Below, piece after piece: positions 1-64,000 of a stretch of DNA of 64,000 nucleotides. A model generated the notes under the pieces. The model was given only the letters and a program-made list of their open reading frames with translations, did no database searches and was not told the origin of the DNA. Numbering within the stretch: position 1 is the first letter of the stretch; each line of letters opens with the position of its first letter. A program made the position numbers and the translations under genes. The DNA is taken from NCBI GenBank assembly GCA_018907035.1, contig JACCIC010000342.1:124001-188000 (forward strand), in the 5' to 3' direction. This DNA is from Sycobia sp. Sy_11. Taxonomy: Eukaryota; Arthropoda; Insecta; Hymenoptera; Epichrysomallidae.

Positions 1-294
1 CGCCGTATAGTCCAGACGTTGCTCCGTCTGATTACCATCTCTTCAGATCGATGACGCATGGCCTGGCTGACCAGCACTTCCATTCCTACGAGGAAGCCAA
101 AAAATGGGTGGATGACTGGATAGAGGCCAAACCGGTCGAATTTTTTCGCAACGGGATTCGTATGTTGCCAGAAAGATGGGAAAACGTTGTAGCTAGCGAT
201 GGCCAATACTTTCAATAATTCATTTGTAACCATTTTTTCACAATAAAGGCTCAAAATTTGAAAAAAAACGGGAAAGACTTATTCACATACCTGA
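1..294 (+). mobile_element. mariner element (mauritiana-type), 3' part, copy 1
   Basis: This is the 3' end of the same mariner family as the copies at 21858-23142 and 28364-29647, cut by the window edge. It holds the last 71 codons of the transposase plus a short 3' UTR. It ends in a terminal inverted repeat whose outer bases (reverse complement) read TCAGGTATGTGAATAAG, next to a TA at 295-296, the standard mariner target site. The matching left end is outside the window. Confidence 0.93.
3..218 (+). CDS. mariner transposase, C-terminal fragment
   Basis: Open to the stop codon TAA at 216-218. It starts with the block PYSPDVAPSDYHLF, in which the D of PSD is the third catalytic aspartate of the DD34D triad, and ends with the family's RWENVVASDGQYFQ tail. 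The transposase cuts and rejoins DNA at the terminal inverted repeats in the nucleus. No disabling change is visible in this part. The nonsense codon seen in the two other copies would lie just left of the window, so whether this copy carried it is unknown. Confidence 0.92.
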   Translation, partial: PYSPDVAPSDYHLFRSMTHGLADQHFHSYEEAKKWVDDWIEAKPVEFFRNGIRMLPERWENVVASDGQYFQ

Positions 295-296
295 TA

Positions 297-1544
297 GTTA
301 AATATTTTTCCACTACATTAATACATATACTTTTGTCCAGACCACGTTTAAAATGCGCATTTCCAGTTCCTTCCAACGGTCGGTAATGTGAATTTTGTAT
401 TCCTAGGTGTCTTATATTAGCCATAATTAATTATCACCAATGCATTACTTGCTTTGTTATTGCTTTTGTTTCTCAAACTACGTACATTGGTAATTTGATA
501 TTGGATATTGAAAAAACAGACACACACATACAAACATACTCACGCATGCACACATGGATACAGGCACGCACAGACACAAACATTTTGTTAAGTTCTTGAA
601 GTGTGGATCGATTCACAATTACTGGTACACAATTACTACGAACTGTACTTCGACTGCGGCTAAATCTATCTAGGCTAATCGATCCCCTTACCTGCATTTA
701 GTTTATTTCCTAATGAATTTTATCTTTCGATCAGCTTTCCAAAATTCTAATTAGGTATCTCCCCATGCACCATTATCCCTCTAGTTTATGGCTCTTTATT
801 CAAGCAATTATTCAAGAAAATAACGATTTATAATAAAAGCAATCATAGACTACATAACATGCTACTGCGTGTACTCTTTATAAATACTTAAGTTTGTGTG
901 GCAGCGCGATCCATGCAAGTATGCGAAGCTTATCGTCGGTTCACTGCCCAATGCTCAATGACCTAGTCATATACTGTTCCTCGCTTAATTTTGCATCGTG
1001 ACATCTAAACATCTTTCAGCGACATTGTAAAATTTTACGTAAAAGTGAAAAATAAGAAAAATTAAACCTATATATCTAACATAAATAAGCTACAACTTCT
1101 AGAAAACAATTTTATTTTCGCTAAGCATTGTATTCTTTCCGTTTCATTGCTTGTCTTCATGCGAGCCTCAGATGTCTCATTTTACTCCAAATCACTTCTA
1201 CCCCACGAAGACGCCACTGCTTACGCACATCTACTTTTCTCATGTTGGTTATATGGAAGCAGCTCTTTATTTCAGTGCTCTGTCTGTATCCAGAATTACT
1301 CTGCTCTTTTTATATAAAAAATACAGCCCCTATAAACCACTAAACTACGTAGTATCTGTTGAATTTCTATATTGAATTTCCTTCCCTCTTTTTGTCGTAT
1401 GCATTTCGCAGCTATTTACAAAGCGCTATAGAGCTCGTATCTGGCAGCACTATACATCATTTGAAAGGTCTTGACATAACGTACAAAACGATGCTATGCA
1501 TGATTAGTTTCGATATTGCGTTCAAAAGTTATAGACGTGAAAAC
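297..1544. other. no gene seen; AT-rich DNA
   Basis: Short open frames here have no recognisable domain and no neighbour that supports them. A CA-rich stretch lies at about 520-580. The last coding exon of Tom20 (about 15 residues) could be here or outside the window; I could not identify it. Confidence 0.5.
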
Positions 1545-2566
1545 ATGGAGTTCACTAACGCCGAAATTCGCGCTATTTTAAAGTTTTCCTTCGTCAAAGG
1601 CAAATTCTAGAGAAACGTTCCGTGAGATTAATGTTGTTTTGCGGGATGGCACGCTATCACTTCGAACCGCAGAGGAATGCTTTCGACGATTCAGAGCCGG
1701 TGAAAACGACACCATAGATGAGCCAGCCGGCGGAAGATCTGTGACGACGAATACCGATCAAATCATGGAATTTATCGAGTTAGACCGGCATGTGGCATCT
1801 CGTGATATCGTCGAGGAGATGAGAATTAGTCACCAAACCATTTTAAACTATCTGCAGAAGGCTGGATACAAAAAAGCTTGATATTGGAGTGCCGCATGAT
1901 ATGACGCAAAAAAATCTTTTGGAACGAATCAACGACTGCGATGTGCTGCTCAAACGAAATGAACTCGACCCATTTTTGAAGCCGATATTGACTGGCGATA
2001 AAAAATCGATCACATACGACAATATCAAGCGAAAACAGTCGTGGTCCAAGGCCGGTGGATCGTCCCAAACAGTGGTCAAGCCGGGATTGACGGCCAGGAA
2101 GGTTTTGCTGTATGATTGGTGGGATTGGAAGGGAATCATCCACTATAAGCTGCTCCCATATGGCCAGACGCTTAATTCTACCATCTACTGTGAACAACTG
2201 GACCGCTTGAAGCAGGCTATTGACCAGAAACGTCCACAATTGGCCAACAAGAAGGGTATAGTGTTCCACCAGGACAACGCCAGACCACACACTTCGTTGA
2301 TGACTCGTCAGAAGCTACAAGAGTTCGGATGGGAGGTTTTATCGCATCCACCATATAGCCCGGACATAGTGCCAAGTGATTATCACCTGTTTCTGTTCAT
2401 GTGGAACGCCCTTGGTGGTGCAAAGTTGGACTCAAAAGAGGCTTGTGAAAAGTGGCTGTCCGAGTTCCTCGCAAATAAGGAGAGGGGTTTCTACGAGATG
2501 GGTATTATGAAGTTGCCGTCTAGATGGAAACCGATTATCGAACAAAACGGTACACATTTGAAGTAA
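1545..2566 (+). pseudogene. mariner transposase (SETMAR-type insect mariner), frameshifted
   Basis: The start ATG at 1545 opens with MEFTNAEIRAILKFSF, the usual N-terminus of a mariner group common in insects. The frame breaks near 1603 (stop TAG at 1608), continues in another frame to about 1875, breaks again, and then runs open from about 1877 to the TAA at 2564-2566. All three catalytic aspartates are still readable: TGDKK at about 1993, HQDNARPH at about 2270 and VPSDYHLF at about 2375. The usual TGDEKW motif has become TGDKKS, and a normally conserved W before VPHD is G. At least two frameshifts make it inactive. I could not place its inverted repeats with confidence. Confidence 0.92.
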
Positions 2567-2884
2567 ATCCGACCACTGTAACACTTTTTATAAAGCATTC
2601 GATGAATAGCAAAAAAGCGGAAGGAGATATTTGACAACCAAAAATATTGCGGAGTAAATTCTGTTATAAGCACCTTTAAGAATACCTATCATCACAAGGA
2701 CAATTGAAAGGTGTCATAAGTTGAAACGTTCCTAACAAATTTTTCCTAATTATATTAATAATAATTTATCTTAAATATACATTTTTTATAAATTTTTCCA
2801 AACATAACCTTCAAGACATTAATGATCAATTGTCACTTACTTTTAGAATAACATGTTTAGGTAGTTAATAAATTAATAAATTAC
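2567..2884. other. mariner 3' flank, then start of Tom20 intron 3
   Basis: The left part is the untranslated end of the mariner pseudogene. The right part, next to 2884, is the beginning of the Tom20 intron after exon 3, read on the minus strand with donor GTAATT. No exon is visible. Confidence 0.5.
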
Positions 2885-3058
2885 CTGACCAATTGCTGGA
2901 AGTCTCTGCAGTAAAAGGCAAAATATTGGAGGTGGTAATGTTCTTTGAAAAAGTTGAAGCATTTGATGAGGCTGGTTACAAACCGTTATAGCATTAGCTA
3001 GGTGTTCAATACCACCTTCCCAATCTCCTTGCGAAAGCAATTCTTCGCCCATTTGTAC
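2885..3058 (-). CDS. Tom20: Tom20 mitochondrial import receptor, coding exon 3
   Basis: This is a 174-bp exon of exactly 58 codons. On the minus strand it has an AG acceptor just before 3058 and a GTAATT donor just after 2885. It reads VQMGEELLSQGDWEGGIEHL, then NAITVCNQPHQMLQ and LPPPIFCLLLQRLP. These blocks are the tetratricopeptide-like receptor domain of TOM20, including the QP..ML and LPPP.F signatures known across animals. TOM20 sits in the mitochondrial outer membrane and binds presequences of imported proteins. The reading frame is clean. The remaining ~15 residues, usually acidic at the end, need one more exon that I did not find. Confidence 0.96.
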
Positions 3059-3126
3059 CTATTGCATATGAATGTTTAACAATTATAGTATTTTATTACT
3101 ATTAATATTACGGAAGATAACATTAC
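3059..3126 (-). other. Tom20: Tom20 intron 2 (68 bp)
   Basis: A short intron with a GTAATG donor next to exon 2 and an AATAG acceptor next to exon 3. It is phase 0. Its small size is normal for insects and contrasts with the ~28-kb intron 1 of the same gene. Confidence 0.92.
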
Positions 3127-3218
3127 CTCTTGAAGAAAAAATTTCTGAGTTACTTCGTGATTTTTAAGATTAGGAATATTTGAGGCCACTTTCAATGCTT
3201 CTTTTTTAGCCTTTCGAC
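3127..3218 (-). CDS. Tom20: Tom20 mitochondrial import receptor, coding exon 2
   Basis: A 92-bp exon. Its first two bases complete the arginine codon split by intron 1 (C from exon 1 plus GT). It then reads RKAKKEALKVASNIPNLKNH and EVTQKFFLQE and joins in phase 0 to exon 3. This matches the linker and first helix of TOM20, where LRERRKK is followed by a region ending QKFFLEE. The acceptor is TTAAG and the donor is GTAATG. There are no stops or frameshifts. Confidence 0.95.
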
Positions 3219-3229
3219 CTTAACATTAA

Positions 3230-4825
3230 AAACAATTGTTAAATGTATAGATATATCTGATGACAATTCATGGAAATTAATTAAGGAAATGTGAGGCATT
3301 TTTATCAATTTTCTAAGGTCTAAGGAAGTAATGTACTAACATTATATCATTTATAATACATTTTTGTATAGGAACAATTCTTATAGAATTATTGCTTTTA
3401 TTTCATAAAAAAGTATAAGTTCAAATAAAAAACAATTATTTTTCTAATTGGAATCTTATAACAACTTTCTATAAGTCACTTGGTTCAATATTTTCTCTCC
3501 GAATACAGAATATTCACAAATTGCGAAATACTTGGCAGGAATCGTATGTTAGCATCTGACTATTATTTTTCGAATGAACTATGGGTAAGAAACAAATTCG
3601 ACGTATTTTATTCAAAATGTTTGTATAATATAGTCACTTAGAAAATCCAGTAAAATAAATAACTTCAAAATTTAAAAAAAAAAGTTAATTTTACAAGTGA
3701 ATATCCTTAAAGCTACTCGAGGATTCAAATTTACTGCCTATTTACATAAAATTACATAATTCAATATGCAATTCTTATTTATAGATATAGAATTTGTATA
3801 TCCGAAAATTATATAATATTTTTCCTATTGACATTAATTCCAAATATCCATTGTTATTCAACAAATCTAATTTGTAGATTATGGTAAGTTATTTATTGTG
3901 TCAACATTTTGAAGGATTTATATCTACTTTTGATGTGTGAACAGTGCATGAGCTGGAACAGAAAAACTATTATACTAAAATATTATACTGAAACAGGTGA
4001 GTCTGGTTTTCAAACAAAAAACGAATACCATTCAAATCATATTATGTTGTATGTTGTTACAAATATCATAAACAGTAAGTTTCGGCTACCAGCGAAGACT
4101 CAAAGTTGCGAAGGAAGAATCAGAGTATCCAAATCAACGTAAATATGTGCGAGAGTTTTATTTGACGTGGGCCGAAAGACTCATGGCGCATCGCGGCATG
4201 GTGCGTGCACATAATCGTAAGGTAAGGAGCCTATCATCTTTCGGCTTGAAATATAGCCACTACGCGTGCAAACGATAGGTGAGAAAATTGTCGTACAGGA
4301 TTTAAACGCGAGGCGAACTATAAGATTACGATTGCGATCGTCAATTCTTCAATATAATTGTAAAATCCATTCAGAACTTATCACACTCCTGTGATAAAAT
4401 TGAAAGATGAATTTTCTAATATTATCAAACTACATTTATTTTTCCAAATCAATTTTATCTCCTTAAAAGTAATCGTGATGCAAAAATGAAGGATAGAAAC
4501 TCTAAGATAATATAGCTTTTAACAGTTAGTCCAGAAGTTAACAAAAGAGATTCAGATGCACCACATCACGATAATCGAAGACAATGGTTAACTTGATGTT
4601 TGAACAATTTTCGCGTGGTTTTTTCGGTTTTCACGTTTTAACCTTTAGTTCGATATTCTGTGGATTGATCGTTTGCTTATATAATCAATTAAGATTGCAA
4701 GTGTACATCCAAGTTTCATGTCCCGTAATGATGCATTTCAATGCGTCAAATCATTTTATCTTAGATATTAACGCAAATATTTTTTCCGAAAAAATTAAGT
4801 GTTTTGGCACTAATCGGGATTTAAA
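3230..4825. other. no gene seen; AT-rich intronic DNA
   Basis: No reading frame with a known domain. Around 4160-4260 base composition rises locally and an 8-bp inverted repeat (CCGAAAGA / TCTTTCGG) is present, without a structure I recognise. Confidence 0.5.
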
Positions 4826-5130
4826 TTAATAATTATTTTTATCAGTCTTAAAATCTTTATACAATAATATATTATACTAATATAATTAGTCAGACTGTCT
4901 CTGTTTATAATCATCCTAGAAGAATCTGAAATAGAAATTACTACCAAAAATAAAATTAAACTATATTACAATTTAAAAGTAATAAAAATAATAAAATAAT
5001 AAAAATAAACTCTATTCTCTGTTAGAAAAGAACAACTTGACTACCCTACCACCTTAAATTTAAATTTACCTGAGGGTCCCACATTTCGAATCGCTACGGT
5101 TTATCTTCAAGAACTAAACTCCCAAATGGG
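4826..5130 (-). repeat. PLE-associated 3' repeat, copy P1
   Basis: This shares the ordered blocks of the repeat at 51490-51880: the Tyr-rich AT tract, a partial GTCAGACTGTC palindrome near 4889, AATCTGAAATAGAAA, and CACCTTAAATTTA. It then has a decayed form of the hammerhead-like motif (5083-5110). It reads in the minus direction and ends against a mariner remnant. Confidence 0.7.
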
Positions 5131-5475
5131 GACTTGATTCCTTTCAGATAAAAAATGGCGGTCATAATGGTTTGAGCTGATCTAAATGAAATCCCCACAG
5201 AATCACCTTGATCTCTAATTCTCAGTCGACGATCTTGGGGCACAACTTCTTTGACCTGCTTTACGTGACGATCATAAGTTGATGTTTTTGGTCGATTTGA
5301 AACCACATTCTTTTTAAACATTCGCAGCCGCTTTTGAACTCTTTGTACCAGTTATAAACATTCTTCGAAGACAAAGTCTAGTCCTCAAAGACATTTTACA
5401 GCATCCTCAACGTTTCGGTAGTCAAAATACTATTCCTAAAACAGGATTTGGTGCATTTTCTTTGTTCAACAAATC
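5131..5475 (-). pseudogene. mariner transposase N-terminal remnant
   Basis: On the minus strand the pieces VEQRKCTKSCF, VYNWYKEFKSG, then NRPKTSTYDRHVKQVKEVV and RRLRIRDQGDSVGISF match, in order, the two helix-turn-helix units of irritans-like mariner transposases. The frame is broken at least twice between 5340 and 5400. The catalytic domain is absent because the sequence passes straight into the P1 repeat at about 5130. Confidence 0.78.
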
Positions 5476-7705
5476 CAGAGTAAAAATCGCCATATTCACT
5501 TTTAGCACTTCTCAAAATGAAGCATCTATCTAATAGATATTTTGACGTGAAATTGGACATATATGCCACTGACAGTACTGTCAACTTTCAACAAAAAAAT
5601 TTTAAGAATGAAAAGAGAGGTATATATTTCTTGAACAAAAATTTAACATTGAAACTTTTCGAAAGGTAAATATTGGAGATCGAAACTTTTCGAAACTACG
5701 TAATATTGTGATCGAACTAATAGGATCATAATAGAAATAAATGTTGCTGGTGAAGTACTATACAACAAAGCCACGTGTCTTTTAGTACAAGAACTGTTAA
5801 CAGAAAATTTGTACGCAGTTTAATTAAAACCGAAAATTTTGTCACGATGTTAGGTGCAAGCGACTGAGAAAGAAGTGTGCGCCAGACCGATTCGGGCATA
5901 GCCAACCATTTAATAAATACATCATTTTTCGTAAATGTCAACATAGATCACTATAATATTCAGGGATTGATTGAACCTGTATATCTCAACTCCTTTATGC
6001 AACTAGATGTAGCAAAAACTTAAATAAATGAATGCAACTAAGATAATTTTATGACAATAGCAGCTATTTTACCAAAGAAAATTATGGTTTCAACAATGTA
6101 AGGAATCAAGAGCGCTTGCAAAATAACGAATTTTTTACGCATATCACGAATTTCATGCAAAATTTAATTTTTTTTTTGTAATATTCTATTAGGAATAAAA
6201 ATATTAATGAAACTGCACATAGTACTTTTATTAAAAGGCTTCAATATTTAAGCGAAACTCTCAATAAAATATCCAATATTGTAAACATCTTAAAACTATC
6301 TTAACACTATTTTCAAGTAAACCAACAAGAAAAATTAGGAAAATTAGGAAACGCTTTAAAAATGCAATGCCTCTAGTCAAGAGCCAATTCAATATAATAC
6401 ATTCTACGCCGTTAATTTTTATTTAGTTAGCCATCCATTTTCTCGCATTCGAAATGGTAACAGCTAAAAATAAACACTATCACACCAGAATTTGATCAAC
6501 CAATTTTTTACGCTAAGTCAATATAAATATATTATAGATACCGTTGAATCTCACTTACGCCTAAAATCGATTTTCACGAAGAAAATAAATACATGCAGTT
6601 CAAAACTAGTGTTTTTGCTATCACAACAATTTACGAAACTGCTTCTGATACACCGGTCTTTGCATCTCACCCTTTCTCAATTGTTATAGATAACTTGAGC
6701 AGCTAGATACACTTTTGGTACCACTGATTTTCAGAACGGTATGAGATATAGTTTAGAAAATAGGGCTTTTAAAAGACTACATTGGTCACATGCTGCAAAA
6801 AATTTTCAGTTATTTATATTTGCTTCGCCAACTTTGGCGTATTAATTAAGGGTAACTATAAATAATAATTATGTTCTAAGTTTAAAAATGAATAGATTGG
6901 TTATCGATATTAAAATCATAAACAATCTTAATTTTTTTTAAATCTTCAAAATTCCTATTTTTATACATCTTTAATGTAAACGGAGAAATTTAATTTCTGT
7001 AAAACTAACTAAAGAGAATAATTTATTTTAAACTATTGCGTTATTTTTATTTTTACTTTCATGGTTCATAAATAAGAATACTAACAATTTTTTCTCTTAA
7101 ATAGTAAAAGAAAATATTAGTTTTAAAAACACCATAAGGAAAAAACTATTTGAACATATTTGTTGTACAGTGTAGTTAATCACAACTCATGGCTAGTCAA
7201 TATATAAGTATGTTCTAACTGCCATAACTTTGCATAGAGTATACAACAAATTGGCGTGTACGAAACATATACAAACAGTGCTTGTCATGTATTCATTCAT
7301 TCTTCTATTCCTGTTCACGACACACGAAACTAGTAGTTTTCCAGTGGATCACGAAGATACCTTAGTAGAGAATCGTGCTGTCGATAATCACAAAGGAAGT
7401 ATAGGTTTGTCTGATTTGGTTTGGGCACAGTTTTTCACGTAATATAAAAAAGAACCGTTCAAGCAAAAATTGTTTGAAGTGTTGTGAACACTCCATTCTA
7501 TCATAAATAGTAATAAAAGATTGGCACAAAACCGATGACGCAAAACACAGTAGATATTCAAATGAGTCGATATTACCAGAAAATACCAAACATTCCACAA
7601 AATAGTTTTTAATGATCGTATAGTGGATATCGTAAAGATATTAAAAATATGTATTGGGTTTATATAAAATGGTTTATACTTGACAAAGCTCTGTTCAAAT
7701 TAAAT
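5476..7705. other. no gene seen; AT-rich intronic DNA
   Basis: Only short frames without recognisable domains. I see no repeat family shared with other parts of the window. Confidence 0.5.
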
Positions 7706-8125
7706 GTCACTGTTGATCAAAAACAAAATGTTTGTCATTCTCAGAGTTTTTGACCATGTTCAAATCTACCAAACCGCAGTTTCTGAGTCTATGTCTGACA
7801 ACGGATGAAACATGGATCCATTATTTAAATTGAAAATCAAAACGATCGTCCTCTGAGTCGATCGTAACTAGTGAACCTCGTCCATAAACAGTGATTATGA
7901 CATAGGGTTCTTGTAGCATTTAGTACATAAATTGCAAAAAACAATCATGTGTAGCAAGGAAAAAAGTTTTGTTTTATAAAGGCAATGCACAGCGTAACAC
8001 ATTAAAAAAAACAATTGCAAAACTATTAAAATTAGATTAAAAATTGATCGTGTATTTCCCGTATTGTTCAGACTTGGCTGCCACCTATACTAGCTGTTTG
8101 AGAAAAAATATCACTCTTTATGATT
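7706..8125 (+). pseudogene. mariner transposase remnant (irritans type)
   Basis: Broken fragments in family order: VTVDQKQN, then LCLTTDETWIHY (first catalytic D within TDETW), TSEPRPKT, KKVLFYKGNAQRNT (where HQDNAP is expected, so the second catalytic D has become G) and KTIAKLLKLD with YFPYCSDLAATYTSCL. Multiple stops and frameshifts. It is an old copy much more decayed than those at 22 and 29 kb. Confidence 0.8.
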
Positions 8126-9286
8126 TATATTAATAGTACATTGAAATACTTATTAGCGTTCTAGGTTAGATATGATTCTAGATTATAAATCCTAATTTCG
8201 GTAGTATGCTTATTATAAACGATTGTAAAATAAGTTTCTAATTTATAAAAATTAATCTGTTTTTCTCTGAAGGTAGTTCTTCGTTTGCTTTTATTAAAAA
8301 TGTTTATGTATGCAGATGTTGTTATTTACTATAAGAATCAAACCGAAAAAATGAATAATAAAAATTTTTTTTTCGTTGGTTATCAAAGATGGAGATTTAA
8401 GTTTTATCGTAAATGGAAAAAATAAATTAGAAAGATAAACTAATGAGAAATATATAAGAAACAAACAATAAAAATGTATGTGCATAAAAATCATATAAGT
8501 AATGACGAGAATACAAAAAATATTTCGAAACAGAAAAATGTTAAAGGTATGATTAGTAAGGATAATACAAAGTAGGTTAGACTTATAAAATAAGTAATAG
8601 GAAAGAAATGTGCAAAATTCTAAGGAAGAAATTATTAGTTATATTGATATTAGAAAATAAAGATAGAAATAATATCTTTTGAAAATAAAGAAAGATTTTA
8701 AATTTGTAAATAATAAAGTAAACATTAATAAATATTTTTAAAAAATTATTTCAGATTTAGTGACTAAAATAAACTTTTTCCCTCTTCGGTTCAAAAAATA
8801 CAATGATCTTCTACTAGTAAAGGCATGTAAAAACAAATTAAATTGACTCAAAATGTGTTTTACATATTTTTTTTACAAATACCGTATGTACAATGATCTT
8901 AAAAGATAGCTGGGCAATCAAAGGACCCAACAGATTTTGTTTGGATTGGACAATTTTTCATACGTCAAAAAGATTTTAACATTGTTCAATTTTATGAAAT
9001 GATCTAAGAAAGTTCGAGAAAAATTAATGAGCAATCAAACAAAATAATACAGTCGCCAAGCTATTGCAGGTACTTTTTTCTGTGTAGAAGGATCAGTTCT
9101 TTGTCTTTCTGCCAAGAGCCATTAAAGTATAATAGAATCTTAAGTGGAAATATTTTTACAACTTTTACCTACATTCTTTCAGCAAAGCTGATTAAATACG
9201 TTATGAGGATACTGATAGAGCTCCCTTTCAAAGTCTGCCACTATCCATATGGACGGTAACTCTTCTTTTAGCACCCCCTTTAGGAG
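8126..9286. other. no gene seen; AT-rich intronic DNA
   Basis: No recognisable coding segment. The right end may contain highly decayed N-terminal sequence of the next mariner, but I cannot support that residue by residue. Confidence 0.45.
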
Positions 9287-10035
9287 TTAGTTACAGAGCA
9301 GTTGGCAAACGTTTAGATGTAGTGGAAAAGATTCATAAAAAAGGAAAATGAATGTAACACGACTTGACCGGAAGTGCAATCGATATAATCGAATCGATAC
9401 AACATCGCACTGTATTTATTTGCCAGGCAAAGAAAGAAGAGTTTTCTGTGGCGTATTGTAACTGGTGATGAAAAATGGGTCTACTATGACAATTCTAAGC
9501 GCAAAATGTCATGGGTGGATCCAGGCCAACCGTCCTCATCGATACGAAAACGGAACATCTACGGCCAAAAGGTATTGCTGTACATTTGGTGCAACCAACA
9601 GGGTGTTCTATACAACGAGCTACTAAAACTGAATGAAATCGTCACTGTTGATATATACAAACGCCAACTGAATGATTTGCAACAGAAATTGATCGAACAT
9701 AGATCGACAATCGCGAGTAATAGGCGCAAAGGCATTCTCTTGCACGAGAACGCTCGACTATATGTTGCGACAGCCGTCAAAGACACCCTCTTGGAGATCG
9801 AATGGGAAGTGTTGCCGCACCCAGCGTGCTCGCCAGACATAGTGCCTTTTGATTATGTCCTATTTAGATCGATGTATCACGACGTTGGTACACACTTCCG
9901 ACATGTTCAAGAAGTGCGAGAATTTGTGGATGATTAGATCGCCTGAGAACCGCTATCGGTCTTTCGCCACGGCATCGCCAATTGCGGGAAAGATGGGAAA
10001 AAGTAGTAGAAAATGATGGAAAATATTTTGTTTAA
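9287..10035 (+). pseudogene. mariner transposase, decayed, with catalytic Asp to Glu change
   Basis: From 9287 the frame reads AVGKRLDVVEKIHKKGK, then from about 9435 the catalytic domain WRIVTGDEKWVYYDN (first D intact) and SWVDPGQPSSSIRKRNIYGQ. The second motif is LLHENARLY where HDNARPH is normal, so the catalytic D is E. The third motif, VPFDYVLF, keeps its D. A stop follows VREFVDD at about 9935. After a further shift the family ending RWEKVVENDGKYF is readable up to the TAA at 10033-10035. It belongs to a different lineage from the 22/29-kb copies. Confidence 0.9.
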
Positions 10036-10434
10036 GCTATCGTGTATCTATTTTCAATCATGAATCTCCTTTTTTCGTTAAAAAAGGTGGAAAACTAAGT
10101 TCGCTTCCGAATATATACCACACGATTTCGAGATGATCAACTTACAGTATGAGGTAGTGTCATATTACAGAAGTATCATATTTCCTGTATAGATATTTTT
10201 TCAGAATCTAGGACATGATGTATATTTTATTTTAAAACGAACTGTTACTTCACACAGGTTCATTCAATCTCTCATAGATCTTGAATTTTCTAGAAGTTTT
10301 CGCCGTTCAGTCCGCAGAACCCTGGGCCAATTCGGAATGGAGGGGATAGGCTAAAATTTATCTAAGTTAGTTTTCAGATAGGAATCAGGCACAGACAAAA
10401 TGTGCAATAGAGGGACGTATATATGAAAATATAT

Positions 10435-10440
<6 letters not shown>

Positions 10441-10483
<43 letters not shown>
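10441..10483. repeat. (TA)n microsatellite
   Basis: An uninterrupted TA tract of about 43 bp in AT-rich intron DNA. Confidence 0.98.
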
Positions 10484-10487
<4 letters not shown>

Positions 10488-10599
10488 ATAAATAAATACA
10501 TAAAAATAAAGTTATATCTTAAATAAAATAAAAAATAAAAATAACTGAGTAAACTTAAATTGCTATAGAGATATACCAGTTATTAACCATATTCAAATT

Positions 10600-11072
10600 T
10601 TAGTGCAAAATATTATGTACCCCTTCACACGAGATATGTACAGCACTAGCAATCTCACGCACCTTCACTCTTTTATCATTCATTACCATATCATGGATTT
10701 TATCAATGATTTCTGGAGTCAGCGCAAAAGGGGTTCCGTAACGCTCAGTGTCTCTTATGCTCATATAGCCACACCGAAAATTTTAAAACCACTTATAAAC
10801 TTATCAAGCTTTTGCTTAGTCTCCTAAGGTGTTTTGCCTTTAATAGAGTAAGGTGTAATCAACACACGAAATTCTTTTTCGCCCATTTTTTTATAACCAC
10901 TCGATTTCTTTGATTCAAACGAATGTTAAACACAAAGTCATAGACTGATCTGGCCGAAACTTAATAGATGTTCTTTCAAGAGGCGATACTAATTAAAAAT
11001 AACCTTGATATGCACCACTGGTCCTATCAATCGAGTTTACATGGACTTATCAAACGACCCTCGTACATACGG
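10600..11072 (-). pseudogene. mariner transposase N-terminal remnant (irritans type) with 5' inverted repeat
   Basis: The start ATG at 10884-10886 begins MGEKEFRVLITPYSIKGKTP. After stops and shifts, LTPEIIDKIHDMVMNDKRVK and VREIASAVHIS follow; these are the paired helix-turn-helix units of irritans-like mariners. The minus-strand sequence upstream of the ATG begins near 11072 with TACGAGGGTCGTTTGATAAG, a terminal repeat typical of this group. The catalytic domain is missing to the left of 10600. Confidence 0.85.
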
Positions 11073-11099
11073 GGGGCGGGGGGCAAAAATCGGGAAATT

Positions 11100-11640
11100 C
11101 GTTATAACTTCTTTATTTATTAATATTTTTGCTCTAAATTTTTATCACCTTCAAAGCATTTTTCCTTGACAGCAACACACTTCTGAAAAGTATGCTTCCA
11201 TTGTTCAAAACATTTTTGAAATTAATTTATTAAGATATTCATCTCATGTCCTTTTTAAGCCTGAGGATCAAAAACGAATGACAGGGAGCCAGATCCTATG
11301 AGTGGGAGAGGGATGAAGAAATAGTGCCATGCCGCTTTTAGTCAAAAACTGCTTTACGATGAGAACCGTGTGGATCAGTCCGTTCTCATGATGGAAGAAC
11401 CATTTGCCTGCGCACCAAAGATCTGTCCTATTACTTTAGATATATCACCTCAATCTTTTCAAAACCTTCATGTAAATCTTTTGCTTAACAGTTTCATCCT
11501 GAGGAACGAACTTCACGTAGACAATACCACTGCAATCGAAGAAACAAATGATTATTGTCTTGATGTTTGACTTCATTTGGCGGATTTTTTTTTGGAACGA
11601 AGAGAGCAAGGTGAATGCGACTGACTTCAATGCTGTTTTC
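11100..11640 (-). pseudogene. mariner transposase C-terminal half, remnant
   Basis: From 11630 leftwards on the minus strand: KSNIKTIIICFFDCSGIVYV, KFVPQDETVKQKIY, VLKRLR; then after breaks DLAPCHSFLILRLKKDMR (normally DLAPCDFFLF, so the third catalytic D is H here), and finally the tail FQKCVAVKEKCFEGDKN. The N-terminal half is absent; the broken edge meets the PLE-type repeat at about 11650. Confidence 0.82.
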
Positions 11641-11649
11641 TTTTAAAAA

Positions 11650-12024
11650 CTACCTCAGTTTAATTCTTGAGGATGAACCGTAGCGTTTTTTAAACGTTGG
11701 ATACCAAAGGTGAATCTAAATTTAAGGTGATAGGAGCAGTCAGGTTGTCCTTTGCTAATATAGATTATTGTTTTTATTATTTTTATTTTATTTATTATTT
11801 TATTTCTATTTTATTATGAATTTTATTTTTATTTTAATTTTTAATTTTTAATACAACTTATTGTAGTAATAAGTTTTATTTCAGATTCTTCGGGGGTGAA
11901 TATAAACAGAAACAGTCTGATTGTCATTATTTTAGCTAATATATTATATTATAAAGTAAGACCGATAAAAATATTTATTAATTTAATTCAGAACAGTCGA
12001 TATAAGTACAATTTTTAATTCTAA
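11650..12024 (+). repeat. PLE-associated 3' repeat, copy P2
   Basis: Plus-strand copy. It starts with a damaged hammerhead-like motif (CTTGAGGATGAACCG at about 11666), then AAATTTAAGGTGATAGGAGC, a long AT tract, TTTTATTTCAGATTCTTC, a decayed palindrome near 11925, and ACCGATAAAAATATTTATTA. It ends with the block containing CAGAACAGTCGATATAAG near 12010. The order mirrors the minus-strand copy at 51490-51880. Confidence 0.75.
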
Positions 12025-12622
12025 GTTTTAAGAAAACATAATTTATAATTAGGTAAAGAGCTATTGATTAACTCAAAATTAAAAATATTTTCTTTAGCAT
12101 AAAAAAGATCATTAAAAATTAAAACGAATTTTTCAAAAAAAAAAAAAAACAAATGTCACGCCCGCGGTCGACTGGCAGCTTTTGTCAGTGTAAACATAAT
12201 ATTCAATTCTAGCGGCGGAGGTTATAAGAGTACGACCAGTGATGAGTAGAGATTGTCAAAAGCCCATGTAAACGGAAGGTTCGAAATATGGCACTATTGC
12301 CTGTTATGGTAGGAGCACGAACTAGGTCCACGTAGGATCGGTAAAGGTAGCACGCTGTAGAAAAAGGTCCGTATAGAAAAATATATAATGCAGGCACGTG
12401 TTCAGACTAGTGCAAGCGGCGCACAGTGGGTGCGGGAGGGAAAGAATAGTAGTAGTTAATATATAAGAATAGTAGTAATAATAGCTCGTGATGCACAATC
12501 ATGCAGCTGGAGTGTCATAAGGCAGGGGAGAAGTAAGCAAAACATTAAAAAATAAAGAAGGCAAAAGTCGGGACGGGATGATTGAAAACCAAAATAAAAT
12601 AGATGTATATATTGTATGGCTA

Positions 12623-12628
<6 letters not shown>

Positions 12629-12659
<31 letters not shown>
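12629..12659. repeat. (TA)n microsatellite
   Basis: A TA tract of about 31 bp. Overlapping IYIYI-type open frames on both strands are artefacts of it. Confidence 0.97.
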
Positions 12660-12662
<3 letters not shown>

Positions 12663-14058
12663 ATGTATTGTTGGAATTGGCACTATGCATGGTCTCCGTG
12701 ATATACGTAGAGTGTATACTGCATGCATGCGTCGCCGCTTCTGCGCGACGCATAGAGATGATGTATAGTTAGTTTGTCGTGAGTCGTTATCCCTGCTTGA
12801 CGTATAATAAACGGTCTCGATTAATAGCGTATTTAATTATACTTTATTGCACACAGAACGAGAAAGTTGAGCTGACGTGTTCGCTCGATTTGTCTATACC
12901 TCAAAGTAGGAAACGCTTTGTCTTTAAATTTCAATCTTTTCCATATAAATATTTTGAGAGATGGACGCTGGCAAAGCTATATTGAAAGAAGGAAGCGCTA
13001 AGAAGAGTAAGTTGAAAAAAGCGAAATTCAAGGAGATCAATCTAAGTACAAAAAATGTGATAAGTAATTTCTAATAATTAGTTATTTAACATTTTAATTA
13101 TTAATAACTATTACATGAGATGTAATTAATTAAAGGCAAATTTCAAATTGTTAATTAAGAGAGATATTTCGGTTTATGTTAAAATCAATTTCAAAATTGA
13201 TACTTAAGTAATTTGTCGCAATAAATATTTATTTAAACAATCAGATTGTTTATAATTTTGAAAGTTTGCAATAAATAATTAATTGAAAAATTAAATTTGT
13301 AAAAATGAAAGTACATTTGAAAATTGAATTTTAGTAACAAGATCAATTATTTTAATTGTTTATGTAAAATTTAAAAATTAATAGCAATATAAAAAGTAAT
13401 AATTTTGGGAACTTAATCTAAAGTGATCTTAAATTCATAGTAAATGAAGTTAAATATAAATTTTGGACGTAAAAAGTATTAAATAAGAATTTGTTAATAT
13501 AATTGTTTATTATAAATTGAAATCATTGCTAAATAAAAATTGCAAAATAAAGTTGAATTCAGTTTGTTGCTAATGAAGAGCTTTAGTTATCAAATCCAGT
13601 AGAGAAGAATGAATTTTTGCAAACAAAATTTAATGTAAATTGGTGGATTAACAAAGGGCCGAGAATTATGATTTCGTTTTTAATTCCAGACGTAATATTT
13701 TTAGTTGAGTGAATTTGCGAGTACATCTTAAAATTTTGATTTACAATGAAAGAAGTAAAAGTATTTTTGCGCCGAGTGCAATTGTACGACGAGTGCGGCG
13801 GAGGGGGGATAGGCTGATCCCACGGACACGTGGGCCGACCGGCGCGCGACAATTAGAGGAGATAGCATGGACGCAGCGGTCTCTCTTCCGGGCGCGCAGC
13901 CTATTCCGGATGACGTCCGAGCGTCGAATCGTACAAGGAGGTTTGCTACGAGGCTCGCGACGCGGTTTCCATAATCGCCGTGTAATTTACGTGCATCTCC
14001 AAAAGAGAAAATCATATAAATGTAGCTTAGATGGGATATAGCTAAAGGTATAGCTATC

Positions 14059-14060
<2 letters not shown>

Positions 14061-14096
<36 letters not shown>
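14061..14096. repeat. (TA)n microsatellite
   Basis: A TA tract of about 36 bp directly after the CpG-rich block at 13780-14000. Confidence 0.97.
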
Positions 14097-14099
<3 letters not shown>

Positions 14100-14779
14100 C
14101 TCGGTCGCTTACTGAGATAGTCGATTTCGTATATAAAAATACATATACTAGTCTTACGTGCGGCTTGTCTCTCTTATGTACGATTCTGAATATAGTCTTT
14201 ACCATGCATACAGCGTAGTGCACCGTGCCTGGCCACGGCGTAGGAGTACGGGTGACTTCGGATCCCCAGCATATGCTTAGTGGTATGCATGTAGCCGGCC
14301 GTGTATGACATTACTGCTCCCGTGTTCGCACAATGGAATTACCTCTCTGCCGTTCATACCGCCTAAACTGAGGTGGTGCATACGTCTTCGATGCTTGAGG
14401 TGACTTTATAGAGCGAGACATCACTCTCCGGGGCTTTTAATACATATTTAAGGGTTTCGAGGTGGAAGACACGGTTCATTCCGTTTTAAGAAAATCAAGG
14501 TCTTAATTACGGGGAATGAGAGCGTAGTGCGAAACATCTCTACTGCCGTAGTTGAGTCACACCACAAAACGTAAAATCTAGTTAGTAATTACGTGTTGTG
14601 AAATCCTGTAGATACTTAAGGCGCAGGTCCGACAGGCTTGTCTAAATTGGTCTCGTAGGCGCTAGAGAAGGTCTCGAGGGGACACGGTTTCGAGCGGTTC
14701 TTTCATGTGCAAAGAATTTTTTGTACTGCTTTGAGGACAGAACCTGGGCGGCGTCAATCGTTTTGTCAGGCACGAAGAT

Positions 14780-15272
14780 GAAAAGAATTGGACATCTGTT
14801 GCATCATGATGAACTAGAAGCTCTGGATCGAATTTAGCCAACAGGCCTTGTTATGATAGATATTTTCCCTAAGAAAAGAGCAATAGCCGAAAAAGAGAAA
14901 TTTGCAGATAAAATAAGCCAGATGTTGCGAAATGTATAGTCCATTGCAGAAAACCAATGAGAAGCCTGAGCGCTGGATAGCGTCAATGGAGCAACTAATT
15001 AAAAGATACACAAAGCATCAGGAAAATCAAATGGTTGAACTAGCTTCCTGGTTCTCATCTGACAAGCTGCAGACTGCAATAATAAAGCTTGCAGAGAAGC
15101 TCGTGCTTGCAATCATGCAAGTGGCTGTGGCACAGCCTGCTATTACGTCGGCGCCTGAGAAGACTAAGCTCAGAGCGAATGAGCTTCACAGTCGACTGGA
15201 GAAATGCCAACTGATACCGAAGTCAAGGTACCGTCCTCAACACGCTAGCCTAGAATTGTGTCGGATGTGTTG
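14780..15272 (+). pseudogene. unrecognised coding-like segment
   Basis: An open frame from about 14932 to 15272 (113 codons) encodes a hydrophilic, probably helical product, with RWIASMEQLIKRYTKHQENQ and KLQTAIIKLAEKLVLAIMQV among its segments. A second frame just upstream reads KRIGHLLHHDELEALDRI and VMIDIFPKKRAIAEKEKFAD before a stop. Two adjacent coding-like frames in different phase suggest one broken gene, perhaps the gag or ORF1 of a retroelement. I do not recognise the family. No promoter or splice sites are evident. Confidence 0.3.
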
Positions 15273-16395
15273 ATCGGCAACATAGATAAGATGAATACAT
15301 TAAGACCCATGGCTAGCACAGTATACTTAGACCCAAAGTAACGTCATCGATTGCTTCAACAAAAAATAAAATACCCGCGTTTTTCTGTTTGACGATTTGA
15401 TTGTAACAAATTACGAAAAATAATTTTTTCTCAATAAACAGATATCCCCATTCGATTCTACGGGAAAAGGCAAGAACAATTTTGCAATAAATCGTTATAA
15501 ACAAATTAGATCGATCGAAGAGCATTCTGTCCCATGGGCACGCTATTGCGAATATGTTGAAACTGACTACGCCATCCATTGCTTTGGCAAAAAACCAAAT
15601 ATCCATCTTTTTTAATTGACGATCAGATTGTTTATTCCAATATTATTGAAACAAATTACCAAAAAGTTGCGAGTCTTAAAAAACTAAGAACACTAATCGA
15701 TTCTACGACAAATCATAAGATACTGTTCAGCAGTTAGTTTTTAAACGCTCTTTTGCGTGTTCAAAACACAAGTATTTTACACATGTTTCACAAAATTTTT
15801 GAGTTCTTACCTTGCAATTTGTTTCAGAACATTTTATTAGTAAACGAACTTTCATTTAATGAATTACTGTCACAGTTTCTGTTGTAGGTGTCATACTTTA
15901 GTACAGGCTTCAGTGATAAACTAAAGGCCCCCATGAAGAGGTGCCATAAAAAGGCAAATAAAATCATTCTCCCGCACTCGGGGCGCAAAATACGATTTTC
16001 TGCAGCTGTTTAGAGGGAGGTCTTTCTCCCTTGGGAGGAAAAGTGAATGAACGAAACCGTATAGTCCGACAGGATTCTCAGTTCTCCGTGCCTGCAGCGT
16101 AACATCTGGTATTTACGATGTTTAGACTTACGAGTATATGCGCCAGCCGACCGCGGGCTCGACCTGATTTTGCACTTTGAGTTAGGTATTCGACATTTTC
16201 ACAGACAATAAGATTTATATTCTATGTGAAATTTATTATAAAAATTCTTATGTTTTTTAAATATTAACAATTATCTATCTTTTTTAAATTAGTTTTAATT
16301 ATAAATTCTATTTATCATGCTATTAAATTTTTTTAAATTTTAATTTGAGAGTATATTATTAACAAACTTATAATCTTCAATTGATTAGTCTTATT

Positions 16396-16462
16396 TATTT
16401 TTAGGAAAGGGGGGCTCCGCCCCCAACCCCCGGCGGAGATTTCACCCCCTCGACCCCCACCA
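16396..16462. other. GC cluster in AT-rich surroundings
   Basis: About 65 bp of G and C runs, including GGGGGGCTCCGCCCCC, inside DNA that is otherwise strongly AT-rich. The G and C runs can pair with each other. Its origin is unknown. Confidence 0.6.
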
Positions 16463-16799
16463 CTCGAAACTACATCTTTTCTTAACATACTTTATCAATT
16501 TCCAAATAAAAGGAAATCATTTGATTTAATGCTATTAAATTCAAATAAATTGCAGGAATAACCTGAAGAGAAAACCGATAATATTATATTTTATCAAACG
16601 AATTATATTTTATATTAGGGCAACTTATTTCGGAGCGAGTATTATCTGGACCTTTAGATATTAAACCTGCTCGCTCTATTTAAACATGACTAACACATGG
16701 GGGCCGGCATTTGACATTGTTTGATTCTGTAAGTTTGTCATTCGATTTTTTGTCCATTTCTTTGATAAAGAAAAAGCGCTTTTGTATGAGAAAATAGTA

Positions 16800-16853
16800 T
16801 GTGACACACAGGAGCAAAGGCGTTTTCGGACTATTTTGCTCCCTTGTGTCACA
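16800..16853. other. inverted repeat able to form a hairpin
   Basis: A 19-bp arm at 16800-16818 (TGTGACACACAGGAGCAAA) pairs with 16835-16853 with two mismatches, around a 16-nt loop. The size is like a short precursor hairpin, but nothing shows that it is transcribed. Confidence 0.75.
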
Positions 16854-17552
16854 ACGTATTATTATTTCCTCGAGCGTTTTCTAAGTATAATAGAGATATA
16901 GAAGGAGTTGATCTTCATGACCAACATTGCAATTCTTTACTACCTACGATAAGATTAAAAAATGGACTTGATGTTTGTTTGTTCGATTGATTCAAGCATC
17001 GATTACCAACGCAACAGTAATATACAACAAATTACATTCAAAAGAAAGAAAAGGAAGTAAAAATATACTCAAGAACTTGGTCAGTTGTCAAACTTTCGCA
17101 ACTATTGTTAATTTGTTTTAAATAATTTGGCAATTAACAATCAATCCGTTCTCCGTTGAAGATAGCAGCTTCGACCCATGCGAGAGTCAATCGCTCAAAA
17201 AGCGAGCGGTACTGATCGAACGAATAGAGGCCAGGACTGCAGCTAATGCAGGCCAAGAGTGATCTGATTCAAACATGATGAAAGATATATCTCATTCTGA
17301 TTCTAGGTCAACAGTTATCAATCCATACAATTTGACTTTGCAGTCGAAATTTGACTCGAATAAACTAAATGTAAAAAATGAGCGAGTCAGCTATTAAGAA
17401 GAACAAGGAAATTATTAATGATGACCATAATTTGATAAATAATGATTTGGTTAATGATATAGGCTCATCTAAGAAATTTTTAGAGAAATTAATCGACAAA
17501 TTTGCTATGAACACTAACAAAAATATCAATTTTTTCAGAATGAAAAATTATA

Positions 17553-17645
17553 CTTATGTTGACTGTTCTGAATTAAATTAATAAATATTGTTATCGGTCT
17601 TACAGTCAGTTAAATTAAATTTATAAAGATTTTTATCGGTCTTAC
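17553..17645 (-). repeat. PLE-associated 3' repeat, terminal fragment P3
   Basis: Carries the end block TACTTATGTTGACTGTTCTG followed by ATCGGTCTTAC, as at 51490-51545. The ATCGGTCTTAC segment occurs twice here, about 45 bp apart. It lies inside the Copia gag region. Confidence 0.65.
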
Positions 17646-17935
17646 CTTTATCACCGGTGATTGCTAATTTGATAAAGGAAAAATGAGAAAATATTGCATT
17701 AAATAAGTTAAATTTTGAATGAATTGTCTATAAAAGTGTTGGGTGTAGAGACGTTAGCTTGATGCACTTTGTCGAGCTGACGACTATACATACATGTCTG
17801 TGTGAGCGCGCTAGGAGCGGCAGCCGGTGGCTGCACCAGCACGCGCCAGTTGGTCAAGACGCGTTGTAGAGATTAGTCGCAATAAAGACGTGATTAGAAC
17901 ATAACTCTGCTTTGCTCATCTGCTTTGTTGATTAA
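17646..17935 (+). repeat. possible solo LTR
   Basis: An insertion-like stretch with a TATA-box-like CTATAAAAG at about 17730, a GC-richer middle and AATAAAG at about 17881. This is the order of a long terminal repeat with promoter and polyadenylation signals. It interrupts the Copia gag region. I did not find a matching partner or clear TG...CA ends with a target duplication, so this stays tentative. Confidence 0.3.
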
Positions 17936-18675
17936 CAAATCGGAAATGCATGATTTGATTGACAACGACGTGATAAAACGAAACGAAACAAAAGAAAATA
18001 AAACTGAAAAACGGATGTTATTAAATGAGATGATTGAAAAGAAAAGACTTGGTAATTCTGAACAGGTATCAGGAATCTGATACGTGAAACTGAAAGAACA
18101 GGTTCAGTTGTAAATGATGCATGCGTGCAAGAATCTAAAAGATGCGATAAGTTTGAGGAAAGGAACCATTGCGAAATAAGTAACAAAGATTTGTTAATAC
18201 GAAACAATGTTCAAATCACGGAATACTTAGAGAAAACCGTTAATAAATTAGTCGAATCAAGGTTAAATGAAAAACTTAAAAGATAAAATAGAAGTATTAG
18301 CAGAACGTATAGAAAACGCGATGTGCAAAGAAACCGGAGTTGATAGAAAATATAAATTGTCAATTGATACGCGTTTTGATATTTTCAAAGATAAATTTGT
18401 ATCAAAATTAAAAAGGAAAAGACTTCGAAAAGAAAATTGAAGATGATAAGCATAAAGTTCACGAAATACTAATCAATCATATAGATATTGTATACTATCA
18501 GCGAATTGCAGAGATAAAATCACCGCGTAAAATTCTATCAAAATTAGAAGAATACAAAAGGCTAGAATGTGGGATTTCCCGCGTTACCGCGAGAAAAGAT
18601 TTATATAAACTAAAGTATATACCCGGTAGATAAAAAGCAGCTGATTTCTGGAATAGATTCGAAGATAAAATACAT

Positions 18676-18927
18676 ATGGCAAGACGCGAGGTTTTCAAAA
18701 TAAAAGAGCCAGAGTATCTTTTGGGCAAGTCGAACAATTCGTTTGGTCTCTCCGCTATTCCTGAGGAAGATCATCAAAAATGTACTAATTTTGATAATTA
18801 TATTCAAAACACATTTAATAAATATTATGTAAGAAAAATTAAAAGAAATAACAAACTTAGATTCATAGCCGACTCAGGTGCAACAGAACATATTAGCAAT
18901 AGCAAAATAATATTAGATAAAATTTAA
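18676..18927 (+). pseudogene. Copia zinc-knuckle-to-protease region
   Basis: An 83-codon frame containing RFIADSGATEHISN, the aspartic protease active site of Copia-type polyproteins (DSGA with the following HI). The preceding segment includes NSFGLSA, also found before the protease in the second Copia at about 48.7 kb. The stop at 18925-18927 is followed by a shift into the integrase frame. Confidence 0.85.
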
Positions 18928-19112
18928 ATTATGAATGCAAAGTTAAATGCGCAAATAAGAATTCGGATCTTGAAATTGAAGGTTTAGGAAATAGGCATAT
19001 AATTGATAAAGCTGGTAAAACAATACGTTTAAGTAATGTACTTTATTCTAGTAACTTATCTAAAAATCTATTTTCACTTAGAAAACTTGTTGAACAAGGA
19101 TTAGAAATCTAT

Positions 19113-20093
19113 ATGAACAATAAAAAGTTCGATATTCTAGATCCGCGAACTAAAAAGCTAGGAAATATTTTATTAGGAAAATATGAATCTCCCTTCTGGA
19201 CATTCAAAATCGAGGTAAATAAAAACAAAACAGAAGCACATGCCACTGATGTCAGTACACCAACTGACACAATAGATCTAGATCTTTCAAATATTAATGC
19301 AATAAACAGGAACAGGAGTAGCTCAGTGGAAAACGTAGATAAGAAAGATAATTTAAGCCAAGTTATGTTGTGGCATCTAAGGTTAGGACATGCCTCAACA
19401 AAGTATATGATAGAATTCTTTAAAAATAATTCGAACAGTTTACACAAGCCGAAACAGCTGGACTTGCATGACGTATTCGAATGTGAGACTTGCTTGGTAA
19501 GCAAGAGTACCAAATTACCGTTTAAATCGACTAGACAGAGAACTAGTGCTCCACTTTAAATTATACACGCGGATACAATGGGGTCGATTAATCCCCTATC
19601 GCATCCACAGGGATACAAGTTTATACTGGTAATGATTGACGATTTTAGTGGAACAGCCATAGCATACCCGATGCGTCACAAGAACCATACCGGAGAATAT
19701 TTAGAGAGAGGTGTGAGGAGTTTAAGAAATATTCTCGGTAGGGACGCAAAAGTATGCTTCTTAAGGTGCGACAAAGGCACCGAATTCACAGGTATAGAAA
19801 CAGTAAATATATTAAATAAACTAGGAACATAATTGCAACTGACATGTCCTGACACGCCTGAGCACAACGGTGTAGCCGAGAGATTTAATAGAACACTCGA
19901 AAATAAAGTAAGAACAATCATGTACGATTCAGGTATACCACCTACACAATGGGATCACACAGTAAGGACTGAAAATTACATATACAATTGGACACCACAC
20001 AAATCTATCAATTATAATATACCGATAACAACACTATCAGATAAAATCAAAATAGACATTACTAAATTGAAAAGGCAATTAAATAAGAAATAG
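19113..20093 (+). pseudogene. Copia integrase, one frame broken by two stop codons
   Basis: A single frame runs from 19113 to 20093, interrupted only by TAA codons at about 19557 and 19830 that sit where glutamine is expected. Visible parts: zinc finger LWHLRLGHAS with CETC; HADTMG (first catalytic D); RCDKGTEF (second D); and PEHNGVAERFNRT (catalytic E). Integrase joins the DNA copy to the host chromosome. The triad is intact, so inactivation rests on the nonsense codons. Confidence 0.9.
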
Positions 20094-20258
20094 ACTTGCT
20101 AAACGATAAGAACTTGTTCTCCGAAATTACAAAAACAGAAATGTTTAAACAAAACACTAAACCGAATATCTTATATTCAAGGTGGGTATTTAAACGAAAG
20201 ATAGCAAACGATGGGAAAATAACCTTTAAAGCCAGGCTCGTAATTAGTTTTCTACATT
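20094..20258 (+). pseudogene. Copia reverse transcriptase, N-terminal stub
   Basis: After the stop at 20091-20093 another phase reads NLFSEITKTEMFKQN and ILYSRWVFKRKIANDGKIT, then FKARLV. The W.F..K...G....KARLV block opens Copia reverse transcriptase. Homology ends at about 20258, before the catalytic YVDD region. Confidence 0.8.
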
Positions 20259-20644
20259 AACCGAAAAAAATTAACAAAATCAATAGATTCCATTAAAGGA
20301 CAAAAAAATAATAATTTTATATCATAAAAGTTGAAAATAGCTATCTGTAGATGATGGTATGTTCAGTGAAAAATTTCAATTTTGTTTTTTTGATAAAATA
20401 TTTAAAACACTATTTCTATTTATAGCATGTACTTCAATGTAACTATGTCAATAATACTAAAAATCATAGCTTATAAAATGTTATTAAGATTTCGTTTCAC
20501 AACTTTTTTTTATATAACTAATTATTGATACAGTGAATGTTATTAGGTTACCAATCTGATATATGTTAACAGAAAGAACTACATCACTATAATGCTGAAA
20601 TTGACAAAAAATCTTATACTTCTATATACTTATATATATATAAG

Positions 20645-20846
20645 TATCGAGGTTGTTGGTAAAAGAACTCTATTTTGCAATCATTTCTTTTGTTCAAACT
20701 AAAAAAAACAATCTCTTGTCACAATTTTGAAGTTCATATAATATACAAAAACAAAAATATAGTTTGTCGTCACAAATTATATTCAGTATGATTTGGCATA
20801 TCGAACCATTTTAGAAGAGAAGGAGAAAGAAAGACAAATAGATAGT

Positions 20847-20909
<63 letters not shown>

Positions 20910-21003
20910 CCACGTAAGAGAAAATAAAATTTACAAGTCAAACGATATCTATAAGGTATGAGAGTAATGTCAGATTAACCTGCAGAACAAAAAATGTAAT
21001 ACG
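20645..21003 (+). repeat. RTE-like dispersed repeat, copy 1, left half
   Basis: Shares in order CGAGGTTGTTGGTAAA, TTCTTTTGTTCAAACTAAAA, a GTCGTCACAAA block, a (GA)n tract and GTCAGATTAACCTG with 27658-28030. The right half of the same copy is at 25243-25622; the two are separated by the segment with long inverted termini. The downstream half looks like the 3' UTR of an RTE-type LINE, hence the tentative name. Confidence 0.75.
20850..20906. repeat. (GA)n microsatellite
   Basis: A GA tract of about 57 bp. It sits at the same position inside the RTE-like repeat as the GA tract at 27862-27914, so it belongs to the repeat family. Confidence 0.97.
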
Positions 21004-21262
21004 AGAGATAATAAGGAGAGATTGACGATGCTATATACGAAAGGCTCGACGATTTTCGAGCGCCGGGAACGTGCGACTTCAACAGGCTCAACTGCTACAC
21101 TAACGCGCCAACGCGACGTCACAGCTACGTCAGCATAAATTACTGTGCGGATTTGTCTACGTCACGAGCTGTGACGTAGGCAATAAATATATATAGAGAT
21201 AGTTGTACGCTTTTGTCCAATGCCACGTTGCTGTTTTCGTTTATATCATTACGAAGCTACGA
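21004..21262 (+). repeat. left long inverted repeat of the 4.2-kb segment
   Basis: Contains CTCGACGATTTTCGAG, several ACGTCA/TGACGT motifs including the palindrome CTACGTCACGAGCTGTGACG (extended by TAG), an AATAAATATATATAG tract, and TTGTCCAATGCCACG. All are repeated in the right copy. Confidence 0.85.
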
Positions 21263-21541
21263 TATTTATAAACAACGTTGGGAGATTTCTTTGGATCTGC
21301 AAGTATCGACGGACCACTTTGGGATACAAAAATCTGACAAAAGGAGTTTTTTATTACATTTGACATCAGGGTACAGTCTTATTACAAATACTGTTCGGGC
21401 ATTTTCGACCATATTATCTGACCAAGCCCTTTTTAATCAATTCTATAAATCAAAATCATCAACGCGTGAAAAGAAATTCATTGATATAGTTAAATTGGGG
21501 TGTTTGGCACTGACTCCGAAAAATCAAATTGATTCTTCAGG
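21213..21541 (+). CDS. unrecognised open frame ending at a splice-donor-like site
   Basis: A frame open for about 110 codons from inside the left inverted repeat. Segments include DHFGIQKSDKRSFLLHL, TSGYSLITNTVRAFSTILSD and KKFIDIVKLGCLALTPKNQ. It has no ATG near the start, so it may be an internal exon. It ends at CAG|GTGAGA (21538-21546), a very good 5' splice site, and the frame stops soon afterwards at 21552-21554. I do not recognise the protein. It could be an exon of the enclosing segment's own gene or a captured host exon. Confidence 0.3.
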
Positions 21542-21857
21542 TGAGATCTCTTAGATATTGTCACTAAAGCTATTTGAGTGTAATTAGTATCAATGGTTAT
21601 ATTATTTCTCGAAAAATTATTTTCCCCCTTTTAGCGCCACAGTAATAGTCTATCGATATTTCGTACTTTTCTTTTTTATCTTTTTGAACTAATTTTGTCG
21701 TATGTTCTTTAAACTGGTTTGATTTTTATCAAATTTTTTTTTCACTAATTTTTTTTCTACAATTTTTTTTTTACTCGATCTTTTTGTATTTGGTTTTATT
21801 TTTTTCTTATAGAGAAAAATTGCATGGAAAATAAATTTTATATATTGATCTCATCTA

Positions 21858-23142
21858 TCAGGTATGTGAATAAGTCTTTCCCGTTTTTTTCAAATTTTGA
21901 GCCTTTATTGTGAAAAAATGGTTACAAATGAATTATTGAAAGTATTGGCCATCGCTAGCTACAACTTTTTCCCATCTTTCTGGCAACATACGAATCCCGT
22001 TGCGAAAAAATTCGACCGGTTTGGCCTCTATCCAGTCATCCACCCATTGTTTGGCTTCCTCGTAGGAATGGAAGTGCTGGTCAGCCAGGCCATGCGTCAT
22101 CGATCTGAAGAGATGGTAATCAGACGGAGCAACGTCTGGACTATACGGCGGGTGGGGTAGGACTTCTCATTTGAGCGTTTCTAAGTATGTTTTCACCGGC
22201 GGTGCAACATGTGGGCGAGCATTGTCATGTTGCAAAATAACTTTGTCGTGCCTGTCGGAGTATTGTGGCCGTTTTTCTCGCAGTGCGCGGCTCAAACGCA
22301 TCAATTGTCGTCGATAGACCTCGCCTGTGATCCTTTCATTCGGTTTCAGAAGATCATAGTAAACCACACCTAGCTGGTCCCACCATATACAGAGCATGAG
22401 CTTGGCGCCATGAATATTTGGCTTGGCCGTCGATGATGATGCATGGCCGGGTAGTCCCCATGATTTTCTTCGCTTCGGATTATCGTAACGTATCCACTTT
22501 TCATCGCCAGCCACGATACGATGCAGAAAACCCTTTCTTTTATGTCGCTGAAGCAGCTGTTCGCAAGTGAAAAAACGCCGTTCGACGTCTCTCAGCTTCA
22601 GTTCGTACGGCACCCAATTTCCTTGCTTTTGGATCATTCCCATGGCTTTCAAACGCTTGGAAATGGTTGTTCGGTCAACTCCCAATGCTTCAGCAAGTTC
22701 TTCTTGCGTTTGACAAGAATCTTCATCAAGCAAAGTCGCCAATTCTCGATCTTCAAAGATTTGCGGCCGCTTGGAACGCTCCTTGTCTTCCACGTCGAAA
22801 TCACCGCTTTTGAAGCGTCGAAACCATCCGCGAACACTTGAATCATCGACACAACCTTCTCCATAAGCCTCCTGAAGCAATCGATGCGTCTCGGCAGCAG
22901 ATTTCTTCAAATTGAACCAATAAAGTGAAACTTCCCGCAAATGACGTCGACTCGGCTCAAATTTCGACATTTTCACGATATCAAAAATTTATGATGCGAA
23001 AAAATTTTAACTAATGTGTTAGTATGGAATTGTTGACATATGAATAAGCTTTGATTATGACATATGTAACCATTGAATACTCGCACAGTATTGGTGGCAC
23101 CATCTCTTACAAAAAACGGGAAAGACTTATTCATACTCCTAA
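21858..23142 (-). mobile_element. mariner element (mauritiana-type), nearly intact, copy 2
   Basis: 1285 bp, flanked by TA on both sides (21856-21857 and 23143-23144). The terminal repeats are TCAGGTATGTGAATAAGTCT on the left and, reverse-complemented, TTAGGAGTATGAATAAGTCT on the right, each continuing TTCCCG. It is nested inside the segment with long inverted termini and is very similar to the copy at 28364-29647. Confidence 0.97.
21933..22976 (-). pseudogene. mariner transposase, one nonsense codon
   Basis: The frame is 348 codons from the ATG at 22976 to the TAA at 21933-21935, the normal mariner length, broken only by TGA at codon 270 (22167-22169), where W of the conserved WEVLPHPPYSPD block is expected. 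The N-terminal half has paired helix-turn-helix DNA-binding units (KKSAAETHRLLQEAYGE and QTQEELAEALGVDRTTISK). The catalytic residues are D in GDEKW (about residue 158), D251 in HDNARPH and D286 in PSDYHLF, exactly 34 residues apart. The stop removes D286, so a terminated product cannot be active. It resembles ant Mboumar transposases, from memory of that family. Confidence 0.95.
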
Positions 23143-23144
23143 TA

Positions 23145-24984
23145 TAATTTTTTATTCAATTTTTTCCAAAAACTTTTTTGTTCTCAATTTCTATAATTGG
23201 TGCGTGTGATCATATAATCACCACAATGCAGTATGCCAAATTAATATTATATTGCTAATTAATGAATTAATTAGAATGATGAAACACAATGCGAATTAAT
23301 GTATAATACATACTTTATTTACACAAGCTTACAATTTACTTAGATACGCATGCGGTAGTGTCCGAAGAGAATCTAAATCTTTTTTTTTTTGTTCGAACTA
23401 AGTTGTAGAGAGATATATAAGAAAATAAAACTATTGAAATTGTTCTATAATGATTGGTTGGAAAATTGAAGGGAGGGAGGTAGAGGTGCAGTAGGCGGGG
23501 TTAAATCTTAAATTCTAAAACAACTGCGCATCGAGTGACCATTAACAAGGGTCACAAAAGGGGGGGGGGGCAATAAACGATTTAAACTGTCCTTTCTAAG
23601 CGCAAATATGCACTCCAGATGTTTCGGGACGGCTTAAGAATGGCAATAATAATTCAGATGTTTTATATTGAATTTTGAAATAGTTCGTGCCGCTTTTCGA
23701 AATCCTATGATTTATATTTGCTTAAAAGATGCTTTTTAAAGAAATACATGAGAAACGTAAAAAAAATATAAATTTACCAAAGGCACGTATTCTATTAACG
23801 CGCTTCGGATGAATTTATCTTATTACGACGTAACAATAATATTTGTAATCAAGTGAATCAAAATCTATACGTAATATATCTATCTAGAATTTTTATCAGT
23901 TTTTTATATAAATTTGACAATTTTTTCGAAACAGCTCTGTATTCAATTATATATATTAAATAATATACATTTAAGATTATAAACAATTTATTATATGTTC
24001 TTTAAAATTTTAAACTATAATTGTCAGAATAAAATAAATTATTGAAATTATTCTATAATATACATAAGTAATTCATATAATGCGTTTTTAACAATTTTAC
24101 CAGTAGATCATTTTATCATAAGTGAGGCTATGTCCACAATCAGAGTAATATTATAAATAAACCAACAGAATAATTCCATTATGAGTTTATACAGAAAATG
24201 ACTCTATTTCTTAGACTAATCTTTGTGTTAAATCGGAATTATACAAATTGTTTAAAATATCAATAAGTAACAATACAGAGTAGATTATAATAAATATAAT
24301 TGAAAAGTATGCTGTTTGTATGTGAAGGAAACTAGGAATAATGTATGTGATTTATGAATTATATTTAGTATCAGAGACATGGATTGATCAACTAATCAAA
24401 CTACGTTAACATTAAAATCTACGTCATACTCGTATTTTTTAAATATATGTTTAAGTTCGTGTTATTACTTATAATTATTTAAAATACTTATATATTTTTT
24501 ATTGAAAATACATATTGTAGAAAATACAAAATTTCAAATTCTATCCTATTGTAAAACGTTGTAGAATGTAAATCTTATATCATGTAGTTATAATTTAGAT
24601 AACGTATAACTTTTTAACTTTTATACTTTTATTTTATTTTATCTAGCATTTAATAGCCAGAATTTCATTTTCTATTTTTGATTTATATTATTATTTATAT
24701 GTTTAATATTGGAGACAATTAATGGATTTTCTCTTTTTGTTCCTACGCGTTATTTACTACAATATAATATAAGCATTAAATATTAAAATTAAATTTCTTA
24801 AACTAATTAAGGAATATCCATTTTAGCACAAAATCATAAGACTCAATTTGAAATTTCTACAATGGAAGATAGGAAAGTCTTGATATTCTGCAGAATCAAA
24901 AATTCATCTACATTATGAAGCTGGCATGGGAGTTTGGGTCTGAATTGCTTTCTGATGCGCGTGCGCATATTAGATATATTTTGT
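23145..24984. other. no gene seen; interior of the 4.2-kb segment
   Basis: AT-rich DNA with a G11-type run near 23560 and no recognisable coding sequence. Confidence 0.5.
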
Positions 24985-25242
24985 CATAGCCTCTGTAATG
25001 ATATAAACGAAAACAGCAACGTGGCATTGGACAAAAGCGTATAACTATATCTATATATATTTATTGCCTACGTCACAGCTTGCAACGTAGCAAATGCGTA
25101 CATTAATTTATGCTGACGTAGCTGTGACGTCGCGTTGGCGCGTTAGTGTAACAGTTGAGCCGGTTGAGGGTGTACGTTTCTGACGCTCGAAAATCGTCGA
25201 GCCTTTCGTATATGGCATCGGCAATCACTACTTATTATCTCT
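24985..25242 (-). repeat. right long inverted repeat of the 4.2-kb segment
   Basis: The reverse complement matches 21004-21262 along almost its full length with scattered differences. It includes the GGCTCGACGATTTTCGAGCG block, the ACGCGACGTCACAGCTACG block and the stretch ending CGTTTATATCATTAC. Confidence 0.85.
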
Positions 25243-25580
25243 GGTAACCCAAAATTGGATATGAACATTCGTTTGAGATGGCCCGGTACTAATACTTTAA
25301 GGGGACTACTTTGAGTTGATGTCCGTGATTCAAGACGCCACCTAGTGGCCGATGGTGGAACTGATGTTAAAACCATAAACTTAATTTATTGATGAAAGTA
25401 AAATGATTTTCAATAAAACATAGCCTATGTCCTTCCCAAGATAATATAGAATCTATATGTCAAATTTCAGAACAATCGGTTCAGTAGTTTTTAGTCGGTT
25501 ATCGTGTACAAACAAAAACACGCTTTGTCTTTATAAATTAGTATGAAGTATGATTTGATATGATATGATATGATATTATA

Positions 25581-25622
<42 letters not shown>
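25243..25622 (+). repeat. RTE-like dispersed repeat, copy 1, right half (3' end)
   Basis: Continues the copy begun at 20645: TTGGATATGAACATTCGTTT, CACCTAGTGGCC, TTCAATAAAACATAGC, then AATCGGTTCAGTAGTTTTTA and ACACGCTTTGTCTTTATAAA. The sentence-like AATCGGTTCAGTAG ending and the trailing TGATATGATATG units that run into (AT)n are typical of RTE-type LINE 3' ends, which finish in short tandem repeats rather than poly(A). Confidence 0.55.
25583..25622. repeat. (AT)n microsatellite
   Basis: Begins directly after the TGATATGATATG tail of the RTE-like repeat. Confidence 0.97.
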
Positions 25623-25624
<2 letters not shown>

Positions 25625-25744
25625 TGACTCATTTTAATCGGTGCAGCTGGACCTAAACCAGATAGGGCAAAGTGGTTCTAACAAAAGTTGTAGAAGGCAA
25701 AGGGGGCAAGACAATAGGGCTAAAGTTTTTGTGTTGAGGGGGTA

Positions 25745-26090
25745 GAATACGTTGTTCAGGTATCCAGGGACGACTTCTACTGGGAGATTGAGTGTTGGGA
25801 TAATAGAATTCGAATTTCTTCATAGTAGTCATCCGTCATACATGGGCATCGTCTTCTACCGTCCCAATACGAATCTTCCCATAGAAGTCGATCTTCTCAT
25901 ACCTGGACGTTGTTTTCTATCAACCAAATTCAATATTCCTCGTAGAAATCGCCCAGAGACAACTGGATATCGTATTCTATCATCCGAACACAGAACTTCC
26001 AATAGAAATCGTCCTAAGGCAACGGGATATCATGTTCAACCGCCCGTACACGCCAATACAATATTTCTCAGTAGAAACCGTATTTAAAAT
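25745..26090 (+). repeat. 60-bp minisatellite, array 1
   Basis: About 5.5 tandem units of exactly 60 bp, each with a core like TAGAAATCGTCC followed by a variable middle and ATCCGAACAC. It ends with CAGTAGAAACCGTATTTAAA and then (TA)n, the same ending as array 2. The repeat unit is a multiple of three, so a 111-codon frame stays open on the plus strand with a 20-residue periodicity. Confidence 0.9.
25752..26087 (+). CDS. open frame made of 20-residue repeats (array 1)
   Basis: 111 codons of imperfect 20-residue units such as RRNRPETTGYRILSSEHRTS, rich in Arg, Pro, Ser. It has the same unit as the frame at 26519-26833. It is probably a by-product of a frame-preserving minisatellite, but a repetitive protein gene is possible. 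No promoter, signal peptide or known family is seen. Confidence 0.25.
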   Translation: MFRYPGTTSTGRLSVGIIEFEFLHSSHPSYMGIVFYRPNTNLPIEVDLLIPGRCFLSTKFNIPRRNRPETTGYRILSSEHRTSNRNRPKATGYHVQPPVHANTIFLSRNRI

Positions 26091-26331
26091 ATGTATATAT
26101 ATATATACTAGCATCCCCCGTCTCGGCTTCACCCGAGATAATAATTTAACAGATTTCATAAACAATTCAATAATATCTAAGTCAAAAGTACTTATATATA
26201 TATATATATATATATATAAATCTATATTTCTATAAATAATTGACCGTAATTTACCTATCGTGGCTTCTGTATAAAAAGCTGCTTCAATGCAGTGTCCACT
26301 TCAAAAAGTTGATATTTTGCCGACCATTTTA

Positions 26332-26333
<2 letters not shown>

Positions 26334-26380
<47 letters not shown>
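26334..26380. repeat. (TA)n microsatellite
   Basis: A TA tract of about 47 bp between the two minisatellite arrays. Shorter tracts lie at about 26090-26108 and 26192-26218. Confidence 0.97.
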
Positions 26381-26383
<3 letters not shown>

Positions 26384-26459
26384 TATGGCTTGGATGAAGA
26401 AAATTGTACTTTCGAGTTCAAGCGGTAGAACAAGATGTTCAGTGTCTCGAGATGACGTT

Positions 26460-27420
26460 TTCGGAGAGTATCATGTTCGGACTATAGGAAATTTCTCCGG
26501 ACGACTCTTACTGGGAGTGTGCGTGTTCGAATGATAGAATACGAATCTCTTCATAGAAGTCGTACTAGCATACCTGGATTTTGTTTCCCACCAGCTATAC
26601 ACGAAATTCCCCATAAAAGTCGTTCAAAAACACCTGGAAATCGCATTCGATCATCCGAATACGAAACTCCCCGTAGAAGTTGTCCCGACATACCTGAAGA
26701 TCGTTTCCTATCAACTAAACACGATACTCAACGTAGAAATCGTCCCGTTATATCTGGTCATCGTCTTCAACCGTCCGAACACGAAATTCCCCGTAGAAGT
26801 CGTTACAAAACACCTGGAAATCGCATTCTATAATCCGAACATGAAACTCCGCCTAGAAGTTGTCCCGACATACCTAAACATCGTTTCCTACCAACTAAAC
26901 AAGATACTCTCCGTAGAAATCGTCCCGCCATATCTGGATATCGTCTTTTACCGTCCGAATACGAAATTCCCCGTATAAGTCGTTCCAAAACACCTGGAAA
27001 TCGCATTCTATGATCCGAACATGAAATTGCCCCCACATACTTAAACATCGTTTTCTACCAACTAAACACGATAGTCCCAGTAGAAGTCGGCCCAAGAAAG
27101 CTAGCATCGCTTCCTAACGACTAAACACAATACTCCCTGTAGAAGTTGTTCGGAAAGACCTAGATATCGTATTTTACTATCTCAACACGAATCTTTCCTT
27201 AGAAGTTGATTTCCTCATACCTGGATCTCGTTTTCTATCAACTACATACAATATTCCCCGTAGAAATCGCTAAGAGACTCCTGGATATCGCATTCTATCA
27301 TCCAAACACATAACTGCGTATAAAAATCTTTATGAGGCAACGGAATACCGTAATCGACCGCCCGTATACGCCAATACAATATTACTCAGTAGAAACCGTA
27401 TTTAAAATATGTTTAAAATA
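26460..27420 (+). repeat. 60-bp minisatellite, array 2, with 180-bp higher-order repeat
   Basis: About 16 units of 60 bp. In the middle (about 26620-27010) every third unit is the most alike: GTCGTTNCAAAACACCTGGA-type, GTTGTCCCGACATACCT-type and ATCGTCCCGNNATATCTGG-type units alternate, giving a 180-bp higher-order period. The array ends with the same CAGTAGAAACCGTATTTAAA as array 1 and a microsatellite. Divergence is higher toward both ends. Confidence 0.93.
26519..26833 (+). CDS. open frame made of 20-residue repeats (array 2)
   Basis: 104 codons. Units include RSRSKTPGNRIRSSEYETPR, then SCPDIPEDRFLSTKHDTQR, then NRPVISGHRLQPSEHEIPR. The following units would stay in frame but carry a TAA and later a TGA at the same repeat position. 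The minus strand is also open for 81 codons at 26803-27048. It is highly basic and has no known domain. Coding status is doubtful. Confidence 0.25.
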   Translation: MRVRMIEYESLHRSRTSIPGFCFPPAIHEIPHKSRSKTPGNRIRSSEYETPRRSCPDIPEDRFLSTKHDTQRRNRPVISGHRLQPSEHEIPRRSRYKTPGNRIL

Positions 27421-27452
27421 TGTATATATAACATGTACAATATAATATACAT

Positions 27453-27456
<4 letters not shown>

Positions 27457-27487
<31 letters not shown>
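27457..27487. repeat. (TA)n microsatellite
   Basis: Follows the end of minisatellite array 2 after a short AT-rich spacer. Confidence 0.97.
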
Positions 27488-27489
<2 letters not shown>

Positions 27490-27654
27490 TTTTTATATTT
27501 CCGTTTTTTCAATTAAATACCGTAAATATTTTCGTAGTAATGTTAACTGAAATTCAAGCAAAATATTGGTATGCGCATAGCATATTTTTTTAATAGCCGA
27601 TCAATATTGCTTTTTTATGCAGAAGTGGCGATATATTTTAGTTATATATCCATA

Positions 27655-27858
27655 GTTTCGAGGTTGTTGGTAAAGAACCCTATTTTAGCATCATTTCTTT
27701 TGTTCAAACTAAAAAAAACATAGTCTCTTATTACAATTCTGAAATTAATAGAATCCATAAAAATAAAAATATAACTTGTCGTCACAAACTATATTCAGTA
27801 TGATTTGGCATACAGAACCATTTTATAAGAGAAGGAGAAAGAAAGACAATGATATAGT

Positions 27859-27922
<64 letters not shown>

Positions 27923-28275
27923 TTTTCCCACGTAAGAAAAAATAAAATGTACAAAAATCAAAAGATATCCATAATGTGTGAGAGTAATGTCAGATTAACC
28001 TGTAGAATAAAAAAGGTAATACCGACTAACGTTACACCTCCTTAAGGATACGAATTCCAAAGTTGGATATGAACATTCGTTTGAGCTGGCCTGGTATTAA
28101 TACTTTAAGCGGACTACTTTGAATTGATGTTCGTGATTCAAGACGACACCTAGTGGCCGCTGGTGAAACTGATTGTTAAAACCAATCAGTTCAGTAGTTT
28201 TTTCGGTTATCGTGTACAGACAAAAACACGCTTTGTCTTTATAAATTAGTATATAAGTATATATATATGTATATA
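27655..28275 (+). repeat. RTE-like dispersed repeat, copy 2
   Basis: The most complete copy: CGAGGTTGTTGGTAAA at 27658, the GA tract at 27862-27914, GTCAGATTAACCTG, CACCTAGTGGCCGCTGGTGA, then ACACGCTTTGTCTTTATAAA and a TATA-rich tail. Compared with copy 1 it lacks the block around TTCAATAAAACATAGC because of an internal deletion near 28185. It is directly followed by copy 3. Confidence 0.75.
27862..27914. repeat. (GA)n microsatellite
   Basis: Lies inside RTE-like repeat copy 2. A long all-RE reading frame across it is an artefact. Confidence 0.97.
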
Positions 28276-28363
28276 TAATCATTTCTTTTGTTCAAACTAA
28301 AAAAAAACATAGTCTATTGTCACATACCTGAAATTCAACATAGCGTGAAAAAACAAAAATATA

Positions 28364-29647
28364 TCAGGTATGTGAATAAGTCTTTCCCGTTTTTTTCAAA
28401 TTTTGAGCCTTTATTGTGAAAAAATGGTTACAAATGAATTATTGAAAGTATTGGCCATCGCTAGCTACAACTTTTCCCATCTTTCTGGCAACATACGAAT
28501 CCCGTTGCGAAAAAATTCGACCGGTTTGGCCTCTATCCAGTCATCCACCCATTTTTTGGGTTCCTCGTAGGAATGGAAGTGCTGGTCAGCCAGGCCATGC
28601 GTCATCGATCTGAAGAGATGGTAATCAGACGGAGCAACGTCTGGACTATACGGCGGGTGGGGTAGGACTTCTCATTTGAGCGTTTCTAAGTATGTTTTCA
28701 CCGGCGGTGCAACATGTGGGCGAGCATTGTCATGTTGCAAAATAACTTTGTTGAGCCTGTCGGAGTATTGTGGCCATTTTTCTCGCAGTGCGCGGCTCAA
28801 ACGCATCAATTGTCGTCGATAGACCTCGCCTGTGATCCTTTCATTCGGTTTCAGAAGCTCATAGTAAACCACACCTAGCTGGTCCCACCATATACAGAGC
28901 ATGAGCTTGGCGCCATGAATATTTGGCTTCGCCGTCGATGATGATGCATGGCCGGGTAGTCCCCATGATTTTTTTCGCTTCGGATTATCGTAACGTATCC
29001 ACTTTTCATCGCCAGTCACGATACGATCCAGAAAACCCTTTCTTTTATGTCGCTGAAGCAGCTGTTCGCAAGTGAAAAAACGCCGTTGGACGTCTCTCAG
29101 CTTCAGTTCGTACGGCACCCAATTTCCTTGCTTTTGGATCATTCCCATGGCTTTCGAACGCTTGGAAATGGTTGTTCGGTCAACTCCCAATGCTTCAGCA
29201 AGTTCTTCTTGCGTTTGACAAGAATCTTCATCAAGCAAAGTCGCCAATTCTCGATCTTCAAAGATTTGCGGCCGCCCGAAACGCTCCTTGTCTTCCACGT
29301 CGAAATCACCGCTTTTGAAGCGTCGAAACCATCCGCGAACACTTGAATCATCGACACAACCTTCTCCATAAGCCTCCTGAAGCAATCGATGCGTCTCGGC
29401 AGCAGATTTCTTCAAATTGAACCAATAAAGTGAAATTTCCCGCAAATGACGTCGACTCGGCTCAAATTTCGACGTTTTCACGATATCAAAAATTTATGAT
29501 GCGAAAAAATTTTAACTAATGTGTTAGTATGGAATTGTTGACATATGAATAAGCTTTGATTATGACATATGTAACCATTGAATACTCACACAGTATTGGT
29601 GGCGCCATCTCTTACAAAAAACGTGAAAAACTTATTCACACTCCTAA
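28364..29647 (-). mobile_element. mariner element (mauritiana-type), nearly intact, copy 3
   Basis: 1284 bp, flanked by TA at 28362-28363 and 29648-29649. The terminal repeats are like those of copy 2. It is one base shorter than copy 2 because of a deletion in the coding region. It is inserted inside an RTE-like repeat and is therefore younger than it. Confidence 0.97.
28439..29481 (-). pseudogene. mariner transposase, nonsense codon plus frameshift
   Basis: Start ATG at 29481. It is 269 codons long up to a TGA at 28672-28674, the same W-to-stop change at codon 270 as in copy 2. Past this, one T is missing in the plus-strand run near 28472-28475 compared with copy 2, which shifts the frame shortly before the normal stop (TAA at 28439-28441). 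The first two catalytic aspartates (TGDEKW, HDNARPH) are present and the third lies behind the stop. Differences from copy 2 are few, so both are recent. Confidence 0.95.
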
Positions 29648-30180
29648 TAATTTGATATAATTTGTCGTCACAATTTATGTATAGTATGATATGGCATACA
29701 CAACCATTTTATAAGAGAAGAAGGAGAAAGAGAGATATTTTTCCACGTAAGAGAAAATAATATTTACAAAAATCAAAAGATACTCATAAGGTGTGAGAGT
29801 AGTGTCAGATTAACCTAAAGAACAAAAAATATAATACCGACTAACGTAACACCATCTTTAGGATACGAATTCCAAAGTTGAATATAGCTATTCAACTAAG
29901 CTTGACTGGTATAAATACTTCAAGCAGGCTACTTCGTGTTCATATTCACGTTTCAAGATGTCACCTACTGACCGCTGGTGAAACTGACTACTAAGGCCAT
30001 TAACTTAATTTATCGATGAAAGTAAAATAATTTTCAATAAAAAACATAGCGATGTCCTTCCTAACATACTATAGAATCTATATCTGAAATTTAAGAACAA
30101 TTGGTTCAGTAGTTTTATATAAATTTTCATGGTTTGAAAATTTGAACATAAAAAAACAAACATAGAAATAAATAGTATAT

Positions 30181-30645
30181 AGCAGTCTTGCCATGGGAGC
30201 AGCAATTCTGAAACTAGCCTTCATGGCACTAGCACTCCACTTGATTATTAAATATATTATATTTAACTGATAATCTCAAGTACTACTTTTGATATTATAT
30301 CCTACAGGACTGACTTGTTGTTCAAACTATAATATATAATATTGTTTTTCAAAATATTTAAAGAAACGTATTAAAAAATAAATAAACAAATATAGAAAAT
30401 TTTTATATACTAATAATAAAAAATAAAAGAAACCAACATAAATGCATTTAAGAAATATAAAATAAAAATATAATATATATATTTATTAAATATTCTATAC
30501 ATTACATGGTATTTTTATTGAAATTTACACATTTAATAAGTTCAATTTATATCACCAGAAAATTCAGTAGACTGTGTTTGTAAAATGCTTCAGAAAAATT
30601 TTGTATAAACAGAAACATTTATTCCTTGAACCAACAACTGTTTTA

Positions 30646-30693
<48 letters not shown>

Positions 30694-30969
30694 TCTAGTT
30701 ATTTAGAGAAAGATTTTAATCAGTATTTTACAAACTATAAAAAGAATAAGACAAAACAAAAAAATTTATCACTTTTAATTGAAACAATAAATAGGATTGG
30801 AATTTCAAGAAATAATTTCAATAGTCTACTTATATTCATAAATGCAATTCTGAATATTTATTTCCATTTACAAAATGGAAAAAATATGAATATGTGAAAA
30901 CTAATAAGGACAATTTTCTCTCCACTAAAAGTTAATCTGAAAATTTCATTAGAATTATTTGCATTAAAA
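30181..30969. other. no gene seen; AT-rich intronic DNA
   Basis: Includes a (TA)n tract at 30648-30691. The 107-codon frame around it is driven by the microsatellite and has no domain. Confidence 0.55.
30648..30691. repeat. (TA)n microsatellite
   Basis: A TA tract of about 44 bp in Tom20 intron 1. Confidence 0.97.
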
Positions 30970-31146
30970 ATATATAAACCTTCAGTAATATTTTTCAATT
31001 GTTATACAAAATACTATAATAAAGATTATCAATATTTACATTTATTGTTAATTGATCTGCAATTTCCAAAATTCATTAATTAAAAATTTGTTTTTAATGT
31101 ACGAGTCAATTAATATAAATATGATAGCTAATAAATTCTTTTTCGA
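30970..31146 (-). repeat. 177-bp segment repeated at 36388-36562
   Basis: Near-identical to the stretch next to the 3' end of the R1/Jockey-like LINE, from ATAAACCTTCAGTAATATT to GATAGCTAATAAATTCTTTT. At 36.5 kb this segment begins directly after the LINE stop codon, so it is best read as that LINE's 3' UTR. This copy would then be a severely 5'-truncated insertion in Tom20 intron 1. Confidence 0.65.
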
Positions 31147-31344
31147 GTTTAGAAATTTTTGACTGAATTGTATTTCAAATACATTAAAATTAAAACTGGA
31201 ATTTTACTTCTTAGAAAACTGATTCTATTTTACTAAATGAACGTTTTAATCAAAAGAAACAAAATAATTTTATTGAAAATTATGAAATTTTCGTTAATTG
31301 TAATAACTCAAACTATTTACTTTAAGTATAATCGTATTTCTTAC

Positions 31345-31468
31345 GTTCACGTAATTTCTTTTTAAAATCAGGATCTTTTCTTCGTTTTTGATCAAAATAT
31401 AAGCAGTAACCAACAAATATTCCAGCAACTCCAACGGCAATACTAACTGCAGTTTTAGACATCATCAT
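31345..31468 (-). CDS. Tom20: Tom20 mitochondrial import receptor, coding exon 1
   Basis: Encodes the N-terminus: MMMSKTAVSIAVGVAGIF, then VGYCLYFDQKRRKDPDFKKK and LRE, plus the first base of the next arginine codon. Residues ~7-25 form the single membrane anchor that places TOM20 in the mitochondrial outer membrane, and the YFDxKRRxDPxFKxxLRERR block is diagnostic. The most upstream of three consecutive ATGs (31466-31468) is taken as start; either of the next two would also work. The donor is GTAAGA. A good acceptor (ACGCAG at 31478-31483) lies just upstream of the ATG, suggesting a 5' UTR intron and a further noncoding exon to the right. Confidence 0.96.
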
Positions 31469-31604
31469 ACTTTAAATCTGCGTAAATGGTTAGATTTTGT
31501 AACTACAAAATTATTAAGATCATTGAATGTTCATAAGTTTATTTACCAAATTACAATACCAAAAACGATAAAGACACTAGAGATCATTGGGAAGATCGCC
31601 GATG

Positions 31605-31852
31605 GCAGAGATAATAAGGGGAGATCGCCGATGCTTATATGCACGAGACTGCAGTAAAAATTTTCGACTGACAACGGCGGCCTCTGGTGGCCAAAGTGAA
31701 GTACTAACTATTTCGTGCGATATTCTAGATATTGTTTTTAGAGTTCGTGCGATGGTGCGCTCGAGGGGGGATAATGACTATCTTCGGAGCGTGCGGGGTG
31801 AAAGTTTGGTGAGACAATAGGCTGGCAGCGGGGTGCAATAAAAGAAATTTTA
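31605..31852 (+). repeat. left inverted terminus of the 3.7-kb segment
   Basis: From GCAGAGATAATAAGG to about CAATAAAAG. Inside it TTGGTGAGACAATAGGCTGG and GGCAGCGGGGTGCAATAAA have an LTR or primer-site look. A related GGCAGCGGGATGTAATAAA occurs at about 34877 in direct orientation. Confidence 0.65.
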
Positions 31853-32403
31853 TTGCCACACACACACACATTTCAATTTATATGTAAATATATATTTAAA
31901 TTTAAATTAAACATATTTAAAACGAACGAATATTTTGTAATTTTGAAAGAATCATCTGTTTAAAATAAATAGTTAGGTTTATTTGAAGACCAAAAAATAT
32001 GTGTTATGTTACAAATACTTTTAAATGATTAGAATTTCTAATACACCATACCTGCCTTATTTTATACTTTTGTATAAAGTAAATTTAAAATATGTTTTAG
32101 TTGTATAAGTAATTTTTAAAATTAAGATTTTTAGTGCTGAAGAGTACACTAACCATGGGTCAGAGTTTAGCAATTGTCTTGGCTTCTTAACTTAACTTAA
32201 CATTGAGACAATATTCATGGTCATTGTCAGCAATTGATCTATGTTTACGAATTCAATAGATCTCGAAAAAGCTGCTAATTATAGACAGTAAATTTTTCCA
32301 AAAATTATTTGATTGCTTTTTATATTTTTGGAGTATCATATCAGAATCCTATATAATCATATTTGGCACATAACTACCTTGTATGGAGGAAACAGAGACA
32401 GAG

Positions 32404-32408
<5 letters not shown>

Positions 32409-32438
<30 letters not shown>
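32409..32438. repeat. (GA)n microsatellite
   Basis: A GA tract of about 30 bp inside the 3.7-kb segment. Confidence 0.97.
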
Positions 32439-32440
<2 letters not shown>

Positions 32441-32720
32441 AAGAGGGGGAAGGAGAGAAAAGGAAAATCCAAGGGGATTAGCATGTATTACACGATTTTA
32501 GTGATGTATTACTCGATATAAAGCTAAAAAATAATTATTTTTGGTATTATTCTATAACACTGAAAAAATATTTGCTAATATCCAGTGTGAGCCGATCACG
32601 AGCAATGCAACAATAAGACTAAAGCAAAATATCGCGGGTGAAGAGTTCAGTAACATACATGTTGCTTAAAAACTTTGAAACAGTTCTTAAAAGTAAACCA
32701 TGATTTTAAAACTTCTTCAT

Positions 32721-32725
32721 ATTAT

Positions 32726-32790
<65 letters not shown>
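32721..32790. repeat. (TA)n microsatellite, interrupted once
   Basis: About 70 bp of TA with one AAAT interruption near 32738. Confidence 0.97.
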
Positions 32791-32794
<4 letters not shown>

Positions 32795-33334
32795 TAAACA
32801 AATCTAGATCATCTAGATAATATTTTCATAAATATAATTTGCTTAGGTATATGAAGCTGAAAAAGAATTATTTGTTGTATTATTGTATATCTCTGAAAAA
32901 ATATCTGCCAATATCAAGTAAATATTTATGTGCCTTGTAGCGCATAACATTAAAATTAAAACAAATATTTTCTTCGATTGCGAAAGAAGTTGCTTAAAAT
33001 AGGAAAGCCATAATCTAAAACATTCCTTCATCAAGAACTTATTCGCTTGAATTAAAACGACATAAGCTAGATATTTTAAAGCATCCGTTCAACTACACCG
33101 AATGAGTTATGGATTTCTCGAAATGAGCTAAAAAGTAAGAAATTACTTACCTAGATTACCTCATATTTTTTCTTATTGCTGAATTTCACGCAAAAATTCT
33201 TTTTTTAAAGCTAGAGATTATTTATCATCCTAAAAAACAAATTTCCATTTTTTAGCTAATATAGTAAAATATCAATCTTATATCATTTAATTCAAGCGAA
33301 CAACTTCTTGATGAAGAAATTTTTTTTTACGAAA

Positions 33335-33570
33335 TTAATAAATATTTTCATCGGTCTTACAGTCTTTATAATATCATATATTAGCTAAAATAATGACAGT
33401 CAGACTGTCTTTGTTTATGATCACTCTCGTATAATCTGAAATAAAACTTATTACTACAATAAATTATATCAGAAAATTAAAAATAAAAAATAATAAAAGT
33501 ACATACTCTCTGTTAGTAAAGGACAACCCGACTGCTCCCACCACCTTAAATTTAGGCTCACCTTAAAGTC
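33335..33570 (-). repeat. PLE-associated 3' repeat, copy P4
   Basis: Minus-oriented copy with TTCATCGGTCTTACAGTC, the intact palindrome GACAGTCAGACTGTC at 33395-33409, AATCTGAAATAAAACTTATT, and CCCACCACCTTAAATTTAGG. The hammerhead-like part is missing. It is closest to copy P5. Confidence 0.78.
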
Positions 33571-34149
33571 AAGAAAATAATGTTTTGAATCAAGAAACTA
33601 TGCACTACTTTTAAAAATTTATCCTATAAAATAAATAAATAATATACTTAAATTTTCCTGTTGCTAGAAAATAAAAACGTATTTCAAGTAAATATTGTTT
33701 TTAAGATAGGAATTTAATTCTTCATTTGAAATTAAATTACTTGAGTGAAGTATTGAAATTCTTAATCAAAGTACATATTCACTTAATTTTGTCGGCTTGA
33801 ATTAAATAACTAAATTTTTTGATTAAAAATCTTCAGTTATTGATCCAAGAAAATATTTTTTTTGGATAAGAAAATATTTATTTAATTTAAAATCTCAGCC
33901 ACCCATTTTCTAGAAAATATGGACTACAATCTAGGAGATATTTAATTAATTGAAGAATTTATTTTCCGGATATTAAATTTGAATTATTTGATTTAGTTGC
34001 CGCGCGCCATTGTCCGCTGAAACAATAAATCATAAAATGCATTTATTTTATGATTTATAAAAAATATTTACATTTATAGTCTATCTTAAATTTAACGCTC
34101 CATGTGAGCGTATTACAATTTTTAATTTTATTTTAAATTACGTGATCGC

Positions 34150-34460
34150 GTCCCGTCCTGAGTGTGCTAAGGCTTATCGCCCGCTATCGCGCCGACGACA
34201 AGTCCCCCACGATTAGCCAGTCTCGAGGCCGCTGGCACACTGAAAATCTGCAGTCAGTGCGGCTCTATTTGATTTGGTAGAGAGCAGTGGTTCTCCCCTT
34301 ATCGCACTGTACCGCGCCTAGTAGTTGCGCAGCGCCGTCGCCGCCTGCGGCCCGAGAGCGCTCGCGCGTCTTCGCGGTGCTGCTGGCGCTTTCCCCCGCG
34401 CTGCGTCGCGCCATGAAACCCTCGGCGCCCCCCCTTCGCCCCGCCGCGCCGCTCGTGACT
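34150..34460. other. CpG-rich block
   Basis: About 300 bp rich in CG dinucleotides (for example GCGCAGCGCCGTCGCCGCC) inside AT-rich DNA. It lies ~2.7 kb upstream of the Tom20 start on the sense side of the gene, so it could hold a promoter, but it also lies within the 3.7-kb segment and could be transposon sequence. The 70-codon frame through it has no known domain. Confidence 0.4.
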
Positions 34461-34811
34461 TCGCGAGTTCAATATCATATTAAATTCAATACAATGTAAT
34501 TTGCTCGAGACTATATGCTCATCGCAAATTCCAATAATATCTCTTTTATGAAACGGATTTATTTGAATTTATACAAATTTATTTCTGAGTGTGATAGTAA
34601 AATAATGTAAATTATATTCTTTAATAAATTGCATGATACAATGTAAAAAGTAATGAAATAAAACTTATTATATAAAAATGTAATGAATGTTATTCTATAA
34701 ATAATTTAAAGAAAGTATAATTTTTATATCAAATTAGTTTTATTATTAACGTTAACGTAGTCTTATTATCAAGTTTTAAAATAAAGATTTTAAGAAAATA
34801 CATACATACAC

Positions 34812-34813
<2 letters not shown>

Positions 34814-34856
<43 letters not shown>
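34814..34856. repeat. (TA)n microsatellite
   Basis: A TA tract of about 43 bp. A second tract of about 32 bp lies at 35000-35031. Confidence 0.97.
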
Positions 34857-34859
<3 letters not shown>

Positions 34860-34998
34860 ATTTTCTTAAAAATTTGGCAGCGGGATGTAATAAATGAGAT
34901 TCATTGGTGTCGACGAAGTGCATAATTCTTTAAATGTGTATACCTTTTCGTAGCCTCAATCATTGCCACGCAGCAAATTTAAAATTTAAAGAAAATAA

Positions 34999-35035
<37 letters not shown>

Positions 35036-35064
35036 CATACATACACATGCGCATACACACTTAC

Positions 35065-35304
35065 ACATACAGACAAGAAAATTTATACACACTTCAAGAA
35101 TTTCGGCACCAGTTAATCCCTTTTATTGGATCTATTGTTTCAGCGCTCCCCCCTTGCTGAACGCAGTCACCCCCTCGATCACACGAGCTTGAACTGGAAT
35201 ATCGCACGAACGTAGTACCGACGTTCACCGCCGTAGCGCTGAGTGTCAAAATTTTACTGTAATGTCTAACATGGACATCGGCGATCTCCCCTTATTATCT
35301 CTGC
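35065..35304 (-). repeat. right inverted terminus of the 3.7-kb segment
   Basis: The reverse complement begins GGCAGAGATAATAAGGGGAG and follows the left terminus with gaps. At its inner side it reads AATAAAAGGGATTAACTGGT then GCCGAAATTC, reminiscent of an LTR end followed by a primer binding site. This is the main argument for the LTR alternative. Confidence 0.6.
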
Positions 35305-35559
35305 CGATGGTCATATGATAAAACTCTGCTCACTTTACATGGGAAAAGTTTATCAAAAATTAGTCGGTAGAGGATACTGTCTTGAAAATCTTTGAATGGT
35401 TCTGCGTTTAATAGAAAAAGAAAGCAAAAGCCAAAGCGAGTAAAGGGAAGAAAATAAGTAGAAGTAGTGGAGTAGAGATTTACCTTTTTCCTCTCTCCGC
35501 ACTCGCTGCATACCGCCACTCTCTTTTTTTCAAATATATGAATTAGAACAAGCAACATT

Positions 35560-35963
35560 ATAGGGCGTGACCGCCTTGTGGCAAATTCTGTTTCGAAGTC
35601 CTACCGTGTAATTTGACATGCTTTTAGCGGAGTTTCCACTCCTTCTCTCTACCCTCCATTTTCCAGATGCTGGTTTTGGAACTAGTTTGATCGAGGGTCA
35701 GTTCCAAACGGCCTTCAGTAAGTTGCCAGTGAGTAGATACGGTAATTCTGGAATGCATTTTCGTATACTTCTGATGTACATTACATGAACGGTTATGAAA
35801 CTGCAAGTTTTCCACCATGGACGTAATCAGAGGAAATAAACGATCAGATACGGTATTTTGACTTACTGATGACTTACTAGAAAATCGTTCCGTTGAGTTT
35901 GCTTCAGTAAGCAGCTGATCGCGTCCATTTTAATAAAACTGTCGAACAGCTGGTTGCGCCCAT

Positions 35964-36012
<49 letters not shown>

Positions 36013-36050
36013 CAAGCATAAGTGTAAACGTTTGCATGTGTATTACACGA
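35560..36050 (+). repeat. dispersed repeat family Y, copy 1
   Basis: Shares GAATGCATTTTC, ATGAACGGTTATGAAACTG, GATACGGTATTTTGACTTAC and TGATGACTTACT with 57510-57710. Its right part (CAGCTGATCGCGTCCATTTT, CAGCTGGTTGCGC, a TA tract, TTTGCATGTGTATTACAC) appears reverse-complemented at 58630-58870. No protein; possibly a non-autonomous DNA element. Confidence 0.7.
35976..36011. repeat. (TA)n microsatellite
   Basis: Lies inside family-Y copy 1, at a position where copy 3 has only a short TATATGTG stretch, so the tract expanded after insertion. Confidence 0.95.
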
Positions 36051-36159
36051 TTGAATTTAAATAAAAGACTTTTTAAAAAAGGTTTCAAATTAAATTTTAA
36101 TAGTTTTTATAATGGACCATCGAGTACAATAAATTAATAAGTATTTATTAAGATATGCT

Positions 36160-36255
36160 TATTTATTAAGATATATAATTACTTAAAATATATAATGACA
36201 GTCAGACTGTCCTTGTTTAAAATCATTCCCGTAGACCAATCTGAAATAAAAGTAT
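36160..36255 (-). repeat. PLE-associated 3' repeat, fragment P8
   Basis: A short piece with the intact palindrome GACAGTCAGACTGTC at 36197-36211 followed by CTTGTTTAAAATCATTCCCG and CAATCTGAAATAAAAG. Confidence 0.72.
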
Positions 36256-36566
36256 ATTAGCTGAACTGTTAACATCAATTCTTACGTTATTGTTTACATT
36301 AATAAATTCAATTGGATATCCGTTATTAATGAAAGTTTCCCTTACTATTTACAAATTATTCTGTGTGAATTCTTTATATGACAATTAAATATATATAAAC
36401 CTTCAGTAATATTGTCAATTGTTATACAAAATACTATAATAAAGATTATCAATATTTACATTTATTGTTAAGTGATGTGCAATTTCCGAAATTCATTAAT
36501 TAAAAATTGTTTTTTATGTATGAGTCAATTAATATAAATAGGATAGCTAATAAATTCTTTTGCTCA

Positions 36567-39500
36567 CTAGGGCTGGGCATCAACATAGCAAGTGGGTTTC
36601 TGTTTCTTCCTCCGTATGGCATTCTCTACATGAATCATCAGACGGTCCCCCATTTTTTGACGTCGGTTGTACAGTGTTCCGTGATTATTCCTGTGATTAT
36701 GCGAACGGTTGCTTTTTGTACTTTAAAAGATCACTAGTCCTTATTTTATCAATAGCAGGCCATAGTTACCTAGATGTGAGACAGTCGTTTCTTGTCTTCC
36801 ACCGTTCACCATATTTTGCTTTGATGGTTTAATCTATCTTCTTTTTAATCGTATTGATCGGTGGCCATGTATGAGTGTCTGCTTTGGCGCTGTTTTTCTC
36901 CATTCCCAGATTTGCCTGTTCATTCGCTCTATTATTATTATTATCTTCGACACCAAAGTGTCCTAGTACCTATGAGAGTCGGACTTCGTTGTTCCGGATC
37001 CATGATAGCGCCCCCGGCAGCACATCACTGACTTTGATGTAATCGATTTTAGCCCTAGGGCTTTTAAAGCAGCTTGGTTATCTGTGTAACTAGTTGCCTT
37101 TTTCAGATTTCTATTCTTCAATAGTTCGCCGCTCTTTCAATAGCTAAGATTTCTGCCTGCAGAACACTACATTTGTCGTTGAGTCTTTATGACTTTTAGA
37201 CTTGTATTTATTCTGAGTAGATTCCTATACCTGTTCCTTTTTCCGTTTTCGATCCATCTGTGAAGACTGAGATTTCATCCTTGTTTATTTTAGAGTTGCT
37301 TATCCAGTCTTCCTTTGATGGTATCTCTATTTCTGTATCTATGTGGAAGTCTAGTTAGGTAACCATATAGACCGAAGGCTGATTCAGCTCTTCTATCAGG
37401 TCCCTATTCAGCTTTCCTATTTCTCGCAAAATCGTTGTATGCCTATAGTTGGTCTGTTTCCACAAATTCGATTCTCTGAGTCTCAGAGTTCCTTTTGCAA
37501 CCAGACCTTTTATATGCAGATCTATAGATTATAAGTTCAACATCACTTCTAGAGCTGCTGGCGGTGCACTTCTTGTGGCTCCGTTTATCCCTCGAGCCGC
37601 AATTCTTTGTAACTTTACTAGTATCTTTCTGTTTACCTCTTTATTCATGACTTCCCACCATACAGAGGCTCCATAACTAATTATCGGTCTTACTATGGCC
37701 TTGTACATCCAGTGAACGATATATGGCTGTAATCCCTATTTTTTCCAAACATTTTTCTACAAGCATAAAACGCATCTATAACTTTCATCATTCTTTCCTC
37801 CAAATTATATGTCCAGAATAGTTTGAAGGCCAGAACTACTCCAAGGTATTTTGCTTCTATGGCGAACGTTAACGCTCGTCCTGCCAATCTAGGCGATTCT
37901 ATCTCGGGGATCTTATATTTCCTTCTGAAGAGAACTAGTTTCGTTTTATCCGGATTCACACCCAGTCCATTTGGTCCTGACCATTTGGAAATACTGATTC
38001 CATGATGTCTCTGATCGTAGTTGGGCCTTTTCCCGTGATCAGTATCACCACGTCATCTGTATAGGCTATTACTTTTATTCTTTTGTTTACTAGGGTTTTC
38101 AGGATCTAATTGATCACTGTGACCCACAATAGGGGAAAAATGATTCCCCCATGCAGCGTACCCCTAGTGGTTCTTCTCTTTGTAGAGGTGTCGCCCATAT
38201 CTGAGTTTATCGTTCTGCTTCTCAGCATTTCCATTACCCAATCTTTGGTCAGTTGTTCAGCTACTATCTCTTCCAATACTTTATTGATTCTGTCCGGACG
38301 TTATTCAAAGCTCTCTCTACATCAAGGAATGCCCCCAGCGTGTACTCCTTATTTCGGAGGCTTTTCTCTATTGTCCCTAATACCTCGTGTACCGCACTCT
38401 TTACAGATTTGCCCTTTAGGTAGGCATGCTGTGCTGTGCACTTCTTTTCTACGTCAGGAATTTCCTTTATATATAAATCGATCAGTTTTACGAGTGTTTT
38501 TAAAAGAAATGATAAAAGGCTGATTGGTCTGAATTATTTTAGCGTTGTATGGCTTGTTTTCTCTGATTTTGGTATGAACATCACTTTTACCTCTCTCTAT
38601 CTCTTCGGTACATAGCCTAAGTTTAGGCAGTTCGAGAAGATTTTGATTAAGATATCCTTTAAAGTGTCTTGGGTTCATTCCAGCAATATGGATATGATGC
38701 CATCCGGTCCCGCCGATTTGAAGGGGTTGAATGATTTTTTAGCCCATGATAGCTTTTCCCTGGTCAGTATCTTTCCGTAGGAAAGTGTATCTCCATTAGT
38801 GACTCTAGAATTTTCATTTACGTTTCTGTCTATGAGTCGTCTCTGGTCGTTTGATACTTTTCAGAATCATCGGTTCTTTTTTGAGTATCTTTCTAAATCT
38901 AAATGTCTCATTGAAGTATGTGAGTGACTCACTGAAACTTTTTATGAATTCCCATTTAGCCCTTCTTATTTTATCTTTCTACTCATTAAAGCTGTCTTTA
39001 TATTTAGACCGGCTCTCCTCTTTGTCTTCTCTCCTAGCAACCCTCATGAGTCCTCTAAGGTGTGTATCCAGTCACGGTTGGGAGCTTTTGCAGCTCCTTC
39101 TTATTGGGCACGATTCAAGGAAGTGTTTTTCTAGGATATCTCCCACTTTATTGACTTCGTTCTCTATCTCTACTTGTGTGGGGGGAGTCTGACATTTGCC
39201 TATTACCTATTCTTTCCCTAACTAAACGTCAAAGCCCTATTCTGTATAGTATTCCGATCGATTGTAAAGAGTATCCTCCTATGATTTGAGTAGGAATTTT
39301 CGGTTGACACTCTCCAATCTTCTATCGTTAACTTATCGCTATCTGTGACCAATTTAGATCTATGATTTCCTTTCTAACCCTATTCACAAACGTCGGCAGG
39401 TTACCTTTATTGCAAATAACTGGATTTGCAGGAAGTATATAATCGATAATCGACTTACCCCTTTCATTGATGTCATTGCTTCCCCATTGGACACGATGAC

Positions 39501-39936
39501 CATTGGAATTGCATCCAATCACCAGTAGATTTCCTTTGTCGGTAGCTTCTTTTACCAGACTCTGTCATTCCTACGTTGGGAGTTCTTCTTCGTACGGCAT
39601 GTATAACGATGTAAGAATCAACGGGATATTGTCCCTCTGTTCAACCAGTGTCGTCATACCATTAGTACTGTGTTGTGAAAGCAACATAAGTTTTAAAACT
39701 CTTTTTGATACTATACACGCTCTTTTCTTACCTGTCGTTTGGGAGTGGAATAGCTCGTAGTCTTTTGCCCTTAAACTTCGGATTTTATCTCCTAAAATCC
39801 AAGGTTTCTGTATAAGGTCAATATCGATATTCCTCCCCATCATGGTCAGCATCAGTACTTCCGAGATTGCTTCGCAGTGGTGCAAATTAATTTGCATCAC
39901 TTGTAGTCCTAGTTTCGCCTTGCTGCTTCTTTTCAT
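36567..39936 (-). pseudogene. LINE ORF2: endonuclease, reverse transcriptase, RNase H, broken
   Basis: From 39936: KLGLQVMQINLHHCEA (start of the apurinic-type endonuclease), IDLIQKPWILGDKIR, then IGCNSNGHRVQWGSNDINER at about 39500. Reverse transcriptase blocks: KIRENKPYNAKIIQTNQPF at about 38580; AYTDDVVIL, the catalytic YxDD motif, at about 38050-38075; and NPDKTKLVLFRRKYKIPE plus AKYLGVVL at 37960-37840. An RNase H-like end carries VLGHFGVED at about 36960. ORF2 nicks the target and copies the element RNA there. At least ten breaks make it inactive. Confidence 0.88.
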
Positions 39937-40900
39937 TGGGAATTCTCGCTTTCAGCATACCTAGCCCGAACTTGATGCTTCCCTTATTCTGTCTTAGCAA
40001 AACAAGGGATTCAGCATCCACGGCAATGACCAAGGCTATGCCGTTTCCGCTCTTACTCTGTGTTGAGGAAATAATTCTCCAGCTTTGAGTATTTATTCCC
40101 TTGTTTTGCTTTACTATAATTTTCATTATAGTTTCGTTATTCACTACCGGAAGAGGCACCTAGTCCGATATTATTTGTCTGAGTGGCAACTGCGACCTTG
40201 TAATCACTTCAAGGTGAGCTCTCTGCCAGAGATCGCCGCAGTCTCGGATAACACACTTTAGGAAGTCTACAGACTTCCTGTTGCTGCATCCTACGACCTT
40301 TACATCCTTATGTCAGCCGGCCCCGTTGAAGTTCATTTCCTCGTCGCTGTCATCCTCTGGTCCATCCGCGATAGACTAGAGAATACTCAACTCCACTTCC
40401 AGCAACTTTTCAGAGTCCATCCGATGGTTATGTAGAATTTCTCTGGCGAATCTTGTCGAGGGTTTCGGCTTTTTCACCGTTCTTACCTCCTCCTGATTAG
40501 AGCGAACTCTTTTAGCTATCTTTTCCGGTTGGGATGTTTGTCCTTTAGGTCTCTCTACTTTGGGAGAGGAAACTACGGTTTCAGCCCTCTGAAGTTACCG
40601 TTTTTTCTTATTAACATTTAGGGAGGTTGTCTCGTTCTTTACGGTCGGGGTCTCTTTCCTAATCGTTTCCAATTGTGGGAAACTCTTGTGGTCTATTTCG
40701 TACGTTTCCACAGTTTTTTTATTTTTTCGGATAAACTCTCTCTCCCTTGGAGTGAATTCATTCTTTTTTCTGTCATTCTTTTTAGTAACCTAATAGCGTT
40801 CTTGTAGCCTTTTCTGGCTATCAGGCTTCTTTCCTTTCTTTCCTCCCTCGTTCTACCCGGCTTCGGCGTTCTCTTCGAGGAGCATCCTTTCGGTTTCAAA
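39887..40900 (-). pseudogene. LINE ORF1 (RNA-binding, gag-like), broken
   Basis: The 3' part is open for 90 codons (40159-39887): NNETIMKIIVKQNKGINTQ, then GNGIALVIAVDAESLVLLRQ and GSIKFGLGMLKARIP, a fold seen in ORF1 of several insect LINEs. The upstream part is lysine- and arginine-rich (KGYKNAIRLLKRMTEKRMN at about 40780). ORF1 ends 50 bp inside ORF2, the usual overlapping layout. Confidence 0.7.
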
Positions 40901-41589
40901 ATCTGCTGATTCGACTTTCCTCGCCTATGACAATAAATCGTCTTCGGGAGCTTAGAAATAAGACGATTATCGTATACCTATACGGTGTCTTTTAAGATAT
41001 TATTTAAATTGCCTTTTGTCTATTTGAAATTAACTATAAATAGCGTTATAGATATCTCTATGTTAACTAGGATGATGTCGATAAAGAAATTCTTTAAACA
41101 TTTATTGACAAAGAAAATGTCTACCGCGTATACGAGGGCACTGCTGCATCAAATCAAAAATGGCAATCGTGAGCGTTAAAATAGTACAGACGATATATGG
41201 GAAAACTAGTATTTTAATTAAAAATAAATGTTTATACTTAAAATATTTATTTAAATATTGTACTATGTTCTATAATCCCATAGTATATTAAAACAGAGAA
41301 TTAATGTAATATAATTATTTTATTGACATTTTAATTCAACTATAATGTAACAAAAAATAAATTAAATCAAAATAATTTGTAAAATAGATTTATTTTTCTG
41401 AATAATTGTTATGCATATATAATATTTAGAAACATAACTATCATTATACAGTCTATCAAGTAAGAGCGTGGTCGTGTTAATTTATAAAAAAAATTTTATG
41501 ATAAAACCTTCATATTTATATATACATTGTCAAATAGATTAAAAACGATGATGCAATTCGGGCAATAATGTGTCCAGTCACCACCGACG

Positions 41590-41870
41590 TCGATAATTGC
41601 CTGGCATCTCCTAAAGGCATGCTTTCTACTAATCAAATTGCTTCAAAGTGTATGTGCATCTTCCAAGAAACTTCATTTTAATATTTGCCTAAACATTTTC
41701 AATAGGGTTTGCATCGGGCGACTGCGACGGCCAATCCAATGTAACAATGCCAGATTAGGTCTTTCACTTAGTACAGAGCTTACTGCAGTATTTAGGACCA
41801 TTGTCCTCCTGGAGAATCCAATCTTCGTTTTTTCTGATGAACCATCATATGGCAGATGGCAGTAAAGCCT
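41590..41870 (-). pseudogene. Tc1-type transposase remnant
   Basis: On the minus strand DWILQEDNGPKY (normally QQDNDPKH; second catalytic D) is followed by LDWPSQSPDANPIENV, the DD34E signature with catalytic E in PIEN, then ANIKMKFLGRCTYT. One or more frame breaks and a stop follow PIENV. This is the only Tc1-type copy in the window; the others are mariners. Confidence 0.88.
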
Positions 41871-41879
41871 TTTTATAGA

Positions 41880-42190
41880 TTTTTATCATTTTTGCGGCAT
41901 GTAGGTTGTCAATAAAGAAGTGCAAAGTACCGAAACTCTGCTTTGATAAACATTTGAAGGAATGTGGTATTCAAAGAAGGCTCACAGCTCCATATACACC
42001 ACATCAGAATGGAAAAGCAGAGCGAAAAATTGCACCCTGATAGAGAAAGTAAGATGTATGATAGCTCAATCATATATGCCATTATCATTTTGGTGTGAAT
42101 CAGTAATAGCTATGACTTATATACAAAATAGATATCCAAATTTGGGAATAAATGGTGAAATACTATTTCATACATGGACGGCATGGTAAA
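41880..42190 (+). pseudogene. Copia integrase fragment (a different Copia family)
   Basis: Reading across two frames gives HLKECGIQRRLTAPYTPHQN, GKAERK (catalytic E), IEKVRCMIAQSYMPLSFWCE and AMTYIQNRYPNLGINGEILF, the second half of Copia integrase. It differs from the two other Copia copies (PDTPEHNGVAERF), so it is another family. The rest of the element is absent. TGGTAAAGCTACA is repeated directly after it at 42185-42211. Confidence 0.85.
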
Positions 42191-42306
42191 GCTACATGGT
42201 AAAGCTACATGGTATAGTCTCTAGTATGTTCTAAGCTCTAATTAATTAGTGTTTTATTTACCTAATCTTGTTAGTTGAAACTAATATTGAACAAAAAATA
42301 CTTTAA

Positions 42307-42307
<1 letters not shown>

Positions 42308-42339
<32 letters not shown>
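42308..42339. repeat. (TA)n microsatellite
   Basis: Borders the 3' end of the minus-strand Copia. Its sequence TATTGTTGGAAACAA suggests the LTR end abuts the tract. Confidence 0.95.
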
Positions 42340-42343
<4 letters not shown>

Positions 42344-42850
42344 GAAACAAGGAATGAATAAATGAATATACAGAATATAGATATATAATATAGTAACGGA
42401 TCTTTATTAGCACGTCTGTCCACTACACATATACACAAATAAGGATGAGAGTTCGACAAAGCTCGTCGTGCTAAAGCCCTTTATTGCTATACACTCCCTC
42501 TCGTTAGCATAGACGTACAATTTTCATCGTTCGTCCATGTATTCTTAACTCTTTTAATCATGCAATTATTTATACATTTGTCTCAGATATACATTCCTTT
42601 CATACCACGATAATATATATAATCATTAAACTTATTTACGTCTTCTTATCAATATTTACTTAAGCGTGTCGATTTCATTTACCTTCATTTCTTCTTTTAG
42701 TTTGTAAGAAACAGATAATGGACAAGATTCCTGATCGTGTAAATAATCTATATTTTAAAGATTTAAATTTCGTAAATCCTTTTATTAGTATATATAGTTA
42801 GTTTTCTATATCATTGCATCATCCCTTACTGCGATCTGGAGTATAGAAAT
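42340..42850 (-). repeat. probable 3' LTR of Copia copy 2
   Basis: Follows the RNase H end (FSEQLIFLSKG, normally with an Asp-Ile-Phe-Thr-Lys motif). On the minus strand it begins after GCAGTAAGGGATGATG (a polypurine-like tract) and ends TGTTTCCAACA. It contains AATAAAG twice near its end. No matching 5' LTR was confirmed. Confidence 0.5.
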
Positions 42851-42902
42851 CTTTATTAAAGATTAAGTATTCCCTTGGTCAGCCTAACATATATTTCTAC
42901 CT

Positions 42903-43106
42903 TTAACCCTTTGATAAAAATATTAATTGTTCGGAAAATTTAATCCATTTAATATCGATTAAGTTTCGATTAACGCATTCTTTAATGTAATGTCCATTAC
43001 GCTCTATCAAATTTCTAATCTTACTACTATCATCGGTCTTCGCCCAAACTTGAGCGGCTTGATTATCGCAGTAGAACGTTATAGGATACAAATCAACTTA
43101 CAGTAT
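42903..43106 (-). pseudogene. Copia RNase H, C-terminal part (left of LINE insertion)
   Basis: Reads YPITFYCDNQAAQVWAKTDD, IRNLIERNGHYIKECVNRNL and IDIKWI, the end of Copia RNase H. A stop lies between the insertion point and this block. It joins in sequence to HNSIR at 46090 once the LINE and one target duplication are ignored. Confidence 0.88.
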
Positions 43107-43115
43107 GATTCTAAT
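43107..43115. repeat. target site duplication GATTCTAAT, left copy
   Basis: An identical 9-mer lies at 46081-46089, directly after the LINE poly(A). Confidence 0.9.
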
Positions 43116-43319
43116 TTTTTTTTTTATTGAGTTTCAATTGAGGTTCGGTCCGAGTAAGACGTGTTTATAAACACTCGACTAGACGGTGTGATTTTGAAAT
43201 AGTGTGATGCGATTAAAAACGCGAATTATAATATATCGTGAATGAATTTTATCGCCAAAATTCATTTTTGTATTTAAAAAGTTTTGGTAGTAGTATTACT
43301 ACTATCAAAAAGATACACC

Positions 43320-44646
43320 ATGAATGACTCTAATAATAGTGGCATTCAAACACAAAGTTTAGAAAGTATCCAAGTAAATGAATCAAATGTTTCCAAACCG
43401 ACTTATGCAAATGTGACAGCACAAGTAGAATATCCAAAAAGAGAATGGGCAATAGTTACAGACGCAGTTAATGGAATTACAATAAAAGAATACGCAATCA
43501 CCATTGGAAAAATCATTGAACCAGCGAATATTTTAGCTATTTCGAAAATTTCACACGGTAGAGTATGTGTTTACTTAAACTCTCAAGAAAATGCAGATAT
43601 ACTTACAGACACACACAAAACTGTTAAAATTAAAAACTTTTCTCTTACGCTCCGACCACTAATTGCAAAAACAAAAAGAATTATTTTGTCAAATGTACAT
43701 TTTGTAATTCCAAACACCGTCATAGAAAATAAGCTTACCGAGTATAATATTAAACTAAAATCGCAGATTACGTCTGTTACAGCCGGCTTAAATGAACCAG
43801 GATATACACACATAGTCAGTTTTTGGCGACAAATGTATATAGAGCAAGAAGATATACCCAAGCTCCCGGCTTCAATGCAAGTTGAATTCGAAAATACTGT
43901 TTACTGGATATATCTATCAGCGGAAAAACTTACTTGCTTTTTGTGTAAAAAGGAAGGATATTTAGCACAATATTGCAGGAATAATGAACATCACAGTCAA
44001 TTAATTTCTGAAAATGTAATAAATAGTAAACAAACTCTCACAGAAATTCCGACAATGAAAATGATAAATATAGAGGAGACCGTATTAGTAAACAAGGAGC
44101 AACAAGATTTCACACACATCAAACTCATTTGTCGCCAATCTGTAATGACGCTTTCAAGCTACTACAAACAGCCTGTATTAAACGAACTTTATCTACCTCA
44201 TTGGCATCGAACAGTACAACAGAAACATTCGACTCACATCAGATTGAAGAGAAAGATACAACTATGAATGAAAATGAACCAAAAAATAATGAAAAATCTA
44301 CCAAATTGAAAAAAACTACGAAAAAACGAAAAGTTCAAGAAGAACCTGACGCGATCAAACTGAAACTAGAAAAAGCCAAACAATAATTGATCTTGACAAT
44401 ATATCGAAATTTCTCTCTGAATCGTACGGTAAGTCAAACCTTACAGGAATAGCCTTAAAATATTCCCCCGATATATCAACAATAATTGCTACGTTAAAAG
44501 AAGTATACAAATATATCGATGAAAAATCACTAAAAAGCCGTGTAACTAAAATTATTAACACATTGAATAAAACAGATGAAGAAAAATTGAGTTTAGACGA
44601 ATACATAAATAGTAGTGACAATCAATCAGTTTTAGAAGACGAATAA
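43320..44646 (+). pseudogene. LINE ORF1 (nucleic-acid-binding, zinc knuckle), two frameshifts
   Basis: The ATG at 43320 opens NDSNNSGIQTQSLESIQ. The first ~270 residues are one frame, with KTKRIILSNVHFVIPN and TVYWIYLSAEKL. The zinc knuckle is CFLCKKEGYLAQYC, in which the expected histidine is tyrosine. The frame shifts near 44130 into SPICNDAFKLLQTACIKRTL and a lysine-rich tail, and again near 44390 into IDLDNISKFLSESYGKSN, ending EDE at the TAA 44644-44646. ORF1 coats the element RNA. The clean alternative frames suggest few mutations since insertion. Confidence 0.85.
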
Positions 44647-44656
44647 CAATTAAAAA

Positions 44657-46065
44657 ATGGCAGATAAAATAAACAATAACTTCCATGAACTCAAAATGTT
44701 ATTTTGGAATCCAAGAAGCTTAGTACCACGGCTGCAAGACATACAAAAAAATCTTAGTCGAATTAGACATCCTTATATGTGTAGAAACCTGGCTCACAGA
44801 AAGCAAAAACATAAGCTTCGCGGGATTTAATCTCTATAGAAAGGATAGACCTGATCGCAAAAGCGGCGGACTGTTAATTCTAATACGTAAGAATCTTAAC
44901 TTTAAAGAAATTGCAAGTTTAAAAATAGCAAACAACTCCGTTGAGCTATGCGGCATTGAACTAACAAATATTACCCCTTCCGTTCACTTAATAGTTTGTT
45001 ATCGAACCCCCAGTGTAATACTAACACAAGCAGAATGGGATATTATAATTAATAATATTAATGAAAATCAAAATGTTAAACTAATGGGCGACTTTAACGC
45101 TCGTAACGTTATGTGGAATTGCAAAAAAATAGATAGTAACGGCAGTAGATTTTACGCTTCTGTAGATAGTAAAAACTTATTTCTACACAACGAAAATTCT
45201 ATTACATATTCAGATGAGCATAGAAATATCGAATCTAACCTTGACCCTATTTTTTCTACTAACAATATCGCAGATAAAATTAATGTTAAAGTTATTGACG
45301 AAACCTGGGGATCAGACCACTACCCTATTTATATATACTTTCATACTACTAAAAGTGTTTATATTAAAAAATCTTTTAAAATTAAAATAGTACTTACGGA
45401 TTGGTATAATTTTAATACTAATGAAATATATTCTCACTTATGTAAAGAAAACTCCTCGCGAAGAATATGATTTTTTTGTAAAAACGATTACAGAAGCATT
45501 GACGAAAAGTAATCCGCAATCAAATCAAAATAAAAAACAATATAGAAAAAACCATAAAAATCATAAAAATCCAGTCCCATGGTGGGACTCAGATTGCAAA
45601 AAAAATTAAAAGACCACGTAGAGACGCTTATAAAAAAATTAAATTCAGTCGGAAACTTGAAGACTTGATTAATTACAAAAAAACTTGTTCAATGGCTAGA
45701 AGAATTTTTAAACAAAAAAAATCCGAATGTTTTAAAAAAGTTGTTAGTACTATTAATTTTCGAAGTAGTCAAGAATATGTTTGGGACAAATGCAAAATTT
45801 TTAAGAACAAATGGATTAAAATCTCTGAACATAAAGGTGAAATTAAAGCTAATGAAATAGAAAAATCGTTAAATAAGCTAAGTTCCCCGTGGGTGGAAAC
45901 TAATCCAATGTGGCTACCGCTCACGTGTGAAAATGATTTTTTCGAAAATCGTTTTACATTTTCTGAATTTAATGTAGCACTAGAATCTAAAAATTATATA
46001 TCGTCACCAGGAATGGATCGAATAGATTTCGAATCACTACAAAAAATGAATATTAAATTTAAGTT
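44657..46065 (+). pseudogene. LINE ORF2, endonuclease and linker only
   Basis: The ATG at 44657 gives MADKINNNFHELKMLFWNPR, the start of the apurinic-type endonuclease. A one-base shift near 44745 is followed by ELDILICVETWLTESKN, then KLMGDFNARNVMWN and DETWGSDHYPI, the catalytic N/D and SDH motifs. After a further shift comes PVPWWDSDCKK near 45575 and the linker RRIFKQKKSECFKKVVSTIN. SSPGMDRIDFESLQ marks the beginning of reverse transcriptase, where the copy ends in poly(A). Confidence 0.87.
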
Positions 46066-46080
46066 AAAAAAAAAAAAAAA

Positions 46081-46089
46081 GATTCTAAT
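46081..46089. repeat. target site duplication GATTCTAAT, right copy
   Basis: Pairs with 43107-43115. On the minus strand it encodes part of the Copia RNase H (IR in HNSIR), so the original Copia had one copy. Confidence 0.9.
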
Positions 46090-47330
46090 GGAATTATGTA
46101 TCGCGATTAATTCTTGGCACACATTACTCATTGCCACGTATTCAACTTGGCAAGTTGATAAGGTCACATTTGATTGTTTCTAAATTTTCCAACCAATTAT
46201 CCCCATACAATTTTATAACATAGCTACACGTGATTGATGAACCAATACAATCGGATAAACTAACGTTCGAGTAAGCAGTTCATTCGATTTCCAATTCTTT
46301 AAATATTAAGCCTAATTCTCTAGTGCCTGCTAAATTGAAATACCCTTTCCACCATTTTCCACTCGAATTCAGTTGGTTTTATCTGATGCTGCTGTGTACG
46401 TTAAAAGTATATGAGATGTCGGGTCGCGTCGAATTAGCTAAATACAATAGTGAACCTACAGCTTCTCTGTATAAGATATTTGGAATTTCCGAATTTTTGT
46501 CATCTATTTCTTTCCTATTCTTCTGTAAATTTAGGGTTCCATCGTTTAGGACTTACTTTAAGGCCGTTTAATAATCGTTTTAATTTAAATATATTATTTT
46601 GCGCGCGTTTCGAATATTCTTTTAATTTTCTGGGAATTTGAAATAAATATCGTTTTCGATGTCTCCGTAAAAAAAGCCGCTTAACGTCTAATTGTTTAAT
46701 ATGTAAATTGAATTTGAAGATGTTGAATTGCATATGTTTTCGGATGTCATAGTTATTTTTATCTCTGAATCCTCTAATAACTAGAATAGCTTTGAATATG
46801 GTTGTCCGTCGCTTGCTGTTTTACGTTGAAACACCCAACGCAAATATAATATGTGTGGTTTCGACTGTTCTTTGTACAGCACAACTTTGCTTATTTCAAT
46901 AAAAGCGTCCTTATCCGTGTATTTATTTCTTGTTGAATCGTGTATTTCCACGATCTGCTTTCAGGTGTTTTGATTGCTTTCCTATATGTTTGAGGGTCTT
47001 TATTAGTTTTGGCTATCAATGCATGGTATTTGATATCCGTGTCGCTATCATTGTTTTCTGTGACTAACGAATATATAATTTAACTATCTATTCTTTTGGC
47101 CATCCTGCGCGTAATTCTAAATTTCATTTCGTTATTTGAATTGTTTGATTTAATTTGTCGTTTGTCTACTTTATTTGTTATTAGCTCAACTCTATTTCTT
47201 TGTACAAAATGATTTTTATATACTTGACACACAATAAACTTAAAATCTCTAGATTTGAATAGCTTTCTTTCTTCAGGTACGTATACTTTATTGCCATAAC
47301 CTACTCAGAATCCCCTAATTCCTATTGCTC
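46090..47330 (-). pseudogene. Copia reverse transcriptase and start of RNase H (right of LINE insertion)
   Basis: On the minus strand: KQLDVKRLFLRRH and GLKVSPKRWNPKF at 46690-46540 (fingers/palm region), then REAVGSLLYLANSTRPDISY at about 46470, ELGLIFKELEIE, SLSDCIGSSITC at about 46230 and EYVAMSNVCQELIAIHNSIR just before the LINE. Several stops and shifts. The catalytic YVDD is not clearly readable. Confidence 0.82.
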
Positions 47331-48620
47331 CCAATTGGAGTCATAGTTCCTCTTTGTTTCCTAGAAACTACTACGCAATCGAAGTGTTTCCACTTTGTAG
47401 CATCTATCTTGAATTTATTAGATAATATTTTTAAAGGTATATTAAAATTAATAGATTTGAAGGTGTTCTATTAGATAGTATTATTCTATTAGTAGATATA
47501 ATTTGCAGTTTTGACTGCTAGACCCCATCACATTGGTGGCCTTCTTGAATCGTGTATAATTTTTCATACCTTGTTTTCTATTGTACAACTAAATCTTTCT
47601 GCAACTCTATTATATTCATGCGTATCTGGGCATGCAAGCTGAAGTTCAGCTCTTAACTTATTCAGTACTTTTACTGTTTCTGCCCCTGTAAATTCTGTGT
47701 CCTTATCGCATTTCAGGAAGCATACATTATCATCTTTACCGAAATTATTTTTCTCAAACGCCTAATTCCTCTCTCTAAATATTGAGAGATGTCGCTTTTG
47801 TGTCGCATCAGATAAGCTAGTGCTGTCCTGCTAAAATCGCCTACTATAACCAGTATAAATTTACAGCACACGGGATATGATAGCGCATTAATCGGTTCTA
47901 TCGTATCTACGTGAAGAATCTGAAATGGTCTACACGCTCATTGCCTCGTTGTGGTTAAAGATAGCCTAGTACTTTTGCTAACTAAATATGTTTCACACTC
48001 AAATACCTCGCGCAGATCTACTAATTCGAATCTGTTCAAGATGTCCAGGTGAAAAATCGGTATTTTCCGGAGGCATGACCTAGACGTAGAGGCCATAGCA
48101 TTACTTTGCTTATTTTGCTTACGTTTGTTGGTTTTGAAGAGTCTATGCCTGTATTTATAATCTGTTTAGCTACATATGAGTCTCTATCTCCCGAAAGCAT
48201 CAGCATGTTCGAATGTTGTTGGTAACTTCAGGTATCGCTACTCCCTGTATGTTGGTTGTTTAACGCTTCCACTGCACTACTCTGGCTCCTAATCATATAT
48301 TTAGGTACTGCTAGTCTATCAACTAACTGCGCCGCGCCTGCTTTACTGGATTTTCTAGTTTGTTTCATTCTAAGTGTGAATATGTAGAAGGGAGATTTAT
48401 ACTTGCCTGTCAAAATTGAGTTTTTCGTTTTTGGATCTAAGATATATATTAGATATCTATTTGTATCTAAGTCTGATTTCTTATTAGCACATTGTACATT
48501 ATTTTCATATTTAAAATCTTAATTTTCAAAGAATATTGTACTATTACAAATATGCTCAGTGCTCCTAAGTCTATTATAAATCTAAGTACATTGTTTTTTT
48601 TTATTTTTTAATTTCATATT
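47330..48620 (-). pseudogene. Copia integrase and protease, broken
   Basis: Protease: LRFIIDLGAL near 48575, where DSGA is expected, so the active-site serine is lost. Integrase: a zinc-finger-like region near 48.1 kb, then VCFLKCDKDTEFTGAETV at about 47730 (second catalytic D) and LACPDTHEYNRVAERF at about 47630 (catalytic E). The same blocks as in Copia copy 1 (CFLRCDKGTEFTGIETV; CPDTPEHNGVAERF) show that the copies are sisters. Confidence 0.82.
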
Positions 48621-48639
48621 TTCCAAGTAAATTAAAACA

Positions 48640-50760
48640 AGAATGATTTCAATTAATTCAAATTAGCAGAAAGGCCGAATGGATTCTTATCCTTAACTCT
48701 CCTTTTCTCCTGTCAGGGAGTAAACTTGGCCTTTTTATTATAATTATTTTTTGTTTTGTTGAACATTCCAGATCTGTTCATCGCGTCATCTCTCGGTCTT
48801 TTGGCGTCGCACTCTCTGGCCAGATGATTGCCTATTATTTGGAATTTGTAGCAGAATATCGTACCTGGATTCAGATATTTAGCATTCAAGTGCCCGTACT
48901 GTCCACAGTAGTAACATCCCCTCTTCTCTTCTGCAGTATTCGCTCAAATCATGTCATAGTGCTCTTATAAAGTAATTTCTTTCCGGCTCAAAACGCCTCC
49001 GTGTAAAGAAGGGAGGCGATCGTCCATTTTTTATATTTAGAGAGCTCATCTGAGCCTCTCTTGCTAGCTTAATAGCTTCGACCTGTAATATCAGATGTTT
49101 TAGCTTTTCTAATGCCATTTTTACTCCGTCTGTACCTTCCTATAGTCAATCGGCTAGTATAGTTTTAGGAAGAGAACTTTCTACCGCGTTGTAGAATATG
49201 TCGCGTTTCTCATCGCTTATTAATTTATTCGACCTTGGTGCACTTTCCAAATTGCAAATTTAATCTATAAACTTTTTCTTTATCCAGTACGTATTTAACT
49301 TTATATAATTCTTTTATAGCTGCAAATCGTGTGACACGACACTTTAATCTTTTATAATTTTCTAGCTTTTCAATTATTTTCTTCAACGATTTTATATCTA
49401 CTGTACGTTGGTAATAGGTAATATATATATGTGGTTTATTATTATCTCCCAAAGTTAGTTTATCTTTTTCTATTTTGTTTTTAGAATAACTTTCACAATC
49501 TATCGTATCCGAATTTATTACATAGCTTAGTCTTTTAGTTCTTAATTTCGTTATGAAATAATCTTTGAATATATCGAATCACGTTTCCGACGTCAATCTG
49601 TATTTTCGAATCGTACCGTTGCCTTTACTAATCACGTTTTCTAAATGTTCAGCGAACGATTGTATTTTATCATCCTTAAATTGTTCTTTAAGTTTTGTTT
49701 CAACTACGTTGTTAACCGTTTGCTCTATATATTCCTCGATCTGTCTGTGGTCGCGTATTACTATCTCGTTTTCTTCTGTTATGCAAAGGTTCCTCTCACT
49801 GCCGCTATCACAATTCAATTTTGCGTGTTGCGTCATTTCTCTGTATTCAGAGTTATCATCGGTAGATCATCATATGATTCTTTCTTATTCACGTCGTCGC
49901 GTCGTATCACTTCTTCATATTCAGAATCTCGAATCGATAGATCGTTGTATGATCTTTTTTTATTTTAGTCGTCGCATCGTGTTGCTTCTTTAACAATCGA
50001 TTCATTAATAATCAAATCATTCAATAGTCTTTTAATATTCTCACCATTGATACTTACTTCGTTCCAATTGTCTTCCTCAAATTTATCTCTATTAATTTCT
50101 TTCCCTTGTGAAATTAATGGTAATTTCCTGTATACCCCTTATGCAAACGGATTCCTATTGGCCCATTTTTTTAAATCAATGAGTGATCTTTTTAGCTCTT
50201 CTGATCTACGATTTCCTGCGCGAAGTTGCGATGAATTTCCTCACATTCTCTTTTATGTGTGCAGTTCAGAATTTCTCCACACTTTTAATACGTGGAAGTT
50301 CATGCACTTCTTGATTGTAGCTTATTTTTAAAAGTGTAATCGCAAGGTATCGGGCAGCTGTGCAGCCATGTTTTGTACCAGCTCTTTATTGATTTCTTCT
50401 TGCTGTTTGAAAAATTCTGATCTTTCTTACGCAGCTTCTATTCTTGCCTCTGTTACGCAAGCTTCATTTCTATGCTAGATATCTTCGAGCACCTTACGGA
50501 GTTCATCTCTCATAACTGGCACTTTATTTGTATTTTCTGGTATTTCGATTTTCAATGTTTTCACACCTCTCGGCCATTCTCGAATCAGTATCGCCTTTTC
50601 ACTTGCAGTAAGCAAACGTCCTATTTGATCGATCTATTCATTAGAAAACTATTGTATATGTAAACACTTGATGTATCTTGATTTGCCAATGATTATAGAT
50701 ACTTTTCTACCGTTGGTGGCGAAGTACAATTTCCTTACCATCTAGATGCGGGTGAGCACA
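48640..50760 (-). pseudogene. Copia gag with zinc knuckles, broken
   Basis: Zinc knuckle region at about 48900-48780: CYYCGQYGHLNAKY and CYKFQIIGNHLARECDAKR. Upstream gag: NKPHIYITYYQRTVDIKSLK (49430), QIEEYIEQTVNNVVETKLKE (49740) and EHLENVISKGNGTIRKYRLT. The N-terminal part near 50560 contains KIEIPENTNKVPVMRDELRK and EFFKQQEEINKELVQNMAAQ. Stops interrupt most segments. Confidence 0.72.
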
Positions 50761-50779
50761 TCTGCTATAATTTCTCTCG

Positions 50780-51300
50780 CTTTGTCGCCACCTGGTAAAT
50801 TATGACGCAAAGTTATTCATTATTAATTGTGGCACGCTATTTATTCTTCCATATCGATGGTTGATATTGGTTAGAAGCATCTTTTACTATAGATCTAATG
50901 TCCGCTCGGAACGCGTTATGCTAAAGTCATGATTCGTACAGCGATGTAACTGCTCTAAAGTTATAATGCCCCTACTCATTTCCTGATCGCTTATTTTCAC
51001 TTCAGTGCGCACTACGTCCGTGTTACTTCTTTTACATAAAATGAATCTGATTTAGTGCCCACCGAATAATCATTGCAACGTGCGACTCTTTCACACCTCT
51101 TCGACTCAAAACTATCAGAAGTCGCTAAGGAAATATTGACAAACAATAATAAAAGGACTAAGTTCGTAAGTCGCATATATAAGGGTATATATACGCATCG
51201 CTTCCGCTCGCGACTTCGCTCTTGCAATATTAACCATCTCGGTATACATTCCGCCTATATTCTATAGACACGCCTCTCTTCGGCTGCATCTAACTATAAT
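50780..51300 (-). other. presumed 5' end of Copia copy 2 (5' LTR or leader)
   Basis: On the minus strand it contains a TATA-like GTATATATACCCTTATATAT near 51190 and a GGTGGCGACAAAGCGAG stretch near 50795 that looks like a primer binding site. It does not visibly match the presumed 3' LTR at 42.3-42.9 kb, so assignment is tentative. Confidence 0.3.
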
Positions 51301-51489
51301 AATACAAAGTATCAGTCCGAGATCGTCACCGCTGACCGATCATCTTAGGATTCAATTCGTCTACTCTAAGTTAACTAAATTGGGAAGTCTATTTGAAGCC
51401 TTGTATGAATGCGCATACTCGCATATGCGCGCACTTATAAGAAAATTTAAGAAATATAATTAAAGAATTGAATAAATTAAAATTAAAAA

Positions 51490-51977
51490 TTGTACTTATG
51501 TCGACTGTTCTGAATTAAATTAAGAAATATTTTTATCGGCCTTACAGTCTTTCTAATATCATATATTTATTAAAATAATGACAGTCAGACTGTCCTTGTT
51601 TATGATCACCCTCGTAGAATCTGAAATAAAACTTATTACTACAATAAATTATACCAGAAAATTAGAAATAAAAATAAAATAAAATTAATAATAAAATAAA
51701 AATAAAAATAAAAATACAATAATGAGTAAAATAAAAAAAAAAAAAATAAAAGTACTTATTCTATGTTAGTAAAGAACAACCTAACTGCCCCCACCACCTT
51801 AAATTTAGGATCACCTTCTTGTTCAACGTTTCGAACCGCTACGGTTCATCCTCAGGAACTAAACTAAAATGAAAAAACCAGCATGCTACTTTATATACCC
51901 CATCCCGACTCTAAATTTAGTAGTATAACATTAATAGGACCCCCTTTTTTCTTCAAATTGCATGCGAAATGCAAATT
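51490..51977 (-). repeat. PLE-associated 3' repeat, fullest copy P5
   Basis: The 3' untranslated part of the PLE whose coding end is at 51978. In minus-strand order: hammerhead-like motif (51828-51855), TTGAACAAGAAGGTGATCC, TAAATTTAAGGTGGTGGGGG, an AT tract, TTTTATTTCAGATTCTACG, the palindrome GACAGTC-N-GACTGTC (51580-51594), GGCCGATAAAAATATTTC, and CAGAACAGTCGACATAAGTA at the end. Seven other pieces in the window follow this order. Confidence 0.8.
51828..51855 (-). ncRNA. hammerhead-ribozyme-like core motif
   Basis: The minus strand reads CTGAGGA, one extra T, GAACCG, loop TAG, CGGTTC, then GAAAC. This is the CUGANGA box, a perfect 6-bp stem II and the GAAA box of a hammerhead. Hammerhead ribozymes are known in Penelope-like elements. 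A stem I (TTTAG with CTAAA, either side) is plausible, but I could not find a convincing stem III, so activity is uncertain. Confidence 0.45.
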
Positions 51978-52380
51978 CTATGTTAATAAGGAATGATAAG
52001 TGTTGTCCAATTTACTCGACTCTAACATTAAATTTACATTATTGGGATTTTTCAAAATATGAATATTTTCAAAAGTTTCTCTTTTATATTTATTCTTAAT
52101 ACCATATTTCAAAATATTTACATTTTCAAAGTCGAAAGAATATAATAAGTTTAAACTATGTTTTTTTAGCCCGGATGTACCATTCATGCTTCGTAAGCTA
52201 TATTGATGTTCATATATTCGTTATTTGAGGTACCTTCCCGTTTGTCCAATATAATATTTCTCACAATCTTTACAATTTATTTTATACACTACTTCTGTTT
52301 TCAAATCTTTATCATCCTTATCTTTACAATTATTAAATAGCTTTCTAATATTATTATTGTGTCTAAAGTAAATTTGAATC
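51978..52380 (-). pseudogene. Penelope-like element, C-terminal part with GIY-YIG endonuclease
   Basis: From about 52380 on the minus strand: IYFRHNNNIRKLFNNCKD, then TEVVYKINCKDCEKYYIGQT and GRYLK. YKIxCxxCxxYYIGQT is the GIY-YIG signature of Penelope-like retroelements. A TAA follows YLK, then RIYEHQYSLRSMNG, TFENIHILKNPNN and LDNTYHSLLT to the TAG at 51978-51980. One stop breaks an otherwise clean frame. The reverse transcriptase part is missing, as in most 5'-truncated copies. Confidence 0.92.
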
Positions 52381-52435
52381 TTATGTTTTTGAAAAGCGCT
52401 TCTAATCCTTTCTTAGGATAATTCTCATACATATA

Positions 52436-52578
52436 GTAATACTACGATTTTATTATTATAATCTCTCTTTTCCATATTACATTCTCTGGTGCTATTATAA
52501 ATTTAATCCACTCTCTCTTATAGCACTAGAGCACGTAATATGGAAAAGAGGGATAATAATAATAATATCGTGGTATTA
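52436..52578. repeat. inverted repeat (arms ~60 bp) at the PLE truncation point
   Basis: The left arm 52436-52497 includes CTCTCTTTTCCATATTAC; the right arm 52518-52578 includes GTAATATGGAAAAGAGGGAT. They are ~85-90% complementary around a ~20-nt loop. The left arm belongs to the PLE, so the right arm is an inverted duplicate of it, next to a mariner remnant. Confidence 0.85.
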
Positions 52579-52582
52579 CGTG

Positions 52583-53340
52583 GTGCAAAGCGAAAGGCTA
52601 ATTCAAGTGCAAACCGACGCGAATGCGCAGCGTGTCCGCGCCTTTATTCATCAAGACGGGCGGCTAACCATTCGCTTCTTGGCTGAGTTAAATATTAACG
52701 GGGAAAGAGTTGGAAAGATTTTAACCGAAGATTTTCCCTTGAAAAAGCTGTGCGCGATGTTGGTACCGAAGAACCTTTCAGACAAGCAAAAAGCCCACCG
52801 AATGAAGTTACTCTTCTTGATCGAGAAGATCTCATTCATGAACGCTGGTTCTTTCAATATGACCCCGAAACTAAACGACAAAGCTAACAGTGGCTGTTTC
52901 CTGGAGCGCCAAGGCCAAAGACGACGAGAATGAGCAAGTCCAAAGTGAAAACATTTTCATTTGGTGTTACAAAGAGTTTGTACCACCTGGACAAATCGTA
53001 AAATAAGTATTCTACCGCAATGTGCCCGAAAAATTACGAAAAAGGGTGATGAGAGTGCGTCCATCGATCGCAAAGACTCCGACAATCTCCCTGTCACAGA
53101 GCGTTCAGTTTCTCTCAATTTTTGGTGTCTAAAGACATTGCCACGTTACAACAACCACTCTATTCACTGGACATGTCATCCTGCGACTTTTTCCTATTCC
53201 TCCATGTGAAAAAATTCGTCAAAGGTCGATATTTTGACTCCATTGATAATATACAAGTATTTGTGACGAGGATACTTTGAGAGATCTCACAAGAAGTGTT
53301 CCAGACTTGTTATGCAAACTGGAAAACTTGCGGAAATAAG
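52583..53340 (+). pseudogene. mariner transposase remnant (irritans-like)
   Basis: Starts with QVQTDANAQRVRAFIHQDGR, LTIRFLAELNI, KILTEDFPL, LVPKNLSDKQKAHRM. After frameshifts: FQYDPETKRQS, RPKTTRMSKSKVKT; then SQFLVSKDIATLQQPLYSLD, MSSCDFFLF (third catalytic D), KKFVKGRYFDSIDNIQVFVT and FQTCYANWKTCGNKY. The first catalytic D region is lost in breaks. The N-terminal ~60 residues are missing. Confidence 0.9.
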
Positions 53341-53344
53341 TATA

Positions 53345-53488
53345 TATATAATTTAGATTCAACTTTGGTGTCTGACGTCTCGAACCACTACGATTCATCC
53401 TCAGCAACTAAACTGACAGTCTGAATGTCATTATTTCAGCTAATATATTATATTATAAAGACTATAAGACCTATAAAAATATTTATAA

Positions 53489-53490
<2 letters not shown>
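53345..53490. repeat. PLE-associated 3' repeat, composite P6
   Basis: The left part (to ~53414) is minus-oriented and has a variant hammerhead-like core (53377-53404: CTGAGGA, T, GAATCG, TAG, TGGTTC, GAGAC). The right part (from ~53415) is plus-oriented and runs from a decayed palindrome to ATAAAAATATTTATAAA. Two pieces of the family are therefore joined head to head. Confidence 0.7.

Positions 53491-53494
<4 letters not shown>

Positions 53495-53529
<35 letters not shown>
53495..53529. repeat. (TA)n microsatellite
   Basis: Follows the AT-rich end of P6. A (TC)n tract lies at about 53710-53730. Confidence 0.96.
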
Positions 53530-53531
<2 letters not shown>

Positions 53532-53730
53532 CAAACATTATGGTGAAAATTGGAAATAATTCCATTTTAACATGAAAACTATAAAAATTCCGTAAAAATC
53601 TTGTTTTTCCTAGTTATCTTGTAAAATACGAAAAAATTAAAAAAGGACGGAATTAAATTAACGGAATTGACGTATTTGTTAGTTGCACCCACTCCCTTGC
53701 ACTCTTGTTCTCTCTCTCTCTCTCTCTCTC

Positions 53731-54176
53731 GGCTGGGCATCGCTCTTAACATAATTCAAAATTCTTGTTGTTCAACATCTTTTTTTGGGAGTTGAATTGT
53801 TGCAGGTGGATAGATCATTGGCTGCTCAGTGCTTATTGTACATTAAACAGTTTGGCTTCATATTGAAAGCCCCCATGATCGAATTCTACCTGCTTCCTAA
53901 GATAGACGACAAGACGCTTCCTTGTTCGCCATATTGAAAGCATCACACAAGAAATTAAAGCCACTACAACAACGACTTCGACGCCGACTATTAAGTTCAA
54001 CGATAGCTGCAAAGTTTCTGTGTATTAAACTGTGCTTTATTTGTGATTTTTAATTTGTGATCATTTCGAGTGCCCATAAAAATGATAATATTTTAATTAA
54101 TTTTTGTTTTGGCAATAACGAGTACATAAAATTTGCGAGTCGATCATACTCCCATCTGTGGTTAGCATAATAAATT
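53731..54176 (+). other. probable 5' UTR of a LINE
   Basis: Non-coding DNA of normal composition directly upstream of the LINE ORF1 start at 54177. The upstream border is not defined. Confidence 0.4.
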
Positions 54177-54868
54177 ATGATTCATAAGAAGCGAATCAAA
54201 TCAGCGGATATGGCTTCCCGCAGCAGAGAGTTAGAGACAATCGGCATTGACTCAGACAGTTCAAATGAAGGTAGTAATGGTAGAAATCAACAAACCTCCG
54301 ACTACGGCTTATTCGATGCCCCCCCCCCCCACTTTCAATAACCGAGTAAATGATTTAGAATTAAAATTGAAGGAAGTGCAACGCACGCTTTTAGAACGTT
54401 TCTCGAAAGAAAAATCTACAGAATTAAACGACTTATTACGTGATGCAATAATAGAAATGTCCAGTGTTTACAATTCTCTCATCAACGCTTATTTACGGTT
54501 ACTAGAAAGACAACAATGTGTGCGTGAATTTAAGACCTCAATATCGGATAGATTTGTAAACATTAATGCTATTAAATCGGCAATTGTTGAACTTACTTCG
54601 GGTGATCTCAGTACAGCGTACGCTAACGCTGTCAAGCGAAATAAACATGATTCGTTTTCTCATGTTATCGAACCGTATACGTTTCAGTAATAATAAAACT
54701 ATTCCGATAAATAACAATGATCGCATTATTATAGGTTCGACAGACAGTTCAGCAAAATTTTTAACTTCTCCTAATGCTACTAAAGAAGTAGTAATGAAAA
54801 CAATTGACCCTGCCAAATTTAATATAACATTATGCGAAATACGCGAGATATTCTTTACTTGTACATGA
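54177..54868 (+). pseudogene. LINE ORF1 N-terminal fragment (R1 group), frameshifted
   Basis: The ATG at 54177 gives MIHKKRIKSADMASRSRELE and SDSSNEGSNGRNQQ. A run of about twelve C near 54320 shifts the frame into FNNRVNDLELKLKEVQRTLL, a probable coiled coil. A second shift near 54690 leads to NNNDRIIIGSTDSSAKFL and NATKEVVMKTIDPAKFN, a block of ORF1 proteins of R1-like LINEs. ORF2 and the zinc knuckles are absent: homology ends at 54868, where GC-rich DNA begins. Confidence 0.65.
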
Positions 54869-54869
54869 T

Positions 54870-55560
54870 CGATACGCGACACGCGGGGGTCGCGGGGCAC
54901 GAGCTCGGCGGCGGGCCAGGAGCCTAGCTGCACATATATATAAAAGCAACAAAAGAGATATAAAAGGCTATTTGCCGCCGACGACGATGCTGTCGTTGGC
55001 TTTGACGCTCGCTGGTGCTAGCTGGTGCTCGCCGCTGTCGCCTCGTAGCAGGGCGCTGGGCGCTCTCTCTCTCTTACGCGGATGCGTAAGGACGTGGCGA
55101 GCCGCGTCGCTATCTCTCGCTTCTCCTCGTCCGCTTGCGCGGTTGCGCGTGGCCGCGGCTAGAAACCGATGATGGCGTCGCTGGCGCGCGATGATTCTCC
55201 GCCGGCAGAGTTCGTTCTTCCTTAGCCGTTCGCATTCTCGGTTCAGGGCTGCGGCAAGGCTATTATCGTGCGTGTCTTTCCCGCACCTCCGGCTGACGTG
55301 CAAGTAATCGTCACGGACCTCGCCTCGAGAACACGTCGACACGACGGACGCTAATATGGCGACTTCGACTTTGCACGACTTCAGTCAACGGAAACGTAAG
55401 ACGAAGAATATAACGAAATGGGACAGAGGAAAGTTCGTCAGAATGTTCAAACGCCGGGTAGGAAAGTGCTCTCCTTTTCGAGCCGCGTTCCTACAGTTGC
55501 GCTCCAAGCGCCCTCGCGGCTCGCGCGAACACTCGCGGTTTTACCCGAGCGCTCTAACCT
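54870..55560. other. CpG-rich region, unrecognised
   Basis: About 690 bp with many CG dinucleotides, TATA-like motifs at its left side (TATATATAAAAG at 54936 and TATAAAAGG at 54960) and open frames on both strands (124 codons minus at 54968-55342, 96 codons plus from 55356). No domain was recognised. It may be a promoter region or the GC-rich leader of an unknown element. Confidence 0.35.
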
Positions 55561-55579
55561 ACAACCGCCGTTCGGGTGG

Positions 55580-55582
<3 letters not shown>

Positions 55583-55645
<63 letters not shown>
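55583..55645. repeat. (TA)n microsatellite
   Basis: A TA tract of about 62 bp. Another of ~35 bp lies at 55907-55941. Confidence 0.98.
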
Positions 55646-55649
<4 letters not shown>

Positions 55650-55902
55650 TCTATTGGAGGGATTAGAGGATTCTGTTTAACAGAATCATATACTATATAA
55701 TAGTTTAGCGAACAAAAAGAAATTTTTTGCCGTGCATATAATAACTAAGTGTATATATCCTAATAGTATCTAGCCAACAATTCAACGTTTTCAAGCCGCG
55801 GCAACTTTAATGAAAACTGGTAAATATCAACAGTTGAGAAAATCTCTTACAGCAAAGAGCTGCCATATATGAAATTCGTCTATTACTGTGATTTACAAAA
55901 AA

Positions 55903-55945
<43 letters not shown>

Positions 55946-56544
55946 GTTTCTAATTACAGATATGATAGTAAAAATTGGCGATATTTCCATTTTTATAATA
56001 CTTCACATTTTAACCCAGTAGAAAAATCCTATTTCTAACTAATATCATAATATACAAAAAATTTCAACAAATATTTTAAATTAAAGTTCAACACTCATCA
56101 AAATGCATATATTATAGTCTATATATATTTTCTTTATAAGCGTTCTTTTTTTAGAAAAATGGACTTAACCGTAATATATCTGTTGACTATTCTATATGCT
56201 CTTTTGGTTTGAATATATTTTTTCTAGAATTACTGTTGATACAGAAAATGCGTAGAATAAGAAATCTGTATTTTGATAAGATCTATAGCTTTGATTAACA
56301 ATCCTTTTTGAAATTTTTCGCATTTTACAAGATAAATTTAAAACCGAGATATTTATGGAGCTCTTACGGTGTCCACGATAAAAATAGAATTTCCTTCAAT
56401 TTTCATCATAATATTTGTGGTAAGCATTTCATAAAACACAAATAAACATTTTTTCAACATAGTGAAGTAAGGCGAATAATATAACACAGATACAGTCTCA
56501 TTTATGTCGATTCAAAAAAGAAATAGGGCTTTCTGTCCGTAATA
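55646..56544. other. no gene seen; AT-rich DNA
   Basis: No recognisable frames or repeat families apart from the TA tract at 55907-55941. Confidence 0.5.
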
Positions 56545-56690
56545 AAATAAATTAATAAATATTTTTAACGGTCTTATAATCCTTATAATATAATATATTA
56601 ACTAAAATAATGACAGTCAGACTGTCCTTGTTTATTATCACCCCCGAAATTCAGAAAGGAATCTTATTACTAAATTTATTTAGATTAAAA
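56545..56690 (-). repeat. PLE-associated 3' repeat, fragment P7
   Basis: Minus-oriented piece with AACGGTCTTATAATCC, the intact palindrome GACAGTCAGACTGTC (56612-56626) and TCACCCCCGAAATTCAGAAA. Confidence 0.72.
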
Positions 56691-56964
56691 ATTAATACTA
56701 AGAAATTAAAATAATAATAAAATAAAATAAATTAGAAACAATAACAATTTTAATTTATTAAATTATTACATTAATAAATTACGATGGCCAAAAGTATTCG
56801 GCCGCGCAAATAATTGTATAATATAATTATTTCAATACGCACAAACCATATACCTACACCATAACTAACAAATTTGAACTATACTAATACACATACACGA
56901 AACACAACTCTGGTAAATAATATTGTAATATAAATAATATTATAAATGCGCGAAAACCGAGCGA

Positions 56965-57024
56965 CGCAGTCCTAATACATTTTTCGCGGCAAGAGAGAGC
57001 CGCGCCTAGTGTATTAGGACTGCG
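56965..57024. other. perfect inverted repeat with a second inner stem
   Basis: The arms CGCAGTCCTAATACA (56965-56979) and TGTATTAGGACTGCG (57010-57024) are perfectly complementary. Inside, CGCGGC (56985-56990) pairs with GCCGCG (56999-57004) around an AAGAGAGA loop. This gives a ~60-nt two-stem hairpin in otherwise unrecognised DNA. Confidence 0.85.
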
Positions 57025-57224
57025 CCGACTCTCCCCTCTAATACATGTCCGCACGCTACCGTTCTCTCTAACGCTTAACTCGCTCAAGCATCGTGGTGTA
57101 TGCCTCGGAAGGGGAATTCAAGAGTTCTTACACCGGCACGTATACTCTGGTGATATATAAGAGGTGTAATAGCGAAAATGCCAGTATAATGTAAATGTAA
57201 AATATTAAGTACACGGGCATATAT

Positions 57225-57228
<4 letters not shown>

Positions 57229-57273
<45 letters not shown>
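57229..57273. repeat. (TA)n microsatellite
   Basis: A TA tract of about 45 bp. Another of about 40 bp follows at 57364-57403 and runs into a short GT repeat. Confidence 0.98.
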
Positions 57274-57277
<4 letters not shown>

Positions 57278-57359
57278 AAAATATTTGTAAATAAAATTTT
57301 TGGATTAAAAAAATAACCCGCTGTTCCCTATATTTTTCTTAATTTACAGAAACCTATAG

Positions 57360-57414
<55 letters not shown>

Positions 57415-57509
57415 ACTCTGTATTACGTATTGGAGTCAGTTCTTTCAAAACATGGTTGCAGATAAAATTCTAGGATTAAGAAAACAGAATCCTCTAATCT
57501 CCCCTATAC

Positions 57510-57715
57510 AGGGTCCGTTCCGAAAGGCCTCCAGTAAATTGCCGATAAGTAGATATGTCAATAATGGAATGCATTTTCCTATACTTCCCATGTAAATGTA
57601 ATGAACGGTTATGAAACTGACAATTTTCCGCCGTTGATGTAATCAGTGGAAATAAACGGTCAGATATGGTATTTTGACTTACTGATGACTTACTGGGATA
57701 TTGTTCCCAGTATGT
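57510..57715 (+). repeat. dispersed repeat family Y, copy 2
   Basis: Matches 35690-35890: TCCAGTAAATTGCC, GGAATGCATTTTCCTATACT, ATGAACGGTTATGAAACTG, GGAAATAAACGGTCAGATA, ATTTTGACTTACTGATGACT. It ends at a GGGATATTGTTCCC inverted repeat and lacks the right part of copy 1. Confidence 0.72.
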
Positions 57716-57908
57716 AATGGATTAATGAATAATCATTATAATGAATAATAATCGAGCAAAATTACGTATAAGTGACAAGGTGGAGCATAAAATGTATAGT
57801 TTATAATCAATTTTCTTTATTAATTATGATTTAGAATTATTTATATTTATGTATTTTACAAATATATATATATATAATTATTTTGTATGTATTATATATA
57901 ATTATATA

Positions 57909-58348
57909 GACGGTGTTCGAAATGTTCCGGACCCCCCACTTATAACGTAAATTAAGCACTTTGAAAAAAAATGTTAAATACAAAAGTTGTTCTGAAGTTC
58001 TGTTGTTTTGAAGGTTCAACTCAAACGTTACCTTGGATTTGTTATTGATTATCATTTTAAAGGTCATTTGAAGAGTATCTTCAGTTTTTTAAATAGGAAC
58101 CCTTATTTTTTATTTCAGATTCTGAAAGAGCACATCATTTTACATCTGAATATGAAAAAAATAGGGGTTCCTATTTAAAAAACTGAAGATGACATTCAAA
58201 TGACCTTGAAAATGATAATCAGTAACCATTACAAGATCGCCATTTATGTTCAATCTTCAAAACTGAACAATTTTTGTATTTAAAATTTTTTTCTAATGAG
58301 CTTACTTTATGTTATAAGTGAGGGGTCTGGAACATTTTGAATACCCTG
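57909..58348. mobile_element. foldback MITE with TA target site
   Basis: 440 bp, TA on both sides (57907-57908 and 58349-58350). The left end GACGGTGTTCGAAATGTTCC and the reverse complement of the right end CAGGGTATTCAAAATGTTCC are related, and the two arms stay complementary for nearly 200 bp each, leaving a loop of ~50 nt around 58105-58155. No coding capacity. The TA target and form fit a non-autonomous Tc1/mariner-type element. Confidence 0.88.
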
Positions 58349-58619
58349 TATATTTATAATAGATATAAATATATATAATTAATTAATATAAATAATTTTG
58401 TTAAATGTAAAAATGGAAATATTTAAACCAAGTTTGCGTATAACACAAATAAGTTTTAAATTTTATATTCATTTAATTTTATGAAATTAAATAATCTAAT
58501 TAATAAATAAAATATATTATAAAGTATAAATTGTGTGCGCAACCTTGCCACTTATAAGTAATTGTACTCGATTGTCGATTCTAAAAACTACTAAAGATCA
58601 ATTTGAGGCCTTCTTTAAA

Positions 58620-58870
58620 AAATCCTTTATTTAAATTTAAATGTGTAATACACATGCAAACATTTACGGTAATACTTGCTTATACACATATGTGTATATG
58701 AACGCAACCAGCAGTGACCAGCTGTTCGGCGGGGTTTTATGAAAATGGACGCGATCAGCTGCTTACTGAAGCCAACTCAACGGAACGATATCCCAGTAAG
58801 TCACCGGTAAATACTGTATCTGACCGTTGATTTTCTCTGCTTACGTCAATGGCGGAAAACTTGCGGAATG
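58620..58870 (-). repeat. dispersed repeat family Y, copy 3
   Basis: The reverse complement of the right half of copy 1: GTGTAATACACATGCAAACA, ACCAGCTGTTCGGC, AAATGGACGCGATCAGCTGC, TTACTGAAGCCAACTCAACG, and TCTGACCGTTGATTTTCTC. Confidence 0.7.
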
Positions 58871-60003
58871 GACTGGGCGAATAACTCTTTTTAGTAACTT
58901 CTTTTTTAATAATTAATAATAATAATATATTTGATTTGTAATTTATAAAAAAATAATTCACAATATTTTATTGCTCCACTTCGATTTCTCTAGCTACTCC
59001 CTATAACAAATAAAAGAAAAAAATTTATTATTTCATAAATTAAATTGAATTATAATATATCAACTTCCACGTGTTTCGTCGCACCTTAATTTCTTAATAC
59101 TATTATCGGCTGTTCGGTCTTGACCGACTTTTGCGCTCTCTCTATTTACTTGGTCATCTATTTACACGGCTGGAGCTTCATCGCAGCCCCTTTCGAGGAG
59201 CTTCTAGTCAATAATATAAAATGATTAATTTTTAAATAATTCAGGAGCAACTGATTTTATTTCAAAATTGTTACATGATCTTATTCAATACACATAAACT
59301 ACAATTTCTTATTGATTTCTCCGACACATTTTATTTTCATTCGATGTGTCTCGCTACAATTAATTTTGAGGAAACAGTGCACCTTTTCTTGTAATTACTT
59401 AATTATATGGATTTCCCTATCTTAAACGATTTATCGACGATTTTGTATTCTTCTTTGTTGGTCTGAGTGTATTAATTAGAGGAGCACCTCGTTATTAATG
59501 ACAAAACAGCACTTTTTCTCAAAGATAAAATCTGTTTTTATTTTCGGCGGATTTTTTAGCAGAAAGAAATACCTGGCGGATTTAGAATATTATTTTAAGG
59601 AGCGCCTTGTAAATAATATATTTTTAATTCTATTGCTGACAAAAGAGCGCCTTTACTCAGAAATAGGATTTTTTCTTTTAATTTCCACTGCCCTTCTTCA
59701 GTGTCGCTCGATGTGATATTTCTTGTTAGTAAGGGAGCGCCTTTTCCTCTTTGAGAGTTTACACCGGGAGACGACGGGTCGGTTCATCGAATTTTGCTGA
59801 TTCCTTTTCTTCACTTGAGAGGTGCCTTCCAATTGCCGAAAACAAACAAAATTTCCATCGAAAAATAATGCACTTTTATACAAACGAAAAGTACGTTATT
59901 TGATTTTAATTTATCATTTTATTCATTTTGATTTGACACACCCATTTTTTTTTTGATATTTCACTATTTCGCTCATTCGGCTACTCGCGAGCAGACAATT
60001 CAT
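58871..60003. other. no gene seen; contains repeated GGAGCGCCTT-type motifs
   Basis: Mostly AT-rich. Between 59470 and 59760 the motif GAGCRCCTY recurs about four times at irregular spacing (59480, 59601, 59646, 59732), with related flanks such as TGACAAAA. No recognisable protein. Confidence 0.4.
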
Positions 60004-60293
60004 GGTTTTTTCACCACGATAATGCACCGACACATTCCAGCATGATTGTGTCTCATTTTGTGTTTGCCCAAAAAATCAAAGTCATTGCTCTGTCATTCGC
60101 TAGATTTGGCTACCTGGGACTTCTTCCTTTTTCCGATAATCAAAAATCCGCTTCGGAGAACGCACCATGAGCCCATAGTCAATATCGCTAGACAAACTTT
60201 TTACATCGTAAACAAACAGATAACAAACACACTAATGGAGATATGGTGCTCAAATTTCACACGGACATCAAAAAAAGTTGTACCAATATAGAA
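60004..60293 (+). pseudogene. mariner transposase C-terminal remnant
   Basis: WFFHHDNAPTHSSMIVSHF contains the second catalytic D (HHDNAP). After a frameshift DLATWDFFLFPIIKNPLRRT and HHEPI carry the third D (DFFLF), then the frame ends with EIWCSNFTRTSKKVVPI at 60289-60291. The DLAPC..FFLFP group is the same as at 11.1 and 52.6 kb. Confidence 0.85.
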
Positions 60294-61639
60294 AAAAAAA
60301 TTAAAATAAAAATTAAATGCACCAGTCCGTGTCAAATTTGATCATATAGTATTCGCTATGGGCACGAACGTAAGTGCAGTGCTAGAATGGTAAACTAGAG
60401 AACTTTGATTTATAAAATATATACGTTAGTATTTCTTTGTATAGGCTTGTTATAAATATTTAATATTAATATAGGTAGCCAAGGTCTGCGTGGTAAGCAT
60501 AATGTTTTGCGAACTTTTTATAGTCTCATTAAAAGTTTGGATTGAAATATATTGAAACTGGTTGAATCGGATATGCATTTCAATCATTTTCATTCCATTC
60601 TAATGCGTATTCACATATCAATTCTGTGTTATCAGTTTTTATTTTATAAATTATTTAATTTATGTAAGACCCACTTGGGAGCGATAATTTTGATAAGAAT
60701 TAAATTGATTCTTATTAAAATTCAATCCTTTTATATTATTGATTAATGCATACCTTGAAGTAATATAAAAGCAAACAAGTGTCATTCCGAAATAAAAATT
60801 GTTAAAATCACTCGATTTCATGTAAGTTGGCGAACCGACCCGCGCGAATAAATATACCCAAACACAAATATAATAGAAAGAGGAAGAATATAGGTGAAGG
60901 CCGTGCGAAATCTTAAAACTCGAAATAATTCGATTAGCTCGCGATACTTGTAATGGTACATGTGATGTATATAAATATGGATATATGAAAACGATATATA
61001 TAACTATGGATATACAAAAAGCGCAATTATAATTTATATTTATTTTCTTGTTTTATTATATATTGCAAGGAATCTATCAGGAGGTCCCGCTTAATAAATA
61101 ATTTAATTATTTTGTATTATTTTTTTTGTATTTATTAATAAGAATATATTAATTGTTTATAATTTCAAAATGATAAACGAGTTAAGAGTTACTCACCATA
61201 ATTTGTAACTACCAGTCCTGATACGTTCCTCCCTCTTCAATCGAACCCTAATAAATATAAAATAAAAAGAAAAAGAAAATCAACCATAAGCAGAATGGAG
61301 ACGGAGAATTACATGACGCCTGAACATGAATCTGTAAAATAACTAGAATAACTAATTATTGAAATTACTGGTGAATAGCTCTAATCCAAGCGTTAAAAAC
61401 TAAAATTGTAAGGCCGAAAATTATTTTTGAAATTAATATTAGAAAAAAAATATGACTGTTCCAAGAATATCTTGGATTTACCGGTTAACAAAAGAGGAAT
61501 TTATCAAAGAATTACAAAAAGTAAATGTAGAGAATGAAGAAAAGAACTAGAAAAACTAGAAGCAAACCTGCAACGCTTACGGAATCTAAAAAATAATGCA
61601 AGTACTTCCTTACCTACAAACATTACATCGTTACCTATA
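60294..61639. other. no gene seen; upstream flank of the Gypsy remnant
   Basis: AT-rich. TTGGCGAACCGACCCGCGCG at about 60826 could be a primer binding site region of the Gypsy element, but no LTR pair was recognised. Confidence 0.4.
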
Positions 61640-61645
61640 AATAGA

Positions 61646-62215
61646 ATGGCAAGCGATAATAATCAATTTTTTAAACCATCGATGCACACAATAGAAACAA
61701 CGAGTCCAACTATAAAAGTACTCGACATATTCAGAAAATGGAATCGCTATAAATTTTTTGATGGTAAAATTCTATATGCGTTTATGGAACGAGTAAGGGA
61801 ATTCCAAAAAGCTTATACATATACCGACGAAGAAATTCTACGAGGATATCCCGAACTGCTGCGTGGAGATGCAGAATTATGGTATAGTAATTATTTATCA
61901 AATATAAATAACTTGGAAGAACTTGAAACTGAATTAAGAAATTTTTATTGAGCACCTGGAGAGTTGCCAAACCTTGAGCTGCAAATCAGTGATCGTAAAC
62001 AAGAAATAGACGAAACTATACGATCATTCGTCAACATAATTATGACACTAATGCGTCGCCGAGGAAGAATTCGAAAAAATAATCGAATTATTTCTCAAAT
62101 AGAAAATGCGCCAAATAAACGTATTTGTAAATTAGCAGATGTTGGTTTAATGCATTTAAAAACAAATGAGAAAACAATATTAAATGAATTTTTTCAAAAG
62201 AAAAGAAAAAATTAG
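61646..62215 (+). pseudogene. Gypsy gag, broken
   Basis: 101 codons from 61646: VLDIFRKWNRYKFFDGKI, FMERVREFQKAYTYTDEEIL, LLRGDAELWYSNY. After a TGA at about 61949 the frame continues with LELQISDRKQEIDETIRSFV and CKLADVGLMHLKTNEK. The pattern of an ELLRGDAxLWY block followed by E.I..F pieces is that of the retrotransposon gag family. The zinc knuckle is not seen. Confidence 0.78.
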
Positions 62216-62489
62216 AAAATATCAAAGGTCCAATACCGTTATTGCAACATATAATTGTTTCGTAAGAAAATACTCCGATAAAAAATAAATATCAATCAAG
62301 AAATCGGATAATGCAAAATATTATAAATTCGGAAGTATATAAAATGTTGAAAGAAGGGGTGATCATTTTAAAAACACTCAACGACCAATTAAAAATTTTA
62401 AAAGACGTCTTGCAGTGCTTAAAAACGCCAAGTTAAAACCAAAATTTGAAAAATGCTACTGTTTCCGTTCCTAATTAAAATATCTAGCT

Positions 62490-62985
62490 CATATAGTAGA
62501 TAAAGATGATCTGCATACCGATCCAGAAAAAACTGCCGCCGTTACGAATTTATCTCCACCTAGAAACCCAAAACAAATATAACAATTTATGAGATTAATA
62601 TCGTGGTATAGACGTTTTGTAAAGGATACATCAAATGTTACAGCTCCTCTACATAAGCTAATAAAGAAAAAAGATGAATCAGAATGCGAAGAAATTCGAT
62701 ACAACAAAAAGCATTAGACCTAATAAAAAATTTAATAACAAATGCACCAATTCTTGCCTGTTCAGACTGGGAGAAGCCATTTATACTACATACCCATGCA
62801 AGCACCGAAGGATTAGAAGCCGCTCTTACGCAATCATACGAGGAAACTGAACATATTGTTGCTTATGCTAGTCGTACTCTTACATGAGCAGAAAAAAATT
62901 ATTCTGCAACGAACTTGACTGTCTAGCCATTAAATGGGGCATCTGGAAGTTCAGAGGCTATCTTGAAGTTTACCAAGGTCGCACA
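62490..62985 (+). pseudogene. Gypsy reverse transcriptase end and RNase H, broken
   Basis: Across frames: LAHIVDKDDLHTDPEKTAAV, QFMRLISWYRRFVKDTSNVT, APLHKLIKKKD (reverse transcriptase thumb), then ALDLIKNLITNAPILACSDW and KPFILHTHASTEGLEAALTQ (RNase H). The catalytic D of the usual TDAS is H here. A stop follows YASRTLT at 62885-62887; the next frame still reads AIKWGIWKFRGYLE. Confidence 0.88.
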
Positions 62986-62989
62986 ATCT

Positions 62990-63586
62990 GTTATTGTGTT
63001 TATAAAAAAATGCTTATAAAAATTTTGTAAAAACAGATATACATATATTTTATTATATATATTTTTTAAATATCTAGTGCCCCGGCGAAAATGACTTAAA
63101 TTACATAATCTAAAATTATAGAATAATTGTGTGAAATATAATTGTATCTTAAATAATAAAACTACTAATATAAGAGATTGTTATATTGAAAAGTACGAAT
63201 GTACTGCGCGACGAAAGTGTTTACGTCTTCGAGCAGGTAACGTAAACACTCGCGGTTAAGTCCAATGCCAGTGAGGCGAATGATGCTGAAAAGTAGCACA
63301 AACTTAATGTCCAGCTGAACAGGAGAATATAAGATTTGTGCGGCTTTCAAGCAATAATCATATTAATTTAATGTATAATAAGTTAAATTAATATGGATAA
63401 TTATACTAATTTAATACATAAGGTATAATAATGTCGACTAATAAGTAAAATTAATAGAAATTTAATACTTAATACTTTAATACTTAAATCAAAATTTGAT
63501 ATTTCGACATAAACACAAACTTATTTAAAATTCATTCTAACATGCGATTTGTCGGCTAATACGAATATGTAATATATAATATATAC

Positions 63587-63661
<75 letters not shown>

Positions 63662-64000
63662 GCATTGTAATCTATTTTCTATTACTTCTTTTTAGACTTT
63701 GTTATGGTAAATGTATGCTTATATTAATTTATTGATATACGGATGAATATCGGTAATATTTATTTTATATAACTACAACAAATATTACTCAGAAAAAGCA
63801 TATCGCGATAAATCAAACTCTATAGTCACCACACGACAAATATAAAAATTGTGAAGTCGCTGATCAGTATATACACACAGATAGAGCACCGCGACTCTAC
63901 GCTATAGATCTGCACGGTTGTGCTTACGGGTAACTTACGACTGACGCAAAATTTTTTCTTTTTTTTAAAAAAATAATAAAACCAATATTTACTTTTCTTT
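62990..64000. other. no gene seen; AT-rich DNA with a long TA microsatellite
   Basis: A (TA)n tract of about 80 bp with one C interruption lies at 63577-63657. The rest shows no recognisable gene. Confidence 0.55.
63577..63657. repeat. (TA)n microsatellite
   Basis: The longest TA array in the window, interrupted near 63603 by CATA. Confidence 0.97.

What the first reader, a model, noticed from the sequence alone, without database searches (positions are those of the whole stretch)
2885..31468. Tom20 gene split by a ~28-kb intron made almost only of transposons
Three exons of the essential import receptor TOM20 join perfectly in phase, yet exon 1 is ~28.1 kb from exon 2 while intron 2 is 68 bp. 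I count seven mariner copies, one Copia, PLE and RTE-like repeats, a segment with long inverted termini and a minisatellite inside. Such expansion of one intron in a short housekeeping gene is unusual and may affect splicing or expression.
Basis: partly seen in the sequence, partly recalled or inferred. Interest (0 to 1): 0.75.

Follow-up and report, generated by a model that had tools for sequence, protein, structure and literature searches.

The report
Wasp Tom20 gene with transposon-swollen introns
A short, essential mitochondrial-import gene of a wasp-like insect is stretched to about 57 kb by two introns of about 28 kb each that carry many transposon remnants, as has been described for genes lying in transposon-rich parts of fly and wasp genomes.

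Summary
Exons 1-3 of a Tom20 (MAS20) gene lie at 31468-31345, 3218-3127 and 3058-2885 on the minus strand, with GT-AG introns of 28,126 and 68 bp. Exon 3 ends at another donor. The missing exon 4 lies 25 kb outside the window (C271:98679-98635) and adds KFNSQSLMAEEDVE*, the usual hymenopteran tail; intron 3 is 28,205 bp. So two introns are swollen, not one: 435 nt of CDS over 56,834 bp. A MAS20 search of the 621-Mb genome finds this locus only.

Demonstrable repeats cover at least 39% of intron 1 and 49% of intron 3, so "almost only transposons" is not shown. By like measures 20 sampled stretches average 9%. The flanks are transposon-rich; no other host gene was recognised among the ORFs scanned. 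Of 14 proteasome loci, 8 have several matched pieces, all gaps at most 340 bp.

Best reading: an active single-copy gene in a transposon-dense, probably heterochromatin-like compartment, spliced normally. Drosophila virilis heterochromatic genes and Anastatus Ago1 are close precedents. Splicing, expression and chromatin were not tested. A new member of a known kind.

The parts
31345..31468 (-). Tom20 exon 1 (coding part, 124 nt, ends in phase 1; donor C|GTAAGA)
   Evidence: genome MAS20 match C271:155328-155429
3219..31344 (-). Tom20 intron 1, 28,126 bp, GT-AG; at least 39% demonstrable repeats
3127..3218 (-). Tom20 exon 2 (92 nt)
3059..3126 (-). Tom20 intron 2, 68 bp
2885..3058 (-). Tom20 exon 3 (174 nt), followed by donor GTAATT; not the last exon
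   Evidence: genome MAS20 match C271:126906-127076
1..2884 (-). In-window part of Tom20 intron 3; the intron is 28,205 bp and runs on to C271:98680. Exon 4 (C271:98679-98635, KFNSQSLMAEEDVE*) lies 25.3 kb left of the window start
1..292 (+). End of a mariner copy (whole copy at window -989 to 292), intron 3
1847..2563 (+). mariner-like transposase remnant (Transposase_1), intron 3
9389..9934 (+). mariner-like transposase remnant (Transposase_1), intron 1
10588..10800 (-). mariner-like remnant by protein comparison, intron 1
11307..11561 (-). mariner-like remnant by protein comparison, intron 1
18921..19556 (+). Copia-type gag_pre-integrase / Pol_BBD fragment, intron 1
20967..25279 (.). segment with long inverted termini (20967-21252 and 24995-25279); a mariner lies inside it
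21860..23140 (-). mariner copy, 1281 bp as delimited, terminal inverted repeats 25/28, TA two bases beyond each arm, intron 1
26599..27034 (+). minisatellite, 60/180-bp period; related sequence in genome sample L013
28366..29645 (-). mariner copy, 1280 bp as delimited, terminal inverted repeats 24/28, TA two bases beyond each arm, intron 1
31677..31690 (-). CTCF-like motif (13 of 14 positions; consensus recalled), 209 nt 5' of the ATG; binding not tested

Best explanation
This is the only Tom20 locus found in the genome of a hymenopteran, probably a parasitoid wasp. The gene is intact in sequence: four exons, 144 aa, ATG to stop, GT-AG introns, and an AATAAA about 30 nt after the stop. It sits in a transposon-dense, gene-poor stretch. 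Transposons, most visibly mariner-type elements with some retroelement and minisatellite sequence, have accumulated in the first and last introns to about 28 kb each; the 68-bp middle intron has escaped. Shown: exon structure, lengths, uniqueness at family-search level, element identity, no repeat over any exon. Inferred: normal splicing of the 57-kb pre-mRNA, ordinary Tom20 function, heterochromatin-like setting, growth by successive insertion tolerated by weak selection.
For: Exons and junctions; homology; the complete 144-aa protein aligned with the 16 best hits, 13 of them named hymenopterans, the tail included in 14 of 16; single locus. Repeat coverage at least 39% and 49%, and 0 bases of any of the four exons. 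By like measures 20 sampled 10-kb stretches average 8.9% (median 4.0%), 1 of 20 above 30%. Five mariner copies 97.0-98.6% identical across C271:64001-218000, four of them in the two introns, arms matching at 24-26 of 28 and TA two bases beyond each arm. Of 32 flank ORFs scanned, 15 carry a mobile-element-type domain (12 above the Pfam cut-off, 3 below) and none a host family above the cut-off; another matches Penelope-type reverse transcriptases (the type named from recall). Proteasome genes: 9 gaps between matched pieces in 8 multi-piece loci, all 46-340 bp. Precedent: D. virilis heterochromatic genes, where first and a few distal introns expand and middle ones do not (PMC7911463, passages).
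Against: No RNA data, so the 28-kb splices are inferred from sequence. Heterochromatin was not tested. The 20 sampled stretches come from five contigs that hold proteasome genes, so they are not random, and the comparison favours this locus: one contiguous 154-kb piece is easier to cover by self-comparison than 20 scattered stretches, and the protein queries came from this locus. About half or more of each intron matches nothing I could compare. Pieces of the flanks share less with the sample (0-18%) than pieces of the introns (5-50%), and total coverage is lower in the flanks (30-32%) than in the introns, so the introns may be richer than their surroundings. No related genome could be compared, so when the introns grew is unknown.
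Confidence: 0.8

Rival explanations
1. Genome-wide intron growth: the 621-Mb genome has long introns in general and Tom20 is an ordinary sample of it, with no special compartment.
For: The genome is large for a parasitoid wasp (180-878 Mb quoted in PMC13116730, passages). Belonocnema, with a 1.5-Gb genome, shows species-specific enlargement of introns (PMC9613689, passages).
Against: Matched pieces of proteasome genes lie 46-340 bp apart (9 gaps in 8 of 14 loci), and most sampled stretches are poor in repeats by like measures. Only one family could be surveyed, and short terminal exons may have been missed. [quoted passage not shown]
Confidence: 0.2
2. Pseudogene or dead locus: transposon load has silenced this copy and the working Tom20 lies elsewhere or in unassembled sequence.
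For: Transposon insertion can silence neighbouring genes (general knowledge); the assembly may be incomplete.
Against: Intact frame through four exons, conserved residues and tail; both MAS20 matches in the genome are this gene; no repeat or element matched any exon base.
Confidence: 0.03
3. Assembly artefact: unrelated repeat-rich sequence wrongly placed between real exons.
For: Repeat-dense regions are prone to misassembly (general knowledge); C271 is short (234 kb).
Against: No N in the window or in the 60 kb to its left; exons 1 to 4 lie in order on one strand of one contig.
Confidence: 0.05
4. The long introns are kept for a function, such as timing of expression or an enhancer or insulator inside them.
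For: Two introns of nearly equal length flank a tiny one; CTCF-like motifs (consensus recalled) at the promoter and in a repeat present in both introns.
Against: The recognisable contents look like ordinary transposon debris; the motif is a post-hoc match to a recalled consensus, with 2 matches also in the 200-kb sample; equal length may be chance.
Confidence: 0.07

Closest known systems
Ranbp16, CG8578 and neighbours in D. virilis pericentromeric heterochromatin (PMC7911463; passages)
   Same: Single-copy conserved genes on a repeat-filled scaffold; introns inflated by transposons; first and a few distal introns expand while middle introns stay short
   Different: Drosophila; heterochromatin shown by H3K9me3 and in situ hybridisation; different transposon mix; Ranbp16 has up to 15 introns
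Argonaute 1 in Anastatus wasps (PMC9613689; passages)
   Same: Parasitoid wasp; conserved gene inflated by intronic transposons; whole transcript reported as detected
   Different: Over 840 kb; that paper stresses LTR-retrotransposon bursts, whereas here mariner-type DNA transposons are the most obvious; expression shown there, not here
Drosophila Y fertility genes (PMC2386818; search listing and start of abstract only)
   Same: Very large genes with repetitive DNA and transposons
   Different: Y-linked male-fertility genes; far larger (recalled)

Membership tests
Tom20 / MAS20 import receptor (PF02064) | MAS20 domain over the curated cut-off | tested here: met
   128.3 bits against a cut-off of 27, exons 1-3 only
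Tom20 / MAS20 import receptor (PF02064) | N-terminal membrane segment followed by a basic linker and a cytosolic receptor domain, acidic C-terminal tail (definition recalled) | tested here: met
   Alignment with the 16 best hits, 13 named hymenopterans and 3 unnamed, and with PDB chain 7vc9_M; tail MAEEDVE in exon 4. Membrane segment judged from the alignment, not predicted
Tom20 / MAS20 import receptor (PF02064) | Location at the outer mitochondrial membrane and presequence binding | not testable with these tools
   none
Heterochromatic gene with transposon-expanded introns | Repeats dense in introns and flanks | tested here: met
   Lower bounds 39% and 49% in introns, 30-32% in flanks, against a mean of 8.9% in 20 non-random sampled stretches by like measures that favour this locus; flank ORFs
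Heterochromatic gene with transposon-expanded introns | First or distal introns expand, middle ones stay short | tested here: met
   28,126 / 68 / 28,205 bp
Heterochromatic gene with transposon-expanded introns | H3K9me3 / HP1 enrichment or pericentromeric place | not testable with these tools
   none
Heterochromatic gene with transposon-expanded introns | Insulator site at the promoter (PMC7368049: promoters of 126 of 135 D. melanogaster heterochromatic genes) | tested here: inconclusive
   CTCF-like motif 13/14 at 31677-31690, consensus recalled; 0 of 3000 first-order resamples of the 501-bp promoter matched, but real sequence shows 4 matches in 154 kb here and 2 in the 200-kb sample
mariner (Mos1-like) transposon | Transposase_1 and HTH_48 domains, terminal inverted repeats, TA target duplication | tested here: met
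   Terminal inverted repeats (24-26 of 28) and TA two bases beyond each arm in five of five copies examined; Transposase_1 in five of five; HTH_48 in four of five, the scanned ORF of the leftmost copy covering only its later part

The most novel reading that the evidence does not exclude
Exons 2 and 3 form an island of 334 bp between two 28-kb introns that hold near-identical mariner copies in opposite orientation (-989 to 292 on plus; 21860-23140 and 28366-29645 on minus; 97.9-98.6% identical). Pairing of these copies in the pre-mRNA could drive back-splicing into an exon 2-3 circular RNA, so that young transposons set a linear-to-circular balance for an essential import receptor, while an insulator-like promoter keeps the gene active among transposons. 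A competing inverted pair inside intron 3 (-5838 to -4572 against -989 to 292, 97.0%) would weaken this.
Probability: 0.1. Interest if true: 0.5.

Novelty: new member of a known kind. Interest (0 to 1): 0.32.

Why it matters
It is a clean case of a short essential gene with extreme, symmetric intron growth in a genome whose one surveyed housekeeping family, the proteasome subunits, looks compact. It lets one ask why the first and last introns accept transposons while the middle one does not, and how a housekeeping gene stays on inside a transposon-rich stretch. The exon-island geometry with inverted mariner copies gives a direct circular-RNA test. The kind of phenomenon is already in print.

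Tried and rejected
A second Tom20 locus or retrocopy: not found; both genome matches, of three candidates scored, are this gene.

Recursive-splice (AGGT ratchet) sites in introns 1 and 3, by a pattern written from memory: 0 found in each, against means of 0.26 and 0.22 in 200 single-base shuffles, so uninformative.

Rfam and tRNA genes in the window: none. Tom20 relatives in viral contigs: none confirmed.

Mariner excess in the introns: 16 of 20 clusters in the 154 kb lie in the two introns (binomial p 9e-5). But 7 of the 10 queries came from the introns, clusters within 400 bp are merged (one intron-3 cluster holds two copies), and one of the four flank clusters is a query's match to itself that has no Pfam family (52448-52992), so I do not build on it. 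In the 200-kb sample the same queries gave 5 clusters, 4 of them in L031.

Papers: searches (intron, transposable elements, ant genome, long introns; TOM20, first intron, transposon, insect) found no paper with all terms; this says only that those searches in that library found none. Species was not identified, and no related genome was compared for intron length. A wider survey of intron sizes (PF00118, PF01459, PF00153) and a genome-wide DNA search were asked for and not answered, because the machine was busy.

Corrected: flank ORFs scanned (32, not 31), those above the cut-off (12, not 11), the domains of the leftmost mariner copy, and where sequence related to the minisatellite lies. One search was added: a like-measure control on the sample and a check that no repeat overlaps an exon.
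Full report
Gene model. On the minus strand exon 1 (31468-31345, 124 nt), exon 2 (3218-3127, 92 nt) and exon 3 (3058-2885, 174 nt) give 130 codons without a stop, with junctions C|GTAAGA...TTAAG|GTC, GAG|GTAATG...AATAG|GTA, and a further donor CAG|GTAATT after exon 3. So exon 3 is not the last. Most of the 16 relatives fetched end in an acidic tail such as MAEEDVE. A pattern for that tail was run over the minus strand from window 2884 down to C271:64001, using the 60 kb fetched; it matched once, outside the window...gttcatgtttttcag|AAATTTAATTCTCAATCCTTAATGGCTGAAGAAGACGTTGAATGA, followed after about 30 nt by AATAAA. Exon 4 is C271:98679-98635. Intron lengths are therefore 28,126, 68 and 28,205 bp, and ATG to stop spans 56,834 bp for a 435-nt coding sequence including the stop.

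Identity and copy number. The protein matches MAS20, TOM20 chains of solved structures and hymenopteran TOM20; the named rows Nasonia, Ceratosolen, Megachile and Leptopilina are at 73-76% identity (120 of 220 hits listed). The 144-aa product aligns along its length with the 16 best hits, 13 named hymenopterans and 3 unnamed; the tail is shared by 14, and two short entries (P0003, P0012) end otherwise. In the 621-Mb, 472-contig genome the MAS20 search gives two matches, exon 3 and exon 1 of this gene; exons 2 and 4 were not listed, probably because they are short.

What fills the introns. Counting only what I could demonstrate (repeats within the 154 kb read, matches to a 200-kb genome sample, matches to mobile-element proteins, tandem arrays), 39% of intron 1, 49% of intron 3, 32% of the left flank and 30% of the right flank are covered, and none of the four exons is touched. 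These are lower bounds; a stretch of 4.2 kb in intron 1 matches nothing here. Five copies of one mariner, about 1.27-1.28 kb as delimited, with arms matching at 24-26 of 28 bases and TA two bases beyond each arm, lie at -5838 to -4572, -989 to 292, 21860-23140, 28366-29645 and 77466-78747. They are 97.0-98.6% identical in all ten pairings, which suggests fairly recent movement, not dated here. By protein comparison intron 1 has 5 and intron 3 has 11 mariner-like clusters, the flanks 4 (biases under tried and rejected). Intron 1 also has a Copia-type fragment, the minisatellite and a segment with long inverted termini with a mariner inside it. Among 33 further intron-1 ORFs, an integrase core is matched by one ORF for each of two related models, and single weak matches to three other families are probably chance. 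PLE or RTE domains were not seen in the 41 of 48 intron-1 ORFs scanned.

Setting. The flanks are transposon-rich too: Pao, integrase-bearing elements, LINE-type reverse transcriptases and endonucleases, Penelope-type and mariner sequence. Of 32 flank ORFs scanned, 15 carry a mobile-element-type domain (counting DUF1759 and DUF4780 as such from general knowledge; 12 above and 3 below the Pfam cut-off), and none a host family above the cut-off. Not all flank ORFs were scanned, and the contig ends (C271:1-64000 and 218001-234294) were not read. Of 20 sampled 10-kb stretches from five contigs, four (L013, L016, L020, L031) have 9-40% of their length matching this locus, the rest at most 3%. Stretches compared with each other are covered at 1% on average; pieces of the introns are covered by the sample at 5-50% and pieces of the flanks at 0-18% (which took 90 of the 97 kb of flank). 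By like measures the 20 stretches average 8.9% repeat coverage, median 4.0%, 1 of 20 above 30%. The sample is not random (contigs with proteasome genes) and the measures favour this locus, since the protein queries came from it and it is one contiguous piece. It still suggests an uneven genome in which this 234-kb contig belongs to a repeat-rich part.

Is it unusual? The one family surveyed, the proteasome subunits, shows 14 loci; eight have more than one matched piece, and the nine gaps are 46-340 bp. Terminal exons too short to score could hide longer introns. Against that, Tom20 stands out. But the same pattern is in print. In D. virilis, single-copy genes on an H3K9me3-rich scaffold have introns swollen by transposons, mostly the first and a few distal ones, while middle introns do not grow (PMC7911463, passages). 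In Anastatus wasps Ago1 exceeds 840 kb and its whole transcript was detected; 23 cases of extra-long genes by intron expansion are reported (PMC9613689, passages). Promoters of 126 of 135 Drosophila heterochromatic genes are enriched in insulator proteins (PMC7368049, abstract and section 8). Tom20 here has a CTCF-like motif 209 nt before its ATG: 2 matches in the window against 0.03 expected from shuffles, but 2 also in the 200-kb sample. The consensus is recalled and the match is post hoc, so this is a lead only.

Mechanism. Most likely the gene is transcribed through and spliced as usual. Transposons settle in introns where they do little harm; the 68-bp intron is a small target, and insertions there may be selected against. 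Shown: structure, uniqueness at family-search level, element identity. Inferred: expression, chromatin state, insertion history.

Novel reading. Exons 2 and 3 lie between mariner copies in opposite orientation in the two long introns. In mammals circular RNAs are associated with young transposons, and reverse-complementary repeats promote back-splicing (PMC8516420, abstract and section headings). An exon 2-3 circular RNA is a direct prediction, but a closer competing inverted pair lies inside intron 3, and I give it 0.1.

Verdict. A correct gene observation, with one exon and one giant intron missed, and an overstatement on transposon content. A new member of a known kind.

Noticed in passing
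L010:3618-4670 (+), window coordinates 77618-78670: The mariner copy in the right flank has an uninterrupted 351-aa transposase frame with both domains, whereas the longest frames of the related copies in intron 1 (22170-22988 and 28675-29493) are 273 aa.
   Followed up: partly
25335-25348 (-) and window -12953 (intron 3): The same CTCF-like 14-mer (core 12 of 12, consensus recalled) occurs in both long introns, each time in sequence related to the repeat at 27255-28184.
   Followed up: partly
26456-26978: The 60-bp minisatellite keeps open frames of 125-146 aa, as a period divisible by three allows; related sequence occurs in L013, and the sequence that follows it recurs in intron 3.
   Followed up: no
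L031 (C124:200001-210000): One sampled stretch holds 4 of the 5 mariner-like clusters of the 200-kb sample and is the only one of 20 above 30% repeat coverage, a sign of uneven transposon density.
   Followed up: no
51517-51865, 33332-33564, 11707-12027, 17506-17624: A dispersed repeat recurs in intron 1 and the right flank at about 75-93% identity or complementarity.
   Followed up: no
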